From the NCBI RefSeq assembly GCF_019431355.1, contig NZ_CP080269.1, positions 2,701,501 to 2,765,500 of the forward strand: a stretch of 64,000 bases of DNA, read 5' to 3'. The position numbers and the translations under genes are program-made. Every line of letters starts with the position of its first letter. The first letter of the stretch is position 1. Below are positions 1-64,000 of the stretch, one piece after another. Below the pieces are notes generated by a model. The model was given only the letters and a program-made list of their open reading frames with translations, searched no databases and was not told the DNA's origin. The DNA comes from Paenibacillus sp. R14(2021). Lineage in GTDB: Bacteria; Bacillota; Bacilli; Paenibacillales; Paenibacillaceae.

Positions 1-881
1 AGTTTCAACGCGGTATTTTGAATATTGCCGTTATTTTCCGCAATGATAACCAGTTGTCCTTTGCTGCCGTTGATTTCCCAACGCATGTCGGCATCTCGCG
101 AAGTCTCGCCGCGGTATACGACGGTAGAAAGAACACCGCTCGTCAGCGTACCCGTAATAGCCAAGTGAGTCGGCGCCGTTACTTTAACCGTCGATTCATC
201 TTCCAAAACTTTCACTTCCGGGAAGCGGATCGCGAACTTCGCCGACACGTTATCGTAATCGCCAAGCACATAATTCAGGCCGTCGATCGCGTGCAAAGTC
301 GGCGATGTTAACAAAGTCGCGCCTTTGGTGACGTCATACGTATAAGCGAATTTCTTCGGTGTAACAGGACCCCAGATCAACGATGTTCCATTCATCGTTG
401 TAGACAGGACCTCTCCGATATAACCTTCTTTGACCAGATCATGCGCATATTGAATTGCCGGCGAAAATCTGGCCTGCGTTCCGACCATCGTCCGAACGCC
501 TGCTGCTTTCGCGCGAGAAGCTAGATCGTACGCTTCTTCTGTAGTCACGCCTAACGGAAATTCGCTGAACACCATTTTACCGGCTTCAATCGCGGCTTTA
601 GCGATATTGTAGTGCGTATCCACATTCGTAGCAATGACGATCAGATCCACATTCGGATCATTAATCATATCCTGATAGTTATCGTAACCGACCACACCAT
701 ACTCCTTGGCCGACGCTTCGGCGGAATCGCGTCTGCTGGTGCTTACGGCGCGCAATTCGTAATCAGGCAAGTTTTGGATAGCAGGTAGATGAGCGAATAC
801 CGCCCATCCTGGATTTGTCGCGCTTGCTCCGACAACACCTACACCGATTTTTTTGTTGTTTCCTTGGAATTGATTAGACAT
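1..881 (-). CDS. Gfo/Idh/MocA family NAD(P)-dependent oxidoreductase (3' end outside window)
   Basis: The reading frame opens at ATG 881 behind AAGGAGGAAGA and stays open to the window edge, so about 293 N-terminal residues are present and the C-terminus is missing. The N-terminus reads KKIGVGVVGAS, a Rossmann dinucleotide fold, followed by the family pattern of HLPAIQNLPDYEL, the VIATNVDTHYNIA strand and the EFPLGVTTEEA segment (the usual EKP is EFP here). The second half is the alpha/beta substrate domain. Members oxidise or reduce sugars, inositols or related polyols; the substrate cannot be read from sequence. The gene lies behind the twin-palindrome promoter at 996-1051, which it shares in design with the nitroreductase and cupin genes, so it is probably part of the same regulon. 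Confidence 0.85.
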   Translation of the reverse strand, partial: MSNQFQGNNKKIGVGVVGASATNPGWAVFAHLPAIQNLPDYELRAVSTSRRDSAEASAKEYGVVGYDNYQDMINDPNVDLIVIATNVDTHYNIAKAAIEAGKMVFSEFPLGVTTEEAYDLASRAKAAGVRTMVGTQARFSPAIQYAHDLVKEGYIGEVLSTTMNGTSLIWGPVTPKKFAYTYDVTKGATLLTSPTLHAIDGLNYVLGDYDNVSAKFAIRFPEVKVLEDESTVKVTAPTHLAITGTLTSGVLSTVVYRGETSRDADMRWEINGSKGQLVIIAENNGNIQNTALK

Positions 882-995
882 TGTTCTTCCTCCTTCAATT
901 AATAAAGATATTGGAAACACAACCAACAGACTATGGTCACATACGTCCCTAGCTTATTGACCCGCTATCTGTATAGGGGTAAAATACAATCAACC

Positions 996-1051
996 GGACC
1001 GTGATCCGCTTTACATCACCCAATATAACCGGACCACGGTCCAGTTGTCAA
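996..1051 (-). promoter_or_regulatory. Promoter with two GGACC/GGTCC palindromic operators (site 1 of 3)
   Basis: On the minus strand a -35 TTGACA (1046-1051) and a -10 TATATT (1022-1027) are separated by 18 bp. That spacer holds the palindrome GGACCGTGGTCC (1031-1042). A second copy, GGATCACGGTCC (996-1007), lies 35 bp further downstream, near the transcript start. The same layout recurs at 16926-16978 and 20817-20869. Placement over the promoter suggests repression. The regulator is unknown; a dimeric TetR-type protein is one possibility. Confidence 0.8.
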
Positions 1052-1232
1052 GCGGTTTTGAAAGGATATCGAAGCTATAAGAATAAAGGCGAATTGTGCT
1101 GGGACCTGATAGGCGGAGAGCTTGAATGCGTCTTTGCCTGCAGCCAGCGTATTTAGATGCTATTAGAATGCGTTGTATACTATGATTTAATGCAAAGCGA
1201 TAGGCGTTCTCGGATCGAGCCTTACCAATCAT
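1052..1232. other. Intergenic stretch, nothing recognised
   Basis: Between the promoter of the Gfo/Idh gene and the terminator of the MerR gene I see no convincing coding sequence. The short open frames here have no ribosome binding site and no recognisable domain. Confidence 0.5.
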
Positions 1233-1270
1233 AAAAAAAGATGGCCCCCGATAAATTCAGAGGCCATCTG
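1233..1270 (-). terminator. Rho-independent terminator after the MerR gene
   Basis: Minus-strand stem AGATGGCC / GGCCATCT around an A/T-rich loop is followed directly by a run of seven T. It closes the aldehyde dehydrogenase-MFS-MerR transcript. Confidence 0.85.
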
Positions 1271-1296
1271 TTTTATTAGCTGAGCTAAGAAGATCC

Positions 1297-1698
1297 TTAT
1301 TCCATCCGGAAAGCCGACTCCTCACTGGTTGTCCCTTTCTGAATCTCTCTGTAACGCTCAAGCTTCCGATTAACCGCTTCAAAAGCGAGGTCCAGTTCCC
1401 GCTGCCGCTTGTTTAATTCTTCTTTATGCTGCTCTAGAATTTGCTTTCTGGACTCCAAAGTAGACTCCCCCTGAAGAGCCAGATCTACAATTTTCTTAAG
1501 TTGAATTATCGGCATGCCGGTTACGCGGAAACAGGTCATGAGCTTGATCCATTCTACATCCTGGGGCTTAAAGATACGATTTCCATGTTCGTCGCGTCCC
1601 AGGAAAGGTATAAGGCCTTCTTTATCGTAATGCCTAATCGTGTGAGCGGGGATCCCCAATTGCTCGGAAGCCTCTTTTATCGTAATTCCCGTTCCCAT
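1297..1698 (-). CDS. MerR family regulator, AdhR/NmlR-like carbonyl-stress sensor
   Basis: 133-residue protein from ATG 1698, preceded by GAGGGGGAG; an upstream in-frame codon overlapping the MFS gene lacks such a site. Residues 4-45 form the winged-helix MerR DNA-binding head (ITIKEASEQLGI..HTIRHYDKEGLIP), followed by a dimerisation coiled coil rich in K/E/R. Cys56 lies in LMTCFRVTGM, the position of the redox/aldehyde-reactive cysteine of B. subtilis AdhR and the NmlR group (family knowledge). It starts 28 bp after the MFS gene stop and ends at a terminator, so it is probably the last gene of the aldehyde dehydrogenase operon. The operator at 6083-6113 matches the AdhR consensus CTTAAAG-N4-CTTTAAG, so autoregulation of the operon is the natural inference. 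Confidence 0.85.
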   Translation of the reverse strand: MGTGITIKEASEQLGIPAHTIRHYDKEGLIPFLGRDEHGNRIFKPQDVEWIKLMTCFRVTGMPIIQLKKIVDLALQGESTLESRKQILEQHKEELNKRQRELDLAFEAVNRKLERYREIQKGTTSEESAFRME

Positions 1699-1726
1699 TC
1701 TTTCGCTCCCCCTCTGTATAGTAGAT

Positions 1727-2893
1727 TTAAGCTTTAACAAGTTCCTTTTTGCTGACGATCACTCGAATAACGGAGACGATGAATAAACCTGTTACAAGCA
1801 CCCCTATGAGGAGTAAGACGCCGCGAATGGAATTGAGATCCAAGACCGATTGAATGCCGTTTGTGATAAGCGGCGAAATAAACTGACCTACATTCGCAAA
1901 TGCGGTCATAAGCATGATAGCCAGCGTTCGATGAGCAGTCGTTGCAACGATCGCCATTTTACTCAACAAAATGGGGTAAGCAAAACCAAATCCGAATCCA
2001 ACGATACCTACCGCAGCAGCAACCATCCATAGGTTATGCGCCTCGCCCAACAACAAAAACGCTGCACCAAATAAAAATAAAATAAAGGCAACGGAGCCTT
2101 TTCTCAATAAATGCTGGAGTCTGGCTCCGATGATTCCGGCGAAAAAGACGAATATGAACGAAACAGCTGTTAAATAACCCGACGTTGCGGAGTTTCCAAG
2201 ATGGTTATCTACGACAAAAGAAGCCAGGTTTGTCGGAATGACATAATACAGCACCATAAGACCTGTGGTTAACAAGCCAACTGCATAAACACCGACAGGC
2301 AAGGACAATTTCACGTCGCTAGCGGTCTCGCCTCTAGTAATAACCGGTTTGCCGCCAGGAATAAAAGCCAGTACCAGGATCAGCAAAACGATGCCGAAAG
2401 AATAAGTCCAAAACACGCCTCTCCATCCTAATGCCGTAATTGCTCCGCCAATTATGAGGAAGAAGGCGCCTCCGAGTCCATTTACTCCGACAGTGAGACC
2501 GTTCATTTTGGAGCGTTCCTCGCCATCAAAATACTCGGCGACGATTGCATTCATCAGCGGTGTAATTAAGCCGATGCCGAGACCCAATACCGCGCGCAGG
2601 GTCAGAATGCCTCCAATTGAATTCATTAATGCGGGGCCAACTCCGCCAATGACATATAAGATCAATCCGATGACAAGAAGCGTTTTCTTCGAAAGCCATC
2701 TGGACAATAGGTTTCCAATCAGCAAACTCGGCAAAATAAAGAACGACGCGAACGTGACGACGAGTTGAATAAGCACCGTATTCGCCTCTGTGAAGTCGAG
2801 CATAAGAAGCTTGACTGCCGGTGCCGCTAGCATGGGCGCCAGAGTTGATGTAACCGCCAGCGCTAGCAAAGTTATTTTAAAGCTTTTATTCAT
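1727..2893 (-). CDS. MFS transporter, 12 TM
   Basis: 388-residue integral membrane protein starting at ATG 2893 behind AAAGGAG. About twelve hydrophobic segments are visible, with the A-motif-like loop GNLLSRWLSKKTLLVIG after TM2, so it is a drug/metabolite:H+ antiporter or uptake permease of the major facilitator superfamily. It lies between an aldehyde dehydrogenase gene (109 bp upstream) and the AdhR-like regulator (28 bp downstream), all on the same strand. That context suggests export of a toxic carbonyl compound or import of its precursor, but the substrate is not predictable from the sequence. Confidence 0.85.
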   Translation of the reverse strand: MNKSFKITLLALAVTSTLAPMLAAPAVKLLMLDFTEANTVLIQLVVTFASFFILPSLLIGNLLSRWLSKKTLLVIGLILYVIGGVGPALMNSIGGILTLRAVLGLGIGLITPLMNAIVAEYFDGEERSKMNGLTVGVNGLGGAFFLIIGGAITALGWRGVFWTYSFGIVLLILVLAFIPGGKPVITRGETASDVKLSLPVGVYAVGLLTTGLMVLYYVIPTNLASFVVDNHLGNSATSGYLTAVSFIFVFFAGIIGARLQHLLRKGSVAFILFLFGAAFLLLGEAHNLWMVAAAVGIVGFGFGFAYPILLSKMAIVATTAHRTLAIMLMTAFANVGQFISPLITNGIQSVLDLNSIRGVLLLIGVLVTGLFIVSVIRVIVSKKELVKA

Positions 2894-3002
2894 GAGGGCC
2901 TGCTCCTTTCAGCCACTAAAACGAAATGGCTAAGCTGGTTACAACCGGGCTGAGGCATCGTTATGAGATGAAGCCTGGTGTTCCCGTCATGGCCTTGTCC
3001 GC

Positions 3003-4433
3003 TTAATGAGCTTCATACCCGAGTATGGCTTTCGGCTCGACATGCTCCTCCAAACCGTATACGCCGGAGTCTCGGCCCAAACCGGACTGCTTGAATCCGC
3101 CGAACGGTGCATAGGGATCATCTTGGACGGCCTTGTTGATCAAAATACGCCCAGCGATAATTTGCGAAGCTACTCGCCGTGCTCTTTCCATATCCGTGGA
3201 GCTAACATAAGCGGCCAAACCAAATACCGTGTCATTCGCAATGGCAATCGCTTCTTCTTCTGTTCTGTAGGAAATGACCGAAAGAACCGGACCGAAAATT
3301 TCCTCTTTGGCGATTTTCATATCATTCGTTACGTGGGCAAACACGGTTGGCTTCGCATAAAACCCTTCATCCAATCCCTCAGGATGACCTAGTCCGCCAA
3401 CGATTAATTCTGCCCCCTCGTCAATCCCGGCTTGGATGTAGCGCTGTACGGTATCGTATTGTTTTTGGCTAACAAGTGGACCTAATACAGAGTCTTCATC
3501 CATGGGATTTCCGATTTTGGTTGAAGCAACGGCTTGCTTTAACAGTTCCTTCGCTTCGTCCAATCGGTTCTCAGGAACTAACAATCTCGTGCCTGCATGA
3601 CAGGCTTGACCCGTATTGCTGAACGCGATGGTAATAGCCATTGGAATGGCTTTGGAGAAATCGGCATCATCCAGGATGATGTTGGGGTTTTTCCCGCCTA
3701 ACTCTAATGCCAATCTTTTGAGCGTGCCGGATGCATCTTTACAAATGATTTTTCCGACAGGAGTCGATCCGGTAAAGGATATTTTGGCAATATCCGGATG
3801 CCGGACAAGTTCTGCCCCTACGATTTGGCCCGTTCCATTCACAATATTCACGACACCTGCCGGCAATTTCGCATCGGCTATGCATGCCATTAATAGATGC
3901 GTCTGCAGTCCGCTAAGTTCGCTAGGTTTTAAGACAATCGTGCATCCCGTAGCAATGGCCGGGGCTATTTTATTGCAAATATGCGTATAATTGGCGTTCC
4001 ATGGCGTTATTGCGCCTATGACGCCCAATGGCTCAAGAATAATTTTGGTTGTACCCTGCATTTTCTCGAAGGAAAACCGTTTCAAGGATTCCTTGGCATA
4101 AAGGCAGGTCAGCGCAGCGAAGGTGGTACGGCCTTTAGATGGCTTTACCGGAGAACCATATTCTTCGACAGCCGCTCTGGTTAGCTCCTCTTCTCTTGCC
4201 ATAATGGCATCGTGTAGTCTCTGAAGCATCTGGATTCGTTCATCTACCGTTGTTTTGGCGAACGATTTAAATGCTTCTTTGGCAGCTGCGATGGCCAATT
4301 GTACATCGTGCTCGTTCCCAAGAACGAGTGTTCCGATCGTTTTTTTATTAGCGGGGTTTACCAATTCCTGAACATCCGTGCCAATTGATTGTACGAATTG
4401 CCCGTTAATAAAATGCTGATTAAGTGTACGCAC
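3003..4433 (-). CDS. NAD(P)-dependent aldehyde dehydrogenase
   Basis: 476-residue ALDH-superfamily enzyme with a GTG start at 4433 and a GAGAGGA ribosome binding site. The cofactor loop (GAITPWNANY), Rossmann segment (SFTGSTPVGK), general base Glu244 in LALELGGKNP and nucleophile Cys278 in NTGQACHAG are all intact, so the protein should oxidise an aldehyde to the acid in the cytosol. It is a clear paralogue of the neighbouring enzyme at 4584-6017 (same length, shared blocks across the whole protein), which suggests tandem duplication. A 150-bp gap with no strong terminator separates them, and both are likely served by the MerR-type promoter at 6083-6113. Confidence 0.9.
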   Translation of the reverse strand: MRTLNQHFINGQFVQSIGTDVQELVNPANKKTIGTLVLGNEHDVQLAIAAAKEAFKSFAKTTVDERIQMLQRLHDAIMAREEELTRAAVEEYGSPVKPSKGRTTFAALTCLYAKESLKRFSFEKMQGTTKIILEPLGVIGAITPWNANYTHICNKIAPAIATGCTIVLKPSELSGLQTHLLMACIADAKLPAGVVNIVNGTGQIVGAELVRHPDIAKISFTGSTPVGKIICKDASGTLKRLALELGGKNPNIILDDADFSKAIPMAITIAFSNTGQACHAGTRLLVPENRLDEAKELLKQAVASTKIGNPMDEDSVLGPLVSQKQYDTVQRYIQAGIDEGAELIVGGLGHPEGLDEGFYAKPTVFAHVTNDMKIAKEEIFGPVLSVISYRTEEEAIAIANDTVFGLAAYVSSTDMERARRVASQIIAGRILINKAVQDDPYAPFGGFKQSGLGRDSGVYGLEEHVEPKAILGYEAH

Positions 4434-4583
4434 CTGTAATTATCCTCTCATTTCTTAATTTGAGGATAGTTTTTCCGATGATAAAAAGTCTTATTCTTGG
4501 TGAACTGGAACAGACAAGAAGGGAACCCCCCTCTGGGGGACCCCATGCTGCTGCCAGCGTAACCTACTGAAACTTATCCGATA

Positions 4584-6017
4584 TTATTGCGGTACAGCAT
4601 CGTGACCTAGGATTGTTTTGGGTTCGACATAGGATTCAAGACCGTAAATGCCGCATTCTCTTCCAATACCGGACTGTTTAAATCCTCCGAACGGCGCCTT
4701 CGGCTCGTCGTACAAACCGTTAATGAGTACTCGGCCCGATACAATCTGGGATGCAACATCATTCGCTCTCTCCAGATTGCTGGAGCTGACATAGGCGGAC
4801 AAGCCATAGATCGTATCGTTAGCAATCGCGATCGCTTCTTCTTCTGTTTTGTAGCTCAGGATCGAAAGGACAGGTCCGAAAATTTCTTCCTTGGCAATCG
4901 TCATGTCCATGGTGACATTCGCAAATACGGTAGGCTTGACATAGTAGCCGTTATCCAAGCCTTCCGGATGCCCCGAGCCGCCGATGATCAATTCAGCGCC
5001 TTGTTCTACACCAAGATGGATATAGTGTTGGACTGTTTCATACTGCTTCTGGCTGACCATCGGACCGATAAACGTTCCTTCTTCCCAAGGGTTCCCCACT
5101 TTGATGCCTTCCACCGTTTTGATCACCAGCTGCTTAACTTCCTCCAAGCGATGCTCGGGAACGATTAATCGCGATCCGACATGGCAGGCTTGTCCGCTGT
5201 TGCTGAAAGCGGTCATGACAGCCAGCGGAATAGCTTTTTGATAATCGGCATCGTCGAGAATCACGTTTGGCGACTTGCCTCCAAGCTCTAGCACGAGTCG
5301 CTTCATCGTTGCGGCACCGTCCCGGGCAATGATTCTGCCAACATTCGTGGAACCCGTGAACGAAATCATCGCGACATCCGGATGACGGGTCAATTCCGCG
5401 CCGACCACATCGCCTCTGCCGTTAACGAAGTTGATGACGCCGGCCGGAATACCGGCTTCGTGGAAGCATTCCGCGATTACTTGCGTTTGAATGGCGCTTA
5501 GCTCGCTCGCTTTGATGACGACCGTGCACCCTGCCGCAATCGCAGGAGCCAGCTTCGTGGAGATATGCGTGTAATTCGCATTCCAAGGCGTGATCAGACC
5601 AATAACGCCCAGCGGTTCAAGCGAGACTTTTGCTTTACCGATTCGCTTCTCGAATTGGAATTCTTTCATGACATCTAGATTATGAAGGAAGTTTTTGGCC
5701 GCATACATGGTACGTCCGGCTGTTGCGGCGGCCGGAGCTCCATATTCTTCGACCGCCGCCTCATTCAATAAGTCAAACTTCTCGATAATTACATCATGCA
5801 GACGCTGCAGCATGTGAGCCCGTTCTTCGATCGACGTCTTGGCGAAGGTTTTAAAAGCTGCCTTCGCCGCTGCAATTGCATCACGAGTATCCTGCTCATC
5901 CCCAAGCGTCACTCTGCCGATTACTTCCTTGTTAGCAGGATTAATAATATCCATTACTTCCGTGCCATGCGGCTTCACGAATTTCCCGTTTATATAAATG
6001 TGATCGATCGTTCTCAT
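4584..6017 (-). CDS. NAD(P)-dependent aldehyde dehydrogenase (first gene of operon)
   Basis: 477-residue aldehyde dehydrogenase starting at ATG 6017 behind AAAGGAGAG; an in-frame codon 60 bp upstream has no ribosome binding site. Conserved elements are GLITPWNANY, SFTGSTNVGR, the glutamate base in LVLELGGKSP and the cysteine nucleophile in NSGQACHVG. It is paralogous to the next gene. The promoter 66 bp upstream carries a perfect AdhR-type palindrome in a 19-bp spacer, so induction by aldehydes or quinones through the MerR protein at the operon end is expected (inference). Confidence 0.9.
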   Translation of the reverse strand: MRTIDHIYINGKFVKPHGTEVMDIINPANKEVIGRVTLGDEQDTRDAIAAAKAAFKTFAKTSIEERAHMLQRLHDVIIEKFDLLNEAAVEEYGAPAAATAGRTMYAAKNFLHNLDVMKEFQFEKRIGKAKVSLEPLGVIGLITPWNANYTHISTKLAPAIAAGCTVVIKASELSAIQTQVIAECFHEAGIPAGVINFVNGRGDVVGAELTRHPDVAMISFTGSTNVGRIIARDGAATMKRLVLELGGKSPNVILDDADYQKAIPLAVMTAFSNSGQACHVGSRLIVPEHRLEEVKQLVIKTVEGIKVGNPWEEGTFIGPMVSQKQYETVQHYIHLGVEQGAELIIGGSGHPEGLDNGYYVKPTVFANVTMDMTIAKEEIFGPVLSILSYKTEEEAIAIANDTIYGLSAYVSSSNLERANDVASQIVSGRVLINGLYDEPKAPFGGFKQSGIGRECGIYGLESYVEPKTILGHDAVPQ

Positions 6018-6082
6018 GCTGTAACTCTCCTTTGAACTTGTATTTGAACCTTCATAAATGTTTTGCGCCGGCTGCAAAAACC

Positions 6083-6113
6083 ACTTTAAACCTTAAAGTC
6101 GACTTTAAGTCAA
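6083..6113 (-). promoter_or_regulatory. MerR-type promoter with AdhR-like operator
   Basis: Minus-strand TTGACT (6108-6113) and TAAAGT (6083-6088) are separated by an overlong 19-bp spacer, as in promoters activated by MerR regulators. The spacer and -35 edge contain the perfect 18-bp palindrome CTTAAAGTCGACTTTAAG (6092-6109). B. subtilis AdhR sites are CTTAAAG-N4-CTTTAAG between -35 and -10 (established knowledge). Confidence 0.85.
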
Positions 6114-6126
6114 GCGATTATTTTAT

Positions 6127-6180
6127 TTTTTTGACAAACGAAAAGGGACAACGCAGGTGTTAGTCCTGCATGTCCCTTTC
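6127..6180 (-). terminator. Terminator after the flavin reductase gene
   Basis: A two-tier hairpin, AAAGGGACA paired with TGTCCCTTT around an inner GCAGG/CCTGC stem, ends in a T-rich tract on the minus strand. It separates the monooxygenase operon from the aldehyde dehydrogenase promoter. Confidence 0.75.
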
Positions 6181-6197
6181 TCTTGAGGATCGGTTAG

Positions 6198-6764
6198 TTA
6201 GAAATTATAGCTCGCTTCCTTCTCTTCTCGAATTTTTTTATACGTTTCAGTTAAAACAAATGTATCCTCTGTCAAACGTTCAATACGAAAAATGACGTCA
6301 TCGTTAATAATTTCTTTGCGATGAAAATCCTTTTCTTCTATAAACACAAAGGTTTGAACAATTTGGGCTTTCATATAGGCAAGTATGGGTTTTAGTTGCT
6401 GCTCGACCATTAGATAATGTTTCGGCGTGCCTGCTGTTACTACCATGCTTACGATTTTATCTTGGAAGGCGTTCACAGGCAGCAAATCGAATATATTTTT
6501 TAATGTAGCGGGTATTGATGCCTGAAAAATCGGAGTGCCAATGATTATTGCGTCGGCTTTCATGATTTTCGCCGTTACATAACCCGCATCGCCATCATAA
6601 TCCAAGTAATTGCGGCCATCGCTAAATGGAATGTCATAATCGGCCAAGTCGATAAGCGATATTTCAGCCTCAGGATACTTCTTAGCAAATTCATTCATTG
6701 TATAGTCCATTGCAGTTCGGGTCTTGGAGCCAACCTTCGAGCCTGATATGCCGACTACCTTCAC
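6198..6764 (-). CDS. NAD(P)H-dependent FMN reductase
   Basis: 188-residue flavodoxin-fold protein. It begins KVVGISGSKVGSKTRTAMDY, a phosphate-binding loop for FMN, and carries IIGTPIFQASIPATLKNIFDLLP, the helix-strand signature of the NADPH-dependent FMN reductase (SsuE/MsuE/azoreductase) family. The GTG start at 6764 falls one base after the stop of the preceding monooxygenase gene, with AGAGGGGGA inside that gene's 3' end, so the two are translationally coupled. The likely job is to supply FMNH2 to the partner LLM monooxygenase. Confidence 0.88.
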   Translation of the reverse strand: MKVVGISGSKVGSKTRTAMDYTMNEFAKKYPEAEISLIDLADYDIPFSDGRNYLDYDGDAGYVTAKIMKADAIIIGTPIFQASIPATLKNIFDLLPVNAFQDKIVSMVVTAGTPKHYLMVEQQLKPILAYMKAQIVQTFVFIEEKDFHRKEIINDDVIFRIERLTEDTFVLTETYKKIREEKEASYNF

Positions 6765-6765
6765 T

Positions 6766-7833
6766 TTAATCCCCCTCTTTTCTAGCTGTATATTTGCGAA
6801 TGGCAGGCAAAATTTTCGATCCGATGACTTCGACGCTTTTCATAAGCTGTTCAAAAGGAACTCCGCCGACATCCATTTGAGCGATAAAACGCTGATGACC
6901 GTACAGCTCGTACTGATAGAGCAGTTTTTCGACGATGCTTTCCGGCGTACCGACCATCATGGCATCGCGTAGATTGACTCCCTGGGCAAAGTGTTGTTTT
7001 GAATAATTAGCGCCATTAATTAACTGAAGTGCAGCGTTCGCATGAGGGTAGGCTCCGCTTATCGCCTGCTCCGTCGTTTCGGCCACATAGAATAAGCTGG
7101 CGGTTGCGACTGGAAGCTTCTCAGGACTGAATCCGCTTTGCTTCGCGGCTTCCCGATAGGCATCTATCGAAGTTTTAAAGGAGGAAGCCGGCCCACCTAA
7201 TGTAGCGAGCATCATTGGCACGCCCGCATATCCCGCTTTGATTGCACTGGCCGGATGCCCGCCTACCGCACGCCAAATCGGCAGCGAGCCGTGTTTAGGT
7301 CTTGGGTATACGTTAGCTTTATTCAACGGCGCGCGGAATTTCCCGTTCCAGGTGATCGTTTCTTCTTGATTTAATTTAACTAGAAGCTCGAATTTTTCTT
7401 CGAAGAGCTCTTCGTAATCTCGAACGTCATAGCCCAATAGATCGAAAAGCCCGACGCGTGATGCCCGTCCAGCAATAATTTCCGCGCGTCCTCCCGAAAT
7501 GAGGTCTATGGTCGCGAAATCTTCGTAAACGCGAACCGGGTCCGACGTGCTAATGATCGTCGACGAACTTCCGATTTTTATATTCTTCGTCGCTTGGGCG
7601 ATCGTGGCAATAACAACGGAATGCGCCTGCGTCGTGAAATGTTCCTGATGACTTTCGCCTACACTAAAGAAATCGATGCCCGCCTGATCAGCCAGCTTGG
7701 ATAATTCGATAATTTCACGTATGCGCTGTTCGGCAGAAATCCGATTTCCGGTATGAGGGTTGGGAATATGATCACCTAACGTGTAAATACCAAATTCCAA
7801 ACCTTTGTTCGAATCGATACGATATTGTTCCAT
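6766..7833 (-). CDS. LLM-class flavin-dependent monooxygenase
   Basis: 355-residue luciferase-like TIM-barrel protein from ATG 7833, with AGGAAGG upstream. The N-terminal LEFGIYTLGDHIPNP, the strand ending in FFSVGESHQEHF, the block IKIGSSSTIISTSDPVRVYEDFATIDLISGGRAEIIAGRAS and the later PIWRAVGG motif are typical of FMNH2-dependent oxygenases related to bacterial luciferase and alkanal monooxygenase. The next gene encodes a flavin reductase, so together they form a two-component monooxygenase. The substrate is unknown. The divergent HxlR gene at 8128 is the probable regulator. Confidence 0.9.
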   Translation of the reverse strand: MEQYRIDSNKGLEFGIYTLGDHIPNPHTGNRISAEQRIREIIELSKLADQAGIDFFSVGESHQEHFTTQAHSVVIATIAQATKNIKIGSSSTIISTSDPVRVYEDFATIDLISGGRAEIIAGRASRVGLFDLLGYDVRDYEELFEEKFELLVKLNQEETITWNGKFRAPLNKANVYPRPKHGSLPIWRAVGGHPASAIKAGYAGVPMMLATLGGPASSFKTSIDAYREAAKQSGFSPEKLPVATASLFYVAETTEQAISGAYPHANAALQLINGANYSKQHFAQGVNLRDAMMVGTPESIVEKLLYQYELYGHQRFIAQMDVGGVPFEQLMKSVEVIGSKILPAIRKYTARKEGD

Positions 7834-7940
7834 CTTAGACCAACCTTCCTTCTCTACGGATGTGATTATTGCTGCTTTTGCTATAAGAACGATTGGGAAG
7901 TTCTATGCACACTATTATGGCACCTAATAACCCAAAACTT

Positions 7941-7966
7941 AAGTACGCACATTAATGTGACATAGT
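7941..7966. promoter_or_regulatory. Possible HxlR operator in the divergent intergenic region
   Basis: The 294-bp gap between the LLM monooxygenase and the HxlR gene contains the perfect palindrome CACATTAATGTG (7948-7959), flanked by weaker symmetry. It lies upstream of a weak CATAAT -10 for the monooxygenase. Position, not a known consensus, is the reason to suspect an operator. Confidence 0.35.
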
Positions 7967-8127
7967 TTACAAAAGGAAACTGAAAGACGGCTTCAGGGTT
8001 TTCTCACACCCTCTAGTTTCTTAGAGGATACTATGAAACACCAATGAAACTACTGGCGCAATTGATATCTTCGTAACATAATAAACCTAGCTAGCATCAT
8101 TAACCAAAGACAATAAGGAGCTTTGCG

Positions 8128-8505
8128 ATGACAATCAAATTTGATCCGGAACTATGCCTTGTCGACGATGCGTTAGATATACTTGTCGGTAAGTGGAAAC
8201 CTATTATTCTATTTCATTTATTAAAGTCCGATACGATTCGGTTTGGAGAATTAAGACGTGCGATCCCTGGCGTCACACAAAAGATGCTTACGAAGCAGCT
8301 GCGCGAGTTAGAGGAAGAAGATATTGTCGAACGAATTGTTTACGCTCAGGTTCCTCCAAAAGTCGAGTATTCCATCACGGAATACGGAAAAAGCTTAGAA
8401 CTGGTTCTGATCACGATGCATGAATGGGGAGTATCGCATAAATTACATAAACGCCAAAAAACAAAAGCAGCATCTCCCGAAACTTCGGATATCCGCTCGA
8501 ATTAA
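8128..8505 (+). CDS. HxlR family transcriptional regulator (copy 1)
   Basis: 125-residue winged-helix protein from ATG 8128 behind AAGGAGC. It shows the HxlR fold: DILVGKWKPIILFHLL, FGELRRAIPGVTQKMLTKQLRELEEEDIVERIVY, and the wing PPKVEYSITEYGKSL. Family members often sense electrophiles, quinones or formaldehyde through an N-terminal cysteine; Cys11 is present (ELCLVDD). It is divergent from the LLM monooxygenase operon and probably controls it. It is a close paralogue of the HxlR protein at 18945-19337, including a 38-bp stretch identical in DNA. Confidence 0.9.
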   Translation: MTIKFDPELCLVDDALDILVGKWKPIILFHLLKSDTIRFGELRRAIPGVTQKMLTKQLRELEEEDIVERIVYAQVPPKVEYSITEYGKSLELVLITMHEWGVSHKLHKRQKTKAASPETSDIRSN

Positions 8506-8509
8506 CTTT

Positions 8510-8566
8510 GACCCGTAAAATGGACACTTTGAGAATAGTGCCATTCTTGCGGGTCATTCGCGTTTT
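8510..8566 (+). terminator. Terminator after HxlR copy 1
   Basis: GACCCG/CGGGTC outer stem with an inner ATGGnnACT/AGTnCCAT stem, ending in a short T tract (GCGTTTT). Confidence 0.65.
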
Positions 8567-8585
8567 AACCGAACAAATTGCTTAA

Positions 8586-8623
8586 CAAAAAAGATGACTC
8601 CCGATGAAATCAGGAGCCATCTT
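8586..8623 (-). terminator. Terminator after the SLH-anchored protease
   Basis: Minus-strand AAGATGGCTCC pairs with GGGAGTCATCTT (one mismatch), followed by a T run. It lies eight bases beyond the protease stop codon. Confidence 0.85.
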
Positions 8624-8631
8624 ACATACTT

Positions 8632-11600
8632 TTATTCGTTAATTAATTTTGCGCTTTTGAGCAAGTTACTCAGTACGATAGCGACGGCTTCACGCGTGGT
8701 AGGCTGCTTAGGTTGGAAGTAGCTGCTTCCGTTTAGTTGAACCCCCTGCATGAATCCTGCTTCGGTAACCATCTCGATGCTCTCTTTCGCGTAGCTGCTG
8801 AATTGTTCCGCATCCTTAAACGATGGATGAGCTCCAACCGGCTGGGAGAGGCCTAACAGGTTCATTGCCTTTGCAAGAATCACGGTCAAATCTTGACGGC
8901 TGATTGCAGCATTCGGATTGAATTTCCCCCCGGAGCCGGAAACAAGACCGGCTTTGTATGCTGCAGCTACGTCTTGAGCATACCATGCATCGCTGTTCAC
9001 ATCGCTGAACTGCACAGGTGTTGTCGTTTTCTGTAATCCGAGTGAACGAACGAGCATGGAAGTGAACTCGGCACGCGTTACGTTCTTCTTCGGCGCATAG
9101 GCCGCCACGGAAGTGCCGCTTAGAATGAATTTATCGGCAAGAAACTGAATCTGGGTCTTCGCCCACGATTTATCGATATCCTCGAATGCAGCAGTTCGAA
9201 TGACCGCAGCGTAAGTCGAGAAGCCTGGACGACTTACGGTAACGATCGTTTGTCCTTTGGAAGTTCGAGTAAACAACGCAGGCACCGCGTAAACGTTATT
9301 TCCTTCGATGTACAAGGCACCGGTATGACCAGCGTCTACGCTTTGTTCAACCAGGAATGACCGTTTGAACGCCTGGTTTTCTTCTAAAGGAAGCGGAGTC
9401 TCAGTGCCATGATCAACGGTTACTGCCTCGAAGGCATAAGGCGTGCCGATGACTTTGGACTTCTCATACTTCCGTTCGAACTTGGACACGCTTGGTGCGT
9501 CCTTGGCAATACGGACCCTATAATCGGAGCCATTGGGCACATTAGCGAGCGCTGAAATCGGCGTTGCAATGGTTGCGTGGTTCCATGTAAACACAAGAGA
9601 GCTATTCTTCGGCGCGTGCCGCAGCTGACTCACTTGTGAGCTTGTAAGCTGAAGCTCCGCTTCATCCAGCTCCTCCGAGGAAACGTTCACAAGGAAGGAA
9701 ACCGGTGTATCCTTGGCCGCTGCCACTGCTTCTTGCACATCGTCGTCCTTCACGTTTACGCCCAATTGCGTTCCTTTCGGTTCGGTTGCAGCAGGCAATT
9801 CAAACGTAGTTTGCCCATTCGGAACAACCGAGTCGATGAGTTCTTGATTACCAGCCGGCGCTGCCGGTACTGGGTCTGAACCACCGCCAAATACAGGACC
9901 GCCGCCAGAGCCAGGCGTCGGTTCGGGCTCGTTGCCGTCTGGCGCCGGTCCGGGCTTGACGTAGAACGATTTCCAAGCAACAGCGCTATCCTTGATCGCC
10001 AAGGTAGCATCGTCTAAATCTACGCCAACGAGCATGAAAGAATAGAGTCCTTCCGATAAGTCTTCCGTATAATAATTGGAATCTACATCGTAAGCATAGC
10101 CATAACTGGTATCGATATCCGATACCGTTAATTTACCGCTAGGGAGCGGATTGTAATTATTCTTCTTTTCATCAAAATCCATGGTTATATTGTATACGCC
10201 TAAGCCTTCGCCAGCCAAATTATAAACCAAAAGTTCGATCAAATCGAATTTATTCGACCTGACATCTACTGATAGATCGATGGTCGAATCGGAATAAAGA
10301 TAAGGACTGGATAAGGTTACATTCTGGAATCCCAGCTCGTTATCATCCGAATTCTCCCCAATGTGAATAACAAACGGCAAATGCAAAGCCGGTAACGAAG
10401 GGTCTCCCGCGCTTTCGAGCAAAATATGACCTTCATATACCCCTTCCGCAACGCCAATCTCGTCGCTGGCTTCGGCCTTACCTGACAAGGTGAAGGCGTG
10501 TTTACTGTGCGGAGCAACCGTAATCAAGCTTCCGCTGCCAACATCCAGACCGCCGAGCTCCATATGAATATCATTCACGTCCGGAGTAGGCGTCGGTCCG
10601 CTCGGGTCGGACGTCACTTGCGGATGCATCACGACGGACGCGGCGTATACGACTTCATTATTGGACAAGTTCTTAACCTGCAAAGGCTTCGTTACAGGCA
10701 TGTCCGATGCAGGGTCGATCATCCCGAAGCTTACGCTGCTCGCTTCGCTATCGATCGTGATCGGGTCTAATTTCAAATCATAGATGGTAATGGGATCGAC
10801 AGCTTGCACCACCGCCGGGGTTTCCATCGCTTTGGCGATATTCACCCGCCCGGCACCTTGTGAATACACATCGTATTGAATGCCGTTGATCGTTTTATCC
10901 GTACCGAGAATTTCCGCGGTATTCGCCAGAGCGGCACGAATATCGGTAGGGGACCAGTCTTCTACGCCGTCTAGCATATCCTGCTGCTTCAAGAGGGCAG
11001 CCAGGCCTGCCACGTGCGGCGTGGCCATACTGGTACCGCTCTCGCGGCCATATGCTTCTGCGTAGCTTTTGCTAGGATCGTCCTTCCCATAAGCGGGCAG
11101 GGTAGAGTAAATGTTAACGCCGGGTGCGGTAACGTCGGGCTTGATGCCGTAATTCCCATCCGAATTCGGTCCGCGGGAACTGAAATCCGCCACGGTATCG
11201 CCAGGCACATCGACTCTCGTAAACGTTTGTTCTGCTGGTTGATTCGGATCGCCAAATGTAATTTGGAATGGCGCTCCTGGATGCTCTACTACTTTTCTTG
11301 CGATGGCGCGTCCTTGTTTCCCTTCCCAATCGAAGGTGGGCAGATAGCGCAAGCTATCTCCAAGCGACGCGTTCGGTCCGATCGGACCGTTTCTATCTGT
11401 CATCTCATCCTGAAGATCGGGAACGGGTTGCATCGACTCGTCCAGCTTGTAATTACCATTGAAAATAATAGCAGCCGCCGCACCATGCAGGGTAGCTGTT
11501 TTGATTTTCTCCTCGAACGTAATGTCTCCGCGGGAAATATAGGCGATCTTGCCCGTTACGTCAATCGGGTTGAAGCTCGAGTCGAGGTAATCGCTTTCTC

Positions 11601-12942
11601 TGCCCAGCCCGACATAGACGGCATCGATCGTTCGGGAACCAAGCATGGTTTCAAAATCCTCTTCGCCTTTCTTCCAGGTCCCCATAATCGGCATGGAAGT
11701 GAAGGCTTCGCCGGCAACCGTGCTTGTCACCGACGCGGTCGTGTAATACGCACTAGGGCTGGTGGCGGCAGCAACAGAAATGCCAAGCTGCGCAGAAGCT
11801 GGCGATCCCATCGAATAATAATAGTGGCCCGCAGCACCAGCGTTGCCGCTAGCAACGACGGCGATGACTCCAGCCAACACCGCATTGTTGACCGCGATTG
11901 AGTCCGGAGAGTCCGGGTCCTTCTCGGCATCGCTGCCGAGCGACAAGTTGATGACATCCATGCCGTCTTTGACCGCATGCTCAATGCCATCAATGACTTG
12001 AGCGGAGGAGCCTGTAGCGCCCGACTCTCCCCCGAGCACTTTATACAGATAGAGACTGGCTTCGTATGCAACCCCTTTTTGAACCATATCCGCGGCGGAT
12101 GCATTGGCGAATCGGCCGGCAATGGTTCCGGATACGTGGGTTCCGTGAACCGAACCGCCGTACTCGTAAGCCGGGTTAGGTAAGTCCTCATAGGGATCAG
12201 GATCCTGATTGAACGAGTCGTAACCGATATGCGCCGGATCGATCGCATCCTTGAGATCGGGATGCACGTAATCGCCGCCGGTATCGATGACGCCTACTTT
12301 GACACCTTTGCCGGTCAAGCCTTTATCCCATGCGATATCGGCCCCGATTTGCTTCAAAGGGTTACTATCGTATTTGGGATTGTCGACTCCGAGAGCGCTG
12401 CCCTCTTCCGGAATCGAGTAATAGGTTAAGTTCGTATGAATCGAGACAACGCCCGGAAGCTTGGCCATCAGCGGAATTTGATTGGCGGGAACAGTGACTT
12501 CCATGCCATTGAGGACCGTTTCGTACCGGTAGTTGACTTTAAGGTCGATCCCCTGCTGACCGACACTGCTGATGAAATCAGCTTGCTCGGTCTGAACTTG
12601 TTGTTCGAGAGCTTCGACCCCCATCGTACGAAGCCCCATTTGAGCCGCATATTTGCCGATCGCTCCCGGCTGTGAGCTCAATTGAACGATGACGTTTATT
12701 TTTTCGGAAGAGGATGTATTAATGTCCTTGGCGATAATCGGTTGCTTGATTGCCGAAGCCGCGTCAGATTGCTGTTTTAATTTCTCTTGAACGATGGCAT
12801 CCAGCTTGGAAATATCCATCGGAATACGGGGCTTCACTTCAGCTTCAGGACCGTCAGCGAAAACGCTTTGGCCCCATACGCCGCTCAATAGAACGGCAGC
12901 GGTGAGGAGGGAGGTTATCTTATGGAATCGTAAGAAGTTCAA
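8632..12942 (-). CDS. S8 (subtilisin-like) serine protease with PA insert and C-terminal SLH domains
   Basis: 1436-residue secreted protein with a TTG start at 12942 and GAGGAAACG upstream. Order: signal peptide (1 to about 29, ending SVFADG), inhibitor I9-like propeptide (about 80-175), and an S8 domain with the full triad Asp220 (VIDTGGDY), His266 (VHGTHVSG) and Ser638 (SGTSMATPHVAG) plus oxyanion Asn367 (ASGNAG). A PA domain is inserted at about 400-560. Fn3-like/beta regions and a Gly/Pro-rich linker (about 1015) follow, and three SLH repeats occupy about 1245-1436 (FEDIDKSWAKTQIQFLADKF, FSDVNSDAWYAQDVAAAYKAG, FKDAEQFSSYAKESIEMV). It should be active and held on secondary cell-wall polymer. 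It follows the catalytically dead relative by 62 bp, so the pair is probably one operon. Confidence 0.93.
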   Translation of the reverse strand: MNFLRFHKITSLLTAAVLLSGVWGQSVFADGPEAEVKPRIPMDISKLDAIVQEKLKQQSDAASAIKQPIIAKDINTSSSEKINVIVQLSSQPGAIGKYAAQMGLRTMGVEALEQQVQTEQADFISSVGQQGIDLKVNYRYETVLNGMEVTVPANQIPLMAKLPGVVSIHTNLTYYSIPEEGSALGVDNPKYDSNPLKQIGADIAWDKGLTGKGVKVGVIDTGGDYVHPDLKDAIDPAHIGYDSFNQDPDPYEDLPNPAYEYGGSVHGTHVSGTIAGRFANASAADMVQKGVAYEASLYLYKVLGGESGATGSSAQVIDGIEHAVKDGMDVINLSLGSDAEKDPDSPDSIAVNNAVLAGVIAVVASGNAGAAGHYYYSMGSPASAQLGISVAAATSPSAYYTTASVTSTVAGEAFTSMPIMGTWKKGEEDFETMLGSRTIDAVYVGLGRESDYLDSSFNPIDVTGKIAYISRGDITFEEKIKTATLHGAAAAIIFNGNYKLDESMQPVPDLQDEMTDRNGPIGPNASLGDSLRYLPTFDWEGKQGRAIARKVVEHPGAPFQITFGDPNQPAEQTFTRVDVPGDTVADFSSRGPNSDGNYGIKPDVTAPGVNIYSTLPAYGKDDPSKSYAEAYGRESGTSMATPHVAGLAALLKQQDMLDGVEDWSPTDIRAALANTAEILGTDKTINGIQYDVYSQGAGRVNIAKAMETPAVVQAVDPITIYDLKLDPITIDSEASSVSFGMIDPASDMPVTKPLQVKNLSNNEVVYAASVVMHPQVTSDPSGPTPTPDVNDIHMELGGLDVGSGSLITVAPHSKHAFTLSGKAEASDEIGVAEGVYEGHILLESAGDPSLPALHLPFVIHIGENSDDNELGFQNVTLSSPYLYSDSTIDLSVDVRSNKFDLIELLVYNLAGEGLGVYNITMDFDEKKNNYNPLPSGKLTVSDIDTSYGYAYDVDSNYYTEDLSEGLYSFMLVGVDLDDATLAIKDSAVAWKSFYVKPGPAPDGNEPEPTPGSGGGPVFGGGSDPVPAAPAGNQELIDSVVPNGQTTFELPAATEPKGTQLGVNVKDDDVQEAVAAAKDTPVSFLVNVSSEELDEAELQLTSSQVSQLRHAPKNSSLVFTWNHATIATPISALANVPNGSDYRVRIAKDAPSVSKFERKYEKSKVIGTPYAFEAVTVDHGTETPLPLEENQAFKRSFLVEQSVDAGHTGALYIEGNNVYAVPALFTRTSKGQTIVTVSRPGFSTYAAVIRTAAFEDIDKSWAKTQIQFLADKFILSGTSVAAYAPKKNVTRAEFTSMLVRSLGLQKTTTPVQFSDVNSDAWYAQDVAAAYKAGLVSGSGGKFNPNAAISRQDLTVILAKAMNLLGLSQPVGAHPSFKDAEQFSSYAKESIEMVTEAGFMQGVQLNGSSYFQPKQPTTREAVAIVLSNLLKSAKLINE

Positions 12943-13004
12943 ATTCGTTTCCTCATTTCTAACAGGTTAGTGGCGTGAAGCAGTAAAGCAGTAAATCAGT
13001 AAGA

Positions 13005-16000
13005 TCAGTTCACGATATTTAGAGCATCGATCGTAACCAGCGTTCCTGTCGATTGATTGTTCCTTTCACCCGTGTTCACTACTTTAATCGTGTGCTTGCC
13101 GTTGACGAGAACTGCGGAGGAGAACACCGGTACATGGTATTTGGTCGCCGGACTATATATATCGACTGTAGTGACGAGCTTGTTGTCGATATAAATACTC
13201 GCCTTGCCGCGGTTTTTCCCCGTGTTGGCGTATAGGGTCACTTCCGTGCCCGTGAACGGATATTCTACGGAGCTGTTTGCTTTATCGCTCGATATCTGTT
13301 GGTTCCGTGTATAGTTTTTGCTGTAGCTGGTCATCCATGGTCCGACCATGGAAGCATTCCCAGCCGTAGAGAAGATCAAATTCGAGACGATAAAAGCATC
13401 GACGTTGATCGCCGTCATTCCGTCCTTCTTGACAGAAGGATCAGGCTTGCCGGTCCAAACAATCTTGATCGTATGATGACCATTGTTCATCGCGTAATGG
13501 AAGATGGTTTGCTGTTCTTTAGGCGTTGCGCTGTAGAGCGATCCCGTGGCAACCTTCACGCCGTCGATATACACATCGGCTATTCCTTGCTTGTTATTTA
13601 ATGTTCCAATCCACCGGATGTCGTTGCCATTGAAGCCGAATTCTACGCTGCCGGCTGCGTCAAGCTGCTTGGACGAGCCACCCGAATAGGACGATCCGGA
13701 AAGCGATTGCCAAGGACCGCTGTACGTCAAGGCTTCATGATTATCCTGGAAAAGACCGTTCTGGTTGCCTGATTTTACGATCAACGTGTAGCTGCCGGCA
13801 CCTGAGAAGGCACTCACGTTCATATAATAAGTTCCCGTCTCGAGCGCGGTATAGGTAATCGATTCGCTCGATGTTCCTTCGTTTTCTGAAGAAGCCACCA
13901 TGCCGAGCTTGCTAGTGACCGTAGCAGCAGATGAATCATATAAATATAGATCGAAGTCGGTGTTCGCGTCGCCTTTCAAGGACAGAGTGAATTTCTCTCC
14001 AGCCCCCATCTCGATGGCGTATACATCTTCCGGCTCGGTAGAAGCGTCGATCCGGTTGGTCACGGAAGAATCGCGAAGCGGAACACCTGGAATATCATGA
14101 GCATACAAGGCCCGAAACGCATTAACCATACTGCCGCTGACCGTCTTAATCGTAAGCGAACTGAGTTTCATTCCGCTGTTATTCATGCGTGTCTTCACAT
14201 CCGCGGCGCTCATTGTGGGGAACTGGCTTAAAATAAGAGCTGCCGTTCCGGATGTAATGGCGGCGGCTTGGGTTGTACCGGATTGTAACCAGTAGTAACT
14301 TTGAACCGTTTCAAGGTTGATTTGGGCAATATTCGGATCTTCGCTAATAATGGTGTCCGTCATGATGCCTATATCCTTCACATAGTAGGATTTTTGACTA
14401 TAGATACTATGAGGGGCGCCGGTAATGAGACCTTTTTCGCCATACCTTCCTTCACCCATGAATACGATATGCAGCATGTCCAGTACGAAGTAAGAGTCCA
14501 TAATCGAGTCAATCGCATCTTGGCCGGATAATAAGAGATGCCCACCGCCATTCAAGAATTTCGTTAATGCCAGTTGATCGGCGTCTGTAAGGAGATTGTC
14601 AGCTAGGCCATCAGCAATTGCCGTGGACCAAATCACGATATCGTAATCCTTCAGCGTAGTAAACGACGGACCGTCTACTTTGCCATCCGGTACTTCAATA
14701 ATATCGAAGTTGGTAAATCCAGCCTTGTTAAGCAAGCCCTTATACATTTCATTTTCGATAAAAATTCCGCCATCATTGGGGTTCTTCTCGTCTTGGACGA
14801 ACAGTACCCTCGTCTGGTCCGCGGGGCCGAAGCCGTCATTCAAGTAATTCATGGCTTGGTTAAACATGTCTTGACGCTGGTTAGGGTCATAGCCTTCTCC
14901 AACGGGAACTTCCTCGAATCCGATACCGTTGTAGATGGCTTTATAGGCTTTTTTCGTTGGATCGTTAGGATCCGCAGCTTTACTAATCTGCGCCCCATAA
15001 CCGATGTTATAATCTGGGGCGGTGGCTAAGACCGTTACTCCCGGAGCCGCTATGTCAACGCTTGACTTGCCGTAACCGGAGGTTTTCTTTAGATTGCCGT
15101 TGTTATCGATCGCGGTAACCGTGAGCACATTATCCAAATGGAATCCACCCGGATATAGTTTGATTTCATCCCTGTTTTGCGCGACATCATTATCGCCTGA
15201 AGGGCTGACGAAGAGCAACGAGGAGGATTTTATGGCTTGGTACAGCTCCTCGCTATACACGCGAAGGCCCCAATCGAAGTTTGCGATAGAAGCGCCATTC
15301 GTTTCGGCATACGCGATCGCATCCACGATATCGGATACGTATCCGCCACCATTTGCAAGAAACTTGAGTGGCATAATCGTGACTATCGGGGCCACGCCTG
15401 CCATCCCGCCCTGATTAAATTCCGCGGCGATAGTGCCGGCGGCGAAAGTTCCGAAGTAATCGTTGAAGTGATCCCGCTCATCGAAGACCGTATTGTCTTT
15501 ATGGAAGAAATCCCAGCCATTCACATCATCTATGAGTCCATTGCCATCATTATCTTTGCGGTCAAAGGGAATCTCGCCCGGATTTTGCCAAATTTTAAAT
15601 CGAATATCCGGTACATCGATTTTGACGCCAGTACCGATCTGAGCAACGATAACTTCCTTCCGGCCTTTCGTGATTGCCCAGGCTTCGGGCGCATCAATAT
15701 CGATATCCGGCGTTCCTCCCTCGTAATAGCCGTGGTGAAGTTCTTGGCCGGTATTATTTAAGGCCCATTGTTCTGAAAACTCTTCATCGTATTTAGGAAT
15801 TACAGGAGCAGGAGCCTCCGGATATTCGTTTTTTTGTGAAGCTTTGCCCGTATTGGATCGAACCGGAATTTGCGTTGCCGGCTGGGCCAAGGAAACTTGA
15901 TAATCAGGCTCTGCGTACTGTACGTTGGGATCCTTCTTCAACTCTTGAATGAGTGGAAGAATAGCCGTTCCCTTATTTACTTTCAACAGGCTGGATTCCG

Positions 16001-16355
16001 TGCCGGGAAGCAGCCGAAGACTCTCTACCTTCCCCGCAATGCTGCGCGACAACGACGATACGCTTTTGACGCTCGTTTTGAATTTGACGATGACACGATC
16101 TTGGGAGAATTTGACGTCCTCCGCTTGGTTTGCGACTGAAGGGGATGCGCCTGACGACTCCTGCGGTTTGGCGACTTGCACGATGCCTTCATTCATTGGA
16201 CTCTCTGGCCGCTTGCTCTTTCTAAGCTTATCTTGATGCGAGTAGGCGTCTTCTGTTTTCGCGGTATTGCCGGCGATTACGGGTGTGACCGGAACAAGCG
16301 CAAGCGAAAGCGCGAGCGCAATGGATACGAATGATTTTCTAGGTGAACTTGGCAA
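13005..16355 (-). CDS. Catalytically dead S8-family protein (pseudosubtilisin) with PPC and two carbohydrate-binding-like repeats
   Basis: 1116-residue secreted protein, TTG start at 16355 behind AGAGGAAGTG. Order: signal peptide (about 1-29); fervidolysin-type propeptide (about 85-155, DRVIVKFK...NVQYAEPDYQ); S8 fold from about 190. All catalytic positions are changed: Asp becomes Gly241 (AQIGTGV), His becomes Phe301 (YFGTFAAGTIAA for GHGTHVAGTIAA), the oxyanion Asn becomes Asp388 (SPSGDND), and Ser becomes Thr695 (SGTTQAAAITSG for SGTSMATPHVAG). A Rossmann/GATase-like insert fills about 495-675 (RVLFVQDEKN..., YDIVIWSTA, GGHLLLSGQD). A PPC domain (about 750-845) and two beta-sandwich repeats (about 850-980 and 985-1116) finish the protein. 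A binding or scaffolding role beside the active protease is inferred. Confidence 0.88.
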   Translation of the reverse strand: MPSSPRKSFVSIALALSLALVPVTPVIAGNTAKTEDAYSHQDKLRKSKRPESPMNEGIVQVAKPQESSGASPSVANQAEDVKFSQDRVIVKFKTSVKSVSSLSRSIAGKVESLRLLPGTESSLLKVNKGTAILPLIQELKKDPNVQYAEPDYQVSLAQPATQIPVRSNTGKASQKNEYPEAPAPVIPKYDEEFSEQWALNNTGQELHHGYYEGGTPDIDIDAPEAWAITKGRKEVIVAQIGTGVKIDVPDIRFKIWQNPGEIPFDRKDNDGNGLIDDVNGWDFFHKDNTVFDERDHFNDYFGTFAAGTIAAEFNQGGMAGVAPIVTIMPLKFLANGGGYVSDIVDAIAYAETNGASIANFDWGLRVYSEELYQAIKSSSLLFVSPSGDNDVAQNRDEIKLYPGGFHLDNVLTVTAIDNNGNLKKTSGYGKSSVDIAAPGVTVLATAPDYNIGYGAQISKAADPNDPTKKAYKAIYNGIGFEEVPVGEGYDPNQRQDMFNQAMNYLNDGFGPADQTRVLFVQDEKNPNDGGIFIENEMYKGLLNKAGFTNFDIIEVPDGKVDGPSFTTLKDYDIVIWSTAIADGLADNLLTDADQLALTKFLNGGGHLLLSGQDAIDSIMDSYFVLDMLHIVFMGEGRYGEKGLITGAPHSIYSQKSYYVKDIGIMTDTIISEDPNIAQINLETVQSYYWLQSGTTQAAAITSGTAALILSQFPTMSAADVKTRMNNSGMKLSSLTIKTVSGSMVNAFRALYAHDIPGVPLRDSSVTNRIDASTEPEDVYAIEMGAGEKFTLSLKGDANTDFDLYLYDSSAATVTSKLGMVASSENEGTSSESITYTALETGTYYMNVSAFSGAGSYTLIVKSGNQNGLFQDNHEALTYSGPWQSLSGSSYSGGSSKQLDAAGSVEFGFNGNDIRWIGTLNNKQGIADVYIDGVKVATGSLYSATPKEQQTIFHYAMNNGHHTIKIVWTGKPDPSVKKDGMTAINVDAFIVSNLIFSTAGNASMVGPWMTSYSKNYTRNQQISSDKANSSVEYPFTGTEVTLYANTGKNRGKASIYIDNKLVTTVDIYSPATKYHVPVFSSAVLVNGKHTIKVVNTGERNNQSTGTLVTIDALNIVN

Positions 16356-16925
16356 TTTGTCACTTCCTCTACTAATTTTGAGTTTTTGTTATAAATGCCC
16401 GCTCTTCTCTCCGTGAATCGCCTCCTAATTGATTCAACAAACGCTAATTGATGATAGATTAACTAACATTAAATAGTGAAATCGCAAAAAAAGTGAGAAT
16501 CCGATGACGATGTCCTGCTGCTCCAATGTAGGGGACACACGGTAATACGAGGATCAAAGATTTAGAAGAATGATAGATAAATCAACTAGTATTTACTCTT
16601 TCTTTACTATTGTTTAATTATGTACCGAAGGCAGAATCATTTAAAGTAGGCACATTTTTCATCCATAGGTTCCAGGAAGAAACTTACAATCCTTTAAATC
16701 AAAGAAAACGCAGTTTCTTGCCCTTTACGGCAAGAAAAAGATAACATCATGCGTTAATTTTTATAACATAAATAAAAATAAGATTTATCTTATCTCATTT
16801 CTATTACTCTCAAGAAAAAAACCTGAAGCCTCCTAATCGCAGCACAAAATGAGCATTTCAGTCTGAGTTTGGACTGCATCGCCCCTCGAACTACGGCCAT
16901 CTTCTCTTTTGGTTCATTTCTCCCT
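16356..16925. other. AT-rich intergenic region with one hairpin
   Basis: No gene is seen between the start of the S8 operon and the nitroreductase promoter. The region is AT-rich with many short A and T runs. It contains a perfect 9-bp inverted repeat, TTTCTTGCC / GGCAAGAAA with a 6-base loop (16714-16737), with no T tract on either strand. I could not fix the promoter of the protease operon. Confidence 0.5.
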
Positions 16926-16978
16926 TTGACAAGCGGACCGCAGTCCGATTATAGTTATACATAAATGGACCACGGTCC
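16926..16978 (+). promoter_or_regulatory. Promoter with two GGACC/GGTCC palindromic operators (site 2 of 3)
   Basis: TTGACA (16926-16931), 18-bp spacer containing GGACCGCAGTCC (16935-16946), TATAGT (16950-16955), then GGACCACGGTCC (16967-16978). The two palindromes start 32 bp apart, about three helical turns, so a regulator could bind both on one DNA face. It serves the nitroreductase-OYE operon. Confidence 0.85.
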
Positions 16979-17077
16979 ACTCGAGACATTCGAGGTGTTC
17001 TTTCTCGGGACATTGCCCTATACATCAAGTCAAATGACTACTTTTCACTTTACTCATCCTACATTTTGGAGGCATTT

Positions 17078-17743
17078 ATGATGAATAACACTGCAAAAAA
17101 AACAGAATTGTTAGAAGCGTTTTATTTCCGGCACGCTGCCAAAGCATTTGACCCTGCCAAAAAGATCTCTGACGAGGATTTTCAATTCATTCTCGAGGCA
17201 GCGCGTCTTTCACCTAGTTCCGGCGGGAACGAGCCCTGGAGGTTTCTGATCGTACAAAGCCCGGAATTCAGAAGGGAACTTGCGCCTTATGTATATGGAG
17301 CAATGAAGCAGCTTCCTACTTCGAGTCATTTCGTCATCATTTTGACCAGAAAAGGACTGAATTATGATGCCCCGTATATTTTGGAACAACAAACCAAAAT
17401 CAAAGGAATGCCGCTTGAAACTTACAAAAGCATGAGACCGGCTTACGAACAATTTTATAATGACCTTCACTTGGATTCCGATCGAGCGCTGCTGGATTGG
17501 TCATCGAAACAAACCTACCTGGCCATGGGCAACATGATGACGGCAGCCGCTTATATAGGCGTTGATTCATGTCCTATCGAAGGCTTTGCAATGGACGCCG
17601 TAAATGATTTGCTTCAGAAAAAAGGGCTCCTTGGAGACGACGAATTCAGCTTAAGCGTCATGGCAGCATTCGGTTATCGTGCCCAACAACCCGCTCGTAC
17701 TAAAACAAGACGCCCCATGGAAGATATCGTTCAATTTGTATAA
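17078..17743 (+). CDS. Nitroreductase family NAD(P)H-dependent oxidoreductase
   Basis: 221-residue FMN-dependent nitroreductase-fold protein, starting at ATG 17078 (or 17081), five to eight bases after TTGGAGG. Features include FYFRHAAKAFDPAKKISDEDFQFILEAARLSPSSGGNEPWRFL, the family's N-terminal FMN-binding block, and the C-terminal GYRAQQPARTKTRR phosphate-contact region. Such enzymes reduce nitro groups, quinones or flavins using two electrons. It is 22 bp ahead of an OYE-like gene and follows the twin-palindrome promoter, so the operon looks like a xenobiotic or electrophile-reducing unit. Confidence 0.9.
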   Translation: MMNNTAKKTELLEAFYFRHAAKAFDPAKKISDEDFQFILEAARLSPSSGGNEPWRFLIVQSPEFRRELAPYVYGAMKQLPTSSHFVIILTRKGLNYDAPYILEQQTKIKGMPLETYKSMRPAYEQFYNDLHLDSDRALLDWSSKQTYLAMGNMMTAAAYIGVDSCPIEGFAMDAVNDLLQKKGLLGDDEFSLSVMAAFGYRAQQPARTKTRRPMEDIVQFV

Positions 17744-17765
17744 TCCATCGGAAGGTGAGGAACTT

Positions 17766-18857
17766 ATGAAAGAAGACTACAAAGTGATCTTCGAACCGCT
17801 TCGGCTTCGCAGCGGCAAGGAATTGAAAAATAGAATCGTTATGTCCCCAATGGGTCATTTGGGATCATTGCCCGGCGGGTTTATTTCCGAGGAAGAATTG
17901 GCTTATTACAACTTGCGGGTCAAAGACGTCGGGATGGTTGTTACGTCGGCAACGACGTTTAAAGAAGGAAAGCACTATCCGGGATTACCGGCGGCGGAGG
18001 CCGACGAACATATTCCTGGACTGCGCAAGCTCAGCACCGTCTTGAAATCCCATGGAGCGGTTGCCATTCTGCAATTATTCCATGAGGGGGCTAGCGGAAT
18101 AGAGGATAACGAAGCGCCGAGCGCCGTGGTGGCGGATAATTCCAATTCTCCGCTGCCGCGCGAATTGACCGATGCCGAAATCGAGGCTCTCGTCAAGAAA
18201 TTCGGCGATGCGGTAAGACGAGCCATTCAAGCAGGCTTCGACGGTGTCGAAATTCACGGAGCGAACGGCTATCTGATTCAACAATTCACTTCACCTCATT
18301 ACAATCGCCGGACAGACCGTTGGGGAGGCTCCCCGGAAAAACGCTTGGCTTTCCCGATTGCCATCATTGCCGAAGTCAAGAGAGTGGTGGCAGAAAGCGG
18401 AACCCCCTTTATCATCGGATACCGAATCTCTCCGGAGGAACCGGATACGAATGGATTGACGATGGCGGACGCCATTCGAAACATAGATGCGCTCGCGGAT
18501 CAGGGACTGGATTACATCCACGTAGCCCTTCATGATTTCTGGTCTACACCGCGTCGGGATGTGAACGATAGCCGCGCCCGGATGGAAATCTTTAACGAGG
18601 TCGTCGGTAACCGTACGGCCCTTATCGGTGTAGGCGGAATAAAAACACCGGAAAATGCCGCTAAGGCACTTTCAACCGGCGTAGAGCTTGTCGCGATCGC
18701 AAGAGGAATGCTGTTGGAACCTAGGTGGGTTCAAAAGGTACGAGAAGGCAAAGAGGATCTAATCAAGACGAAGTTATACCGTGGGGATCAATCCGAACTG
18801 CTGCTGCCTGATGGCGTATGGTCGATGATTGAACTATATCTTCCGTTCGAGGATTGA
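17766..18857 (+). CDS. Old yellow enzyme family NADH:flavin oxidoreductase
   Basis: 363-residue TIM-barrel flavoprotein, ATG 17766 behind GGTGAGG. Family motifs are FEPLRLRSGKELKNRIVMSPMG at the N-terminus, QLFHEGASG, the FMN/substrate block GFDGVEIHGANGYLIQQFTSPHYNRRTDRWGGS, and the late phosphate-binding GVGGIKTPENA...VAIARGML. It probably reduces activated C=C bonds of enals, enones or nitro-olefins with NAD(P)H. It sits in one operon with the nitroreductase (22-bp gap) and ends at a terminator. Confidence 0.92.
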   Translation: MKEDYKVIFEPLRLRSGKELKNRIVMSPMGHLGSLPGGFISEEELAYYNLRVKDVGMVVTSATTFKEGKHYPGLPAAEADEHIPGLRKLSTVLKSHGAVAILQLFHEGASGIEDNEAPSAVVADNSNSPLPRELTDAEIEALVKKFGDAVRRAIQAGFDGVEIHGANGYLIQQFTSPHYNRRTDRWGGSPEKRLAFPIAIIAEVKRVVAESGTPFIIGYRISPEEPDTNGLTMADAIRNIDALADQGLDYIHVALHDFWSTPRRDVNDSRARMEIFNEVVGNRTALIGVGGIKTPENAAKALSTGVELVAIARGMLLEPRWVQKVREGKEDLIKTKLYRGDQSELLLPDGVWSMIELYLPFED

Positions 18858-18876
18858 CCCTATACGCATCCGCAGC

Positions 18877-18910
18877 GAGGAAAGGCTAAAAGCCTTTCCT
18901 CTTTGCCTTT
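18877..18910 (+). terminator. Terminator after the OYE gene
   Basis: Perfect 11-bp stem GAGGAAAGGCT / AGCCTTTCCTC with a 3-base AAA loop, then a T-rich stretch. It ends the nitroreductase-OYE operon just before the second HxlR gene. Confidence 0.8.
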
Positions 18911-18944
18911 CAACCAAATCGGTCAATGGAGGTTAGATATAAGC

Positions 18945-19337
18945 GTGAAAATAGGGTCGGAGAAGCCGCTTAATAAACTGGCAGCCATCAATCGGCATAC
19001 CTCGAAACAGGAGATGCTCACAAGTTACGTAAACAGCGGTATATTAACGCTGGATATACTCGCCGGTAAATGGAAATTCATTATTTTGCTTCATATATTA
19101 GTGTCCGGCACCATTCGATTCAGGGATTTAAGTCGTGCTATTCCAGGCATTACAAACAAGGTACTAACGAACAAATTACGTGAGCTAGAGGAAGAAGATA
19201 TTATCGAACGGGTTGTATACGCTCAGATTCCGCTCAAAGTCGAGTATTCCATCACGGAATACGGAAAAAGCTTGAAACCGGTTCTAATCTCTATTCATGA
19301 GTGGGGAGCATCACATAAAATGCATAAGATGAAATAA
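18945..19337 (+). CDS. HxlR family transcriptional regulator (copy 2)
   Basis: 130-residue winged-helix protein. GTG 18945 is preferred (GGAGG 12 bases upstream) because an earlier in-frame TTG lies inside the terminator tail. The core LDILAGKWKFIILLHIL, FRDLSRAIPGITNKVLTNKLRELEEEDIIERVVY and KVEYSITEYGKSL mirrors the first HxlR protein at 8128-8505, with a longer N-terminus of about 35 residues. No cysteine is present in that N-terminal region, so unlike copy 1 it lacks the usual redox thiol. It follows the nitroreductase-OYE operon and may regulate it or the convergent hydrolase. Confidence 0.85.
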   Translation: MKIGSEKPLNKLAAINRHTSKQEMLTSYVNSGILTLDILAGKWKFIILLHILVSGTIRFRDLSRAIPGITNKVLTNKLRELEEEDIIERVVYAQIPLKVEYSITEYGKSLKPVLISIHEWGASHKMHKMK

Positions 19338-19369
19338 AGTTTCTCCATTGCAATGGATTATCGCGCATG

Positions 19370-20152
19370 TTATCCAATGAATTGCGTCAATACCTGATTA
19401 AACCGATCGCGTTCCTCCCAGAAAGTAGCATGACCACTGTATTGAAACGGAACAAGGGTTGAATTTTTGATTAACTTATTCATTTCCTGCGCTTGTGTAA
19501 ATGGAATGGATTTATCATGTATGCCATGAACGATCAGCGTGGGCACTTCGATTTTGGGAAGATCGGCATAGGTATTTTCATCTCGCAGCATCTTAATTAT
19601 TGCGGCAGTAGAATAACCCGCTGCTTGATTTCCTATCTGCTGAAACCAATCCCGGAATGGCGGTGAAACATATTGGAAAAAAAAGCTGTCCATGACACGG
19701 TTCCACATATTCGGCCGGTCATTCAATGATTCTCCCAAGAGCAGGCTTGCCGTTTCTGGCGTAAATCCGGTTGGCGCTGCAGCATCTATAAGGACAAGCT
19801 TCGAAACGCCGTATCCCCGATAACGAGACATATAGCGTATTGCAATTGCTCCACCCGTGGAGTGTCCCGCCAAGGTTATATTTTCTAATTGAAGTGCACC
19901 AATGACAGCACAGACATCATCCGCCAATCTATCCAGGGTATAGCCTGTATACGGTTTATCAGAATTTCCGAATCCCCTCCAATCCATTCCAATGCATCGG
20001 AAGCCCATGGAAGGAAGCACATTGTACTGATATTCGAATTGCTTATGACTTAAAGGCCAACCATGAATAAACAATATGGTTTTTTTACCCTCGGGATTGA
20101 TATCTTCAACAAAAATTTTGACACCTTGTTCTACTGTAATATAATATCCCAT
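19370..20152 (-). CDS. Alpha/beta hydrolase (haloperoxidase/esterase type)
   Basis: 260-residue protein from ATG 20152 with GGAGG seven bases upstream; a longer open frame upstream overlaps a terminator. It has the oxyanion HGWP loop (ILFIHGWPLSHKQFEYQ), nucleophile elbow GHSTGG, acidic residue in VHGIHDKSIPF and catalytic His in YSGHATFWEE. This resembles non-heme chloroperoxidase/arylesterase enzymes. The substrate is unknown. It converges with HxlR copy 2 (32-bp gap) and lies downstream of the cupin gene beyond a terminator. Confidence 0.88.
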   Translation of the reverse strand: MGYYITVEQGVKIFVEDINPEGKKTILFIHGWPLSHKQFEYQYNVLPSMGFRCIGMDWRGFGNSDKPYTGYTLDRLADDVCAVIGALQLENITLAGHSTGGAIAIRYMSRYRGYGVSKLVLIDAAAPTGFTPETASLLLGESLNDRPNMWNRVMDSFFFQYVSPPFRDWFQQIGNQAAGYSTAAIIKMLRDENTYADLPKIEVPTLIVHGIHDKSIPFTQAQEMNKLIKNSTLVPFQYSGHATFWEERDRFNQVLTQFIG

Positions 20153-20231
20153 GCCGATACCTCCATCTTTTTTATACGACCTCATCATATTCAATCCTTC
20201 TAACTTAGGTGTCTGCCTAACTTCAACGCAC

Positions 20232-20284
20232 AAAAAAACTCAACGTCCGATGGCTGCGCTAATACAGCCATCGAACGTTGAGTT
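20232..20284 (-). terminator. Strong terminator after the cupin gene
   Basis: A long stem (AACTCAACGT...CAGCCATC paired with GATGGCTG...ACGTTGAGTT) ends in seven T on the minus strand. It separates the cupin from the downstream hydrolase. Confidence 0.9.
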
Positions 20285-20299
20285 GTCGTTGTTGTTTAT

Positions 20300-20770
20300 T
20301 TATTTATTTAGCATAACCATTGGAGGGCCGACAATCCAAGTATCGTAGTTTTCGCAGAGCTCCTGCCAGCCCTCTGGCGGCGTAAGACCGATTTTAGCGA
20401 AAATATCATCTATTCCGCCTGGCGCGAATGTGAAGAGTATACGTGCCGGCTCGGTGCCCACATTGGCCCAAGCATGCGGGACGCCGCGAGGGACGACGAC
20501 ACTTGTCCCTGGGGTGACTTCGAATTCATCTTCGCCGCACTGAAAACGGAACGTGCCTTCCAATACTTCGAAGATTTCCTCCCGATCCTTGTGGAAATGC
20601 TTCGGGGGGCCGCTGAAAGACGGTACGCGAGCTTCCATGATGGTGACTGCTCCGCCAACCTGGCTGCTGTGAATTCGGATTGCCATTTGCTCGCCCGGCA
20701 TCGTTGTAAACCATTCCAAATCCTTGCTATGTGTGAAGACTGCACGTTGTAAACCGTTATGTTGATTCAT
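20300..20770 (-). CDS. Cupin domain protein
   Basis: 156-residue single-domain cupin, ATG 20770 behind AAGGAG. Metal ligands sit in motif 1 (PPKHFHKDREEIFEVLEGTFRF: two His and a Glu) and motif 2 (VPRGVPHAWANVG: one His), so a metal-binding dioxygenase, isomerase or sensor role is possible. Small cupins with this pattern often degrade or bind quinone-like aromatics, but the substrate is not evident. The gene has its own twin-palindrome promoter and terminator, making it a single-gene member of the regulon. Confidence 0.88.
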   Translation of the reverse strand: MNQHNGLQRAVFTHSKDLEWFTTMPGEQMAIRIHSSQVGGAVTIMEARVPSFSGPPKHFHKDREEIFEVLEGTFRFQCGEDEFEVTPGTSVVVPRGVPHAWANVGTEPARILFTFAPGGIDDIFAKIGLTPPEGWQELCENYDTWIVGPPMVMLNK

Positions 20771-20816
20771 GATAATCTCCTTATTCATGGTTAATGTATG
20801 GTAGTCATTTTCAAGT

Positions 20817-20869
20817 GGACTGCGGTCCACATACAATTCAATATAACTGGACTGCGGTCCGTTTGTCAA
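20817..20869 (-). promoter_or_regulatory. Promoter with two GGACC/GGTCC palindromic operators (site 3 of 3)
   Basis: Minus-strand TTGACA (20864-20869), 18-bp spacer with GGACCGCAGTCC (20849-20860), TATATT (20840-20845), then a second identical GGACCGCAGTCC (20817-20828). The palindromes start 32 bp apart, exactly as at the nitroreductase promoter. Confidence 0.85.
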
Positions 20870-21000
20870 GTGAAGGATACTATAAATAGGGAAAGATTTT
20901 TACCGCGCAGCGCATCATCATGCACCGACTTCCCTCCCGTTTATGCCCTGGCGTCGGCTGCGGAGTCGCTTGACCAGTCTGATATGTCGATTTTTGAAAT

Positions 21001-21027
21001 GAAAAAGCCCACGAATTAACGTGGACT
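21001..21027 (-). terminator. Short terminator after the exonuclease gene
   Basis: CCACG/CGTGG stem with a 6-base loop followed on the minus strand by GCTTTTTC. The stem is short, so efficiency is uncertain. Confidence 0.55.
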
Positions 21028-21051
21028 CAAAGTAAACTTCTAATAGTCAGC

Positions 21052-21915
21052 CTAACCAAGAACTTTTTCAAGACCCCCAAATTCTAATTCAGTAAACTTT
21101 TTTATGGCCTCATCACGCTGCAAGTTCCAGAGACTTTGATTTTTATCAATTTCGATTGGAACATCTAGCCTTATGCGCGCTAAATCTCTTGATAGATGTA
21201 ACATCTCTATATTATCCTCAATCTTTTTTCTGATACTGTTTGAAATGCTGTCAAGGTTATCAAGGCAACCTTCAACTGAATGATATTCACTAATTAATTT
21301 AAGTGCAGTTTTCTCGCCGATTCCTTTTACTCCGGGATAATTATCAGCTGTATCTCCCATAAATGCTTTCAAATCAATTACTTGAGATGGTGTCAATTGT
21401 TTTGAAGCATAAAGGGTTTCAAGATCATACACAGTATAATTTGAACGGCCCTTATTCATAATGATTACTTTTACTCTATCCGTGATTAACTGCAGCATAT
21501 CGTGGTCTCCAGTTAATATCATCACTTCAGAATCCTTATCTTGCAGATAGATGGATAGCGTACCAATACAATCATCAGCTTCATAACCAACTTTACCAAC
21601 ATTAGGCACTCCCAGAGCTTCCACTACTTCTTTTACTAAATCGAATTGAGGAATAAGTTCTAGCGGCGCTTCAGAACGATTCTGTTTGTATTGACTGTAG
21701 GTCTCATTCCTGAAAGTATTACTTCCCATATCCCAGCAACAAATAACATGGGTTGGAGAAAAGGTCGTTATTGCATCAAAAAAGTACTGAATAAAACCGT
21801 ATACAGCGTTTGTTGGAACACCTGCGCTAGTTTTGCGAATATAACCTGAATATGAAGTCGCATAAAAAGCTCTAAAAAGCAAGGCCATACCATCGACCAG
21901 TAGTATTTTCTCCAT
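21052..21915 (-). CDS. Stand-alone 5'-3' exonuclease (YpcP / PolA N-domain type)
   Basis: 287-residue protein, ATG 21915 about ten bases after AAAGGA. It corresponds to the 5'-nuclease domain of DNA polymerase I without the polymerase. The metal-binding acidic residues are visible in LLVDGMALLFRAFYA, VICCWDMG, YEADDCIGTL, LTGDHDMLQL and FMGDTADNYPGVKGIGEKTA (helix-hairpin-helix). Such proteins remove RNA primers and flaps in the cytoplasm. It is monocistronic. Its base composition is more AT-rich than its neighbours. Confidence 0.9.
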   Translation of the reverse strand: MEKILLVDGMALLFRAFYATSYSGYIRKTSAGVPTNAVYGFIQYFFDAITTFSPTHVICCWDMGSNTFRNETYSQYKQNRSEAPLELIPQFDLVKEVVEALGVPNVGKVGYEADDCIGTLSIYLQDKDSEVMILTGDHDMLQLITDRVKVIIMNKGRSNYTVYDLETLYASKQLTPSQVIDLKAFMGDTADNYPGVKGIGEKTALKLISEYHSVEGCLDNLDSISNSIRKKIEDNIEMLHLSRDLARIRLDVPIEIDKNQSLWNLQRDEAIKKFTELEFGGLEKVLG

Positions 21916-22102
21916 GTTTTCCATTCCTTTCGAGTCAATCCTGCTGCACACTCCGTAGACTTATAACCAGGGGGAATATTCCCGTTAGAAGCTGGTATAG
22001 TTCCCCTATTCTATTCAGTCTATCTATTCATAATAGAACAGGAGCTTTGCTGATAGCAATGTAAATCGTGAGCTGGATGTAATTTCAAGAGGTGTTGAAA
22101 AC

Positions 22103-23548
22103 TCAGGACAAAGGTCGGTAAACAAAGTTTCTGAACGTCACGTTCCCTTCACCTCGCGCCCATAAGGCCAATCGTAAAGCCAAAAAGCCTCCAAGTGCAT
22201 TGTGATGCCAGCCTGACGTCTCGAAGGAATGTTCAAACTTCGTCCACACTACACCATCGGTGCTGAAGAAAAAGACCACTTCATGCTCTGTATTGTGAAG
22301 CCGTACGAACAACTGCCGGGTAGAAAGCGGTTTTGCATGGGTCTGCCAACCGCGGATAATGCCATGCAAGCCGTCACTCGAAAGAGCGAGCCCGCTATAA
22401 GTGGACTCATTATAGAACAAAAGAAACCGACCTGCTGCTTCACCGGTTATTTCGATTTGCACTTGCGCTTCGTAGGCATGATCTTCCGGCATAAATACGA
22501 GTGGAGCGCTGCCTGGACCAGCGCTGATCGTGATGGCGTTCGGACCGGCAGTGTATGCATGCGAGAGAACCGGTTTATACCAACTCCAAGCATAGCCCAG
22601 AACGTCCGAGCCGGACTGAAAACCAGCATTTCCCTGGCCATGCCTGACCGCTTGGCCATGAGGCTTTAAAATCGGCTGATCGGCAGCAACGCCATCCGGG
22701 ACGCGAAACCAGCCGTCTTCCGTCCATTCTAGAGGTTCTAGAAGCACCTGTCTCCCCAGTGTATAATAGTCCTTCTCATACGCATGATAAACGATCCACC
22801 AGTCGCCACCCGGCGTATCGATGATCGAACCATGTCCTTTCGAGCACCATTTCTCGTTCCGACTATGCGTCCGGACGATCGGATTATAGGGAGAATTCTC
22901 GTAAGGGCCCCATGGATGCATGGATCTGGCCGACGCCACCATATGACTTGTCGCCGGCCCGGAAGATCCGCCTTGAGCCACAGTGAGATAATAATAACCG
23001 TTCCGGTAGGTCAACTTACATGATTCCAAAAAATTCCCTTCGACCACCCACTCATTCGGGAAGCTCCACCCGTCGTAAACCTTACGCGGCTCGCCAATTG
23101 CCGTGAGGCCGTCTGGCGCAAGCTCCACCATATAACCTGGCCCGTAAAACAAAAAACGGCGGCCGCTCCCGTCTGCGATATGCCCCGGATCAATTCCCCG
23201 AATCCCTACTTTGCGGGGAGAACTCCATGGCCCCTTAGGCGATGATGCCGTCAGCACCATAATTTCTTCGTCGATCGGGACGTATATATAATACTGACCT
23301 TGATAGTAAGCCAGATCCGGCGCCCAGATGTTGCCGACATACTCCTGCAAGGCTTTTGCAACCGGCTCCCAGTTAACCAAGTCAGTGGAGTGCCAGATCA
23401 GCAGCCCAGGAGCGAATTGAAAACTGGAATGCGTCATGTAATAATCATTCCCCACCCTTACAATCGCAGGGTCGGCATAGTCTCCTGCCAGAATAGGATT
23501 AACATACGTTCCATTCCCTTGGTCGCCTTTTATTTGAAAATCATGCAT
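22103..23548 (-). CDS. Glycoside hydrolase family 43 (arabinanase/arabinofuranosidase type)
   Basis: 481-residue protein without a signal peptide, so cytoplasmic. ATG 23548 is preceded by AGGAGG. The N-terminal five-bladed propeller carries the GH43 acidic residues: base in GDYADPAIVRV, pKa modulator in RGIDPGHIAD, acid in WVVEGNFLES. A beta-sandwich of about 170 residues (from around FQSGSD) forms the C-terminal accessory domain. Likely substrates are arabino- or xylo-oligosaccharides. It follows the GH3 gene by only a short gap on the same strand and belongs to the hemicellulose locus. Confidence 0.88.
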   Translation of the reverse strand: MHDFQIKGDQGNGTYVNPILAGDYADPAIVRVGNDYYMTHSSFQFAPGLLIWHSTDLVNWEPVAKALQEYVGNIWAPDLAYYQGQYYIYVPIDEEIMVLTASSPKGPWSSPRKVGIRGIDPGHIADGSGRRFLFYGPGYMVELAPDGLTAIGEPRKVYDGWSFPNEWVVEGNFLESCKLTYRNGYYYLTVAQGGSSGPATSHMVASARSMHPWGPYENSPYNPIVRTHSRNEKWCSKGHGSIIDTPGGDWWIVYHAYEKDYYTLGRQVLLEPLEWTEDGWFRVPDGVAADQPILKPHGQAVRHGQGNAGFQSGSDVLGYAWSWYKPVLSHAYTAGPNAITISAGPGSAPLVFMPEDHAYEAQVQIEITGEAAGRFLLFYNESTYSGLALSSDGLHGIIRGWQTHAKPLSTRQLFVRLHNTEHEVVFFFSTDGVVWTKFEHSFETSGWHHNALGGFLALRLALWARGEGNVTFRNFVYRPLS

Positions 23549-23567
23549 GTCCAATCCCTCCTGTCTT

Positions 23568-26478
23568 TCAATTAGCCATCATCCGAAACCAACCAAGTGC
23601 TACTGGTCCATCTAGTACGAGATACACGTCGCGCCGTCCGGAGGCAGCCTTAAGCCCGCACGAGAAACTGCGCCATTGCTGCTCCCCGCCAGCAGGGATT
23701 GTGCACCTGCCTGCAAGCGGTCCCGCTGGTCCGTCCAGCCTGACTTCTACCGCCGCGTCTTCCGTGGCTGCGGCTCGGAGTTCGATTCCCGAAATGCCGG
23801 AACCAAGCTCCACGTCCCGGAACACAAGCCCCCCCTTCTTGCCGCTTACGACGGCGGGGCCGCCCTCGACGCATTCGCCAAGATGGACGCCTTCGTAAGC
23901 ATCATAGTTTACCGCCCGGGTCACCTGCTTGAGGTCACGCGGCGGAATCGCCTCGCCGGCAACCGCAAGACGGCCTTCCAGACGCAGGTCGCCGGACGAA
24001 GCGCCGAGCATAACCGCATATTCCCCGCTTTCGATGCAAAAGCGTTCGCGCGTTACATCCCAGATGGCCAACGATTCAAGCGGCAAAAGGAAAGTTACTT
24101 CTGAAGTCTCCCCCGGAGCAAGCGCGATTCGTTTGAAGTCCGCCAGCTGCAGACGCGGGCGCTTGACCCGGGAAGTTTCAGCCCGTACATAAAGCTGCAC
24201 AACCTCTTCACCCGCGCGGCTGCTCGTATTCGTTACGCGGCAGGTTACCTCGACGGCCGCGTCTTTCCCTGCTTCAACCCGGTTCGCAGACAACCGAAGC
24301 TCCTCATAATGGAATTCGCTGAACGAGAGACCGTGTCCAAACGGATACAGCGGTTTGCCTTCAAAATACTGGTATGTCCTTCCTCCTTGTATGATGTCGT
24401 AATCCATGAAGGGAGCGAGTTGGTCTACCGACTTATACCACGTCATGTTTACGCGGCCCGCCGGATTAAATTCTCCGAATAGTACGTCGGCCACGGCATT
24501 GCCGAGCTCCTGGCCCGCATGCGACGTATACAGAATCGCCGGCACCTTCTCTTGTAAAGCTGCTATTGAAAACGGGTAGCTGCCAACGACCACGACTATC
24601 GTGTTTGGGTTCGCTTCGAGTACCGCAAGGACCAGCTTTTCCTGCGATTCCGCAAGCGTAATGTCGGGTCTGTCCATGGTCTCCTTGCCATTGATCAAGG
24701 GATGATTACCGACAAATACGATTGCCGCGTCTGCGCCGCGTGCCGCTGCAGTTGCTGCCTCCAGACTGCTTGCCACACGTTCAAGCTCAAATGCCTCTCC
24801 CTGCATTCCTGCGTCCGAATTGCCGGCCTCCGTTGCGCCGCTTACGTTGATTTCGTTCGCAGTCTCGGCTGCGCGGCCGTTGCCAACGAGTAGGGTGCCG
24901 TTCTCGGCATCGGTAGTCACGGGCGTTCCGTTCCAGGTAGAAATAGTCGCAAGTACGCCTTCCTGTTCTTTCGGGCGAATCAAGAAGACTTCTTTCGTAA
25001 ACCATTCCCAAATCTGATGTGCCGACGCCTGTACCGTCTTGTCGTCCGTCGTTAGATAGTGACCATTCCGCTGCGCAATTAACGTGTGACTGCCCCAGCC
25101 CCAATCTGTTACTTCGAACACGTCACCGTCCTCCGGCCGTTCCGCGGCTGCGACGAGCGTCGCCTTCTCGTCTCCGCTCAGCCTGACGTACCGGCCGTTA
25201 CGCGCCGCTTTCAGGCGCACGCGATCAGTGCCGTCGGCGTACGCAATCTCGGCATCGGCACCAGCTGCCGCGAGTCGCTCGCGGATCCCCTGCAACGGCG
25301 AAACCGCATATGGCAGCGTACCGCTGTACCAGTCCCGGTATACCCTATCGGCCAGCGGGCCGACAACGGCAACCTTGCGCAGCTTGTCCGCCTGCAGCGG
25401 CAGTGTGAGCCCGTCGTTCTTGAGCAGTACGACGGCTTTCTGCGACGCCTCCCGCGCCAGTTCCGCATGTGCAGGCCGGAGGATAACCGACTCATCAAGC
25501 TGCGTATACGGATTTCGCTCCGCCGGATCGAACTCCCGAGCCGGAACCTGACGCGAAACGTGTTACGAAGCGCGGTATCGAGGTCGTTTTCTATCAGGAG
25601 TCCGTCCGCAAGCGCCTCACGAATTGCATCTGTCACCACGGCCGCTTCGTCCGTAATGCTATCGATGCCGCCTTCACGAATCGACCGTGCTACAGCCTCC
25701 TTCAATGTCGCCACGTAATGGTGATCCCGCACGGTGCCCGTTACGTCGAAGGCATCGCTGACGACAAAGCCGTTCATCCCCCATTCGCGCTTAACAATGT
25801 CGATTACATCCCGGCTCAGGTTCGCGGGCACGCCATTGATCGCATTGTATGCCGTCATCATCGACTGGGCGCCGCCTTCTTTAAATGGAATCTCGAATGC
25901 CTTAAGGTAGTATTCGCGCATGTTGCGCGGATCGAGGCTGACGGAGGTATCACCTCTTCCGGCCTCATTATTGTTACCGATAAAGTGCTTTAACGTGGCG
26001 ACCGCCTTCAAGTAAACGGATGGTCGCCTTGGATGCCTTGCGTCAGTGCCGCGGTCAGTTTGCCGGCTAATACCGGATCCTCGCCGTACGCTTCTTCCGT
26101 TCGGCCCCATCGCGGGTCGCGCTCCATATCGACGGTAGGCGCCCATAAGGTGAGGCCGTTATGAGTCGGATTTCGCTTATAGAAACCGCGGGCTTCGTCG
26201 CCTATCGCGCTGCCGATCCGCTTCAGCAGCTCTTTGTCCCACGTGCAGGCTAGGCCGATCGGCTGCGGATAACCGGTCGCCTCCCCGAGCCAAGCCATGC
26301 CGTGCGCCGCCTCCGTACCATGCTTATAAGCCTGCACCCCAAGACGTTCCACCGCGATTTGGTATTGCGGCATGAGTCCGATTTTCTCTTCCAACGTTAG
26401 TCGGGCGATCAGATCATTCACCCGATCCTCAAGCGGCAGGTCAGTGTCCCAATACGGGGCATTTTTCTCGGTTGTCAT
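23568..26478 (-). pseudogene. Glycoside hydrolase family 3 beta-glycosidase, broken by two frameshifts
   Basis: One GH3 gene of about 970 codons lies in three frames. ATG 26478 (AAGGAG upstream) opens the TIM-barrel (APYWDTDLPLEDRVNDLIARL) and runs to GIQGDHPFT, where a stop follows; homology resumes as YLKAVATLKHF in another frame. Losing one base from a TTTT run near 26014-26016 would explain it. The second frame contains the nucleophile Asp in GFVVSDAFDVTG and breaks after RVRFRLG, where one G is missing from a GGGG run near 25535-25537. The third frame carries the C-terminal alpha/beta domain with a fascin-like insert, the Fn3-like domain and a CBM6-like tail. Both lesions are homopolymer losses, so sequencing error is a real alternative to gene decay. 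Confidence 0.85.
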
Positions 26479-26535
26479 TGTTCCATGCTCCTTAGACCAC
26501 TTTTTTACAAACAAAGTACTGCTGATTACGTTGAT

Positions 26536-28053
26536 CTACTCACTGACCAAATATTCGAACCAGTCAAACCGTGCAGGCGAGACGGAGCGATGACCGTTTC
26601 CTGTCGCATACATGGCGATATAAACACCCGTAAACCCGCCTGCAACTTCCGTAGCCAACATCCCGCATTCCCCTTGACCGAATTGTACCATTTCTTCTCT
26701 TTCGCAGCCGGAATATCCGAAATTATACTGCATGTTGTCCGCGATAATCGACAGCACAACCGAATCGGCCGACCATAAGACTTCGTTTTCAACCTTCCAG
26801 AGCGAGCCCAGTCTTCTACGGAAAATGAGTTTGCGCTCGCCCGCTTCCCGCGTTACCGCAATCTCGTAATGAAATCGTTCATTCATATATACGGTGATGC
26901 CCGCTTCTTCTCCGTCACACTGCGGTACGAACGTCAGATGTGCGGCTATACGGCATGCAAAATGCTGCTGTCTCCTGCCAATAAAGGCAACGTTGCCGGT
27001 TTCATTCAGCGTAACCGGGGACCCATAAAGCGTTAACCTGCTGCTTTGCTCAGAGAGCGACCAATTTTCCGTCTCCGGCGAACGCAGGAAATTCCAGCAT
27101 GGAGCAAGAACCTCTCCGTCGAAGTCATCTCTCGAAGAGGCATCCTGTTCCTGACCAAGCGTAAGATCGCCCGCCGGCATGGTTTCGGAGACGGTTCCAT
27201 GATCACCGATGATTGGCCAGCCATCCTCCGTCCATGTGACCGGTGCCAGGAACGTTTCCCGACCGAGATGATGATGCATGGGATAGCCAATAGGCCGAAT
27301 GCCAAGGAATACGGCCCACCAGTTGCCATCCGGAGCTTGAACCAAGTCGGCATGCCCCGTTGCATGAATTGGCTTCAGCAGGCTTCGATGGGACAGAATG
27401 GGATTATATGGACAACTCTCGAACGGACCGTCCGGTCTTCTGCTTCTCGCCACCGTTACCATATGGCCATATTCAGTGCCCCCTTCTGACATCATAAGAT
27501 AATACCACTCGCCGACCCGATAGAGATGAGGCGCCTCTGGATATTGACCTCCTGTCCCCTTCCATATGAGCGTAATATCCGACAAGCGCTTCCCTGTCAA
27601 TAGATCGATCCGGCTCTGATACGCGCCCTGCCCCACGGCATCATGGGAAGTCGTGTAATAAACCGATCCGTCTTCGTCTATGAATAGATCGGGGTCAATA
27701 CCTGGTTGATCCACATAGATGGGATCTGACCAAGGGCCGCGCGGATCATCCGTATGTACATAAAAGTTGCCGCCACCCGAAACGTTCGTGGTGGTCACAT
27801 AGAAATGGCCATTGTTATAGCGGATGGTCGGTGCATAAATGCCGCCCGAACTCCAAGCCATACGCAAGTTCAATTGATTCGTTCGTGTTAAGACATGTCC
27901 AATTTGCTCCCAGTTCACCAAGTCCTTGCTGTGAAACAACGGAATTCCGGGGAAATATTCAAATGAGCTATTCACCAAATAATAGTCCTCGCCGACTCTA
28001 CAAATACTAGGGTCCGGATGAAAGCCGCTGATGACGGGATTGCGATATAGCAT
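26536..28053 (-). CDS. Glycoside hydrolase family 43 beta-xylosidase (XynB-like)
   Basis: 505-residue cytoplasmic protein. The catalytic residues appear in order: Asp base in GFHPDPSICRV, Asp pKa modulator in GIDPDLFIDEDG, Glu acid in QYPEAPHLYRVG. The C-terminal 190 residues form a beta-sandwich, as in GH43 xylosidases that release xylose from xylo-oligosaccharides. It precedes GH3 and GH43 genes on the same strand and follows the solute-binding protein gene, consistent with uptake and intracellular breakdown of xylan fragments. Confidence 0.9.
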   Translation of the reverse strand: MLYRNPVISGFHPDPSICRVGEDYYLVNSSFEYFPGIPLFHSKDLVNWEQIGHVLTRTNQLNLRMAWSSGGIYAPTIRYNNGHFYVTTTNVSGGGNFYVHTDDPRGPWSDPIYVDQPGIDPDLFIDEDGSVYYTTSHDAVGQGAYQSRIDLLTGKRLSDITLIWKGTGGQYPEAPHLYRVGEWYYLMMSEGGTEYGHMVTVARSRRPDGPFESCPYNPILSHRSLLKPIHATGHADLVQAPDGNWWAVFLGIRPIGYPMHHHLGRETFLAPVTWTEDGWPIIGDHGTVSETMPAGDLTLGQEQDASSRDDFDGEVLAPCWNFLRSPETENWSLSEQSSRLTLYGSPVTLNETGNVAFIGRRQQHFACRIAAHLTFVPQCDGEEAGITVYMNERFHYEIAVTREAGERKLIFRRRLGSLWKVENEVLWSADSVVLSIIADNMQYNFGYSGCEREEMVQFGQGECGMLATEVAGGFTGVYIAMYATGNGHRSVSPARFDWFEYLVSE

Positions 28054-28152
28054 AGTATCTCTCCTTCTCTCTAATTAACACAGAAAAGTCGTGGTGATGC
28101 TGCCGAAGCGGCATAACCACGACTTTCTTCTGCAATCTACATGCTAACCCTA

Positions 28153-29868
28153 TTACTCGTTCCAAAGTTTTACGCGATCTTGCACGTATTTCGTGAAGCC
28201 CTTTTCCATTTTCTCTACGCCGGCTTTAATTAGATCTTCCTGGTAATCATCCCAAATCTTATCGAATGCTTCCGGCTTTGCCATAATCGCCTCCGGAATT
28301 CTCTTCCACGTAATATCCTTCATCTTATTGCCAAGAATCGTGACATCGTCATCGCCAGGGACGGCAATATTCCAAGCCGCTCCCCAGGCTTTTGGCTGGA
28401 ATTCATCCTCTTTCGGAAACAAGTCCAGCCATGTTGTCGCACCGTAAGCCTTCAACGTTTCCTTGTCGGCTTTCGTGTACCCATCCAAAATTTGTTCCGG
28501 GAAATTCTTTGTAAAATAATTTCCACTGGAATCCTTCACACCATCACCGTAATGAGCACTGATCGTATAAAAACCGATGCCTGACTCCTTGCTGAACGCC
28601 GTGTTGTCATTGACAATTCGCTGCTGCACATCCTCAGGAACGACCCGTTTGCCGTTCGTCATCTGATAATCTTTACCTTCAATGCCCCAATTGTTGAGAA
28701 TCTGCGCCTGCTCTGATGCCAAGTAATCCAGGAATTTGATTGCACGGACAGGGTCTTTACAGTCTTTGGTAATGCCTATACCCCATCCGGCCATGAAGCC
28801 TGTCGGTTGGAATCGGTTGTCCTTGTACGTGTCGGAAAGCATCACAGCGTAATGCCCGTATGTCTGGTCAAGCTTGCCCGCAGTCTTAAGAGACTTCTCG
28901 CTGTCCGCATAATCCCAGTCCGCATCGACCAGCCCGATAACTCGTCCCGAAGCTACCTTAGCCTGATACTGGTCATACTTCTGCACGAAGCTTTCTTTAT
29001 CGAGCAAGCCGGCATTATACATATGGTTGAGCCACTTGAAATACTCTTTCTCTCCTTCTGTGCGGAAGTGATAAGTGGCTTCATACGATTCCGGATTGAT
29101 GTAATACTCTCCGTCTCCCGATTTACCCGTCGTTTCGGCAGCCGGGTTCGTGACGGATATGTACATCCGCCAATCATCCGCATTAAGGGAAAGACCGATA
29201 TTCTTGTTTCCCGCTTCATCGGTCGGATGCTTATCGAGATAAGATTTAATAACTTTCTCGTAATCCTGCAGCGTCTTGATTGGAGGGTAGCCCGCTTCCT
29301 TAACGGCGCGGTGCTGCAATTCAAATCCGCCGCCTGCGACAAAGGTCTTCCCGTCAACGGCCGAATACGACGGAATCACGTAAATCGATTGATCGTCGTT
29401 GCCGTAGCGAAGGCGTTTCATTTGGCTGCCGAACAGTTTCTTAAGGTTCGGAGCATACTTATCGACCAGATCGGTAAGATCCAGCATGGCTCCCGCGTCA
29501 ACCAGTTTGTTGAGTTCTCCCTTGGGGCTGATTAGATCCGGATATTCACCGCTAGTTGCAATCAGAGCAATCTTTTGTGCCGGGTCGCCGACCGCGAATT
29601 CGGCATCCAACGTTACGCCAGTCTGCTTCGTAATTTCTTTACCAACGTCATCCTGCATCTTCTGCCAATTTGGATTCGGATCCGCGCTGAAGAAGGTAAA
29701 GGTAACCGGTGACGTATCGTTTTCTTTCGTCTGATTTGCTGTTCCTGTGCTGTTCGACGTACCGCCGTTCCCGTTACCGCCTCCGTTGTCATTGCTGCAG
29801 CCGGCCAGCAAGGCGACCCCGAGCGTCATCGCCAGGAATAACTGCGGTGTTTTCCACATTTTCCTCAT
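28153..29868 (-). CDS. ABC transporter solute-binding lipoprotein (LipO family)
   Basis: 571-residue family 1 binding protein. ATG 29868 follows GGGGG by six bases; the N-terminus MRKMWKTPQLFLAMTLGV leads into the lipobox LLAGC, so it is a membrane-anchored lipoprotein. The mature part begins with a Gly/Asn/Ser/Thr linker and has the typical bilobal binding-protein signatures (DLISPKGELNKLVDAGAMLDLTDL, WGIGITKDCKDPVRAIKFLDYLASEQAQ). It probably binds oligosaccharides. The two permease genes that should precede it are reduced to a remnant at 29944-30178, leaving this protein without a local transporter. Confidence 0.88.
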   Translation of the reverse strand: MRKMWKTPQLFLAMTLGVALLAGCSNDNGGGNGNGGTSNSTGTANQTKENDTSPVTFTFFSADPNPNWQKMQDDVGKEITKQTGVTLDAEFAVGDPAQKIALIATSGEYPDLISPKGELNKLVDAGAMLDLTDLVDKYAPNLKKLFGSQMKRLRYGNDDQSIYVIPSYSAVDGKTFVAGGGFELQHRAVKEAGYPPIKTLQDYEKVIKSYLDKHPTDEAGNKNIGLSLNADDWRMYISVTNPAAETTGKSGDGEYYINPESYEATYHFRTEGEKEYFKWLNHMYNAGLLDKESFVQKYDQYQAKVASGRVIGLVDADWDYADSEKSLKTAGKLDQTYGHYAVMLSDTYKDNRFQPTGFMAGWGIGITKDCKDPVRAIKFLDYLASEQAQILNNWGIEGKDYQMTNGKRVVPEDVQQRIVNDNTAFSKESGIGFYTISAHYGDGVKDSSGNYFTKNFPEQILDGYTKADKETLKAYGATTWLDLFPKEDEFQPKAWGAAWNIAVPGDDDVTILGNKMKDITWKRIPEAIMAKPEAFDKIWDDYQEDLIKAGVEKMEKGFTKYVQDRVKLWNE

Positions 29869-29943
29869 TTCAATCCCCCATTTAAGATCGATATATTGTA
29901 TAAACAAGTTTCCCTGCCAATACTGAATGCCAAACCAGAACGG

Positions 29944-30178
29944 CTAACTCTTCACGACGCCAAGCGTCATGCCCGTTACATCGGTAGACGGCAAATAGGA
30001 TTGGAACCGTAAACCAAGCAACGAGCTCCATGGCGCTCATTGCAAGCGTATTCCTGAGCGCGTTTAAAAACGGGTCGTCTTGAAAAGGATGCGAAAGAAA
30101 AGCCCAAATCACGAAAGGAATTGACATGAAATAGAGGTATTTCTGCTGAACCAGGCGTTGCAAAAACCATGCTTTCAT
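29944..30178 (-). pseudogene. Deletion scar of two ABC permease genes (lplB 5' end joined to lplC 3' end)
   Basis: The first 64 codons read like the start of an LplB-type permease (RLVQQKYLYFMSIPFVIWAF), but after residue 30 about 35-40 residues expected by family comparison are absent and the sequence resumes with FQDDPFLNALRNTLAMSAMELV and FTVPILFAV. At about 29985 the permease reading stops matching. One frame over, DVTGMTLGVVKS-stop (29944-29982) resembles the C-terminus of the partner LplC/YtcP permease. So an internal lplB deletion and a larger lplB-lplC deletion are inferred. The open frame through the scar has no ribosome binding site and is not a functional permease. Confidence 0.75.
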
Positions 30179-30278
30179 CTAGCATTATAGTTCAAGCAGC
30201 ACCTCTCAAACCTTGATTTTAAGGTCGTAAACTAGCATGATTAGGACAACCGTATACCGTGATGGAAGGGGAGTAGAC

Positions 30279-31142
30279 ATGAGAAGCATACATTTGGAAT
30301 GGTTTACGACCGATGAGCAATTCCAATTCTATATTCAATACGGCGAGCACGATGAGGACATGTACATGCATCATCACGTTGATTTCTCCGAGCTCGTCAT
30401 TGTGTTACGCGGAAATGCCACGCATGTCGTCAATAAGGAAGAAACGTTTATCAAGAAAGGGGACGTTTTCGTCATTGACGGCTCAACTTCTCATGCCTAC
30501 AAAGATCCTCATGAATTTCGCATTTGCAACATTATGTATCGTCCTGATTTTCTGAAATTGGCCGGACCGGATCTTAGAACGTCCAATGGCTATCAGGCGC
30601 TTTTTGTTTTGGAACCGTTTTACCGCAATATCAATCATTTCGAAAGTAAACTGAGCTTGGTAATCCCGAGTCTGGAATACGTTTCGTCTCTCGTTGCGTT
30701 CATGATCGAGGAATACGGCAATAAACTGCAGGGCTATCAAACGATGCTGCGATCTCGGTTTATGGAACTCGTGGTCTACTTGTCGAGGCAGTATGAGAAT
30801 CAGGAGCGACAAGGTGTTCAGGGCAACTTGATGCATTTAGCAAATGCCATTTCCTTTATCGAAGATCACTATCTAGAGCAATTGTCGCGTGAGCAAATTG
30901 CAGCCGAATCCAATATCTCCGTCAGACATTTGAATCGGATTTTCCAATCCTATTACCAGACGACACCCTTTGCTTACCTCCAGAAGCTTCGCTTGGAACA
31001 TGCATCTATGCTGCTTGAGACGAAAGACATCCCTATATCGGAAATCTCTTTTAAAAGCGGCTTCAACGATAGCAACTATTTCACACGTCAGTTTACCAAA
31101 GCATATGGCATGTCCCCAAAGGCCTATCGGAGGAGTCGTTAA
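30279..31142 (+). CDS. AraC family transcriptional regulator with cupin sensor domain
   Basis: 287-residue protein, ATG 30279 five bases after GGAAGGGGAG. The N-terminal half is a cupin-like ligand-binding domain (MHHHVDFSELVIVLRGNATHVV...KKGDVFVIDG). The C-terminal 100 residues are two helix-turn-helix motifs of the AraC type (LSREQIAAESNISVRHLNRIFQ and ISEISFKSGFNDSNYFTRQFTKAYGMSPKAYRR). It is divergent from the solute-binding protein and glycosidase genes and is the likely sugar-responsive activator of that locus. Confidence 0.9.
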   Translation: MRSIHLEWFTTDEQFQFYIQYGEHDEDMYMHHHVDFSELVIVLRGNATHVVNKEETFIKKGDVFVIDGSTSHAYKDPHEFRICNIMYRPDFLKLAGPDLRTSNGYQALFVLEPFYRNINHFESKLSLVIPSLEYVSSLVAFMIEEYGNKLQGYQTMLRSRFMELVVYLSRQYENQERQGVQGNLMHLANAISFIEDHYLEQLSREQIAAESNISVRHLNRIFQSYYQTTPFAYLQKLRLEHASMLLETKDIPISEISFKSGFNDSNYFTRQFTKAYGMSPKAYRRSR

Positions 31143-31195
31143 ACGCCGAGCCGTTTCAGGCTCCTCAGAAAGATGGTCGGTTCTGTAGTTAAACG

Positions 31196-31232
31196 AAGGC
31201 AGCTGATCCTCTCAGCTGCCTTCTTCTGTTTG
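31196..31232 (+). terminator. Terminator after the AraC gene
   Basis: Perfect 12-bp stem GAAGGCAGCTGA / TCAGCTGCCTTC with a short loop, followed by TTCTGTTTG. Confidence 0.8.
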
Positions 31233-31313
31233 CTCATTGCACTCATTTGTCTTGAGCCACATACGTCAAAAAAATTCGGCATCACCTTCTCTTCGCGAGA
31301 CGTATAAGCCAAA

Positions 31314-31352
31314 TGAAAACAACGCGCACCGATTGAGTATCGATGCGCGTTG
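31314..31352 (-). terminator. Terminator after the TetR gene
   Basis: AACGCGCA/TGCGCGTT stem with inner GAT/ATC pairing; on the minus strand it is followed by GTTTTCATTT. Confidence 0.65.
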
Positions 31353-31411
31353 GCAGCTTAGCTATTTTCATCTGTCTTCTTGACACGGGTATGACCGGCT
31401 ATCCGGCCTCT

Positions 31412-31975
31412 TTATACTAGAATCGCTTTCCAGGAAGCTTCCATCGTCTGCTGGATTTGTTGGTCGGTCAGCGGGAACTTGTTCACATGGAAGCCTTTGA
31501 CAATCGCTGTAACGATACCATGGGATATGGAGTGGCAAAGCTTAGGATCCATCTCCCGAATGATGCCGAGCTTCTGCCCTTCCGTAATGATCGCAAGCAC
31601 GGCTTCACGAGAAGCCGCGTCGTCATCCAAATTACGCATCTCCGGCTTGATGCAGGGAGAATACGAATACGCGTCAATAAACCGAAATTGCTTCGGAAAT
31701 TCGACCGCGAATTTCAACCGATTTCGCTGCAAATATTTGAACCGTTCGTACAAATTTTGCTCTGGGTCGTAGCCCATCATAAGATGGTCGCCCAGAAGCC
31801 TTCTGCAGTCCCGGTATAGCTCGTTCACCAGGTCTTCCTTATTACTGAAATAATTAAAGATCGTGCCGGAGCCGACATTCGCCCTCTTCATGATTTTGGC
31901 AAAAGTGACGGATTGCAAGCCTTCTTCGTCGATCAAATCCAGCGTTGCTTCAAGAATATCTTGGCGTTTGCTCAT
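31412..31975 (-). CDS. TetR/AcrR family transcriptional repressor
   Basis: 187-residue protein. ATG 31975 is preferred over a GTG three codons earlier because GAGGTG is correctly spaced to it. The N-terminal helix-turn-helix (ILEATLDLIDEEGLQSVTFAKIMKRANVGSGTIFNYFSNKEDLVNELY) is typical of TetR. The C-terminal part is the helical ligand-binding and dimerisation domain. It is divergent from an MFS efflux gene whose promoter carries two matching 18-bp operators, so it very likely represses that pump until a drug-like ligand binds. Confidence 0.9.
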   Translation of the reverse strand: MSKRQDILEATLDLIDEEGLQSVTFAKIMKRANVGSGTIFNYFSNKEDLVNELYRDCRRLLGDHLMMGYDPEQNLYERFKYLQRNRLKFAVEFPKQFRFIDAYSYSPCIKPEMRNLDDDAASREAVLAIITEGQKLGIIREMDPKLCHSISHGIVTAIVKGFHVNKFPLTDQQIQQTMEASWKAILV

Positions 31976-32114
31976 TGTACACACCTCATTAAACTCACTT
32001 TAGTATGTGCAGAAGAATACGTCAAGTATTTGGATTATACATTCAATCTATTCAATGAAAAATAGGATTAAAATCAAATATAATTGCTATTTGCCCCCTT
32101 AATCTAAAGTTTAC

Positions 32115-32193
32115 TTGGAGTAAATATTCCAAAATCCGCTTGACTTCATCTCAATGGCGCTATATGATGATGACCATGGATTAAACATTCCAA
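32115..32193 (+). promoter_or_regulatory. MFS promoter flanked by two TetR-type operators
   Basis: TTGACT (32140-32145) and TATGAT (32163-32168) with 17-bp spacing. Two copies of an imperfect palindrome bracket it: TTGGAGTAAATATTCCAA (32115-32132) and ATGGATTAAACATTCCAA (32176-32193). The shared core is TGGA-N-TAAA-N-ATTCCAA. One lies just upstream of -35, the other at the start point, as expected for repression by the adjacent TetR protein. Confidence 0.8.
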
Positions 32194-32215
32194 ATTGAAA
32201 GGATGAACCATCGAA

Positions 32216-33709
32216 ATGACTTCAACCGCTTCTCAACAAAACGGGCGTTCTTCCTCTTCGAATCTCGTCCTGGCCATTATACTCGCGTGCCAGCTCATCA
32301 TTATTCTGGACGCTTCCATCGTCCTCACGTCGCTGCCTGAAATCGGCAGGAGTCTGGGTTTATCCGCCACAGGCCTTTCCTGGGTACAAAATGCTTATAC
32401 GCTGACGTTCGGCGGCTTTCTGCTGCTCGGTGCCCGTACCGGCGATATTTGGGGACGCAGGCGCGTCTTTATGGGCGGTATCGCATTATTTACGATAGCT
32501 TCCCTCATCGCGGGATTGTCTCAATCCGCTGAAAGCCTGCTGATTGCACGGGCAGTTCAAGGCATCGCCGCCGCTTTCGCTGCTCCATCCACGCTGGCGC
32601 TGCTCATGGTCAGCTTCCGCGAAGGCAAGGAGCGCACACGCGCCATATCGCTGTACAGCGCCGTTTCGGGAGCCGGCGGAAGCGTCGGCCTTGTGCTCGG
32701 CGGCGTGCTCACCGACTTGATTTCTTGGCGTTGGGGCATGTTTATTAATGTGCCGATCGGCATTGCGCTTGTTCTGCTGGCGCCGCGTTTCTTGATCGAA
32801 ACGGAACGGCGACCAGGACGCTTTGATATTGCTGGCGCTGTGACCTCCACGCTTGGGATGACCTCCCTCGTGTACGGCTTCGTGCGCGCTGCTGCCAACG
32901 GCTGGGGCAGCGGCTTGGCCATGACTGCTTTCATCGCAGGCGTCATCCTGCTGGCTTCCTTCATCGTCATTGAAAAGCGGGCCGTGCAGCCCATTACGCC
33001 GCTTCGCTTGTTCGCAAGCCGCGAACGTTCCGGCGCTTACCTGGCCCGGCTGCTCTTCGTCGGCGGCATGTCTTCGATGTTTTTCTTCCTGACGCAATAC
33101 TTGCAGGGCGTCACGAATTTCAGCGCGCTTACGGCAGGCATTGCTTTCGTGCCGATGACAGGCGTCATGTTCGGCATGGTTTACGCGGTGCCCGGCCTCT
33201 TGGCCCGCCTCGGAAGCATCCGCCTGCTGAGCGGCGGCGTTCTGATTGCCTTAGCGGGGATGGTCTGGATCAGCCGAATCACGGTGGACTCGGCCTACTT
33301 CCCAAGCATCGCCATTCCGCTTGTCGTCCTTGGGGTTGGTGCGGGCATCGCCTTTATTCCGCTGACCGCTGCGGGCATTACGGGCGTTGAACCAAGTGAT
33401 GCCGGCGCGGCATCCGGTCTCGTGAACGTCGCCCACCAAATGGGCGCTTCGCTCGGACTTGCGATTCTAATCACCGTATTCGGCACTGCCAGCCGCCATG
33501 CAGCCAGCCAGCCATCTCCTTCGGCAGGCGCGTCGCACACGGAGGCACAATACGTGCTTGCTCATGCTGCAGGATCAGCCATAACAGGTTCTGCTATCTT
33601 CTTAGCACTTTCACTGACGGTGATCGTCGTCCTTGTGCGTAAGAGGCGCATCCGTGCTTCTTCGTCAAGCCGATCCCACCTGGACACTCGTAAAGTGGAG
33701 CAGGCATAA
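32216..33709 (+). CDS. MFS drug efflux transporter, DHA2 (14-TM) family
   Basis: 497-residue membrane protein, ATG 32216 with GAAAGGATG upstream. The family signature of DHA2 exporters is visible: LDASIVLTSLPEIGRSLG in TM1, WVQNAYTLTFGGFLLLGARTGDIWGRRRVFMGG (motif A), and GSVGLVLGGVLTDLISWRWGMFINVPIG (motif C region). It should export hydrophobic drugs or antibiotics by proton antiport. Regulation by the divergent TetR protein is supported by two operators around its promoter. Confidence 0.93.
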   Translation: MTSTASQQNGRSSSSNLVLAIILACQLIIILDASIVLTSLPEIGRSLGLSATGLSWVQNAYTLTFGGFLLLGARTGDIWGRRRVFMGGIALFTIASLIAGLSQSAESLLIARAVQGIAAAFAAPSTLALLMVSFREGKERTRAISLYSAVSGAGGSVGLVLGGVLTDLISWRWGMFINVPIGIALVLLAPRFLIETERRPGRFDIAGAVTSTLGMTSLVYGFVRAAANGWGSGLAMTAFIAGVILLASFIVIEKRAVQPITPLRLFASRERSGAYLARLLFVGGMSSMFFFLTQYLQGVTNFSALTAGIAFVPMTGVMFGMVYAVPGLLARLGSIRLLSGGVLIALAGMVWISRITVDSAYFPSIAIPLVVLGVGAGIAFIPLTAAGITGVEPSDAGAASGLVNVAHQMGASLGLAILITVFGTASRHAASQPSPSAGASHTEAQYVLAHAAGSAITGSAIFLALSLTVIVVLVRKRRIRASSSSRSHLDTRKVEQA

Positions 33710-33770
33710 TCACATTGCCTTCTTAACGCTGCTGTTCTAACTGTGAATTTACTACGCTAAAATCAATCAA

Positions 33771-33826
33771 ATAAAGGCGATGCCGGATTCATGAACATCA
33801 TGAGCCGGCATCGCCTTTATCGTATT
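33771..33826. terminator. Bidirectional terminator between convergent MFS and aminotransferase genes
   Basis: Near-perfect 16-bp stem ATAAAGGCGATGCCGG / CCGGCATCGCCTTTAT with flanking A and T tracts on both sides. Confidence 0.9.
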
Positions 33827-33857
33827 TGTTGCACAGTCACTTGGACGCGGCAGCGTA

Positions 33858-35063
33858 TTACAACTCGCCGCGAATGAATTTACCGATCCGCAGCGCCGCT
33901 TCCGCAAGACGCTCTTCCTTCTCGACCAAAGCAATTCTGACATAACCCTCGCCCTCTGCCCCGAAAGCATCGCCGGGAATAACGGCTACGCCCGCCCGTT
34001 CGAGCATTTCCCGGGAAATTCGACGCGAAGTCCACGGTTCGGACATATTCCACTGCATCTTAGGCAGTTTGGCCCATAGGAACATCGTCGCCTTAGGTAA
34101 GGCTACTTCCCAGCCCTGCTGGAGAAGGGCCTGCACAAGCGTATCGCGCCGGCTTTCGTACAACTGGCCGACCGCTGGCTGTGCGCCCTGCATATCCAGT
34201 TCAAGCGCGGTAATGCCCGCCTCCTGCACCGGTAGAAACACGCCATAGTCGATATTGGCTTTCAGCTCGCGAAGAGCGGCGACCGCCTCGCGATTGCCTG
34301 CGAGGAAGCCGATTCGGCAGCCCGCCATATTGAAGCTCTTGGACAAGGAGTGGAATTCGACCGCCGTCTCTACCGCGCCTTCTGCCTGCAGAATGCTTGG
34401 CGGCCGATAACCGTCGAATGCCATCTCGGAATAAGCCAAATCATGAACGATAAGGACGCCATGCTGCTTTGCCGTTTCAACGGCATGCTTGAAGAACGAT
34501 AAGTCCGCAACCGCCGACACAGGATTGCTTGGATAATTCAGCAGCATGAACTTTGCGCGCTGCCAGATGTCTTCGGGAATGGCGGTGAAATCAGGCAAAT
34601 ACTGATTCTTCGCCTTCAGAGGCATCAGGTAAGGCTCTACGCCTGCCAGCGCAAGGCCGGCTGCGTATACAGGGTAGCCGGGGTCCGGGAGCAAGGCGAT
34701 ATCTCCCGGATTGCACAGCGACAAGGCCAAGTGGCCCAGCCCATCCTGCGAGCCCATCAGGGAGACGAGCTCATGCTCGGGATCAATTTCGACGCCGAAG
34801 CGATATTGCAGCCATTTCGCAGCCTGCGACAGGAAAGCCTTTGTCCCTTTCGAGCCGGGGTAGCCGTATGCATCTGCCCGCGAAGCGGCATCGCTCAGTG
34901 CCTGTCTGATCGCGGCAGACGGCGGAAGATCCGGACTGCCGATGCTGAGGTCAATGACATCGAGCCCTCTGCTCGCTGCAGTTCGCTTCCACTCCGCAAC
35001 CTCCGCGAAGATCGAAGAGCCGAGCCGGGACAGCCGCTCGGCGCGCCATTGTTTCGTCGTCAC
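33858..35063 (-). CDS. Class I/II PLP-dependent aminotransferase (LL-DAP aminotransferase-like)
   Basis: 401-residue fold-type I enzyme. GTG 35063 is chosen because AGGGGGCGA precedes it; longer in-frame starts overlap the upstream gene. The N-terminal glycine/proline block (DVIDLSIGSPDLPP), GSQDGLGHLALSL (cofactor phosphate), NYPSNPVSAVAD (substrate Asn), and the PLP lysine in SLSKSFNMAGCRIGF are intact. Overall layout resembles LL-diaminopimelate or related aspartate-family aminotransferases; exact substrate uncertain. It overlaps no gene but starts 13 bp after the ArsC-like stop, suggesting one operon. Confidence 0.85.
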   Translation of the reverse strand: MTTKQWRAERLSRLGSSIFAEVAEWKRTAASRGLDVIDLSIGSPDLPPSAAIRQALSDAASRADAYGYPGSKGTKAFLSQAAKWLQYRFGVEIDPEHELVSLMGSQDGLGHLALSLCNPGDIALLPDPGYPVYAAGLALAGVEPYLMPLKAKNQYLPDFTAIPEDIWQRAKFMLLNYPSNPVSAVADLSFFKHAVETAKQHGVLIVHDLAYSEMAFDGYRPPSILQAEGAVETAVEFHSLSKSFNMAGCRIGFLAGNREAVAALRELKANIDYGVFLPVQEAGITALELDMQGAQPAVGQLYESRRDTLVQALLQQGWEVALPKATMFLWAKLPKMQWNMSEPWTSRRISREMLERAGVAVIPGDAFGAEGEGYVRIALVEKEERLAEAALRIGKFIRGEL

Positions 35064-35076
35064 AAGCACTCGCCCC

Positions 35077-35442
35077 CTAGTCGTTCGACCATATGCGGTC
35101 GTATTCTTCATCCTTGAAGCCGACGGTTACAACAGCTCCGTCCGTGACGACCGGGCGCTTGATCAGGCGGCCGTTGGAAGCCAGTAATTCGATTTTCTCG
35201 CGGTCGGACATGCCCGCCAGTTTATCCTTCAGTCCCATTTCCTTGTAAACCTCGCCGGAGGTATTGAAAAACTTCTTCACCTCAAGGCCGCTGCGCTTAA
35301 TGATCGCCTCAAGCTCGTCCGCGGACGGCGCGGCTTCAAACAGGTTATGCTTCTCGAGTTGAAAGCCTCTGCTCTCCAGCGACTTTATTGCGCTGCGGCA
35401 TGTTCCGCATTTGGGATATTCGTACATCGTCAGCTTCTTCAT
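35077..35442 (-). CDS. ArsC/Spx family thioredoxin-fold protein
   Basis: 121-residue protein beginning MKKLTMYEYPKCGTCRSA, a CxxC redox site at Cys12/Cys15, with RSGLEVKKFFNTSG, KLAGMSDREKIELLASNGRLIKRPVV typical of the ArsC/YusI/Spx superfamily. The second conserved region RLIKRPVV contains the arginine of this fold. Whether it is an arsenate reductase or a thiol-redox protein like YusI cannot be told. It leads into the aminotransferase gene. Confidence 0.88.
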   Translation of the reverse strand: MKKLTMYEYPKCGTCRSAIKSLESRGFQLEKHNLFEAAPSADELEAIIKRSGLEVKKFFNTSGEVYKEMGLKDKLAGMSDREKIELLASNGRLIKRPVVTDGAVVTVGFKDEEYDRIWSND

Positions 35443-35514
35443 CGTTGTTCAGCTACTCCAATTCCTCAAAATATTGGGCTGCATGCAGCCAAGTTAATCA
35501 GCGTCACTGTTCCC

Positions 35515-36546
35515 TCACGGCTTCAGCCGAAGCAGTTCGTCCTCCAGCTGCCGTAAATCACCCGGCAGCGAAGCTTCAAAGGTTAATCGCTGCTTCGTGA
35601 TGGGGTGGGTGAACGAGAGCAGCGCAGCGTGCAGCGCTTGACGGTTCACAGCAGCCTCGAGCCTCGCGGAGCCTCCAGGCTTCACGGCCGCATCACCCTC
35701 TGCTCTCGGCACATTCGGCTCTCTCGCTTCTGTGCCAGCCTTCGCAGCAGCGCCCGCGCCGATCGCGAAGCCGTACAGCTTATCGCCAATCAATGGGCAG
35801 CCGACATGCTTCATATGTACCCGAATTTGGTGCGTCCGGCCCGTCTCCAGCTTCAGATTCACTTTAGAAGCGGCTGCCTCCCCGTAAACGGCCTCGACTT
35901 CATAATGCGTAACGGACGGATAGCCGTCAGGCGTCACGACGCGGAGATGCGGCTGATCCGCATCCCTGTCAATCGGTTCGTCAATCGTTGCCGCACGCTT
36001 TGCCGGGCAGCCATACACGTAAGCTCGATAGCGCTTATCCACTTCGCCGCTCTGCAGCTGTTCGGACAGCTGCTGATGAATATAGGCGGTTTTAGCTATG
36101 GCGACCAGCCCTGAGGTTTCCTCGTCGAGCCGATGGATCGGTCGGAACCGCACGCGTTCGCCGCGCTGCTTCCAGTGGTACACGACCCCATTGGCCAGCG
36201 TTCCCGTATAATGGCCGTGCGTCGGATGCACGATGATACCAGGGGGCTTATTGACAACGAGCAGGTCAGCATCCTCGTAGACGATATCGAGCGACATCGG
36301 CTCCGGCAGAATATCATCCGATTCTTCCTGCTCCATGCGCAGCTCCAGCAAATCGCCCGCGGCTACCCGGTCGTTGGTATAGACCCGCTCCCCGTTCACG
36401 GTAATGCCATGATCAGTCAGCTTCAGCCGCGACAGCAGCTTGCGCGAAACACCCAGCCGCCGCTCCAGTACGGTGCGCACCATTTTCCCCTCATCTTCCG
36501 CCGTTACGTCCACCGTCAATGGCGGATAGTACTGCAGCTCGCTCAT
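35515..36546 (-). CDS. RluA-family 23S rRNA/tRNA pseudouridine synthase
   Basis: 343-residue protein with an N-terminal S4 RNA-binding domain (RTVLERRLGVSRKLLSRLKLTDHGITVNGERV) and the catalytic aspartate in PIHRLDEETSGLV. The later KLETGRTHQIRVHMKHVGCPLIGDKLYG block completes the RluA signature. A low-complexity Ala/Gly insert (about 265-305) is unusual for the family. It converts specific uridines to pseudouridine. The start overlaps the stop of the upstream adenosyltransferase gene by four bases (ATGA), so the two are translationally coupled. Confidence 0.93.
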   Translation of the reverse strand: MSELQYYPPLTVDVTAEDEGKMVRTVLERRLGVSRKLLSRLKLTDHGITVNGERVYTNDRVAAGDLLELRMEQEESDDILPEPMSLDIVYEDADLLVVNKPPGIIVHPTHGHYTGTLANGVVYHWKQRGERVRFRPIHRLDEETSGLVAIAKTAYIHQQLSEQLQSGEVDKRYRAYVYGCPAKRAATIDEPIDRDADQPHLRVVTPDGYPSVTHYEVEAVYGEAAASKVNLKLETGRTHQIRVHMKHVGCPLIGDKLYGFAIGAGAAAKAGTEAREPNVPRAEGDAAVKPGGSARLEAAVNRQALHAALLSFTHPITKQRLTFEASLPGDLRQLEDELLRLKP

Positions 36547-37118
36547 GATTTCCGCGTGCGGAACACTTGCGCGCTTCGCACGTATTCCGTATCCGGCACG
36601 CCCAGCTTCGCATTCGCTGCACGGGCGGCTGCGAAGAAATAATCCGATAACCGGTTGATGTATATCATGACCGGCTGATGCACCTTCATCTCCCCGCTAA
36701 GCGTCACGACGCGACGTTCTGCCCTGCGGCAAACCGTCCGGCATACATGCAGCAGTGCGGACACCTCACTGCCCCCGGGCAGGATAAACCGCGTAATCTC
36801 CGGCGATGCCGCGACATGTTCATCCATCCACGCTTCAAGGCGCGCCGCCGACTCCGCAGCCAGCTTGAAATCCCGTCCCTCCGGATCTTGAAACGCCAGA
36901 TCAGAGCCGCAGTCGAACAGCTCCTGTTGAATTTCAAGGAGCTGGGCAGCCAGCTCATCCAGCTGACCCGCAGCCGCTGCCAGCGCAGCCGCCTGGCCAA
37001 CGAAGCTGTTCAATTCATCGATCGTGCCGTACGCCTCTACCCGGCTGTCGTCCTTGCGGACGCGTCCGCCTTTGACTGACGTTTCCCCGCCGTCTCCTGT
37101 TCGCGTATATAATTTCAT
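36543..37118 (-). CDS. pduO: Cob(I)yrinic acid a,c-diamide adenosyltransferase, PduO type
   Basis: 191-residue protein. The N-terminus KLYTRTGDGGETSVKGGRVRKDD is the ATP-binding loop of PduO-type corrinoid adenosyltransferases; AYGTIDELNSFVG and the C-terminal RTVCRRAERRVVTLSG...YINRLSDYFFAAARAAN are the other signature regions. It transfers adenosine to cob(I)alamin to make coenzyme B12. ATG 37118 follows a GA-rich site. It is cotranscribed with the overlapping pseudouridine synthase gene. Confidence 0.93.
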   Translation of the reverse strand: MKLYTRTGDGGETSVKGGRVRKDDSRVEAYGTIDELNSFVGQAAALAAAAGQLDELAAQLLEIQQELFDCGSDLAFQDPEGRDFKLAAESAARLEAWMDEHVAASPEITRFILPGGSEVSALLHVCRTVCRRAERRVVTLSGEMKVHQPVMIYINRLSDYFFAAARAANAKLGVPDTEYVRSAQVFRTRKS

Positions 37119-37270
37119 CCTGTCATTACTCCCCCTCGTACTCGCATAACACTAGTTAAACTATAGCACATTTACAGGCGCCCGCCGACACGGCTGCCGA
37201 TCGAGCGCACCCCTATCAAGCCAGGCGGCTGCGATTCGCAGACCTCGCCGCTTCAAACAGCTTCGAACGT

Positions 37271-38449
37271 CTAAGCCGTTCGCTCTTGGGCAGCCTCCCC
37301 GCGGAATTGCCCCGTTCGATATACCGCGATCAGTACAAGGCTGAACAGCAGGGCGGCGAGCGACATCGCGGAGAGAATCAGATAGAAATGTTGGCCCTGC
37401 ACCTTCTCGTACAGCCATCCTCCCGCGTAGGATGCAACTATGCCTGATATACCGAAGAACACCAGCGCCAGTACCGTTTGTCCCGTCGCCTTCCATTCCT
37501 CCGGAACGATCCGGTACAAATACTGAATGGCCGCGGAATAGAAGACCGGGAACGTAACTACCTGCAGCAGCTGCAGGTACGTCATGGCATGCGGATCCGT
37601 AATCCAAGCCGATAGGAAGAAACGGAGAAAATAGAAAAAGCTCGCCAGCGCAATCAGGGCCATCTCCCTGCCCTTGCGCATCCACCAGAAGCTGAGCGCG
37701 AAGACCAGAATTTCGCTTCCAGCAGCCAGGAACCACGCCTGCCCGACAAGCTCGGAGCCGCCGCCGAGCGCATGCAGGTGTACCCCCAGATACGTGTCGT
37801 TCATCCGAGCTGGGATCGCCGCAATGAAGATGAGAATGAGGAACATCAGCGTTTCGCGATGAGCAAGAAACTGTCCCAGACTCTTCATGGAGACCGGCTT
37901 ACCTGTCGACGGCGCATCGCGCAGCAGCAAGCAAACGATAAAGCTGATTACGCCGAAAAGCGCAAACAGCAGTCCCAAGCTTTCTTTGCCGAAATAGAGC
38001 ATGACGTAACCGACGGTAAGCGCCATAACGGCGTAGCCGAGCGCCCCGAACGTACGGATGGAGCCATAGCTGATACTCATCATCTCGGAGGACTGGAAGT
38101 TCAGACTCTCCGTCAGCGGATCCATCGGGAGCAGGAAGAAGAACAACAGCATCGTAAATACAACGAGCAGCAGGAAGCTGCCCGACGTGTAGAGGAAATA
38201 GCCTACGACGGTGGCGCACGCAATCAGGACGAGAAGCACGCCGCGAATCGTTTTGGCGCGGTCGCTGACGATGCCCCAGAATGGCGAGGAGAAAATCGAG
38301 ACAAAGCCGCCGGTTCCGATAATGATGCCGATCCGCGAGGCCGAGATGCCCTGCGCATCGAGATAGACAGGAAGGAATGAAATGAAAATAGCGAGCAGTG
38401 CAAAGAACAGAAAATTAAACGCACGCAGCATGGCTGCAGGTCTATGCAT
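37271..38449 (-). CDS. MFS transporter (nucleoside/3-phenylpropionate permease-like)
   Basis: 392-residue membrane protein with about 12 TM segments; ATG 38449 is chosen because GGAGG lies 11 bases upstream, while the longer frame has none. The N-terminus LRAFNFLFFALLAIFISFLPVYLDAQGISASRIGIIIGTGG and the WGIVSDRAKTIRGVLLV loop are typical of the MFS_1-like/HcaT group. Substrate unknown. It is flanked by the cobalamin gene and a Spo0E-like gene on the same strand without visible coupling. Confidence 0.87.
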   Translation of the reverse strand: MHRPAAMLRAFNFLFFALLAIFISFLPVYLDAQGISASRIGIIIGTGGFVSIFSSPFWGIVSDRAKTIRGVLLVLIACATVVGYFLYTSGSFLLLVVFTMLLFFFLLPMDPLTESLNFQSSEMMSISYGSIRTFGALGYAVMALTVGYVMLYFGKESLGLLFALFGVISFIVCLLLRDAPSTGKPVSMKSLGQFLAHRETLMFLILIFIAAIPARMNDTYLGVHLHALGGGSELVGQAWFLAAGSEILVFALSFWWMRKGREMALIALASFFYFLRFFLSAWITDPHAMTYLQLLQVVTFPVFYSAAIQYLYRIVPEEWKATGQTVLALVFFGISGIVASYAGGWLYEKVQGQHFYLILSAMSLAALLFSLVLIAVYRTGQFRGEAAQERTA

Positions 38450-38530
38450 ATGGCGATGAACCTCCTTCCTCTGGCAAAAAGAAAAGAAGTCCCGCGAAGG
38501 ACCTCTCTCCAGCAATTTCAATAAGGTTCC

Positions 38531-38746
38531 TCAATTTGAGGTCTGAACCCATTTTCTCTGAGATTGCATATATTCATTAATTTTCGTATCCAGCAGCCGG
38601 CTGATGCCGATGACCTTCTCCGAATCGAACGTCGCTTCTTCCACGTAGGATTGTTCCATTTTGAGGCGCAGCATATTGATTTCGTCTTCCAATCGTCGTA
38701 TGGACGATGAGGATACAAGCGTAAGACCCGTTCTCGCACAAGTCAA
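38531..38746 (-). CDS. Spo0E-like aspartyl-phosphate phosphatase
   Basis: 71-residue protein if translation begins at TTG 38746, which is seven bases after AGGAGG; an ATG 21 bp upstream would place that site inside the gene. The helical hairpin IRRLEDEINMLRLKMEQSYVEE and EKVIGISRLLDTKINEYM fits the Spo0E family, in which an S-x-x-LD motif contacts Spo0A phosphate (here SRLLD). Such proteins dephosphorylate Spo0A~P and delay sporulation. It is small, lies between an aminotransferase and an MFS gene and has no obvious terminator. Confidence 0.75.
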   Translation of the reverse strand: MTCARTGLTLVSSSSIRRLEDEINMLRLKMEQSYVEEATFDSEKVIGISRLLDTKINEYMQSQRKWVQTSN

Positions 38747-38789
38747 TGCCATCCCTCCTGTCATCAATCAACGAAGTAAACGGATCCTG

Positions 38790-40004
38790 TTATTCCCCTT
38801 TAAGCTTCCGAACGTAGAGGCCGATGCGTTCGATCGCCTCCGTAATGAGCGTCACGGAAGTCGCGTAGGAGCAGCGCAGATGTCCTTCGCCGCCGAGCCC
38901 GAACACGTCGCCTGGTACAGCCGCGACCTTCTGATCGTTCAGCAGCCCGGTAGCGAATTCTTCCGAGGTCAGGCCGAAGCCCGCAATGGAAGGAAACGCA
39001 TAGAATGCACCTTGCGGCTCATGGCACTGGAGTCCGATCTCGCGGAAGCCGTGTACGACCAGCCTACGGCGCTGATTATACGATTCCACCATGCGATTCT
39101 TCTCTTCCATGCCGTTGCGAAGCGCTTCAAGCGCTGCCACCTGCGCCATATTGGAGGCGCACATAACCGTGTATTGATGAATCTTCAGCATTGCGGAGAT
39201 CAGGTCCGGATGTCCGCAGGCGTACCCGATCCGCCAGCCTGTCATAGCGAACGACTTCGAGAAGCCGCTGACTAGAATCGTGCGATCCTTCATGCCCGGC
39301 ATCGCCGCGAAGCTGACATGTTTCGTGCCGTACGTAAGCTCCGCATAAATTTCATCGGAGATGACAATCAGATCGTTCTCTTCCACCACCTTCGCGATCG
39401 GCAGCCAATCCTCATAGGTCATGATGCCGCCCGTCGGATTGCTCGGATAACAGAGAATAAGCACCTTAGAGCGCGGCGTAATCGAAGCCCGCAGCGATTC
39501 CGCCGTCAGCTTGAATTGATCTTTCGCGAACGTCTCCACGCCAACCGGCACGCCGCCGCTCAGCGACGTAATCGGCGAGTAAGAGATGTAGCACGGCTCC
39601 GGAACCAGAATCTCATCCCCGGGAGCAATCAAGGCGCGCAGCGCCAAATCGATCGCTTCGCTGCCTCCGACGGTCACTATAATTTCTTTACCCGGATCAT
39701 AAGTAACATCAAACTGGCTGTGCAAATAATAGCCGATTTCCTCGCGAAGCTCGGGCGTTCCCGCATTGGACGTATATTGCGTCTTGCCCATCTCCAGCGC
39801 ATAGACGCAGGCTTCACGGACATGCCACGGCGTGACGAAATCCGGCTCGCCGACGCCCAGCGTGATGATATCCTTGCGGCCGCTTGCCAAATCGAAGAAA
39901 CGGCGGATGCCTGAAGGTTTAATCGCTCTAACCTGCGGCGATAAATAGTCGGCCATCGATGCGCGCATAGCCGGCGCGATTTGTTTTTCCTCGTCTTTAA
40001 TCAT
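38790..40004 (-). CDS. Class I/II aminotransferase (AlaT/YugH-like)
   Basis: 404-residue PLP enzyme. Visible motifs: DIITLGVGEPDF, TVGGSEAIDLALRALIAPGDEILVPEPCYISYSP, CYPSNPTGGIM, DEIYAELTYG, and the PLP lysine in SGFSKSFAMTGWRIGYACGHPD. It lies 14 bp after an Lrp/AsnC gene; this pairing is the same as B. subtilis yugG-yugH (AlaR-AlaT), where the enzyme acts as an alanine transaminase (established knowledge, applied by synteny). ATG 40004 with AAGGGG upstream. Confidence 0.85.
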   Translation of the reverse strand: MIKDEEKQIAPAMRASMADYLSPQVRAIKPSGIRRFFDLASGRKDIITLGVGEPDFVTPWHVREACVYALEMGKTQYTSNAGTPELREEIGYYLHSQFDVTYDPGKEIIVTVGGSEAIDLALRALIAPGDEILVPEPCYISYSPITSLSGGVPVGVETFAKDQFKLTAESLRASITPRSKVLILCYPSNPTGGIMTYEDWLPIAKVVEENDLIVISDEIYAELTYGTKHVSFAAMPGMKDRTILVSGFSKSFAMTGWRIGYACGHPDLISAMLKIHQYTVMCASNMAQVAALEALRNGMEEKNRMVESYNQRRRLVVHGFREIGLQCHEPQGAFYAFPSIAGFGLTSEEFATGLLNDQKVAAVPGDVFGLGGEGHLRCSYATSVTLITEAIERIGLYVRKLKGE

Positions 40005-40018
40005 AAGGAAATCACCCC

Positions 40019-40516
40019 TTACGGTGAGATGAGAAGACGATGGTCATCCTCATGCTCTTCGAATATAATGCCGTCCTGCTTATATTTTTTCAAAATAAAA
40101 AAGGTTTTCGTGGAAAGCACGGCATCGATCGGGGACAGCTTATTGGATACGAAGGAAGCAACGTCTTTCAATGTTTTCCCTTGTACTTCAACAAGCAGGT
40201 CGTACGCGCCCGACATGAGATAAACCGATTTCACCTCAGGATATAAATAAATCCGTTCCGCGATGCCCTCGAAGCCTCGGCCGCGTTCCGGCGTGATCTG
40301 AACCTCTATAAGTGCGGTAACCTTCTCATCTTCAACCTTGCTCCAATTGACAACGGTCGCATATTTGACGATGACATGATCCTGCTCCATCTCCGCAATC
40401 GCCTGCTTCACTTCATCCACGGGTGCGGCGAGCATCGTCGCGATCAAATCCGCAGAGCGTCTTGCATCCTCTTTCAGCAGTTCAAGTATTTGCATTTTCC
40501 GTTCATTCATCGTCAA
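40019..40516 (-). CDS. Lrp/AsnC family transcriptional regulator (AlaR/YugG-like)
   Basis: 165-residue protein with an N-terminal helix-turn-helix (MQILELLKEDARRSADLIATML) and a C-terminal RAM/AsnC ligand-binding domain (KVTALIEVQITPERGRGFEGIAERIYLYPEVKSVYLMSGAYDLLVEVQG). It binds an amino acid and senses its level. It shares an operon with the aminotransferase gene that follows 14 bp later, as in B. subtilis alaR-alaT, and probably autoregulates. Confidence 0.88.
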   Translation of the reverse strand: MTMNERKMQILELLKEDARRSADLIATMLAAPVDEVKQAIAEMEQDHVIVKYATVVNWSKVEDEKVTALIEVQITPERGRGFEGIAERIYLYPEVKSVYLMSGAYDLLVEVQGKTLKDVASFVSNKLSPIDAVLSTKTFFILKKYKQDGIIFEEHEDDHRLLISP

Positions 40517-40635
40517 ACCCTCCTGATCTTAACTATAAGGACTATATTACAACGAATCCAAGCTTCCTGCAAAGCATAAAAGCGTCAAAGCCCGCCCCTT
40601 GCCGAAGATGGATTCCCTGCCGCATAGCGATCAAA

Positions 40636-40662
40636 ATGAAAAAGACCCCGAATGGGGTCTTC
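40636..40662 (-). terminator. Terminator after the CotF-like gene
   Basis: AAGACCCC/GGGGTCTT stem with a 4-base loop and a T run on the minus strand, ten bases beyond the coat-gene stop. Confidence 0.85.
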
Positions 40663-40671
40663 CTGAAGCCG

Positions 40672-41109
40672 CTACATATAGAACTGATGTTGCCCCTGCT
40701 GCTGGCCGCTCTGCGGCTGCGTTTGCTGATAGGTCTGATGCTGCTGGTTCTGGTACTGCTGGTTGTGGATCGATTGACCCAGACCCAGCTGCTGCAGCAG
40801 CTGAACCGTCTTTTGTTCCATCTGCTGATTCTGCTTCAACTGCTTGTCAATCTCCTGGCGAAGCACCGGCGATGCCGCGGTATATAATTGGTTCTGTTCC
40901 ATCACTTGAAAGAACTGTCCCTGCATTTGCAGGGTGCTGTTCAATAAGTTAGTGAACAATTGGCGAACCTGCTGACTGCTGGATTCCGTTGCCGCAGTCG
41001 CATATTCGCCGACTACGCGCTTCAGGTCGGACAGCACCGAGGATGCCAGGTCCTCGTCCGACAGCAGGGCATGAGCGTGCGCTTGGGCTTGTCCTTGTTG
41101 TTGATACAT
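40672..41109 (-). CDS. Spore coat protein, CotF family
   Basis: 145-residue protein; ATG 41109 with GGGAGG ten bases upstream. Region 15-95 is helical and resembles the ferritin-like CotF fold (LLSDEDLASSVLSDLKRVVGEYATAATESSSQQVRQLFTNLLNSTL). The last 35 residues are Gln-rich (QQ, HQ), typical of spore-coat proteins. It is the last gene of the coat cluster on this strand. Confidence 0.85.
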   Translation of the reverse strand: MYQQQGQAQAHAHALLSDEDLASSVLSDLKRVVGEYATAATESSSQQVRQLFTNLLNSTLQMQGQFFQVMEQNQLYTAASPVLRQEIDKQLKQNQQMEQKTVQLLQQLGLGQSIHNQQYQNQQHQTYQQTQPQSGQQQGQHQFYM

Positions 41110-41144
41110 ATAGGTTATTCCTCCCGCTGTATTGGTTTCATGAA

Positions 41145-41375
41145 TTAATGCTGCTGCGGCTGTGTAGGCGCAAGCTGCTGATGCTGACCGATTGCTTGAA
41201 GCAGCATTTGGGCGTGCTGCTGATGCTGCTGAATCATATGCATGCTCGCTTGTTTGAGCGCGGCGTTGTTCGCCGATACAGCCATGACCGCATTCTGTTT
41301 AATGAGCAAATCCTCATTTGAAATGCAGTCTACCAGGTATTCCAATTCCTTGGACGTTAACGCTTGAATCAACAT
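41145..41375 (-). CDS. Small spore coat-associated protein with Gln/His-rich tail
   Basis: 76-residue protein from ATG 41375, immediately after AGGAGGGG. The first 40 residues (MLIQALTSKELEYLVDCISNED...) are helical, and the tail is rich in Gln and His (QQHQQH, QHQQLAPTQPQQH). It resembles the short CotF-like partner found beside CotF genes in Paenibacillaceae. Cotranscribed with the CotF-like gene 35 bp downstream. Confidence 0.7.
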   Translation of the reverse strand: MLIQALTSKELEYLVDCISNEDLLIKQNAVMAVSANNAALKQASMHMIQQHQQHAQMLLQAIGQHQQLAPTQPQQH

Positions 41376-41483
41376 AACCCCTCCTAATTTCCATGGCATT
41401 TAACCCCAGTTTAGTATGTCCTGCCCGGTTATTTCCTATGTAACGCTTCTCCCCCGAAGGGAAGAAACCGATTCAGGCGGCAT

Positions 41484-42149
41484 CTAAGGCAAATGCACCG
41501 TCTTCACATGATCAAAATGTAGATAGACCGCGTTTCCGCCCGCCGTGGACAGCTCGATCATATTTTGGTCGAGGCTCTTGAGCACGCCGATCTTGCTTGG
41601 ATTCTCGCCAAGGTCCAAAATAACGAATTCGCCGATCAGCTTGCGTAGCTGTTGATCAAAGGTGCGGGCAAGCGTGATGGGTGACGGTTTAAGCGGGAAT
41701 TGCTCCGGCGTCAGCGTGTACGGCGTAACGTTCGGGTTGTAGGGGATCAAAAACTTCAGATGCTGCAGTGACACGATCACGGAATGATACACCGGCGAGT
41801 AGAAAACGAAGAAATCATTCATCACGCTCGTTAAATACCCGTGGATAGACTGATTTCCTGTGATATAAATTTCGGAGAACATCCCCTTGGCGTTCATGAG
41901 CACTTTACGGTAAGAGATGGGGTCATTCTGCGGTTCGAACGGAAGATCGGGTACATCAATTTCCTGCGTCTCGCTTTTCGCCAAGCGGAGCTGCTGCAGA
42001 TGAAGAAGCGGAATGTAGAGGAACTGTGTACCGTTATGAATAACGAGAATATCTTGACCCAAATCAATGAGCTTACCGCGTATCGGGAGTGTTTTCCCTG
42101 AAATATCCAATTCTACAAATCGATCTAATAAAGGGTGGCGTTGTTTCAT
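41484..42149 (-). CDS. CotB/DUF2642-like spore coat protein with Sm-like repeats
   Basis: 221-residue protein, ATG 42149 behind AAAGGAGG. It contains at least two Sm-like beta units. One covers residues 10-55 (RFVELDISGKTLPIRGKLIDLGQDILVIHNG..YIPLLHLQQLRL). The other covers the C-terminal 50 residues (LIGEFVILDLGENPSKIGVLKSLDQNMIELST..VYLHFDHVKTVHL). This matches the repeat seen in B. subtilis CotB and DUF2642 proteins. No SKR tail is present. It lies in the coat cluster; a coat role is inferred from this. Confidence 0.72.
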   Translation of the reverse strand: MKQRHPLLDRFVELDISGKTLPIRGKLIDLGQDILVIHNGTQFLYIPLLHLQQLRLAKSETQEIDVPDLPFEPQNDPISYRKVLMNAKGMFSEIYITGNQSIHGYLTSVMNDFFVFYSPVYHSVIVSLQHLKFLIPYNPNVTPYTLTPEQFPLKPSPITLARTFDQQLRKLIGEFVILDLGENPSKIGVLKSLDQNMIELSTAGGNAVYLHFDHVKTVHLP

Positions 42150-42274
42150 GAAATCGACCTCCTTTCATCTTATAATTTGCATCCATGCATAGAGATTGAA
42201 CAGACATTGCTGCCAAACATGCTTGCATAATAGATCGCCTGCATGATGTCCGGAAATGATGAAGGGTGAGGACA

Positions 42275-42972
42275 TCAGCTCCCTAACGCCAATAAGGACA
42301 GCAGCGCAGCAGCAGCAAGCCATTCCATCGGCACGCCTAGGCCGGATCCAATAAAGAACCCCGCCCGGGTGGCCACGACGATGGACATACAAATTTGAAA
42401 AAGCCGCCAATCGACAGGAGCATCCTCATGGGATTCCATGAAAGATTCAAACAGGCTTCTTCTTCCTAAAGCAGCTTCTTTCATCCATGGCATTACGCTC
42501 TCTGCCGTCGGCAGCTTCGTTATGCTTCGTCCCTGCTGAACGAGGCGGCGAAATCTGCCTAGGTATTTGTCTGAGAAAAATAAGATACAGCAGCCCTGTC
42601 ATGACACGAATGCCAATCAGGAAGCAAAGCGCCAGAATAAATCAGAATAATCAATGCCGGACCCGCGTGCAGAAGCCGATGCTGTCCAGCAGAATTGACA
42701 TCGGACAGGAAGCGAGGATCGTAATCGCGGCGCCGCTGACGATATTGGCGGCAGGAATGAGCTGCTCGGAAGGTACGATGCCGGCTGCAATAAGAACGAC
42801 GGCTCCTGCTGTTGAAGGAAGGATGGGAAATAAATGCTGGGGGCGCCAAACGGTGAAAGGAATCGTGCATGTGAATAGGACGACGGCCAAAATGATGCAT
42901 GAGTACGAACGGAACTCCGGTCAGCAAACCGATGACCGCCGCACAGAATGCCAGCAATTGAACTCCCCCCAT
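42275..42972 (-). pseudogene. Possible decayed membrane protein gene(s)
   Basis: Several overlapping minus-strand frames carry hydrophobic stretches. They include MGGVQLLAFCAAVIGLLTGV near 42970, ILAVVLFTCTIPFTV and AGAVVLIAAGIVPSEQLIPA in a second frame (42660-42900), FLIGIRVMTGLLYLIFL near 42600, and LFQICMSIVVATRAGFFIG with MEWLAAAALLSLLALGS near 42280-42400. No single frame spans the region. This fits an old membrane gene with frameshifts between the two CotB-like genes. No specific family recognised; chance hydrophobic frames remain possible. Confidence 0.4.
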
Positions 42973-43028
42973 GCCAGCTTATGAGGCTGGCGACAGGGCT
43001 GGCGGCCGAGGCCAGCCCTGTCTAGCAA

Positions 43029-43745
43029 TCAGCCTTTATTGCCGCGCGGAGAGCCTGTACGCGTGCTGGAAGTTTTACCGCTTTTTTTGCCGCCGCTTTT
43101 GCTGCTTGTGTTGTTGTTCGCTGCGTTTTTGTTTGAGCCGGAGGATTTGCCGGATTTGTTTCCGCCGCTGCCGTTGCTGCCTTTGGTGTTGTTGCTTGCA
43201 TACATACCAGCGGTTTTAACCGTTTTGATATGGTAGAGAGGAATCGTGACAAGCTCTTGGCCTACGACAAGTAGAAGCGATTCGTTGCCGACTTGCGTGA
43301 TGAAGCCTTCGATTTTCTCAGGGCCGCCCCAGTTGATTTGCACGAATTTTTGCGTCAGCTGGCGAAGAACGCCGACGAAGCTGCCTGCTACGATTACTTG
43401 CGTGTTGCCGCCGGATTTGCTCGTATTGCCTGCAAGATCGGTGACGCTTTTAACATGGCTGGCATTGATATATACAAGGCCGCCTGTTGTTTTGAGGACG
43501 ACGTAGCCACGCTGAACGGAAACCAATTTACCTTCAAGCGATTCCGGGCCGCCGCGGTTGATTTTAACATTCATGCCGACTTGAGCTGCCAGGAAGTTTT
43601 GGCTTCCGGACGTTCTGTGGCTCTTGTGACTCTTGTGGCCTTTGTCGCAGCAGTGATTTTGGTTGCCCATACCTTGGTTACCCATACCTTGGTTCGCATA
43701 CATACCGTACGGTTTGTAGCTCACTGCATCGTTCCAATAATTCAT
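43029..43745 (-). CDS. CotB-like spore coat protein with Ser/Lys-rich tail
   Basis: 238-residue protein. After a Gly/Asn/His-rich head, two Sm-like repeats follow: VGMNVKINRGGPESLEGKLV with HVKSVTDLA, and KFVQINWGGPEKIEGFITQV with YHIKTVK. These match the RGGPE-containing repeats of B. subtilis CotB (family knowledge). The last 55 residues are almost only Gly, Ser, Asn, Lys, Thr (for example SGGKKSGKTSSTRTGSPR), like the SKR tail of CotB that CotH phosphorylates. It is divergent from the collagen-like/CotH genes, matching the cotB-cotH neighbourhood. It should sit in the outer coat. Confidence 0.8.
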   Translation of the reverse strand: MNYWNDAVSYKPYGMYANQGMGNQGMGNQNHCCDKGHKSHKSHRTSGSQNFLAAQVGMNVKINRGGPESLEGKLVSVQRGYVVLKTTGGLVYINASHVKSVTDLAGNTSKSGGNTQVIVAGSFVGVLRQLTQKFVQINWGGPEKIEGFITQVGNESLLLVVGQELVTIPLYHIKTVKTAGMYASNNTKGSNGSGGNKSGKSSGSNKNAANNNTSSKSGGKKSGKTSSTRTGSPRGNKG

Positions 43746-44047
43746 ACTAAAATCCCTCCGTAATTAATAGATTCTAACCTGTACCCATGAAAGACCAAAG
43801 GGCGCAACACGATCCGATTACCACTACCAAAATAACGGTTCATCTACTCGCTTCGGCACTCATCCCTCCATTACTTGCCCCTGTGAAATCTATCATGGGA
43901 GACAATTTATAATGTATTTATATGTATCCCGTATGAGAGCGGTACTAGATTGATATCTATTTTCTATAAGATTAAGCATATGACCCAGATCGATTACTAG
44001 ATTTAAGACATAGCTTGTATAGAAACTATTAAAAGGAGTTGGAGCAA
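43746..44047. other. Divergent intergenic region between coat genes
   Basis: No gene seen. The 302 bp between the CotB-like gene and the collagen-like gene should hold two mother-cell promoters. I found no clear SigE/SigK or GerE consensus by eye. Confidence 0.5.
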
Positions 44048-44368
44048 TTGCCAAACAATCAGAAGAAAAATCAAAAGGCTCAACAGCGTTCTGAAGGTGT
44101 TTACGGTTACGACCGGACACAAGGTGTGGGCGGCACGCAAGGTTCCATGGGTTCCCCAGGCGAAGGCGGCACGCAAGGCTCCCGCGGTTCGAAAGGCTCG
44201 AAAGGCGAAGGCGGCACCCAAGGTTCCCGTGGTTCGCATGGCTCGAAAGGCGTAGGCGGCACCCAAGGTTCCCGTGGCTCGCAAGGTTCCAAGGGATCTC
44301 GAGGCTCAAAGGGTTCTAAAGGTTCTAAAGGTTCTAAAGGCTCCAACGGTTCCCGCGGCGCAAGGTAA
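44048..44368 (+). CDS. Ser/Lys/Arg-rich collagen-like repeat protein (candidate CotH substrate, CotG-like position)
   Basis: 106-residue protein, TTG 44048 with AAAAGGAG nine bases upstream; an earlier TTG abuts the site. After a 25-residue polar head (PNNQKKNQKAQQRSEG), the rest is glycine every third residue (GTQ GSR GSK GSK GEG...), a collagen-type G-X-Y pattern with almost no proline. Most X-Y pairs are Ser-Lys, Ser-Arg or Thr-Gln, so it also resembles the SKR tracts of CotB and CotG that the CotH kinase phosphorylates. It precedes cotH and is divergent from a CotB-like gene. Exposed on the spore surface is likely. Confidence 0.75.
   Translation: MPNNQKKNQKAQQRSEGVYGYDRTQGVGGTQGSMGSPGEGGTQGSRGSKGSKGEGGTQGSRGSHGSKGVGGTQGSRGSQGSKGSRGSKGSKGSKGSKGSNGSRGAR
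44105..44365 (+). repeat. Minisatellite encoding GTQ-GSR-GSK collagen-like units
   Basis: Degenerate 36-45-bp units beginning GGCACGCAAGG / GGCACCCAAGG (four copies), ending in a run of GGTTCTAAA 9-mers (44307-44341). Nine-base steps keep the frame, so copy number may vary between strains by slippage. Confidence 0.8.
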
Positions 44369-44411
44369 GGTGTGACCAATAGACGATCGCCCGCATAGTG
44401 TAAATAAGCTG

Positions 44412-44443
44412 AAGCCTATCGATTGAGATAGGCTTTATCTTTT
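44412..44443 (+). terminator. Terminator after the collagen-like gene
   Basis: AAGCCTATC/GATAGGCTT stem with a 5-base loop followed by TATCTTTTG; it ends 18 bp before cotH and may reduce readthrough. Confidence 0.7.
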
Positions 44444-44461
44444 GCCTAAGGAGATGGTCTC

Positions 44462-45535
44462 ATGTCCGGGGAAGGACTGCCTACTCGCAAGATAACGATT
44501 GCGAAAGCCGATCTGCAGCGGCTCGAAGAGAACGTGTGGAGCAATGAGTTTGCAACTGTGAAGCTCGAATTAAACGGCGAAGAGATAGACGCCAAGCTGA
44601 GGTTTCGCGGAGGCCATACACGGAATTATCCGAAGAAGTCCTACGAAATCCATTATGGAAACAATCAAATTCTGCACTGGAATGCAGAGTTCGATGACCC
44701 GTCCATGATCCGCAATGCGCTCTCCTTCCATTTCTTCAATTCCATGGGCGTGCCTTCGCCGACTACGAAGCATATGTGGCTGGAGTGGAACGGGTATCCG
44801 CACGGCGTCTACCTGGAGATTGAATCTGTCGACTCCACCTTCTTCCGAAAACGGAACATCAGCTCGCGCGCGCTCATCTATGCGATTAATGATAAGGCGA
44901 ACTTCAGCCTCATCGATCCCGATACCGCGGAGAAGAAGGAATCGCTGTTTGAGGGCTACCGCGTCATGAAGGGCACCGACTATACCAGAAAGCGTTTGGT
45001 CCGCTTCGTTCGCGACATCAATCAGCTGCCGGGGCGCTCACTCCGCACGTACATGGCGAAGCGGCTTGATATTTCCTTATATTTGAAATGGCTCGCAGGT
45101 GCCGTATTGACGGGAAACTATGATGGGTTTGACCAGAACTATGCGCTCTATGAGCACAAAACGACAGGGAAATACCGGATTATACCGTGGGATTACGAGG
45201 GGACTTGGGGTAGAAACTGCTATGGAAGACTATGCGGCAGCGATTTGGTAGACGTGAAAGGCTATAACATGCTGACCCGCAAAGTATTGTCCTATAAAGC
45301 GTGCCGGAGGGCGTACCGCAAAATTCTTGCCAGACTGCTCGTGAGTAAATTCACGCTCAGCGCAATCGAACCCGTCATTGAGGCGCTGTACGAGAAGCTT
45401 ACGCCCGCCATCAGGGACGATTTCACGCGCAAATGGCCCTTTCGCTCATTCGAAGCGGAGCCGGAATTGTTTCGCAGCTACATCAACGAGCGCAGGGCCA
45501 TTATTATTGCAGAATTAAAAACGTGGAAAGATTAG
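44462..45535 (+). CDS. cotH: Spore coat protein kinase CotH
   Basis: 357-residue atypical protein kinase, ATG 44462 behind AAGGAG. CotH landmarks: RFRGGHTRNYPKKSYEIHY (about 48-65), a catalytic acidic loop TGNYDGFDQNYALY (Asp221, Asp224, Asn226) and the metal-binding Asp244 in IPWDYEGTWG. In Bacillus the enzyme phosphorylates serines in the SKR tracts of CotB and CotG and drives outer coat assembly in the mother cell (established knowledge). Next to it are a CotB-like gene and a Ser/Lys-rich repeat protein, so the kinase and its probable substrates are clustered. Confidence 0.9.
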   Translation: MSGEGLPTRKITIAKADLQRLEENVWSNEFATVKLELNGEEIDAKLRFRGGHTRNYPKKSYEIHYGNNQILHWNAEFDDPSMIRNALSFHFFNSMGVPSPTTKHMWLEWNGYPHGVYLEIESVDSTFFRKRNISSRALIYAINDKANFSLIDPDTAEKKESLFEGYRVMKGTDYTRKRLVRFVRDINQLPGRSLRTYMAKRLDISLYLKWLAGAVLTGNYDGFDQNYALYEHKTTGKYRIIPWDYEGTWGRNCYGRLCGSDLVDVKGYNMLTRKVLSYKACRRAYRKILARLLVSKFTLSAIEPVIEALYEKLTPAIRDDFTRKWPFRSFEAEPELFRSYINERRAIIIAELKTWKD

Positions 45536-45570
45536 CGCATGCCTGCCCTTGCGGGACACGGCTGAAGTCC

Positions 45571-46491
45571 TTAGAACAAATTCATACTTAAATATCGCTC
45601 GCCGCTGTCCGGCGCGATACAAAGCACTCGCCCGCCCGATCCGATCCGGCGGGCCTGCTCCATCGCCGCCCAGACGGCTGCGCCGGACGATGGTCCAAGC
45701 AGCAGCCCTTCTTCACGGGCAAGTCTGCGCATCGTATCGATTGCGGCCTCGTCTGACACTTGAACAATTTCGTCGTAGACGGACGTGTTCAGGATCGACG
45801 GGACAAAGCCGGGACTTGTGCCGACCAGCTTATGAGGACCCGGCTTGCCGCCCGACAGCACAGGCGATCCCTGCGGTTCTACGACCGCGACATAGAGTTC
45901 GGGCAGCGCGGCCTTCAGCGTCTCGCCGGTGCCTGTAATCGTGCCGCCCGTACCTGCTGTAGCCACGAATACGTCCAGCCGGCCTTCCGTCTGGCGTAGG
46001 ATTTCCCGGGCGGTCGTGACACGGTGAATGTCCGGGTTTGCTTCATTCTCGAATTGATTCGGAATGAAGCTGCCGGGACGTACCGCCTGCAGCTCGAACG
46101 CGCGCTTGATTGCGCCGGGCATCCGTTCAGCCGCGGGCGTTAATTCGACTTCGGCGCCGTAGGCCTTCAGCAGTCCGATACGTTCCTTCGACATGTTATC
46201 AGGCATGACGAGTATGAGCTTGTAGCCTTTGGCCGCAGCGTTCATCGCAAGGCCGATGCCCGTATTTCCGCTGGTCGGCTCGATAATAGTCGCCCCAGGC
46301 TGTATGAGTCCTTGTGCTTCGCCTGCGGCGATCAGCGCCGAGGCTGCGCGGTCTTTCACGCTGCCGCTTGGATTAAATCGTTCCAGCTTAACCAAGACCT
46401 GCGCAGCACCTTTCTCTTGCATCCGGTTCAGCGCCACCACGGGCGTCTCCCCGATTAATTCCGTTACATTGTCAACAACGCGGGGCATCAT
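45571..46491 (-). CDS. cysK: Cysteine synthase A (O-acetylserine sulfhydrylase)
   Basis: 306-residue PLP enzyme of fold type II. The PLP lysine is in NPSGSVKDRAA, the substrate-binding loop in EPTSGNTGIGLA, the phosphate-binding glycines in ATAGTGGTITGTGE, and the C-terminal GPSSGAAVWAA completes the family signature. It converts O-acetylserine and sulfide to cysteine in the cytosol. It follows an MFS gene by 21 bp and is probably cotranscribed with it. Confidence 0.92.
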   Translation of the reverse strand: MMPRVVDNVTELIGETPVVALNRMQEKGAAQVLVKLERFNPSGSVKDRAASALIAAGEAQGLIQPGATIIEPTSGNTGIGLAMNAAAKGYKLILVMPDNMSKERIGLLKAYGAEVELTPAAERMPGAIKRAFELQAVRPGSFIPNQFENEANPDIHRVTTAREILRQTEGRLDVFVATAGTGGTITGTGETLKAALPELYVAVVEPQGSPVLSGGKPGPHKLVGTSPGFVPSILNTSVYDEIVQVSDEAAIDTMRRLAREEGLLLGPSSGAAVWAAMEQARRIGSGGRVLCIAPDSGERYLSMNLF

Positions 46492-46512
46492 TCGCCCTCC
46501 TCTCCATCCGCC

Positions 46513-47838
46513 TCAGGTCGAAGCTTTGCTATTCCTTTGAATCGTATGGCCCAATAAGCGCCGCATCAGCCACCAGCCTAGAATCGGAAAAGCGCCTACG
46601 GCCACCATTAAGCCCGGCACGACGTAAGGAGAACGTTCCATGTACGGCAGCACGATCAAATAGGCCGTTACACCGACCATCCTTCCGACCGTAAGTCCGG
46701 CTTCCCTCAAAATAACGAACTCCTCGCGCTGCTTGGCGCTCTCTTCGTTGCTGCCGATGAGATCAAACACCGTTGACGTCATCGGAATTATATAAAGCGG
46801 TATGAACAGCGCTGTCCCAATGCCGAAAATAAGCAGCGTCCGGTAGCTGAGCGGCCAGAAGAGAACCGCCGTGACAGCCGTGATCATCAAAGCGCCGATC
46901 AGCATGGCGGTCCTTCTTCGCTGCGGCGTCAGCAGTCTTCCGATCATCCAGAAGCTGAAAAGCGCCATGATCGATGTGATCAGCGAGAAGTTGCCAAGTT
47001 TCCCCTCGTTCTTCGTCGCTAGGAAAACGAGTAGTCCGACGAAAAACATATAGACGCCTTCCCTCACGCCTTGGCAGATGATCGCTGGGACTGCATATCG
47101 CCAAGGATTGCCGGACTGGCGGAGCTGCCTGATGCCGTAGAGCCACTTGTAAGTCCCGTCCGTTTGCCGCTTCTTCAGCCAGAAGCTGAGCACGACCGCA
47201 AGCGCGAAGATAACAGCCGAAACCGTAAATATAATCGTGTAGCCCCGTTCGCCTTTGTTAGCCGTAATGAGCCATCCGGAAATCCACGGCGCGATAATGC
47301 CCGCTCCCGAGCCAAGCAGCCCTGCCCAGCCGTTGAAGCGGTCGCGGTTGCCCGGTTCCGTCACTTCAAAGTAGACCACATTGAAGGCCAGCCAAAAGAA
47401 ACCGTTGCCTAGTCCAATCAGCATGCCTAATGGAACCACATACGTCACCGCGGACTTGCCGAGGAGCAGCACCACAAAATAAAACAAGCCGGACAGCGCG
47501 ACGCCGAGCCGGAGACTGTTCATCTTATTATGTTCCTTAACCCATTTGCCCGCGAGCCAAAACGTAAGCCCGCTGACAACAAATTGGACAAAATTAAACC
47601 AGCCGATCACAGCAAACGACTGGCTCGCTTTCCACAAATAGACCGGCAAAAAGGTGCCGGATAGTGCGTTGGCCGTCCCCAGCATTGCCTGCACGGCCAA
47701 CAGCAGCATAGCCTGACCGTCCAGCGAACGCTCGGTATAATTTCGTTTGCTGCCGCTATCGCTTGAAACCGTACGCATCTTAGCACTGTCTCCGCCTGCA
47801 AACCGACGCGGCTTCGCGGCATGTTTACCTTGCTCCAA
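46513..47838 (-). CDS. MFS transporter
   Basis: About 441 residues with 12 TM segments and a polar N-terminus. TTG 47838 is preferred because GGAGG is seven bases upstream; a GTG nine codons earlier has none. The A-motif region is GLTFWLAGKWVKEHNKMNSLRLG. No substrate can be assigned; the last gene of the pair is cysK. The N-terminal 40 residues are charged and probably cytosolic. Confidence 0.82.
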   Translation of the reverse strand: MEQGKHAAKPRRFAGGDSAKMRTVSSDSGSKRNYTERSLDGQAMLLLAVQAMLGTANALSGTFLPVYLWKASQSFAVIGWFNFVQFVVSGLTFWLAGKWVKEHNKMNSLRLGVALSGLFYFVVLLLGKSAVTYVVPLGMLIGLGNGFFWLAFNVVYFEVTEPGNRDRFNGWAGLLGSGAGIIAPWISGWLITANKGERGYTIIFTVSAVIFALAVVLSFWLKKRQTDGTYKWLYGIRQLRQSGNPWRYAVPAIICQGVREGVYMFFVGLLVFLATKNEGKLGNFSLITSIMALFSFWMIGRLLTPQRRRTAMLIGALMITAVTAVLFWPLSYRTLLIFGIGTALFIPLYIIPMTSTVFDLIGSNEESAKQREEFVILREAGLTVGRMVGVTAYLIVLPYMERSPYVVPGLMVAVGAFPILGWWLMRRLLGHTIQRNSKAST

Positions 47839-47964
47839 ATCGATCCCTCCCGCCTGCTGCTTCACTTGCAGCTGCTAGGCGTAAGTTTCCCTCATGGGAC
47901 GGGAGGCATGCCGAAAAACGCGAATTACAAATACTTGCCAACTGGCTCGTGATGGATCGTACTC

Positions 47965-48537
47965 TTATTGTTCCTCAGAATCAGTAGCGGAAGCTTTCGT
48001 CAGCAGATGCACCAGTCGTTCTTGGTCATGCACGGAAAGACGGCTCTCCGTATGAAAGCACGACGGACAAACGTAGAGCAGCAGCGCGAATGGCGTCTCG
48101 ACGATCGGTTCGCCGAGCACGGCTGGCGTTCTTGGCTTGAACTGTTCGCCGGTTACGAACTGCGTGCCGGCTTCGAGCATAAACTCGCGGCAAGACGGAC
48201 ATTCCGGCGCTTCCAGCTGCTCATCGAGAATGCCCTCCATCGTCTCCTCAAGCGCCAGCCGTTCACGGCCGAATTCCCGAAGATCCGTCAAGTCCCGTGG
48301 GCTGTCTGCTTCCCAATCGGCTTCCTCCTCGTCCTCATCCTCATCCTCTACGGGCTGCACCGCAGTTTCATCAACCTCTTCCTCATCATCCAGTCCGAGT
48401 TGAAGCGTACGGTAACCGGTAAGCTCGTTCTCGCAATGCGGGCAATAGCGCTCCGGCCCGATCTCTTCATCCCAAACGATTTCCGTGTGACACCAAGGGC
48501 AAATCACGGGATCGTTATGCTCATGCTTGTCGTTCAT
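47965..48537 (-). CDS. Acidic zinc-ribbon protein of unknown function
   Basis: 190-residue soluble protein with two CxxC pairs at the N-terminus (VICPWCHTEIVW and RYCPHCENELTG) and two near the C-terminus (PECPSCREFM and YVCPSCFHTES), so one or two zinc ribbons. The middle is a very acidic linker (DEDEDEEEADWEADSP). It may bind nucleic acid or protein. The gene follows a 29-residue membrane peptide gene and precedes none on the strand. Function not recognised. Confidence 0.8.
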   Translation of the reverse strand: MNDKHEHNDPVICPWCHTEIVWDEEIGPERYCPHCENELTGYRTLQLGLDDEEEVDETAVQPVEDEDEDEEEADWEADSPRDLTDLREFGRERLALEETMEGILDEQLEAPECPSCREFMLEAGTQFVTGEQFKPRTPAVLGEPIVETPFALLLYVCPSCFHTESRLSVHDQERLVHLLTKASATDSEEQ

Positions 48538-48561
48538 GTACGGTCTCTCCTTGTTTCTCTA

Positions 48562-48651
48562 TTATTGTAATAAGTATACGACGCCAAAAATGACGAATAG
48601 TGCGGCAATCGCAAATAAAGTTCCCCATAAATACTTCATTTGTGTTGTCAT
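48562..48651 (-). CDS. Small single-pass membrane peptide (29 aa)
   Basis: A 29-codon frame (MTTQMKYLWGTLFAIAALFV...) ends in TAA. ATG 48651 directly abuts GGAGG, while ATG 48639 lies 12 bases after it, so a 25-residue product is possible. It has one hydrophobic helix and a basic residue near the N-terminus, typical of a conserved short membrane protein. It sits between the zinc-ribbon and DUF350 genes on the same strand. Function unknown. Confidence 0.6.
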   Translation of the reverse strand: MTTQMKYLWGTLFAIAALFVIFGVVYLLQ

Positions 48652-48679
48652 CCTCCAGATCTTCGTGCCGGGCAGCGCG

Positions 48680-49099
48680 CTAGGCAATGGTAGCACCAAT
48701 TACGTAAGACAGCGATATCGAAATAATCATGGCAATAAAGCCGACGGCCCGATTATCCTTCTGAATCTCATCATCAATGCGAAAGACAGGCGTAAGAAAT
48801 TCAAATAGAAAATAAGCGGCGAGCAGCAGCGCGAAACCGAACGTAGCCCAGATCATGCTCTGATATACGGTTTCGTTCGCCTCGATGGAAAATCGAAACA
48901 AGTTGCAAATCCCAAAGATTTTGCCCCCTGTCGCCATCGCGACGGCCATATTTCCCTTCTTGATTTCCTGCCAGCATTTGTAGCGGGTCACCAGCTCGAA
49001 GACATATAAGAACACAAGCAGGGCCAGTACCGCTACTGAAACATACGCCAGCGATGCAGCGAAGGAGTTGCTGAGCATTTGGTCAACTTCCCTTTCCAT
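48680..49099 (-). CDS. DUF350 (UPF0719) family membrane protein
   Basis: 139-residue protein with four TM segments, ATG 49099 with GGAGG seven bases upstream. It has the DUF350 architecture: LAYVSVAVLALLVFLYVFELVTRYKCWQEIKKGNMAVAMATGGKIFGIC, then two further membrane segments and VGFIAMIISISLSYVIG at the end. Membrane location, function unknown. It starts 15 bp after the mutS2 stop codon, so it is likely its operon partner. Confidence 0.85.
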   Translation of the reverse strand: MEREVDQMLSNSFAASLAYVSVAVLALLVFLYVFELVTRYKCWQEIKKGNMAVAMATGGKIFGICNLFRFSIEANETVYQSMIWATFGFALLLAAYFLFEFLTPVFRIDDEIQKDNRAVGFIAMIISISLSYVIGATIA

Positions 49100-49114
49100 C
49101 TGTAAGCCTCCATC

Positions 49115-51475
49115 CTACTTCAGTTCCGCAACCGTAACGCCGGAACCGCCTTCTCCGTATTTGCCAAGACGGTAGCTCTTCACATGCTTATGCCTGCGCA
49201 GAAAATCGCTGATTCCGGTACGAAGAACGCCAGTGCCATTTCCGTGAATAAGGTAAACCTGGCCGAAGCCCGCGAGGAAGGACTCATCCAGAAAGCGGTC
49301 CACCTCGAGCATCGCTTCTTCCAGGTTGGCGCCGCGCAAGTCAAGCTCCGAGCGTACATTCTCATCCCGAGTTCGTTTCAGGCTCGCGGCAATCTTCGGC
49401 TGCTGCGTCTTCCCTGTTTCCGCCCGTTTCACCAGCTCAAGGTCGCTGACGGCCACCTTCATCTTCAGGATGCCGAGCTGAACCAGTGCATCGCTTCCGC
49501 TCAGCTCCACGACATGGCCGCGCTGACCAAGACTGTATACCATGACCTCGTCGCCGCTTTCGATTTGCTGCGGCTTAGCGGATTTCGCCTTGCTCTTCGC
49601 TGTCTTCCGCGCTTCCGGCGTTGCTTCGTCCAGCTTGCGGCGCGCTTCCGTCAGCTTGTGGTCCTTCACCGCGGCGCCTTCTTCCTGCGCAAGCTTGCGC
49701 AGGTCGGAAATAATCTCTTCGGCTTCCCGCCTCGCCTTCAGCATGACCTCGCGCGCTTCATCCTGTGCCTTGGCCAGCATTTTCTCGCGCTGTTCCTCGA
49801 ACCGCTGGAGTTCTGCCTCGTGGCGCGCACGCTGCGTTTCCAATTCTTTGCGCAGTGCTTCAGCCGTCCTGCGCTCCGTTTCGGCGCCAATCCGATTCTC
49901 CTCCAAAGAGGCGATCATCGTCTCCACGCGCACATCCTCTTCGCTCACCTCGCCGCGCGCATGGTCGATAATGCTCCGCTGCAACCCGAGGCGTTCCGCG
50001 ATGGCGAACGCATTGCTTCGTCCCGGAACACCGATAAGCAGGCGATAGGTAGGACTGAGCGTAGCGATATCAAACTCCATGCTGGCATTAATGACGCCTT
50101 TACGGTTGTATGCGTAAGCTTTCAACTCGCTGTAATGTGTCGTAGCGACGATCCGGCAGCCCAGCTTGTGCATATGCTCCAAGATGGCAATGGCAAGCGC
50201 CGACCCTTCCGCGGGATCAGTTCCCGCGCCAAGTTCATCCAGCAGAACGAGACTTTTCGGCGTCATATTTTTCAAAATGCGAATGATATTGGTCAAATGG
50301 CTCGAGAATGTACTGAGGTTCTGCTCGATGCTCTGCTCGTCGCCGATATCGGCATACAGCGCATCGAAGACGCACAGCTGGCTGCCATCCTCGGCCGGTA
50401 CGAACAAACCGGACATCGCCATTAGGCTGAGGAGCCCGATCGTCTTCAGGGACACCGTCTTACCCCCGGTATTCGGTCCCGTTACGATAATGGCCGTGGA
50501 CGTATTGCCGAGCTCGACGTCGATCGGCACGACATGCTCTCGAGCAATCAGCGGATGCCGGCCTCGGCGCAGCTTCAAGTAGCCCCTATCGTTCATACGC
50601 GGCATTGTCGCGCTCATAATATGCGCGAGCCGCGCCTTTGCAAAAGCAAAATCAAGCTTGCCGAGCAGGTCAAGATCAAGAATAAGATCATCGGCATAGT
50701 CTGCCGTCAACGCGGTCAGCTTTTGCAATATTTTCTCGATCTCGCGTTCTTCGGAGAGACGAAGCTCCCTCAGCTTGTTGTTCATCACCACAATTGCTTC
50801 CGGCTCGATAAAGAGCGTTGCGCCGGAGCCCGATTGGTCATGAATAATACCGCCGAAATTCGAACGGTATTCCTGCTTGACCGGAATGACGTACCGGTCG
50901 TTACGAATGGTAATGATGGCATCCTGCAGCATTTTCTGCACGGAAGAGGACCGGATCATGCCTTCAAGCTTCTCGCGCACCCGCGACTCCCCTGCGCGAA
51001 GCTCGCGGCGAATGCTCGCCAGCTCTACGCTGGCGCTGTCCATAACCTCGGCTTGCTCGTCGATGCACATGAAGATCGCATCCTCAAGCGCCTTGTGCTC
51101 CGTCAGCTGTTCGGCCATGGCGGCCAGCGTCGGCACGGAATGATCGTCATGCAGCTGCAGCACATGCCGCTTCACGCGGCGGCCGCCTCGAACCGTCTCC
51201 GCGATTTCAAGCAGTTCGGCCGGATTCAGCGTTCCGGCGATTTTGGACCGCAGCAAAGAGGCCCGAATATCAGCGATGCCGCCAAACGGCGCGCTTCCCT
51301 TCAGACGGTCGGCTTGGTACGCTTCCTCCGTCACCTGCAGCGCGTACTTCACTTCTTCAAGATCGGGACTTGGATGAATCGCTTCCACTTCAGCTTTACC
51401 AAGCGCAGTCGCGGCATGCTGCGCCAATTTATATACAATCTTCGCATAATCGAGTGTTTGTAAAATTTTGTTGTC
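49115..51475 (-). CDS. mutS2: Endonuclease MutS2
   Basis: 786-residue protein. TTG 51475 is preferred (AGGAG upstream) because it gives the usual MutS2 N-terminus LDNKILQTLDYAKIVYKL. Order: core lever/clamp domains; ABC ATPase with Walker A GPNTGGKT, signature region STFSSHLTNI and Walker B LVLLDELGAGTDP; coiled coil (about 500-625); C-terminal Smr nuclease domain (ELDLRGANLEEAMLEVDRFLD...HGNGTGVLR). In Bacilli the protein suppresses homologous recombination or rescues collided ribosomes. Homologous to mutSB in the pheST-zapA neighbourhood of B. subtilis. Confidence 0.94.
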   Translation of the reverse strand, partial: DNKILQTLDYAKIVYKLAQHAATALGKAEVEAIHPSPDLEEVKYALQVTEEAYQADRLKGSAPFGGIADIRASLLRSKIAGTLNPAELLEIAETVRGGRRVKRHVLQLHDDHSVPTLAAMAEQLTEHKALEDAIFMCIDEQAEVMDSASVELASIRRELRAGESRVREKLEGMIRSSSVQKMLQDAIITIRNDRYVIPVKQEYRSNFGGIIHDQSGSGATLFIEPEAIVVMNNKLRELRLSEEREIEKILQKLTALTADYADDLILDLDLLGKLDFAFAKARLAHIMSATMPRMNDRGYLKLRRGRHPLIAREHVVPIDVELGNTSTAIIVTGPNTGGKTVSLKTIGLLSLMAMSGLFVPAEDGSQLCVFDALYADIGDEQSIEQNLSTFSSHLTNIIRILKNMTPKSLVLLDELGAGTDPAEGSALAIAILEHMHKLGCRIVATTHYSELKAYAYNRKGVINASMEFDIATLSPTYRLLIGVPGRSNAFAIAERLGLQRSIIDHARGEVSEEDVRVETMIASLEENRIGAETERRTAEALRKELETQRARHEAELQRFEEQREKMLAKAQDEAREVMLKARREAEEIISDLRKLAQEEGAAVKDHKLTEARRKLDEATPEARKTAKSKAKSAKPQQIESGDEVMVYSLGQRGHVVELSGSDALVQLGILKMKVAVSDLELVKRAETGKTQQPKIAASLKRTRDENVRSELDLRGANLEEAMLEVDRFLDESFLAGFGQVYLIHGNGTGVLRTGISDFLRRHKHVKSYRLGKYGEGGSGVTVAELK

Positions 51476-51688
51476 CAAGCGGGCACAACTCCTCTCATTT
51501 CCTATTATAGCCGATGCCAAGTCCGTATGCTATGACCGCCCGTTTCCATGAATGGTGCTGGCGAAAAAGGCAACACTACCTGTACACGGGAAGTTAGACA
51601 CTTCTTCGAATACTGGCCGTTTCAACTTAAACGAAGCATACATGCGCGGCCGGGGCACTGCAAATTATTTAACAGGAGGTCATTGAAT

Positions 51689-52048
51689 ATGCATTTTCTG
51701 GGTCATGTCGTCAGGTTCATCGTTGCTGCGATCGTACTGATGATTGTCGGTTATATCGTTCCCCAATTCAGCGTCGGCGGGTTCTGGAGCGCCTTGTTTC
51801 TCGCGATTGTTATCGCTGCGCTGGGCTGGATCGTGGAAGGCATCTTTGGCAAGCGCGTAACGCCTTTCGGCCGCGGAATCGTCGGCTTCCTGGCAAGCGC
51901 TGCCGTTATCTGGGTGGCGCAATTCATTGTAGGCGGCGTTTCGGTTACGTGGCTCGGTGCGATTCTGGCCGCGCTCGTGATCGGCATCATCGACCTGTTC
52001 ATGCCCGTCAGCTCGCCTTATGAGGCAGGACGCAAAAAGCACCGCTGA
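51689..52048 (+). CDS. YvlD-like (phage holin 4-like) membrane protein
   Basis: 119-residue membrane protein, ATG 51689 nine bases after GGAGG; the longer upstream frame has no domain. About four hydrophobic helices (FIVAAIVLMIVGYIVPQF, FWSALFLAIVIAALGWIV, GIVGFLASAAVIWVAQFIVGG, AILAALVIGIIDLFMPV) match the YvlD/phage_holin_4_2 superfamily. No phage genes are nearby, so an envelope stress role is more likely than lysis. Confidence 0.78.
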   Translation: MHFLGHVVRFIVAAIVLMIVGYIVPQFSVGGFWSALFLAIVIAALGWIVEGIFGKRVTPFGRGIVGFLASAAVIWVAQFIVGGVSVTWLGAILAALVIGIIDLFMPVSSPYEAGRKKHR

Positions 52049-52135
52049 GTATTCAATAGATCGTCACAGTAATTTTGTCCCAGCCACGGTATACTGGGTG
52101 TATGGATAATCCGTATACCGAGGGGAGCTTTTCTA

Positions 52136-52525
52136 ATGAAAAAAATGCTTTTGCTGGCCGTCATGACAGTTGCAGCGATCTTCATTCTTGCAGCCTGCGG
52201 CTCCAAATCCGCAGATAACAACAGCATTACCGGCGCAGGTGTCGAGAATACAGGCACTGCCGCATCAGCCAAAATTACGATTAAAGCCAAGCGTTTTGAA
52301 TTCGACCAGCCGGTCTACAAAATCAAAAAGGGTGAGCCTACGGAAATCACGCTCGTCTCTGAAGACGGCGTTCACGGCGTGGAAATTCCCGATATGAACT
52401 TGAAGCTGGATGCCGATAAGCCGAAGGTTCTTACTTTCGATAATGCAGGCACTTATGAATTCCATTGCGATATCATGTGCGGCAGCGGCCACAGTCAAAT
52501 GGTCGCCAAAATCGAAGTGGAATAA
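52136..52525 (+). CDS. CuA-type cupredoxin lipoprotein
   Basis: 129-residue secreted protein with lipobox LAAC (Cys21), so attached to the outer membrane face. The cupredoxin domain has the His of DGVHGVEIP and the C-x3-C-x3-H-x2-M motif HCDIMCGSGHSQM, the dinuclear CuA site of cytochrome oxidase subunit II. No TM hairpin or oxidase subunit I gene is nearby, so it is a free-standing cupredoxin, perhaps an electron carrier or Cu chaperone. ATG 52136 with GAGGGGAG upstream. Confidence 0.85.
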   Translation: MKKMLLLAVMTVAAIFILAACGSKSADNNSITGAGVENTGTAASAKITIKAKRFEFDQPVYKIKKGEPTEITLVSEDGVHGVEIPDMNLKLDADKPKVLTFDNAGTYEFHCDIMCGSGHSQMVAKIEVE

Positions 52526-52537
52526 GCAGTTTAACGA

Positions 52538-52585
52538 GAAACCCGATGATTGGCAGAATGCTGCCCGATCGTTGGGTTTCTTTAT
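52538..52585 (+). terminator. Terminator after the cupredoxin gene
   Basis: GAAACCC/GGGTTTC outer stem with inner TGGCAG/CTGCC pairing, then TTTATG. Confidence 0.7.
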
Positions 52586-52769
52586 GAATATAGCGATTAT
52601 TCATGCAGGCCATAAAAAACGCTGATGAAGCATCCTTTTGCCCCTGACCATAAGCCAATATCACGTAAACCGTCGTACCGGCATAAGAAAGCCTTATACC
52701 CTGCCTATTCCAACAGCAGCTTGTTGTTTGTTACGATGTGTACAAACGATTACGGAGAGGATGGATGGT

Positions 52770-53456
52770 ATGACGGAAGGGAAGCTGCAGGGCCGGATCG
52801 CCGTAATTACTGGAGCCGGCACCGGATTGGGCCGTGCCGCAGCGATTGATTTCGCACGTGAAGGCGCACATGTGGTGCTGCTTGGACGACGACTATCAAA
52901 GCTCGAGGAAACAAGTGTGATGATCAAAGAAACCGGAGCTGCCGGGCGCGTTGTGGTCATTCCCGCCGATATCTCGATCGAGAAGGACGTAGAAGCGGCC
53001 GTCGAACGCGCTGCTGCCGAGTTTGGAACGATTGATGTGCTCGTTAACAACGCAGCCGTTTTTGAACCCGGGACCGTGGTTGAATTGACAACCGATGAAT
53101 GGACACGTCAGATCGCCATTAATTTAACGGGACCCTTCCTGATGACAAGAGCGGTGCTGCCCGTGATGCGGAAAGCGCGCTATGGCCGTATTCTTAATAT
53201 CACGTCCGGTCTCGCCGTCAACGGCGCCGGCGGCTATGCGGCATACAGTGCGTCCAAGGCCGGCTTGGAATCTTTAACGCGGACGACAGCGGATGAAGAG
53301 TATGAATTCGGCATTCTCGTCAATGCGTTCAACCCCGGTACGGTGCGGACGGAAATGCATGCAACGGGCAAGGATCCGCATCAAGTAACGTCGGAGATGA
53401 TACGCTTAGCCTCTCTGCCGAAGAACGGCCCGACGGGATCTATTGTCGGCTATTAA
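52770..53456 (+). CDS. Short-chain dehydrogenase/reductase
   Basis: 228-residue SDR protein, ATG 52770 after GAGAGGATGGATGGT. TGAGTGLG (cofactor Gly-rich loop), VNNAAVF (NNAG motif), catalytic Ser in ITSG and Tyr/Lys in YAAYSASKAG are all present. The C-terminus ends GSIVGY, shorter than typical 250-residue members but complete for the Rossmann fold. Substrate not predictable. It converges with zapA across a bidirectional terminator. Confidence 0.88.
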   Translation: MTEGKLQGRIAVITGAGTGLGRAAAIDFAREGAHVVLLGRRLSKLEETSVMIKETGAAGRVVVIPADISIEKDVEAAVERAAAEFGTIDVLVNNAAVFEPGTVVELTTDEWTRQIAINLTGPFLMTRAVLPVMRKARYGRILNITSGLAVNGAGGYAAYSASKAGLESLTRTTADEEYEFGILVNAFNPGTVRTEMHATGKDPHQVTSEMIRLASLPKNGPTGSIVGY

Positions 53457-53472
53457 TGAAGTAGCGCAAAGC

Positions 53473-53541
53473 AAGGGCTGCGACGGTTCGCGGGTTTCAA
53501 GTAGAAACCCGCGAATCGCCGCAGCCCTTATTTGATTTCAT
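53473..53541. terminator. Strong bidirectional terminator between SDR and zapA
   Basis: Long nested stem: AAGGGCTGCG/CGCAGCCCTT outside and CGCGGGTTTC/GAAACCCGCG inside, with a TTATTTGATTT tail on one side. Confidence 0.9.
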
Positions 53542-53566
53542 ATAGACAAGTTCGGCCCAACTAAAA

Positions 53567-56500
53567 CTAGTTGTTTTCGATGAGTTCGATCCATTCATTG
53601 AATTCCGTTTGCAGCTTCCTGTACTCCGTCAGCAGCTTGCCATGCTCGGTCTGAAGCTGCTCGTGCGTCATGCTCAGCTGCAGCCTATCCTGGACGGCGT
53701 CATTCAGAGCCGACTCCAATTCCGCCAGCCGCTCACCGATCTGAAGCGCCTGCTGATACGACTTCGCAGATTCCTCTTCGCTAAGCATCAACTGTTCCAA
53801 CAGTCCTGCTTCGGCTTCCGCATGCGCCGCTGCCTGCTCCTTGGCCAGCGTAAGCTCCGCGTCCGCGGCTTGCTCACGCTGCTTAAGCTCCGATGCCGCT
53901 TCGTCGGCAATTCGCTCGGCTTCAGCCATCTGATGGCGCGCTTCCCGCATGAGATCCGCGGCGCGGTCTTCCGCAGCCTGCAGCCTGTCTGCCAGTGCTT
54001 CCTTCTGGCTGCTCAGCTCATTCAGCTCGCGCAGGGCAGCTTCCCGCTCGTCCGCCAGCCGGCGCTGCTGCGCCCCTTGTTCGCGAAGCTGGTCATTCAG
54101 CTCGGCGACCTGCTGCTCCAGCTGCTGAATAGCAGCCGCACGGCGATTCTCCTTCTGCTGCGCCTGCTCCACATGCTGCTGCATCTGCTCCGCCGCATAT
54201 TCGCGCTCGTGCAGCTCCTGCTGCAGCCGTTCAATTGCCGCGCGCAGCGACTCTTCCTGCTCGGCGGCTTCCAGCGCGAACAGCTCGCTGTTCTCCTGTA
54301 CATCGACGAGCTGTTTGCGCGCCGCGACCAGCTCAGTATGCCTGTCTCTTAGCTGCGAAGACAGCTGTTCCCGCTCCTCGCGCAGCGACGACTCGCGTGC
54401 TCCCGCTTCCACGCGGGCGGTTTCAAGCTGAAGCTTGAATGCCGCCTCGATTGCGGCTGCCGCAGCTTCGCTCTCCTGCTGGGCTTGCTCCAGCAGCGAC
54501 TGGCCGACTGCAATTTCCTGCTCGAGTTGGGCACGTAGGATTTCCCGTGCCTGCTCCGCTTGAGCGGCAGCTGCTTGTGCAGCTTCCAGAGATTGTCGCA
54601 GCTGCATTAATTGCTCCTGCAGGGCTGCTTCGACTCGAGCAGCCGCTTCGCCAGCTTGCAGCAGCTTCTGCTCCGCTTCGCCGCGCACCCACTCCGCATG
54701 CTCACGTGCCGCCTGCTTAACCCGGTCAAGCTCTGCTTCCGCTTCATTGCGGTTGTGCTCCAGCTGCGCAAGCAGCTCGGCACGCGCTTCCGCCAATTGA
54801 TCGGCAGCCGCCGCAGCCGTCGCCTCTTGCAGAGAACGCTCACGTCTTAGCTCGGCTTCCTGCTTATCTTGCGTTTCAATCAGCTCGAGCATGGCTGCTT
54901 CCCGCTCGGCTTCAAGCTCGGCCAGAGCTGCTTCCCGCATCAGCGCATGCTGTGTTTCAAACACTTCACGCTGCTTGCTGAACTGCGCCTCGAAAGCTTC
55001 ACGTGCTTGGGCCAGTTCAGCTGCAGCGGCTTCTCTCACCCGTTCGATCTCTGCCAAAGCCGCTTCGCGGTCGCTAGACGATCTCGCTTCCGCGGCACGT
55101 ATCGCTTCTTCCTGTGCCTCCTGCGCTTCCAACACAGCAAATTCATAGCGTTCACGCTCTTCGGAGAACGCTTGACGCTGCTCGGCCATCAGCGCTTCTA
55201 GCGCCGCGCGCATTTGCGCGAGCTCATCGGCTGCTGCGGCTTGCTGTGCGGCCATCTCCGCTTCCGCGGCTTCGCGCACGCGCACCAGCTCCGCTGCGGC
55301 CGCTTCGCGGGCTGCATGCGCCTCATTCGCAGCCTCCTGCAGCGCCCGCTCGCCCGCTTCCTGCGTCTCAAGCGCCGCGTACTCGCGCTGCTCGCGTTCC
55401 TGCTCGCTCTGGCTGCGCTGCGCCTCAAGCTGCGCTTCCAGCTCCGAGCGTACCTGCGCCAGCTCATCGGCTGCTGCTGCGCGCATGGCCGCCGCTTCCG
55501 CTTCCGCGGCTTCGCGCACGCGCGCCAGCTCCGCTGCGGCCGCTTCGAGGGCTGCATGCGCCTCATTCGCAGCCTCCTGCAGCGCCCGCTCGCCCGCTTC
55601 CTGCGCCTCAAGCGCCGCGTACTCGCGCTGCTCGCGTTCCTGCTCGCTCTGGCTGCGCTGCGCCTCAAGCTGCGCTTCCAGCTCCGAGCGTACCTGCGCC
55701 AGCTCATCGGCTGCTGCTGCGCGCATGGCCGCCGCTTCCGCTTCCGCGGCTTCGCGCACGCGCGCCAGCTCCGCTGCGGCCGCTTCGCGCTGAATCACCG
55801 CTTCCGCTTCAGCGGCTTCGCGCGCCTGCGCCAGCTCCACCTTCGCGGCTCCCAGCTCCGCTGCAGCCTTCGCTTCCATCGCTTGGAGCGCCTCCTGCGC
55901 GGCTTGCGCGGCAAGATCCTGCCTCTCCCATTCTTGCGCAAGCTCTAAGCGCTGCTGCGTAAGCGCTGCTTCCAGCGCTTCGCGTACGCTTGCGAGTTCC
56001 GCTGCGGCGGCTTCCCGCGCCTCCGCTGCTTGCTGCTCTGCAGCGCGGCGTGCCTGCGCCAGCGCCTCTTCTGCTTCAAGTGCAGCTAAACCATGGAGCT
56101 CGCGCTCGGTCGCCAGCTCTTCAGCCTGACGGGCCATCCGGCCTTCCAGCTCATCCCTAAGCCGCTGAAGCTCGGCATCCATAATGGCCTGCAGCCGCTC
56201 CAGCTCGGCAGCCGCTGCCTCGCGTGCGGCTGCCGCCTTCTCCTCCGCTTCGCGGCGCGTATGCTCCACCGCTTCTTGTCCCGCCATTGCTGATATCGCA
56301 TGGCGCTCCTGCTCTTGCGCTAGCTCCAAACGCTGCTCAACAAGCTCCGCTTCAAGTTCTTCGCGCACGCGCGCAAGCTCGGCTGCAGCCGCTTCGCGCT
56401 CCTGTTCGGCTTTCACAGCAGCATCCTGAAGCGCCTGCTCCAGCCGCCCCTGCAGCATAGCGCTCAGCCGCTCCATCTCTTCCAGCGCTGCTTCGCGCTC

Positions 56501-57139
56501 CAGCTCGCGCTCAGCGCCCGATTCTGCTTGCAGCTGCTCAAGCGCTTCAACCGCTTCGGCCTGCGTGCGTTCCAGCTCCGCCTGCAAGCTTGCTAGTTCT
56601 TCGCGCGCGAGCTGCTGCGCAAGCTCCAGCTGTTCTTCAAGCGCAGCACGCAAGCTCGTCAATTCCGCGCTTGCCGCGGCTTCGGCGGCAGCCAGCTTTG
56701 TCTCCGCTTCGCGAACCGCTTCCTCGAGCCGCCCCTGCAGTCCTGCGCTCGTACGCTCCAATTCTCCGCGGGCCGCTTCGCGTTCGGCTTCAAGCGCCGC
56801 TTCCGCGCTCAGCCGCTCCGCGTCCAGTTGCCCCTGCAACGTGTCGAGGATGAGCTTCGCCTGTTCCAGTTCGGCAACCGCAGCCTTGCGGCGCTCCTCC
56901 GTTTCGTGCATCCGCTCGTTTTCGAGGCGCAAGCGGAATACGTCCTCCGCCATCTGCACAGAAGCAAGCATCGCGAGCTTCGGCATATCCAGGCGCGGAT
57001 AGCCTTTAGCAAGCTTGTGCATATTTTCATCTACAAAAGCGGCGATTCGTTTAATATAGTCAGGGTTGTTATGGCCTGTCAGCTTGAATTGGTTACCGTA
57101 TATATCAACCGTCACACGTGTCCGATCGGCAGCGTTCAT
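53567..57139 (-). CDS. zapA: ZapA cell-division protein with a giant coiled-coil extension
   Basis: 1190-residue protein, ATG 57139 behind AGGAGG. Residues 1-75 are the ZapA domain (RVTVDIYGNQFKLTGHNNPDYIKRIAAFVDENMHKLA), which binds FtsZ and bundles it. Ordinary ZapA has about 85-100 residues; here about 1,100 residues of Glu/Ala/Arg/Leu/Gln-rich helix follow. The helix is highly charged with no proline, so a long coiled coil or single alpha helix is likely. A near-perfect 240-bp duplication lies in the middle. It is followed (on the minus strand) by a terminator and preceded by pheT, as in B. subtilis pheST-zapA. The extra rod may tether the Z ring to another structure (inference). Confidence 0.88.
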   Translation of the reverse strand: MNAADRTRVTVDIYGNQFKLTGHNNPDYIKRIAAFVDENMHKLAKGYPRLDMPKLAMLASVQMAEDVFRLRLENERMHETEERRKAAVAELEQAKLILDTLQGQLDAERLSAEAALEAEREAARGELERTSAGLQGRLEEAVREAETKLAAAEAAASAELTSLRAALEEQLELAQQLAREELASLQAELERTQAEAVEALEQLQAESGAERELEREAALEEMERLSAMLQGRLEQALQDAAVKAEQEREAAAAELARVREELEAELVEQRLELAQEQERHAISAMAGQEAVEHTRREAEEKAAAAREAAAAELERLQAIMDAELQRLRDELEGRMARQAEELATERELHGLAALEAEEALAQARRAAEQQAAEAREAAAAELASVREALEAALTQQRLELAQEWERQDLAAQAAQEALQAMEAKAAAELGAAKVELAQAREAAEAEAVIQREAAAAELARVREAAEAEAAAMRAAAADELAQVRSELEAQLEAQRSQSEQEREQREYAALEAQEAGERALQEAANEAHAALEAAAAELARVREAAEAEAAAMRAAAADELAQVRSELEAQLEAQRSQSEQEREQREYAALETQEAGERALQEAANEAHAAREAAAAELVRVREAAEAEMAAQQAAAADELAQMRAALEALMAEQRQAFSEERERYEFAVLEAQEAQEEAIRAAEARSSSDREAALAEIERVREAAAAELAQAREAFEAQFSKQREVFETQHALMREAALAELEAEREAAMLELIETQDKQEAELRRERSLQEATAAAAADQLAEARAELLAQLEHNRNEAEAELDRVKQAAREHAEWVRGEAEQKLLQAGEAAARVEAALQEQLMQLRQSLEAAQAAAAQAEQAREILRAQLEQEIAVGQSLLEQAQQESEAAAAAIEAAFKLQLETARVEAGARESSLREEREQLSSQLRDRHTELVAARKQLVDVQENSELFALEAAEQEESLRAAIERLQQELHEREYAAEQMQQHVEQAQQKENRRAAAIQQLEQQVAELNDQLREQGAQQRRLADEREAALRELNELSSQKEALADRLQAAEDRAADLMREARHQMAEAERIADEAASELKQREQAADAELTLAKEQAAAHAEAEAGLLEQLMLSEEESAKSYQQALQIGERLAELESALNDAVQDRLQLSMTHEQLQTEHGKLLTEYRKLQTEFNEWIELIENN
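55261..55789 (-). repeat. 240-bp tandem duplication inside the zapA coiled coil
   Basis: Two 240-bp copies (55261-55500 and 55501-55740) differ at only three positions, and a third copy begins at 55741 and matches for about 49 bases. Each unit encodes 80 residues rich in Ala, Glu, Gln and Arg. Eighty is not a multiple of seven, so the heptad register would shift by three at each unit boundary. Confidence 0.92.
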
Positions 57140-57312
57140 GAGGGCATATCCTCCTATAGTTTCCGGGTGAAAACTTCGTGTCAATTATGTCTGCGCTTGC
57201 ATGTTTCTCAATAGCTATAAATACATTTTACTTACACCGGATCCTCGCCAGTCGCAAACGCCTTCGCCTCGGTCACCTTCCACATTCAACCAATCCGCTC
57301 GGCAGAATAGAG

Positions 57313-57360
57313 CAAAGCCGCATCGATATCGTTCACAAAGAACTTATTCGATACGGCTTC
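57313..57360 (-). terminator. Possible terminator after pheT
   Basis: Hairpin with outer AAGCCG/CGGCTT, middle ATCG/CGAT and inner GTTC/GAAC stems. On the minus strand it lies just after the pheT stop but has few T residues, so termination may be weak. Confidence 0.45.
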
Positions 57361-57373
57361 AGGCAACTCCTGC

Positions 57374-59818
57374 CTATTTACGCAATTCTGCTGCAAAAGA
57401 TTGTTCCAATTCGGCGACAACCTTGCCGTGCAGCTCCGTCACTTCTTCGTCCGTCAGCGTACGCTCCGCATGACGGTAAACGAGGGACAAAGCAACGCTT
57501 TTCTTATCCGCTCCCAGCTTCTCGCCGGTGTAAATATCGAAGATGCGAACCGACTCGAGCAGCTCGCCTGCTGTCTTCGTAACTGCGGTAAGCAGCTTGC
57601 CTGCTTCAACCTCACGGCCGAGCACGACCGCGATGTCACGCTCCATAGCGGGATAACGCGGCAGCGATTTGTAGACAATCTCGAAGTCAGCGGCATCGTA
57701 GATCGGCGCCAGCTCGATTTCCAGCACGTACGTGTCGCCCAGGTCATGCTCGATCTGAACCGCTGGATGCAGCTGGCCCAAATAACCAATCGTCACAGGC
57801 CCGCGTTCTCCTTGGAATACGACCGCCGCCGTACGGCCTGGATGCATATGCTCCGGCTGAGCTGCTTCGTAGGTGATCGCCCCGTTTACGCCAAGCACCT
57901 CGGTCAGCGTTTCGAGAATGCCTTTCAAATCATAGAAGTCGTATGCTTCGGCTTTGCGGTTCCATTCCGCACGGCCGCGGCTGCCGGTCAGCAGCACGGC
58001 GAGCCGATGCTTCTCGTGCGGCAAGCGTGTAAGGACGGCTTCATCCGTATGGAAGACGCTGCCGATTTCGAAGATCGCGGCATCATCGTTTTTGCGGTTG
58101 CGATTATAAGCGGCGGTTTCCAGCAGCTGCGGCAGCAGGCTCGTGCGAAGCGCGCTGCGGTCCTCGCTCATCGGAAGCGCCAAGCGTACAGGCAGCGTTT
58201 CCGCACCTGCCAGCGAAGTGAACAGCTTCGTGCGGTCGGGATGAGTGAACGAGTAGCTGATCACCTCGTGGAGACCGGCATCCGTCAGGCGTTTGCGAAG
58301 CTCGCGGCGGATGGCCTGCGGCTTCGTGAGCGCGCCAGGTGTTGCCGCGCCTTCGATTGCCGTTGTCGGAATATTGTCGTAGCCGAACAAGCGCGCTGCC
58401 TCTTCGATGAGGTCAACGTCACGGGTAATATCCCCGCGGCGGCTCGGTACTTCTACTGTGAATACCCCGTCATCCGACAGTTGAAACGGAAACTGCAGCC
58501 GGCCGAAGATCGTTTCTAGTTCCAGCTTGGACAGGCTCGTGCCGAGATAACGGTTAATCTTGTCGATAGATACAGATACGACCGCGTTGCCAATCGGCTC
58601 CGCGATTTCTTGAACGATGCCGTCCAGCACTTGCCCGCCGGCATACTGCGCCATAAGCGAAGCAGCGCGGTCCAGGGCCGGAATAACGCGGGCCGGATCA
58701 ACGCCTTTCTCGAAGCGGACGCTGGATTCGGAGCGCAGGCCAACCTGACGGGACGTCTTACGGATCGTGCCGCCGTCGAAACGGGCGGATTCCAGCAAAA
58801 TATTCACGGTCGATGCCGTTACCTCGGAGTTCGCGCCGCCCATGACGCCAGCAAGCGCAAGCGGCTCCTTGCCGTCCGTAATGACAAGCATATGCGGCTC
58901 GAGCTTACGGTCTTGACCGTCAAGCGTCTTCAGCACTTCGCCTTCGTTTGCAAGCCGCACCACGATGCGGCCGTCCTTGATTTGGTCGGCGTCGAACGCG
59001 TGAAGCGGCTGACCGTATTCCAGCAGCACATAGTTCGTGATATCCACGACATTGCTGATCGGACGAATGCCAGCAGCCATCAAGCGGTTCTGCATCCACA
59101 GTGGCGAAGGGCCGATCACGACGCCTTGGATATAACGCGCAGCGTAATGCGCGCATTGTTCTTTCGCATCGATTCTCACCGATACGCGGGCGGAAGTCTG
59201 CTCTGACGAATCGCTGACGGTCGTATCCGGCAGCTGAACCGAACGACCGGTCAACGCTCCGACTTCATAGGCAACGCCCAGCATGCTCAGACAGTCCGAA
59301 CGATTCGGCGTCAGGTCAAGCTCCAGCACTTCGTCATCAATGCCCAGTACATCCAGAATGGAAGCGCCGATCTTCGTGCCTTCCGGAAGCACAAGAATGC
59401 CTTCCTGCTGCTCCTTCGGCAGCAGCTTCTCGTTCAACCCGAGCTCCTTCGCGGAGCAGATCATGCCTTGGGATTCCACGCCGCGCAGCTTCGCCTTCTT
59501 GATCGCAAAATCGCCTGGAAGCACGGCCCCTACCGTGGCGACGGGAACGAGCTGGCCTGCAGCGACATTCTTCGCGCCGCAGACAATTTGCAGCACTTCG
59601 GGACCGCCAACGTCGAGCGTGCAGACGCTCAGCTTATCGGCATCAGGATGCTTCTCGCGCGTCAGCACATGCCCAACGACTACGCCCGTTACGCCTTTGT
59701 TCCGGGACTCCACGACGTCGATTTCAATACCGCCGCTTGTCATCAGCTCAGCCAGCTGCTCACCGTTATAGCCGTTTAATTCGATATATTGGCTCAACCA
59801 TTTATAAGATACGTTCAT
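57374..59818 (-). CDS. pheT: Phenylalanyl-tRNA synthetase beta subunit
   Basis: 814-residue protein, ATG 59818 with GGGAGG eight bases upstream. Domain order: N-terminal MNVSYKWLSQYIELN, tRNA-binding OB fold (about 40-155), B3/B4 editing domain, B5 domain, catalytic-like domain and the C-terminal FDX-ACB anticodon-binding domain (YKSLPRYPAMERDIAVVLGR). Forms the (alpha-beta)2 enzyme with PheS, whose gene ends 16 bp upstream. Expression is controlled by the T-box before pheS. Confidence 0.95.
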   Translation of the reverse strand: MNVSYKWLSQYIELNGYNGEQLAELMTSGGIEIDVVESRNKGVTGVVVGHVLTREKHPDADKLSVCTLDVGGPEVLQIVCGAKNVAAGQLVPVATVGAVLPGDFAIKKAKLRGVESQGMICSAKELGLNEKLLPKEQQEGILVLPEGTKIGASILDVLGIDDEVLELDLTPNRSDCLSMLGVAYEVGALTGRSVQLPDTTVSDSSEQTSARVSVRIDAKEQCAHYAARYIQGVVIGPSPLWMQNRLMAAGIRPISNVVDITNYVLLEYGQPLHAFDADQIKDGRIVVRLANEGEVLKTLDGQDRKLEPHMLVITDGKEPLALAGVMGGANSEVTASTVNILLESARFDGGTIRKTSRQVGLRSESSVRFEKGVDPARVIPALDRAASLMAQYAGGQVLDGIVQEIAEPIGNAVVSVSIDKINRYLGTSLSKLELETIFGRLQFPFQLSDDGVFTVEVPSRRGDITRDVDLIEEAARLFGYDNIPTTAIEGAATPGALTKPQAIRRELRKRLTDAGLHEVISYSFTHPDRTKLFTSLAGAETLPVRLALPMSEDRSALRTSLLPQLLETAAYNRNRKNDDAAIFEIGSVFHTDEAVLTRLPHEKHRLAVLLTGSRGRAEWNRKAEAYDFYDLKGILETLTEVLGVNGAITYEAAQPEHMHPGRTAAVVFQGERGPVTIGYLGQLHPAVQIEHDLGDTYVLEIELAPIYDAADFEIVYKSLPRYPAMERDIAVVLGREVEAGKLLTAVTKTAGELLESVRIFDIYTGEKLGADKKSVALSLVYRHAERTLTDEEVTELHGKVVAELEQSFAAELRK

Positions 59819-59834
59819 AGTAGTTGCCTCCCTC

Positions 59835-60866
59835 TCACATTCGGACAAACTGGCTCAGGAAGCGCAGATCGTTCGTATAAAAATGACGGATGTCGTCGAT
59901 GCCGTACTTCAGCAGCGCGATCCGCTCTACACCCATGCCGAATGCGAAGCCGCTGACTTCGTTCGGATCGTAGCCGCCCATTTCAAGCACGCGCGGGTGA
60001 ACCATACCGCAGCCGAGAATTTCCAGCCATCCGGTATGCTTGCACATCCTGCAGCCATGGCCGCCGCACTGCACGCAGGTCACGTCAACCTCCGCGCTTG
60101 GCTCCGTGAATGGGAAGAAGCTCGGACGCAGACGGATTTGGGCTTGCTTGCCGAACATCAGCTGCACGAACTGAAGCAGGGTGCCTTTCAGATCGCTCAT
60201 CCGAATGTTGGGTCCTATGACGAGCCCTTCGATTTGATTGAACTGGAAGGAATGCGTCGCGTCGTCATCGTCGCGGCGGTATACTTTGCCCGGACAGATG
60301 ACTTTGACCGGCTTTCCGTTCATCGCCTTCATCGTACGTACTTGAACTGGGGAGGTGTGCGTGCGCATCAGAATCTCGTCCGTCACATAGAACGAATCCT
60401 GCATGTCGCGCGCCGGGTGATCCTTCGGCAGGTTAAGCGCCTCGAAGTTGAAGAAATCCGTCTCCACTTCCGGCCCTTCCGCGATCGTATAGCCCATCCC
60501 GAGGAACGCGTCCTCGATTTCCTGCGCGACCTTGTTCAGCGGGTGAACGGCGCCAGCGGCAAGCTTCTTGCCCGGCAGCGTCACGTCGATCGTCTCGGCG
60601 CGGAGGCGGTTCTCGGTCTCGGCCTGCTGGTATGCGGCCTGCTTCGTTTCAATGACTTCTTCAATCGCGGCGCGAACCTCATTGCCGACCTGCCCGATAA
60701 CGGGACGCTCCTCGGCGCTCAAGCTTCCCATGCCCCGAAGAATTTCCGTCAGCGCGCCCTTCTTGCCCAAATATTTGACCCGCAGATCATTCAGCTGCTG
60801 CGGACCGGCAACTCCCTGCAGCTCTTGCAGCGCCTCGGCGCGCAGTGCTTCCAAACGCTCTTTCAT
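59835..60866 (-). CDS. pheS: Phenylalanyl-tRNA synthetase alpha subunit
   Basis: 343-residue class II synthetase subunit. ATG 60866 is chosen; a TTG nine codons earlier has no ribosome binding site. N-terminal coiled coil (about 1-85), motif 1 [54 protein letters not shown] and motif 3 [22 protein letters not shown] are complete. It charges tRNA-Phe with phenylalanine. The gene is preceded by a T-box leader and followed by pheT. Confidence 0.95.
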
Positions 60867-60897
60867 GTACGATCCAGTCCCTTCTATGCGCAAATAA

Positions 60898-61185
60898 ACA
60901 AAAAACGGTCCTCTCTCCCCGTAAGGGACGAAAGAACCGTGTTACCACCCTAATTCAAATTGCCCAGCTGACAGTCAGCTGCTTCGGCAATTCCTCATCA
61001 ATCCGAATATCGGCCGGACGACCGGTACTCTCTACCCGATGCTGCCTGACGGCGGCATCCCTTCAAGAGCCTGCTCGGAAGGGAACTTCGGCAGCCTGAT
61101 TTCCTAAAGACGCTCTCAATCTGCGGCGTCTTCTCCCTGTCAAGAAAGCACTGCGTACTCTTCTTCCTCATTGCATTAGCGTATA
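60898..61185 (-). promoter_or_regulatory. T-box leader of pheST
   Basis: The minus-strand leader contains the T-box core AGGGTGGTAACACGG (60937-60951) overlapping a terminator stem whose 3' side ends in a T run at about 60898. Upstream is a long stem I (AGGGA paired with TCCCT) with GA-rich loops. A UUC codon at 61083-61085 in the 3' side of that stem is a candidate Phe specifier, matching the pheS target. Uncharged tRNA-Phe would stabilise the antiterminator. Confidence 0.88.
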
Positions 61186-61193
61186 TGATTCTT

Positions 61194-61223
61194 ATTATAC
61201 GGAATAACAATGGCCGTCCGCAA
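61194..61223 (-). promoter_or_regulatory. Promoter of the pheST transcript
   Basis: Minus-strand TATAAT (61194-61199) with TTGCGG (61218-61223) 18 bp upstream. It overlaps the region just past the ycnI stop codon and precedes the T-box leader. Confidence 0.6.
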
Positions 61224-61239
61224 GTTTTCTCTGCAAAAA

Positions 61240-61968
61240 TCAGCGTTTTTTACGGGACAAAGCGACAATCAGCGCCAAGGCGCCCAGCACGGCCGCAGCC
61301 GCGGACAGCCAAATGGCCGTTGGATCGGAGCTGCTGCTGCTTGTTTCATTCGCAGCAGGGGCAGCAGCAACCTCCGCAGCGCCTGCGGCCGTATCTGCTG
61401 TTCCGGCTGCATCTTGCGTGCCGGACGATACGGAAGTGTCTTTTCCGCCGGACGAAGCGCTTGTTCCGCCGCCGTGGCTGTCGCCCTCGCCGGTACCAGC
61501 CGTGACAGTCGTCACGGAAGCCGGATAATCCGCGCCTTCGCCGCCGACCCATTCCACGACGGATTTGTCGCTGTAGGTCTGGTAGGCCTTCCACACCAGC
61601 TGCGTCGCGTCATCCGCAACTTTACCGGAAATGCGGAAGTCGGTAAATTCCGTCTGCGTTAATCCGCTGCCTTCGGACGTCCAAGTAATCGATGTGATCG
61701 CTTTGGTGTCCGCTGCGCGCTCCAGCTCGTATTTCCAGCCTGCTTTCGGCTCGACGCGGCTCACTTTGACGCCGTCCGGCACTTTTACTTTCACGGCCGT
61801 CGTCGTTACGTTCTCTTTCTCGCTCGGCACGCGAACAGCGAAGACCTCGTAGCCGCCCTGCGTCGTTTGCTTCGGCTGTACCGTGACATGCGCGCTTGCC
61901 ATGCTGGCGAATAGGAACAATGATAGTAAAGCAACCCCGAGTACAGACATTTTTTTCAACCGATTCAT
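61240..61968 (-). CDS. ycnI: YcnI family copper-binding surface protein
   Basis: 242-residue protein. Signal peptide ends ASMASA, so mature His1 (HVTVQPKQT) can form the copper-binding histidine brace of the DUF1775/YcnI fold. The DUF1775 domain runs to about 145 (FAVRVPSEKENVTTTAVKVKVPDGVKVSRVEPKAGW; WVGGEG with the conserved Trp). A Ser/Gly/Ala linker and a TM helix (WLSAAAAVLGALALIVALS) followed by RKKR anchor it. It should buffer copper outside the membrane. It follows a two-component system and a ycnJ-like gene on the same strand. Confidence 0.88.
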   Translation of the reverse strand: MNRLKKMSVLGVALLSLFLFASMASAHVTVQPKQTTQGGYEVFAVRVPSEKENVTTTAVKVKVPDGVKVSRVEPKAGWKYELERAADTKAITSITWTSEGSGLTQTEFTDFRISGKVADDATQLVWKAYQTYSDKSVVEWVGGEGADYPASVTTVTAGTGEGDSHGGGTSASSGGKDTSVSSGTQDAAGTADTAAGAAEVAAAPAANETSSSSSDPTAIWLSAAAAVLGALALIVALSRKKR

Positions 61969-62126
61969 ACGTCTAACATCCCCCTGAAGGCGAAACAGAT
62001 GCTTGCATCCGCGCCTTGAATTTAATCCCTTATGGGAGGAGTATAGCCCAGTTCATGGCAAGCGGCATGACTCGAAGGGGCTATTCGTTTGTTACGAATA
62101 CGTGACCGGCCGGAGCCTGCATGCCC

Positions 62127-62834
62127 CTATTCCTTCACAAGTCCCTTCTCCAGCGCATAGCGTGTCAGCTGGACGCGATTCTCCAAATGCAGCTTCTGCA
62201 GGATGTTCTTGAGATGATTCTTGACGGTATGCTCCGATAAGCCGAAGGTTTCGGCAATCTGCCGGTTAGAGCTGCCTGATGCGACCTGCTCCAGCACTTC
62301 GCGCTCACGCTGCGTCAGCGCGGTATGAAATTGCTCCGCCGTTCCCTGCGCATCTAGACGCCCCGCGGCTAGCGTCTGCTTCAATTTGGGCTGGCCGCCT
62401 GCGCCATTGAATTCCTGCAGCATCCGAAACGCCAGTTCCTTCGACAGCGGAGCCTCATCCAGCGTGACCGCCCGCAAATATTCCAGCCAAGAAGAAGGCG
62501 ATAGGTTCTTCAGCAGGTAGCCCTGGGCGCCGCGCTTGATCGATTCGAACAAATCCGTAATATCGTCGGACACCGTGACCATGATGATTTTGATGCGGGG
62601 GTCGAAGGCTTTAATAATCTGCGTTGCCTCAAGGCCCGACATCCCCGGCATGTTGATGTCCATCAGTACGAGATCGGGCGCAAGTTCCGCCGCCAGCATG
62701 ACCGCCTGCTCGCCTCCCGCCGCCTCGCCGACGATTTCAAACGCGGCGTCGGCGCCGACGATTTCGCGCATGCCTTCCCGCCCGTGGGGATGATCATCCG
62801 CCAACAGAACCTTGATGCGTGCATGATCGTTCAT
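62127..62834 (-). CDS. NarL/FixJ-type response regulator
   Basis: 235-residue protein. The receiver domain has the phospho-Asp in DLVLMDINMPG and conserved acidic pair in KVLLADDHPHGRE. The C-terminal LuxR helix-turn-helix is LTQREREVLEQVASGSSNRQIAETFGLSEHTVKNHLKNILQKL. A central insert of about 30 residues separates them. Start ATG 62834 overlaps the histidine kinase stop codon by one base (TAATG), so the two are cotranslated. Located between ycnJ-like and ycnI genes, a copper response is inferred. Confidence 0.93.
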   Translation of the reverse strand: MNDHARIKVLLADDHPHGREGMREIVGADAAFEIVGEAAGGEQAVMLAAELAPDLVLMDINMPGMSGLEATQIIKAFDPRIKIIMVTVSDDITDLFESIKRGAQGYLLKNLSPSSWLEYLRAVTLDEAPLSKELAFRMLQEFNGAGGQPKLKQTLAAGRLDAQGTAEQFHTALTQREREVLEQVASGSSNRQIAETFGLSEHTVKNHLKNILQKLHLENRVQLTRYALEKGLVKE

Positions 62835-63694
62835 TATGTCTTTGCCTCCTTCACGACCTCTACGATCATCCCGGAAGCCAGCTGCCCTTCCGGATTTACG
62901 TTGCGCCTCACTTGAAACTCCCAGCCCATCGCATCCGCGCGGCCTTTCATCATCCGAACGCCATAACGGCCCTTCTCTGCCAGCTGCTGCGGCTCCGCAC
63001 CGATGCCGTCATCGCTGATCGTGCATCGGAATGCCGTCCCCCCGCTGTCTTCCTGCACGGCGCGGACAATCAGCAGTGATGCCTGAGCGTGCTTCTGGAC
63101 GTTCAGCATCGCTTCCCGGACAATGGCGAGCAGCTCGATCTTCTCCTTACCGCTCAGCTTATTGTCCGCCAGCTGCCAATCCAGTCTGACATCCAAGCCT
63201 CCGAGCCTTAACGCCTCCGCCATATCGCGCACGGCCTGCATCCACTGCACGTCCGTCTTCGACGGCTCGCTGCGCAGACTTGCGATCGATTGGCGGACAT
63301 CATCGTAAACATGCTTCACCGTTTGGCGCAGCTGCTGAGCTGTAGCTGCCGCCTGCTCGGTGGTCTCTGCATTCTCCAGCTTATCCAGCTTCACCGACAA
63401 TAAGAACAACGACTGCGATATGCCGTCGTGCAGCTCCCTGGCCAGCTGCTCGCGCTCCATGAACGCCGCTTTGGCCGACTTCGCCTGCTGCAGCGAATCC
63501 TGCGTTTCCTCCAGCATTCGGAACAGCTTGACCAGGAACGTCGCCGTCACTGTCATGACGATGACAGGCGCCAGCGCGTTCCCGAGGCTCATAGACAAAT
63601 AAGGAAGCAGCAGCGTATGCCTTAAATACTCCCACAGCGCAATCGTCAAGGTCGGCGTCCATAAAATGAGCCATTTGATGCGCTTATCCTTCAT
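62834..63694 (-). CDS. Sensor histidine kinase (HisKA_3 family)
   Basis: 286-residue membrane kinase. Two TM segments near the N-terminus (about 8-25 and 40-58), then a HisKA_3 dimerisation domain with phospho-His in LARELHDGISQSLFLLSVKL, and an HATPase_c domain (EAMLNVQKHAQASL, SDDGIGAEP, GVRMMKGRADAMG). No large extracellular sensor, so the membrane segments may sense. It phosphorylates the overlapping NarL regulator. It lies 28 bp after the end of the ycnJ-like gene. Confidence 0.92.
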   Translation of the reverse strand: MKDKRIKWLILWTPTLTIALWEYLRHTLLLPYLSMSLGNALAPVIVMTVTATFLVKLFRMLEETQDSLQQAKSAKAAFMEREQLARELHDGISQSLFLLSVKLDKLENAETTEQAAATAQQLRQTVKHVYDDVRQSIASLRSEPSKTDVQWMQAVRDMAEALRLGGLDVRLDWQLADNKLSGKEKIELLAIVREAMLNVQKHAQASLLIVRAVQEDSGGTAFRCTISDDGIGAEPQQLAEKGRYGVRMMKGRADAMGWEFQVRRNVNPEGQLASGMIVEVVKEAKT

Positions 63695-63722
63695 GTCACC
63701 GACCTACCTCCTCGCAGCCGCT

Positions 63723-64000
63723 TTAATAATTTCGGAACGCAAGCTTCTCCACCGTCTCGTTATCATCCTTATCCAGCACCCGTACCTGGGCCTGCCAGCG
63801 GCCGGCAAAAGGCACAAACGGACCTTCTGCCCGGTAGGTGCTCTTCACGAAACCGTCGAAATCCGTCAGCTCGTCGTCTTGATACGGCTTGATCGGCACC
63901 TCAATCGGTCCCAGCTCCTTGCGGTCCAGCGCGTACAGCCGCAGCTTCACCGATTTCGCCGCACCGACGGCATCGGGCAGCCAGACTTTGACCGTAAACT
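63723..64000 (-). CDS. ycnJ: Copper transport/CopCD-like protein YcnJ, C-terminal part (5' end outside window)
   Basis: About 92 residues to the edge, an open frame ending RNY-stop. VKVWLPDAVGAAKSVKLRLYAL...GFVKSTYRAEGPFVPFAGRWQAQVRVLDKDDNETVEKLAFRNY has the beta-sandwich pattern of the C-terminal domain of YcnJ-like copper-uptake proteins. Only the C-terminus is visible, so the identity depends on the downstream ycnI and TCS context. First gene of the copper locus. Confidence 0.75.
   Translation of the reverse strand, partial: FTVKVWLPDAVGAAKSVKLRLYALDRKELGPIEVPIKPYQDDELTDFDGFVKSTYRAEGPFVPFAGRWQAQVRVLDKDDNETVEKLAFRNY

Follow-up and report, generated by a model that had tools for sequence, protein, structure and literature searches.

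Organization of the three promoters

The window analyzed here, a 64,000-bp stretch of the Paenibacillus sp. R14(2021) genome, carries three promoters of the same layout at positions 996–1051, 16926–16978, and 20817–20869 (sites 1 to 3; Table 1). In each of them, a TTGACA box, an 18-bp spacer with an internal GGAC-N4-GTCC palindrome, and a TATATT or TATAGT box are found in the same register, with the 12-bp spacer palindrome (operator A) beginning 3 bp past the −35 box. A second palindrome (operator B) completes each pair, or twin, at start-to-start distances of 35, 32, and 32 bp in map order. An earlier note on this DNA had described these twin palindromes and boxes, and both the sequence and a promoter scan confirm their positions; its spacings of 32, 32, and 35 bp were right as values and wrong in order. 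Operator B of site 1, GGACCGTGATCC, corresponds to the pattern GGACYNNRGTCC with one mismatch.

Site 2 is directed rightward, toward the nitroreductase and old yellow enzyme (OYE) genes, and sites 1 and 3 are directed leftward, toward a Gfo/Idh/MocA oxidoreductase gene and a small cupin gene, respectively. The Gfo/Idh gene is followed, outside the window and on the same strand, by genes encoding an LLM-class oxidoreductase and a Zn-dependent alcohol/quinone dehydrogenase. Adjoining site 1, the remnant of a third TetR copy occupies the position at which relatives carry a TetR-family gene, and its DNA matches locus L027 at 90% over 48 bp. The promoters had been called unlinked in the earlier note, which is too strong, since they belong to a single gene cluster; the corresponding promoters of genome G403, where twins occur at the cupin, nitroreductase, Gfo/Idh, OYE/aldehyde dehydrogenase, and MFS/TetR promoters, fall within about 16 kb.

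Table 1. Promoters, operators, and genes of the three sites (positions in the window).
Feature	Position	Strand	Details
Gfo/Idh/MocA oxidoreductase, target of promoter 1	1..881	-	Runs off the window
Operator B, site 1	996..1007		GGACCGTGATCC, slightly degenerate, downstream of the −10 box
Promoter 1	1022..1051	-	TTGACA 1046–1051, operator A GGACCACGGTCC 1031–1042, TATATT 1022–1027; exact pattern match
TetR remnant, 16 codons, third copy, divergent	1067..1114	+	15/16 residues as in the G005 orthologue
Promoter 2	16926..16955	+	TTGACA 16926–16931, operator A GGACCGCAGTCC 16935–16946, TATAGT 16950–16955; exact pattern match
Operator B, site 2	16967..16978		GGACCACGGTCC
Nitroreductase, first gene of promoter 2	17081..17743	+	PF00881
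Old yellow enzyme (NADH:flavin oxidoreductase), second gene of promoter 2	17760..18857	+	PF00724
HxlR-type regulator, after the OYE gene	18903..19337	+	Operon membership with OYE possible
Alpha/beta hydrolase, downstream of the cupin gene	19370..20233	-	Operon membership with cupin possible
Small single-domain cupin, target of promoter 3	20300..20770	-	PF07883
Operator B, site 3	20817..20828		GGACTGCGGTCC
Promoter 3	20840..20869	-	TTGACA 20864–20869, operator A GGACTGCGGTCC 20849–20860, TATATT 20840–20845; exact pattern match

Specificity of the promoter-operator pattern

The three twins of the window compare with 4 in total in 200 simulated 64-kb windows that kept the second-order composition (about 0.02 each), giving a Poisson P of about 1e-6 for a motif that was itself derived from these and related sites. 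Taken singly, palindromes are unspecific: GGACYNNRGTCC was found at 16 places in the genome and its backward control at 6, so that either the twin arrangement or the promoter register has to be part of the pattern; a strict pattern, GGACYNCGGTCC, was also run on this genome. A relaxed twin pattern gave matches in 44 of 394 Paenibacillaceae genomes, just 8 of which carry the TetR gene; among the other 36, 26 contain GGAACCGGTTCC-type twins of a different kind and 10 are mixed, about as many as the backward control matches (8 genomes). This pattern misses genome G003, in which the TetR gene is present and which the promoter pattern finds.

With up to 3 mismatches, the promoter pattern was detected in 9 of the 22 genomes of the genus, including G006, G016, and G019, which lack the TetR gene and match at 3 mismatches only, and its backward control produced 3 matches. 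Owing to this noise, the cut was set at 1 mismatch for the 394 genomes, where the backward-read pattern had no match. The earlier note had named commonness of the pattern at random as a ground for abandoning its reading; both in the simulated windows and across the 394 genomes, the promoter-operator is not common.

Among 20 non-redundant Paenibacillaceae twins with at most one mismatch (a set that leaves out the L067 twin, which has two), the spacing was 32 bp in 13, 31 bp in 3, 34 bp in 2, and 35 bp in 2. The tight phasing from which the earlier note had suggested cooperative binding of two dimers is not strict: 32 bp is the commonest distance, yet spacings of 29, 31, 32, 34, and 35 bp all occur, and this variation indicates that strict helical phasing is not required.

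Conservation, neighbourhood, and co-occurrence with TetR genes

A strict twin pattern searched in 146 relatives was found in 6 genomes, namely our own, four congeners, and the outlier G134, where it belongs to an internal repeat. Conservation upstream of orthologues, the other test set in the earlier note, was borne out for the nitroreductase, cupin, and Gfo/Idh genes; genome G005, for example, has twins at its nitroreductase and Gfo/Idh promoters. When three nitroreductase promoters were aligned, the −35 box and both operators were kept, with scattered changes inside, and most of the remaining sequence had diverged; the −10 box read TATAGT in one of the three and TATTAT in the other two. The cupin comparison comprises two sequences in which the stretch before the promoter is conserved as well, making this pair less informative.

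The neighbourhood of the sites points to a TetR-family protein. In G005, G008, and G015, the Gfo/Idh gene and a TetR-family gene are oriented divergently, with a twin in the interval between them. G011 differs in that no TetR gene adjoins its Gfo/Idh twin, which counts against this assignment; the TetR gene of that genome is located on another contig, where it has a twin of its own and diverges from an SDR-type gene. A further point against the assignment is that, at the TetR loci, the clear −35/−10 register is directed toward the adjacent gene, in most cases Gfo/Idh, and not toward the TetR gene.

At the level of whole genomes, the promoter-operator with at most 1 mismatch was present in 11 of the 394 Paenibacillaceae genomes, and all 9 genomes with a TetR orthologue (E ≤ 1e-50, from scoring the 8 best first-look candidates per genome) were among these 11, in counts that are uncorrected for phylogeny. 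An exact promoter-operator occurs in 8 of the 394, every one TetR-bearing. The two remaining genomes are G186, whose 1-mismatch site has no TetR gene within the 3 kb inspected and counts against the TetR assignment, and G198, whose site has a divergent TetR gene that is less closely related (30% identical). Within the genus, the TetR gene (at least 60% identity) and the Gfo/Idh gene are found in the same 6 of 22 genomes, so that the genome-level co-occurrence partly reflects an inherited cassette.

The association extends beyond Paenibacillus. A search with the TetR alignment returned 80 loci, and in the best 13, which were examined (the 67 weaker loci L078–L144, mostly Rhodobacteraceae, lying outside this set), a twin was located directly upstream of the TetR gene at 8 of 8 Paenibacillus and 3 of 3 Alicyclobacillus loci. 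Six of the eight Paenibacillus loci are apparently contigs of the genomes already surveyed and are therefore not independent of the genome counts. The Alicyclobacillus proteins are 30–35% identical, and their twins are spaced by 29 bp in all three cases, the one at L073 being seen under the relaxed motif only. Upstream of the Aneurinibacillus homologues L076 and L077, no twin was found. At L069 and L071, twins are present, though the gene finder had missed the TetR gene, and for L031–L060 and L204 the question of an upstream twin was addressed by tblastn. Among 31 TetR genes compared, a twin precedes 6 of the 7 clade members and none of the 24 others, which are more distant paralogues.

TetR-family proteins of the clade

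Our genome encodes two full orthologues, both outside the window: TetR-1 (C1:2694346–2694936), the nearer copy, 6.6 kb to the left of the window, and TetR-2 (C1:1138226–1138819). Either or both of these paralogous repressors may act at a given site. Immediately upstream of TetR-2, there is a twin composed of GGACTGCCGTCC and GGACCTCGGTCC with 31-bp spacing, whose −35/−10 register is degenerate (3 mismatches) and points away from TetR-2. TetR-1 is the clade member that lacks a direct twin, none being present in about 350 bp upstream of its start, and this counts against the TetR assignment. A further exact promoter-operator is situated at 2691056, ahead of the genes that precede TetR-1, which we take, from the appearance of their sequences, to encode dsbA-like, MFS, and SnoaL-like proteins. 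The control of TetR-1 consequently hinges on an assumed operon starting at 2691056, in which about 220 bp separate TetR-1 from what precedes it. In total, the genome contains four exact promoters and one degenerate twin.

TetR-2 bears an N-terminal helix-turn-helix (PF00440, TetR_N; 56 bits against a cutoff of 24), and the modelled protein has the all-helical, two-domain TetR fold. Structural matches include EthR-type TetR proteins (PDB 5mym and others) at 15% identity, and the many TetR structures tied within 1–2 Z units imply no subfamily. The best PDB match by sequence was Mce3R, in the helix-turn-helix part. Weak matches were obtained to 23 NCBIfam equivalog families, the best with 48.6 bits against a cutoff of 150, and none gives a named TetR equivalog. 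Proteins associated with the operator have GQGTxYRS or GQGTLYRQ in the recognition region; in the 24 operator-less proteins, the motif is YRR in 23 and YRH in one.

Taken from neighbourhood, co-occurrence, and deep conservation, the identification of the regulator as a TetR-family protein appears well founded, in agreement with the earlier claim that one regulator controls all three promoters. In all likelihood, the twins are the operators of one TetR-family clade, as predicted from sequence comparison, whose dimers on A and B would repress and which a ligand would release. The shared palindrome pair very probably reflects one gene set repressed by an unnamed TetR-type repressor encoded just outside the window. 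The location of the regulator outside the window had also been suggested before; the two full copies agree with it, and the remnant of a third copy is found inside the window.

In TetR-family regulation generally, RNA polymerase is excluded by a dimer bound to a spacer operator, an effect that is enhanced by another dimer close to the start. At the promoters described here, a dimer on operator A, between the −35 and −10 boxes, would block RNA polymerase, and operator B, just beyond the −10 box near the start site, would hold another dimer that makes repression tighter. Binding of a small molecule to the C-terminal domain would take the repressor off the DNA and allow the oxidoreductase and efflux cassette to be expressed. 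Autoregulation is probable, with TetR-2 acting through its upstream twin and TetR-1 through the promoter-operator at 2691056. The best reading is thus a small accessory oxidoreductase/efflux cassette that would be under TetR-type repression and small-molecule relief.

Nature of the signal and comparison with known systems

The target enzymes suit the handling of electrophiles, nitroaromatics, or quinones, and redox or electrophile sensing is plausible on the basis of their identity. Evenly poised is a reading that competes with electrophile sensing only, in which the same TetR protein responds to a metabolite of compounds that are aromatic or of plant origin, as QdoR does, and its cysteines do not sense. 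QdoR is a TetR-type repressor, and QdoI is a cupin. In the Bacillus subtilis QdoR (YxaF)/LmrA regulon, which responds to flavonoids, QdoR controls itself and has two operators in the promoter of qdoI, the quercetin dioxygenase gene, according to the available text of PMC8481877, so the cupin target and two-operator layout found here resemble qdoI/QdoR. In its logic of autoregulation and two operators in a target promoter, QdoR is the closest analogue, with the difference that the targets are wider here than in the QdoR/LmrA regulon. The nitroreductase, OYE, and quinone-type reductase among the targets are instead in keeping with electrophiles.

Regarding the cysteines, alignment A1 contains two invariant ones, Cys60 and Cys68, both placed in helix 4 of the model. 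Cys60 is not supported as a clade-specific sensor because it is present in all 31 TetR genes compared, including the 24 without the operator, and this lack of specificity favours the metabolite reading. Cys68 speaks against that reading: of the proteins compared, only those of the operator-bearing Paenibacillus clade have it. With Cys60 general to the wider subfamily and Cys68 restricted to Paenibacillus, cysteine sensing is possible and not strongly indicated. It seems rather improbable that, in the TetR clade of Paenibacillus and Alicyclobacillus, the hinge-helix Cys60 (joined by Cys68 in Paenibacillus) and not a ligand pocket would sense thiol-reactive or quinone-type compounds, with paired operators through which two dimers would switch a mobile detoxification cassette.

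Alignment A1 shows no redox-active cysteine conserved beyond the DNA-binding part, as there is in NemR, AltR, and DitR. NemR of E. coli and AltR of Pantoea are TetR repressors of reductase or tolerance genes that repress themselves through an inverted repeat and are released by thiol-reactive compounds (PMC13178969, in the text available). The AltR box given there, CAATCTAC-N6-GTAGATTG, is unlike the GGAC-N4-GTCC of the twin operators, and its key residue is Cys100, whereas the shared cysteines of the present clade are at 60 and 68. DitR, a TetR-family protein of Stenotrophomonas maltophilia, represses MFS genes and is released by the thiol oxidant diamide; the portion of PMC9342713 at hand assigns this to Cys92 and Cys127, and the present clade has no shared cysteine near such positions.

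Other readings of the palindromes

The window itself encodes four intact regulators, and the earlier suggestion that the regulator is none of them is probably correct, as judged from the NmlR-like MerR protein (1297–1740) and the HxlR protein at 18903, the two that were compared across genomes; the other two are the HxlR protein at 8128 and the TetR protein at 31412. MerR proteins activate at long-spacer promoters, and the palindrome between the −35 and −10 boxes, together with the closeness of the MerR gene to site 1, could suggest that this protein binds the spacer palindrome and activates. Such a role is very unlikely, given that the −10 box is followed by another operator of this type and that no such palindrome (with at most one mismatch) is found upstream of the MerR gene or the neighbouring MFS gene. 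Moreover, a MerR orthologue is not present wherever the site is: the best match reaches 61–92% identity in G003, G005, G015, and G403 and only 33–39% in G008, G011, G402, and G420, that is, at most 39% in 4 of 9 site-bearing genomes.

Regulation by the HxlR proteins of the window (8128–8505 and 18903–19337), in the manner of quinone-sensing HxlR/DUF24 repressors, is likewise highly improbable, even with their genes adjoining LLM/FMN reductase and nitroreductase/OYE genes. For HxlR 18903, the best match in the other 8 site-bearing genomes shows 54–57% identity, in the helix-turn-helix part, compared with 73% for its paralogue in the window, and with 5 to 18 HxlR matches per genome, these matches do not track the sites; this protein is probably not the twin-operator regulator.

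The chance that the palindromes are partition or structural sites of the parS kind is negligible: the 12-bp core GGACCACGGTCC is identical to that of the F-plasmid parS_F oligonucleotide, but parS_F has a G before this core in the available text of PMC8357417, whereas the 42 operators of 21 twins (L067 included) have C or T on the 5′ side in 41 and G or A on the 3′ side in all 42, and the sites lie upstream of enzyme genes, fixed relative to target-facing −35/−10 boxes that are exact or have 1 mismatch in 18 of the 21 twins.

Significance of the regulon

A literature search returned no title about the present motif or regulator among the matches listed. The regulon under the TetR clade is real and new, and of an ordinary kind, leaving the general understanding of TetR regulation unchanged. 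An orphan promoter motif becomes a regulator–operator pair with a testable site, and the contrast between YRS/YRQ and YRR opens the recognition-helix specificity residue to direct testing. If the inducer were found, a compact biosensor part would be conceivable. For the family, an unnamed TetR clade gains a regulon.

Possibly related operators, and genes adjoining the cassette

In the middle of locus L204 of genome G198, a near-identical promoter-operator, with one mismatch, had a permease-like gene on one side and a divergently placed paralogue of the TetR gene on the other. This site suggests that a sister clade has related operators. Across the 394 Paenibacillaceae genomes, the relaxed twin pattern also retrieved twin GGAACCGGTTCC palindromes in 26 genomes lacking the TetR gene (e.g., loci L145, L147, and L154). 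Their spacer was mostly A/T-rich and one twin had a variant arm; they look like another putative conserved paired operator.

In several Paenibacillus genomes, putative spore-germination receptor genes, presumably of the Ger type from their appearance, lay beside the cassette (locus L062, 13060-16774; also L212, L027, and L030), and sequence comparison showed homology between these loci. In the window, two adjacent large protein genes interrupted the oxidoreductase cluster.

Regulatory and large protein genes in the window
Feature	Position	Remark
HxlR gene	8128-8505	Adjoins flavin-dependent oxidoreductase genes
Large protein	8632-12942	Subtilisin-type secreted protease look; label from sequence appearance, without family scan
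Large protein	13005-16355	Subtilisin-type secreted protease look; label from sequence appearance, without family scan
HxlR gene	18903-19337	Adjoins flavin-dependent oxidoreductase genes

The HTH domains of the two HxlR proteins shared 73% identity, and their genes perhaps constitute a second regulatory layer of their own.
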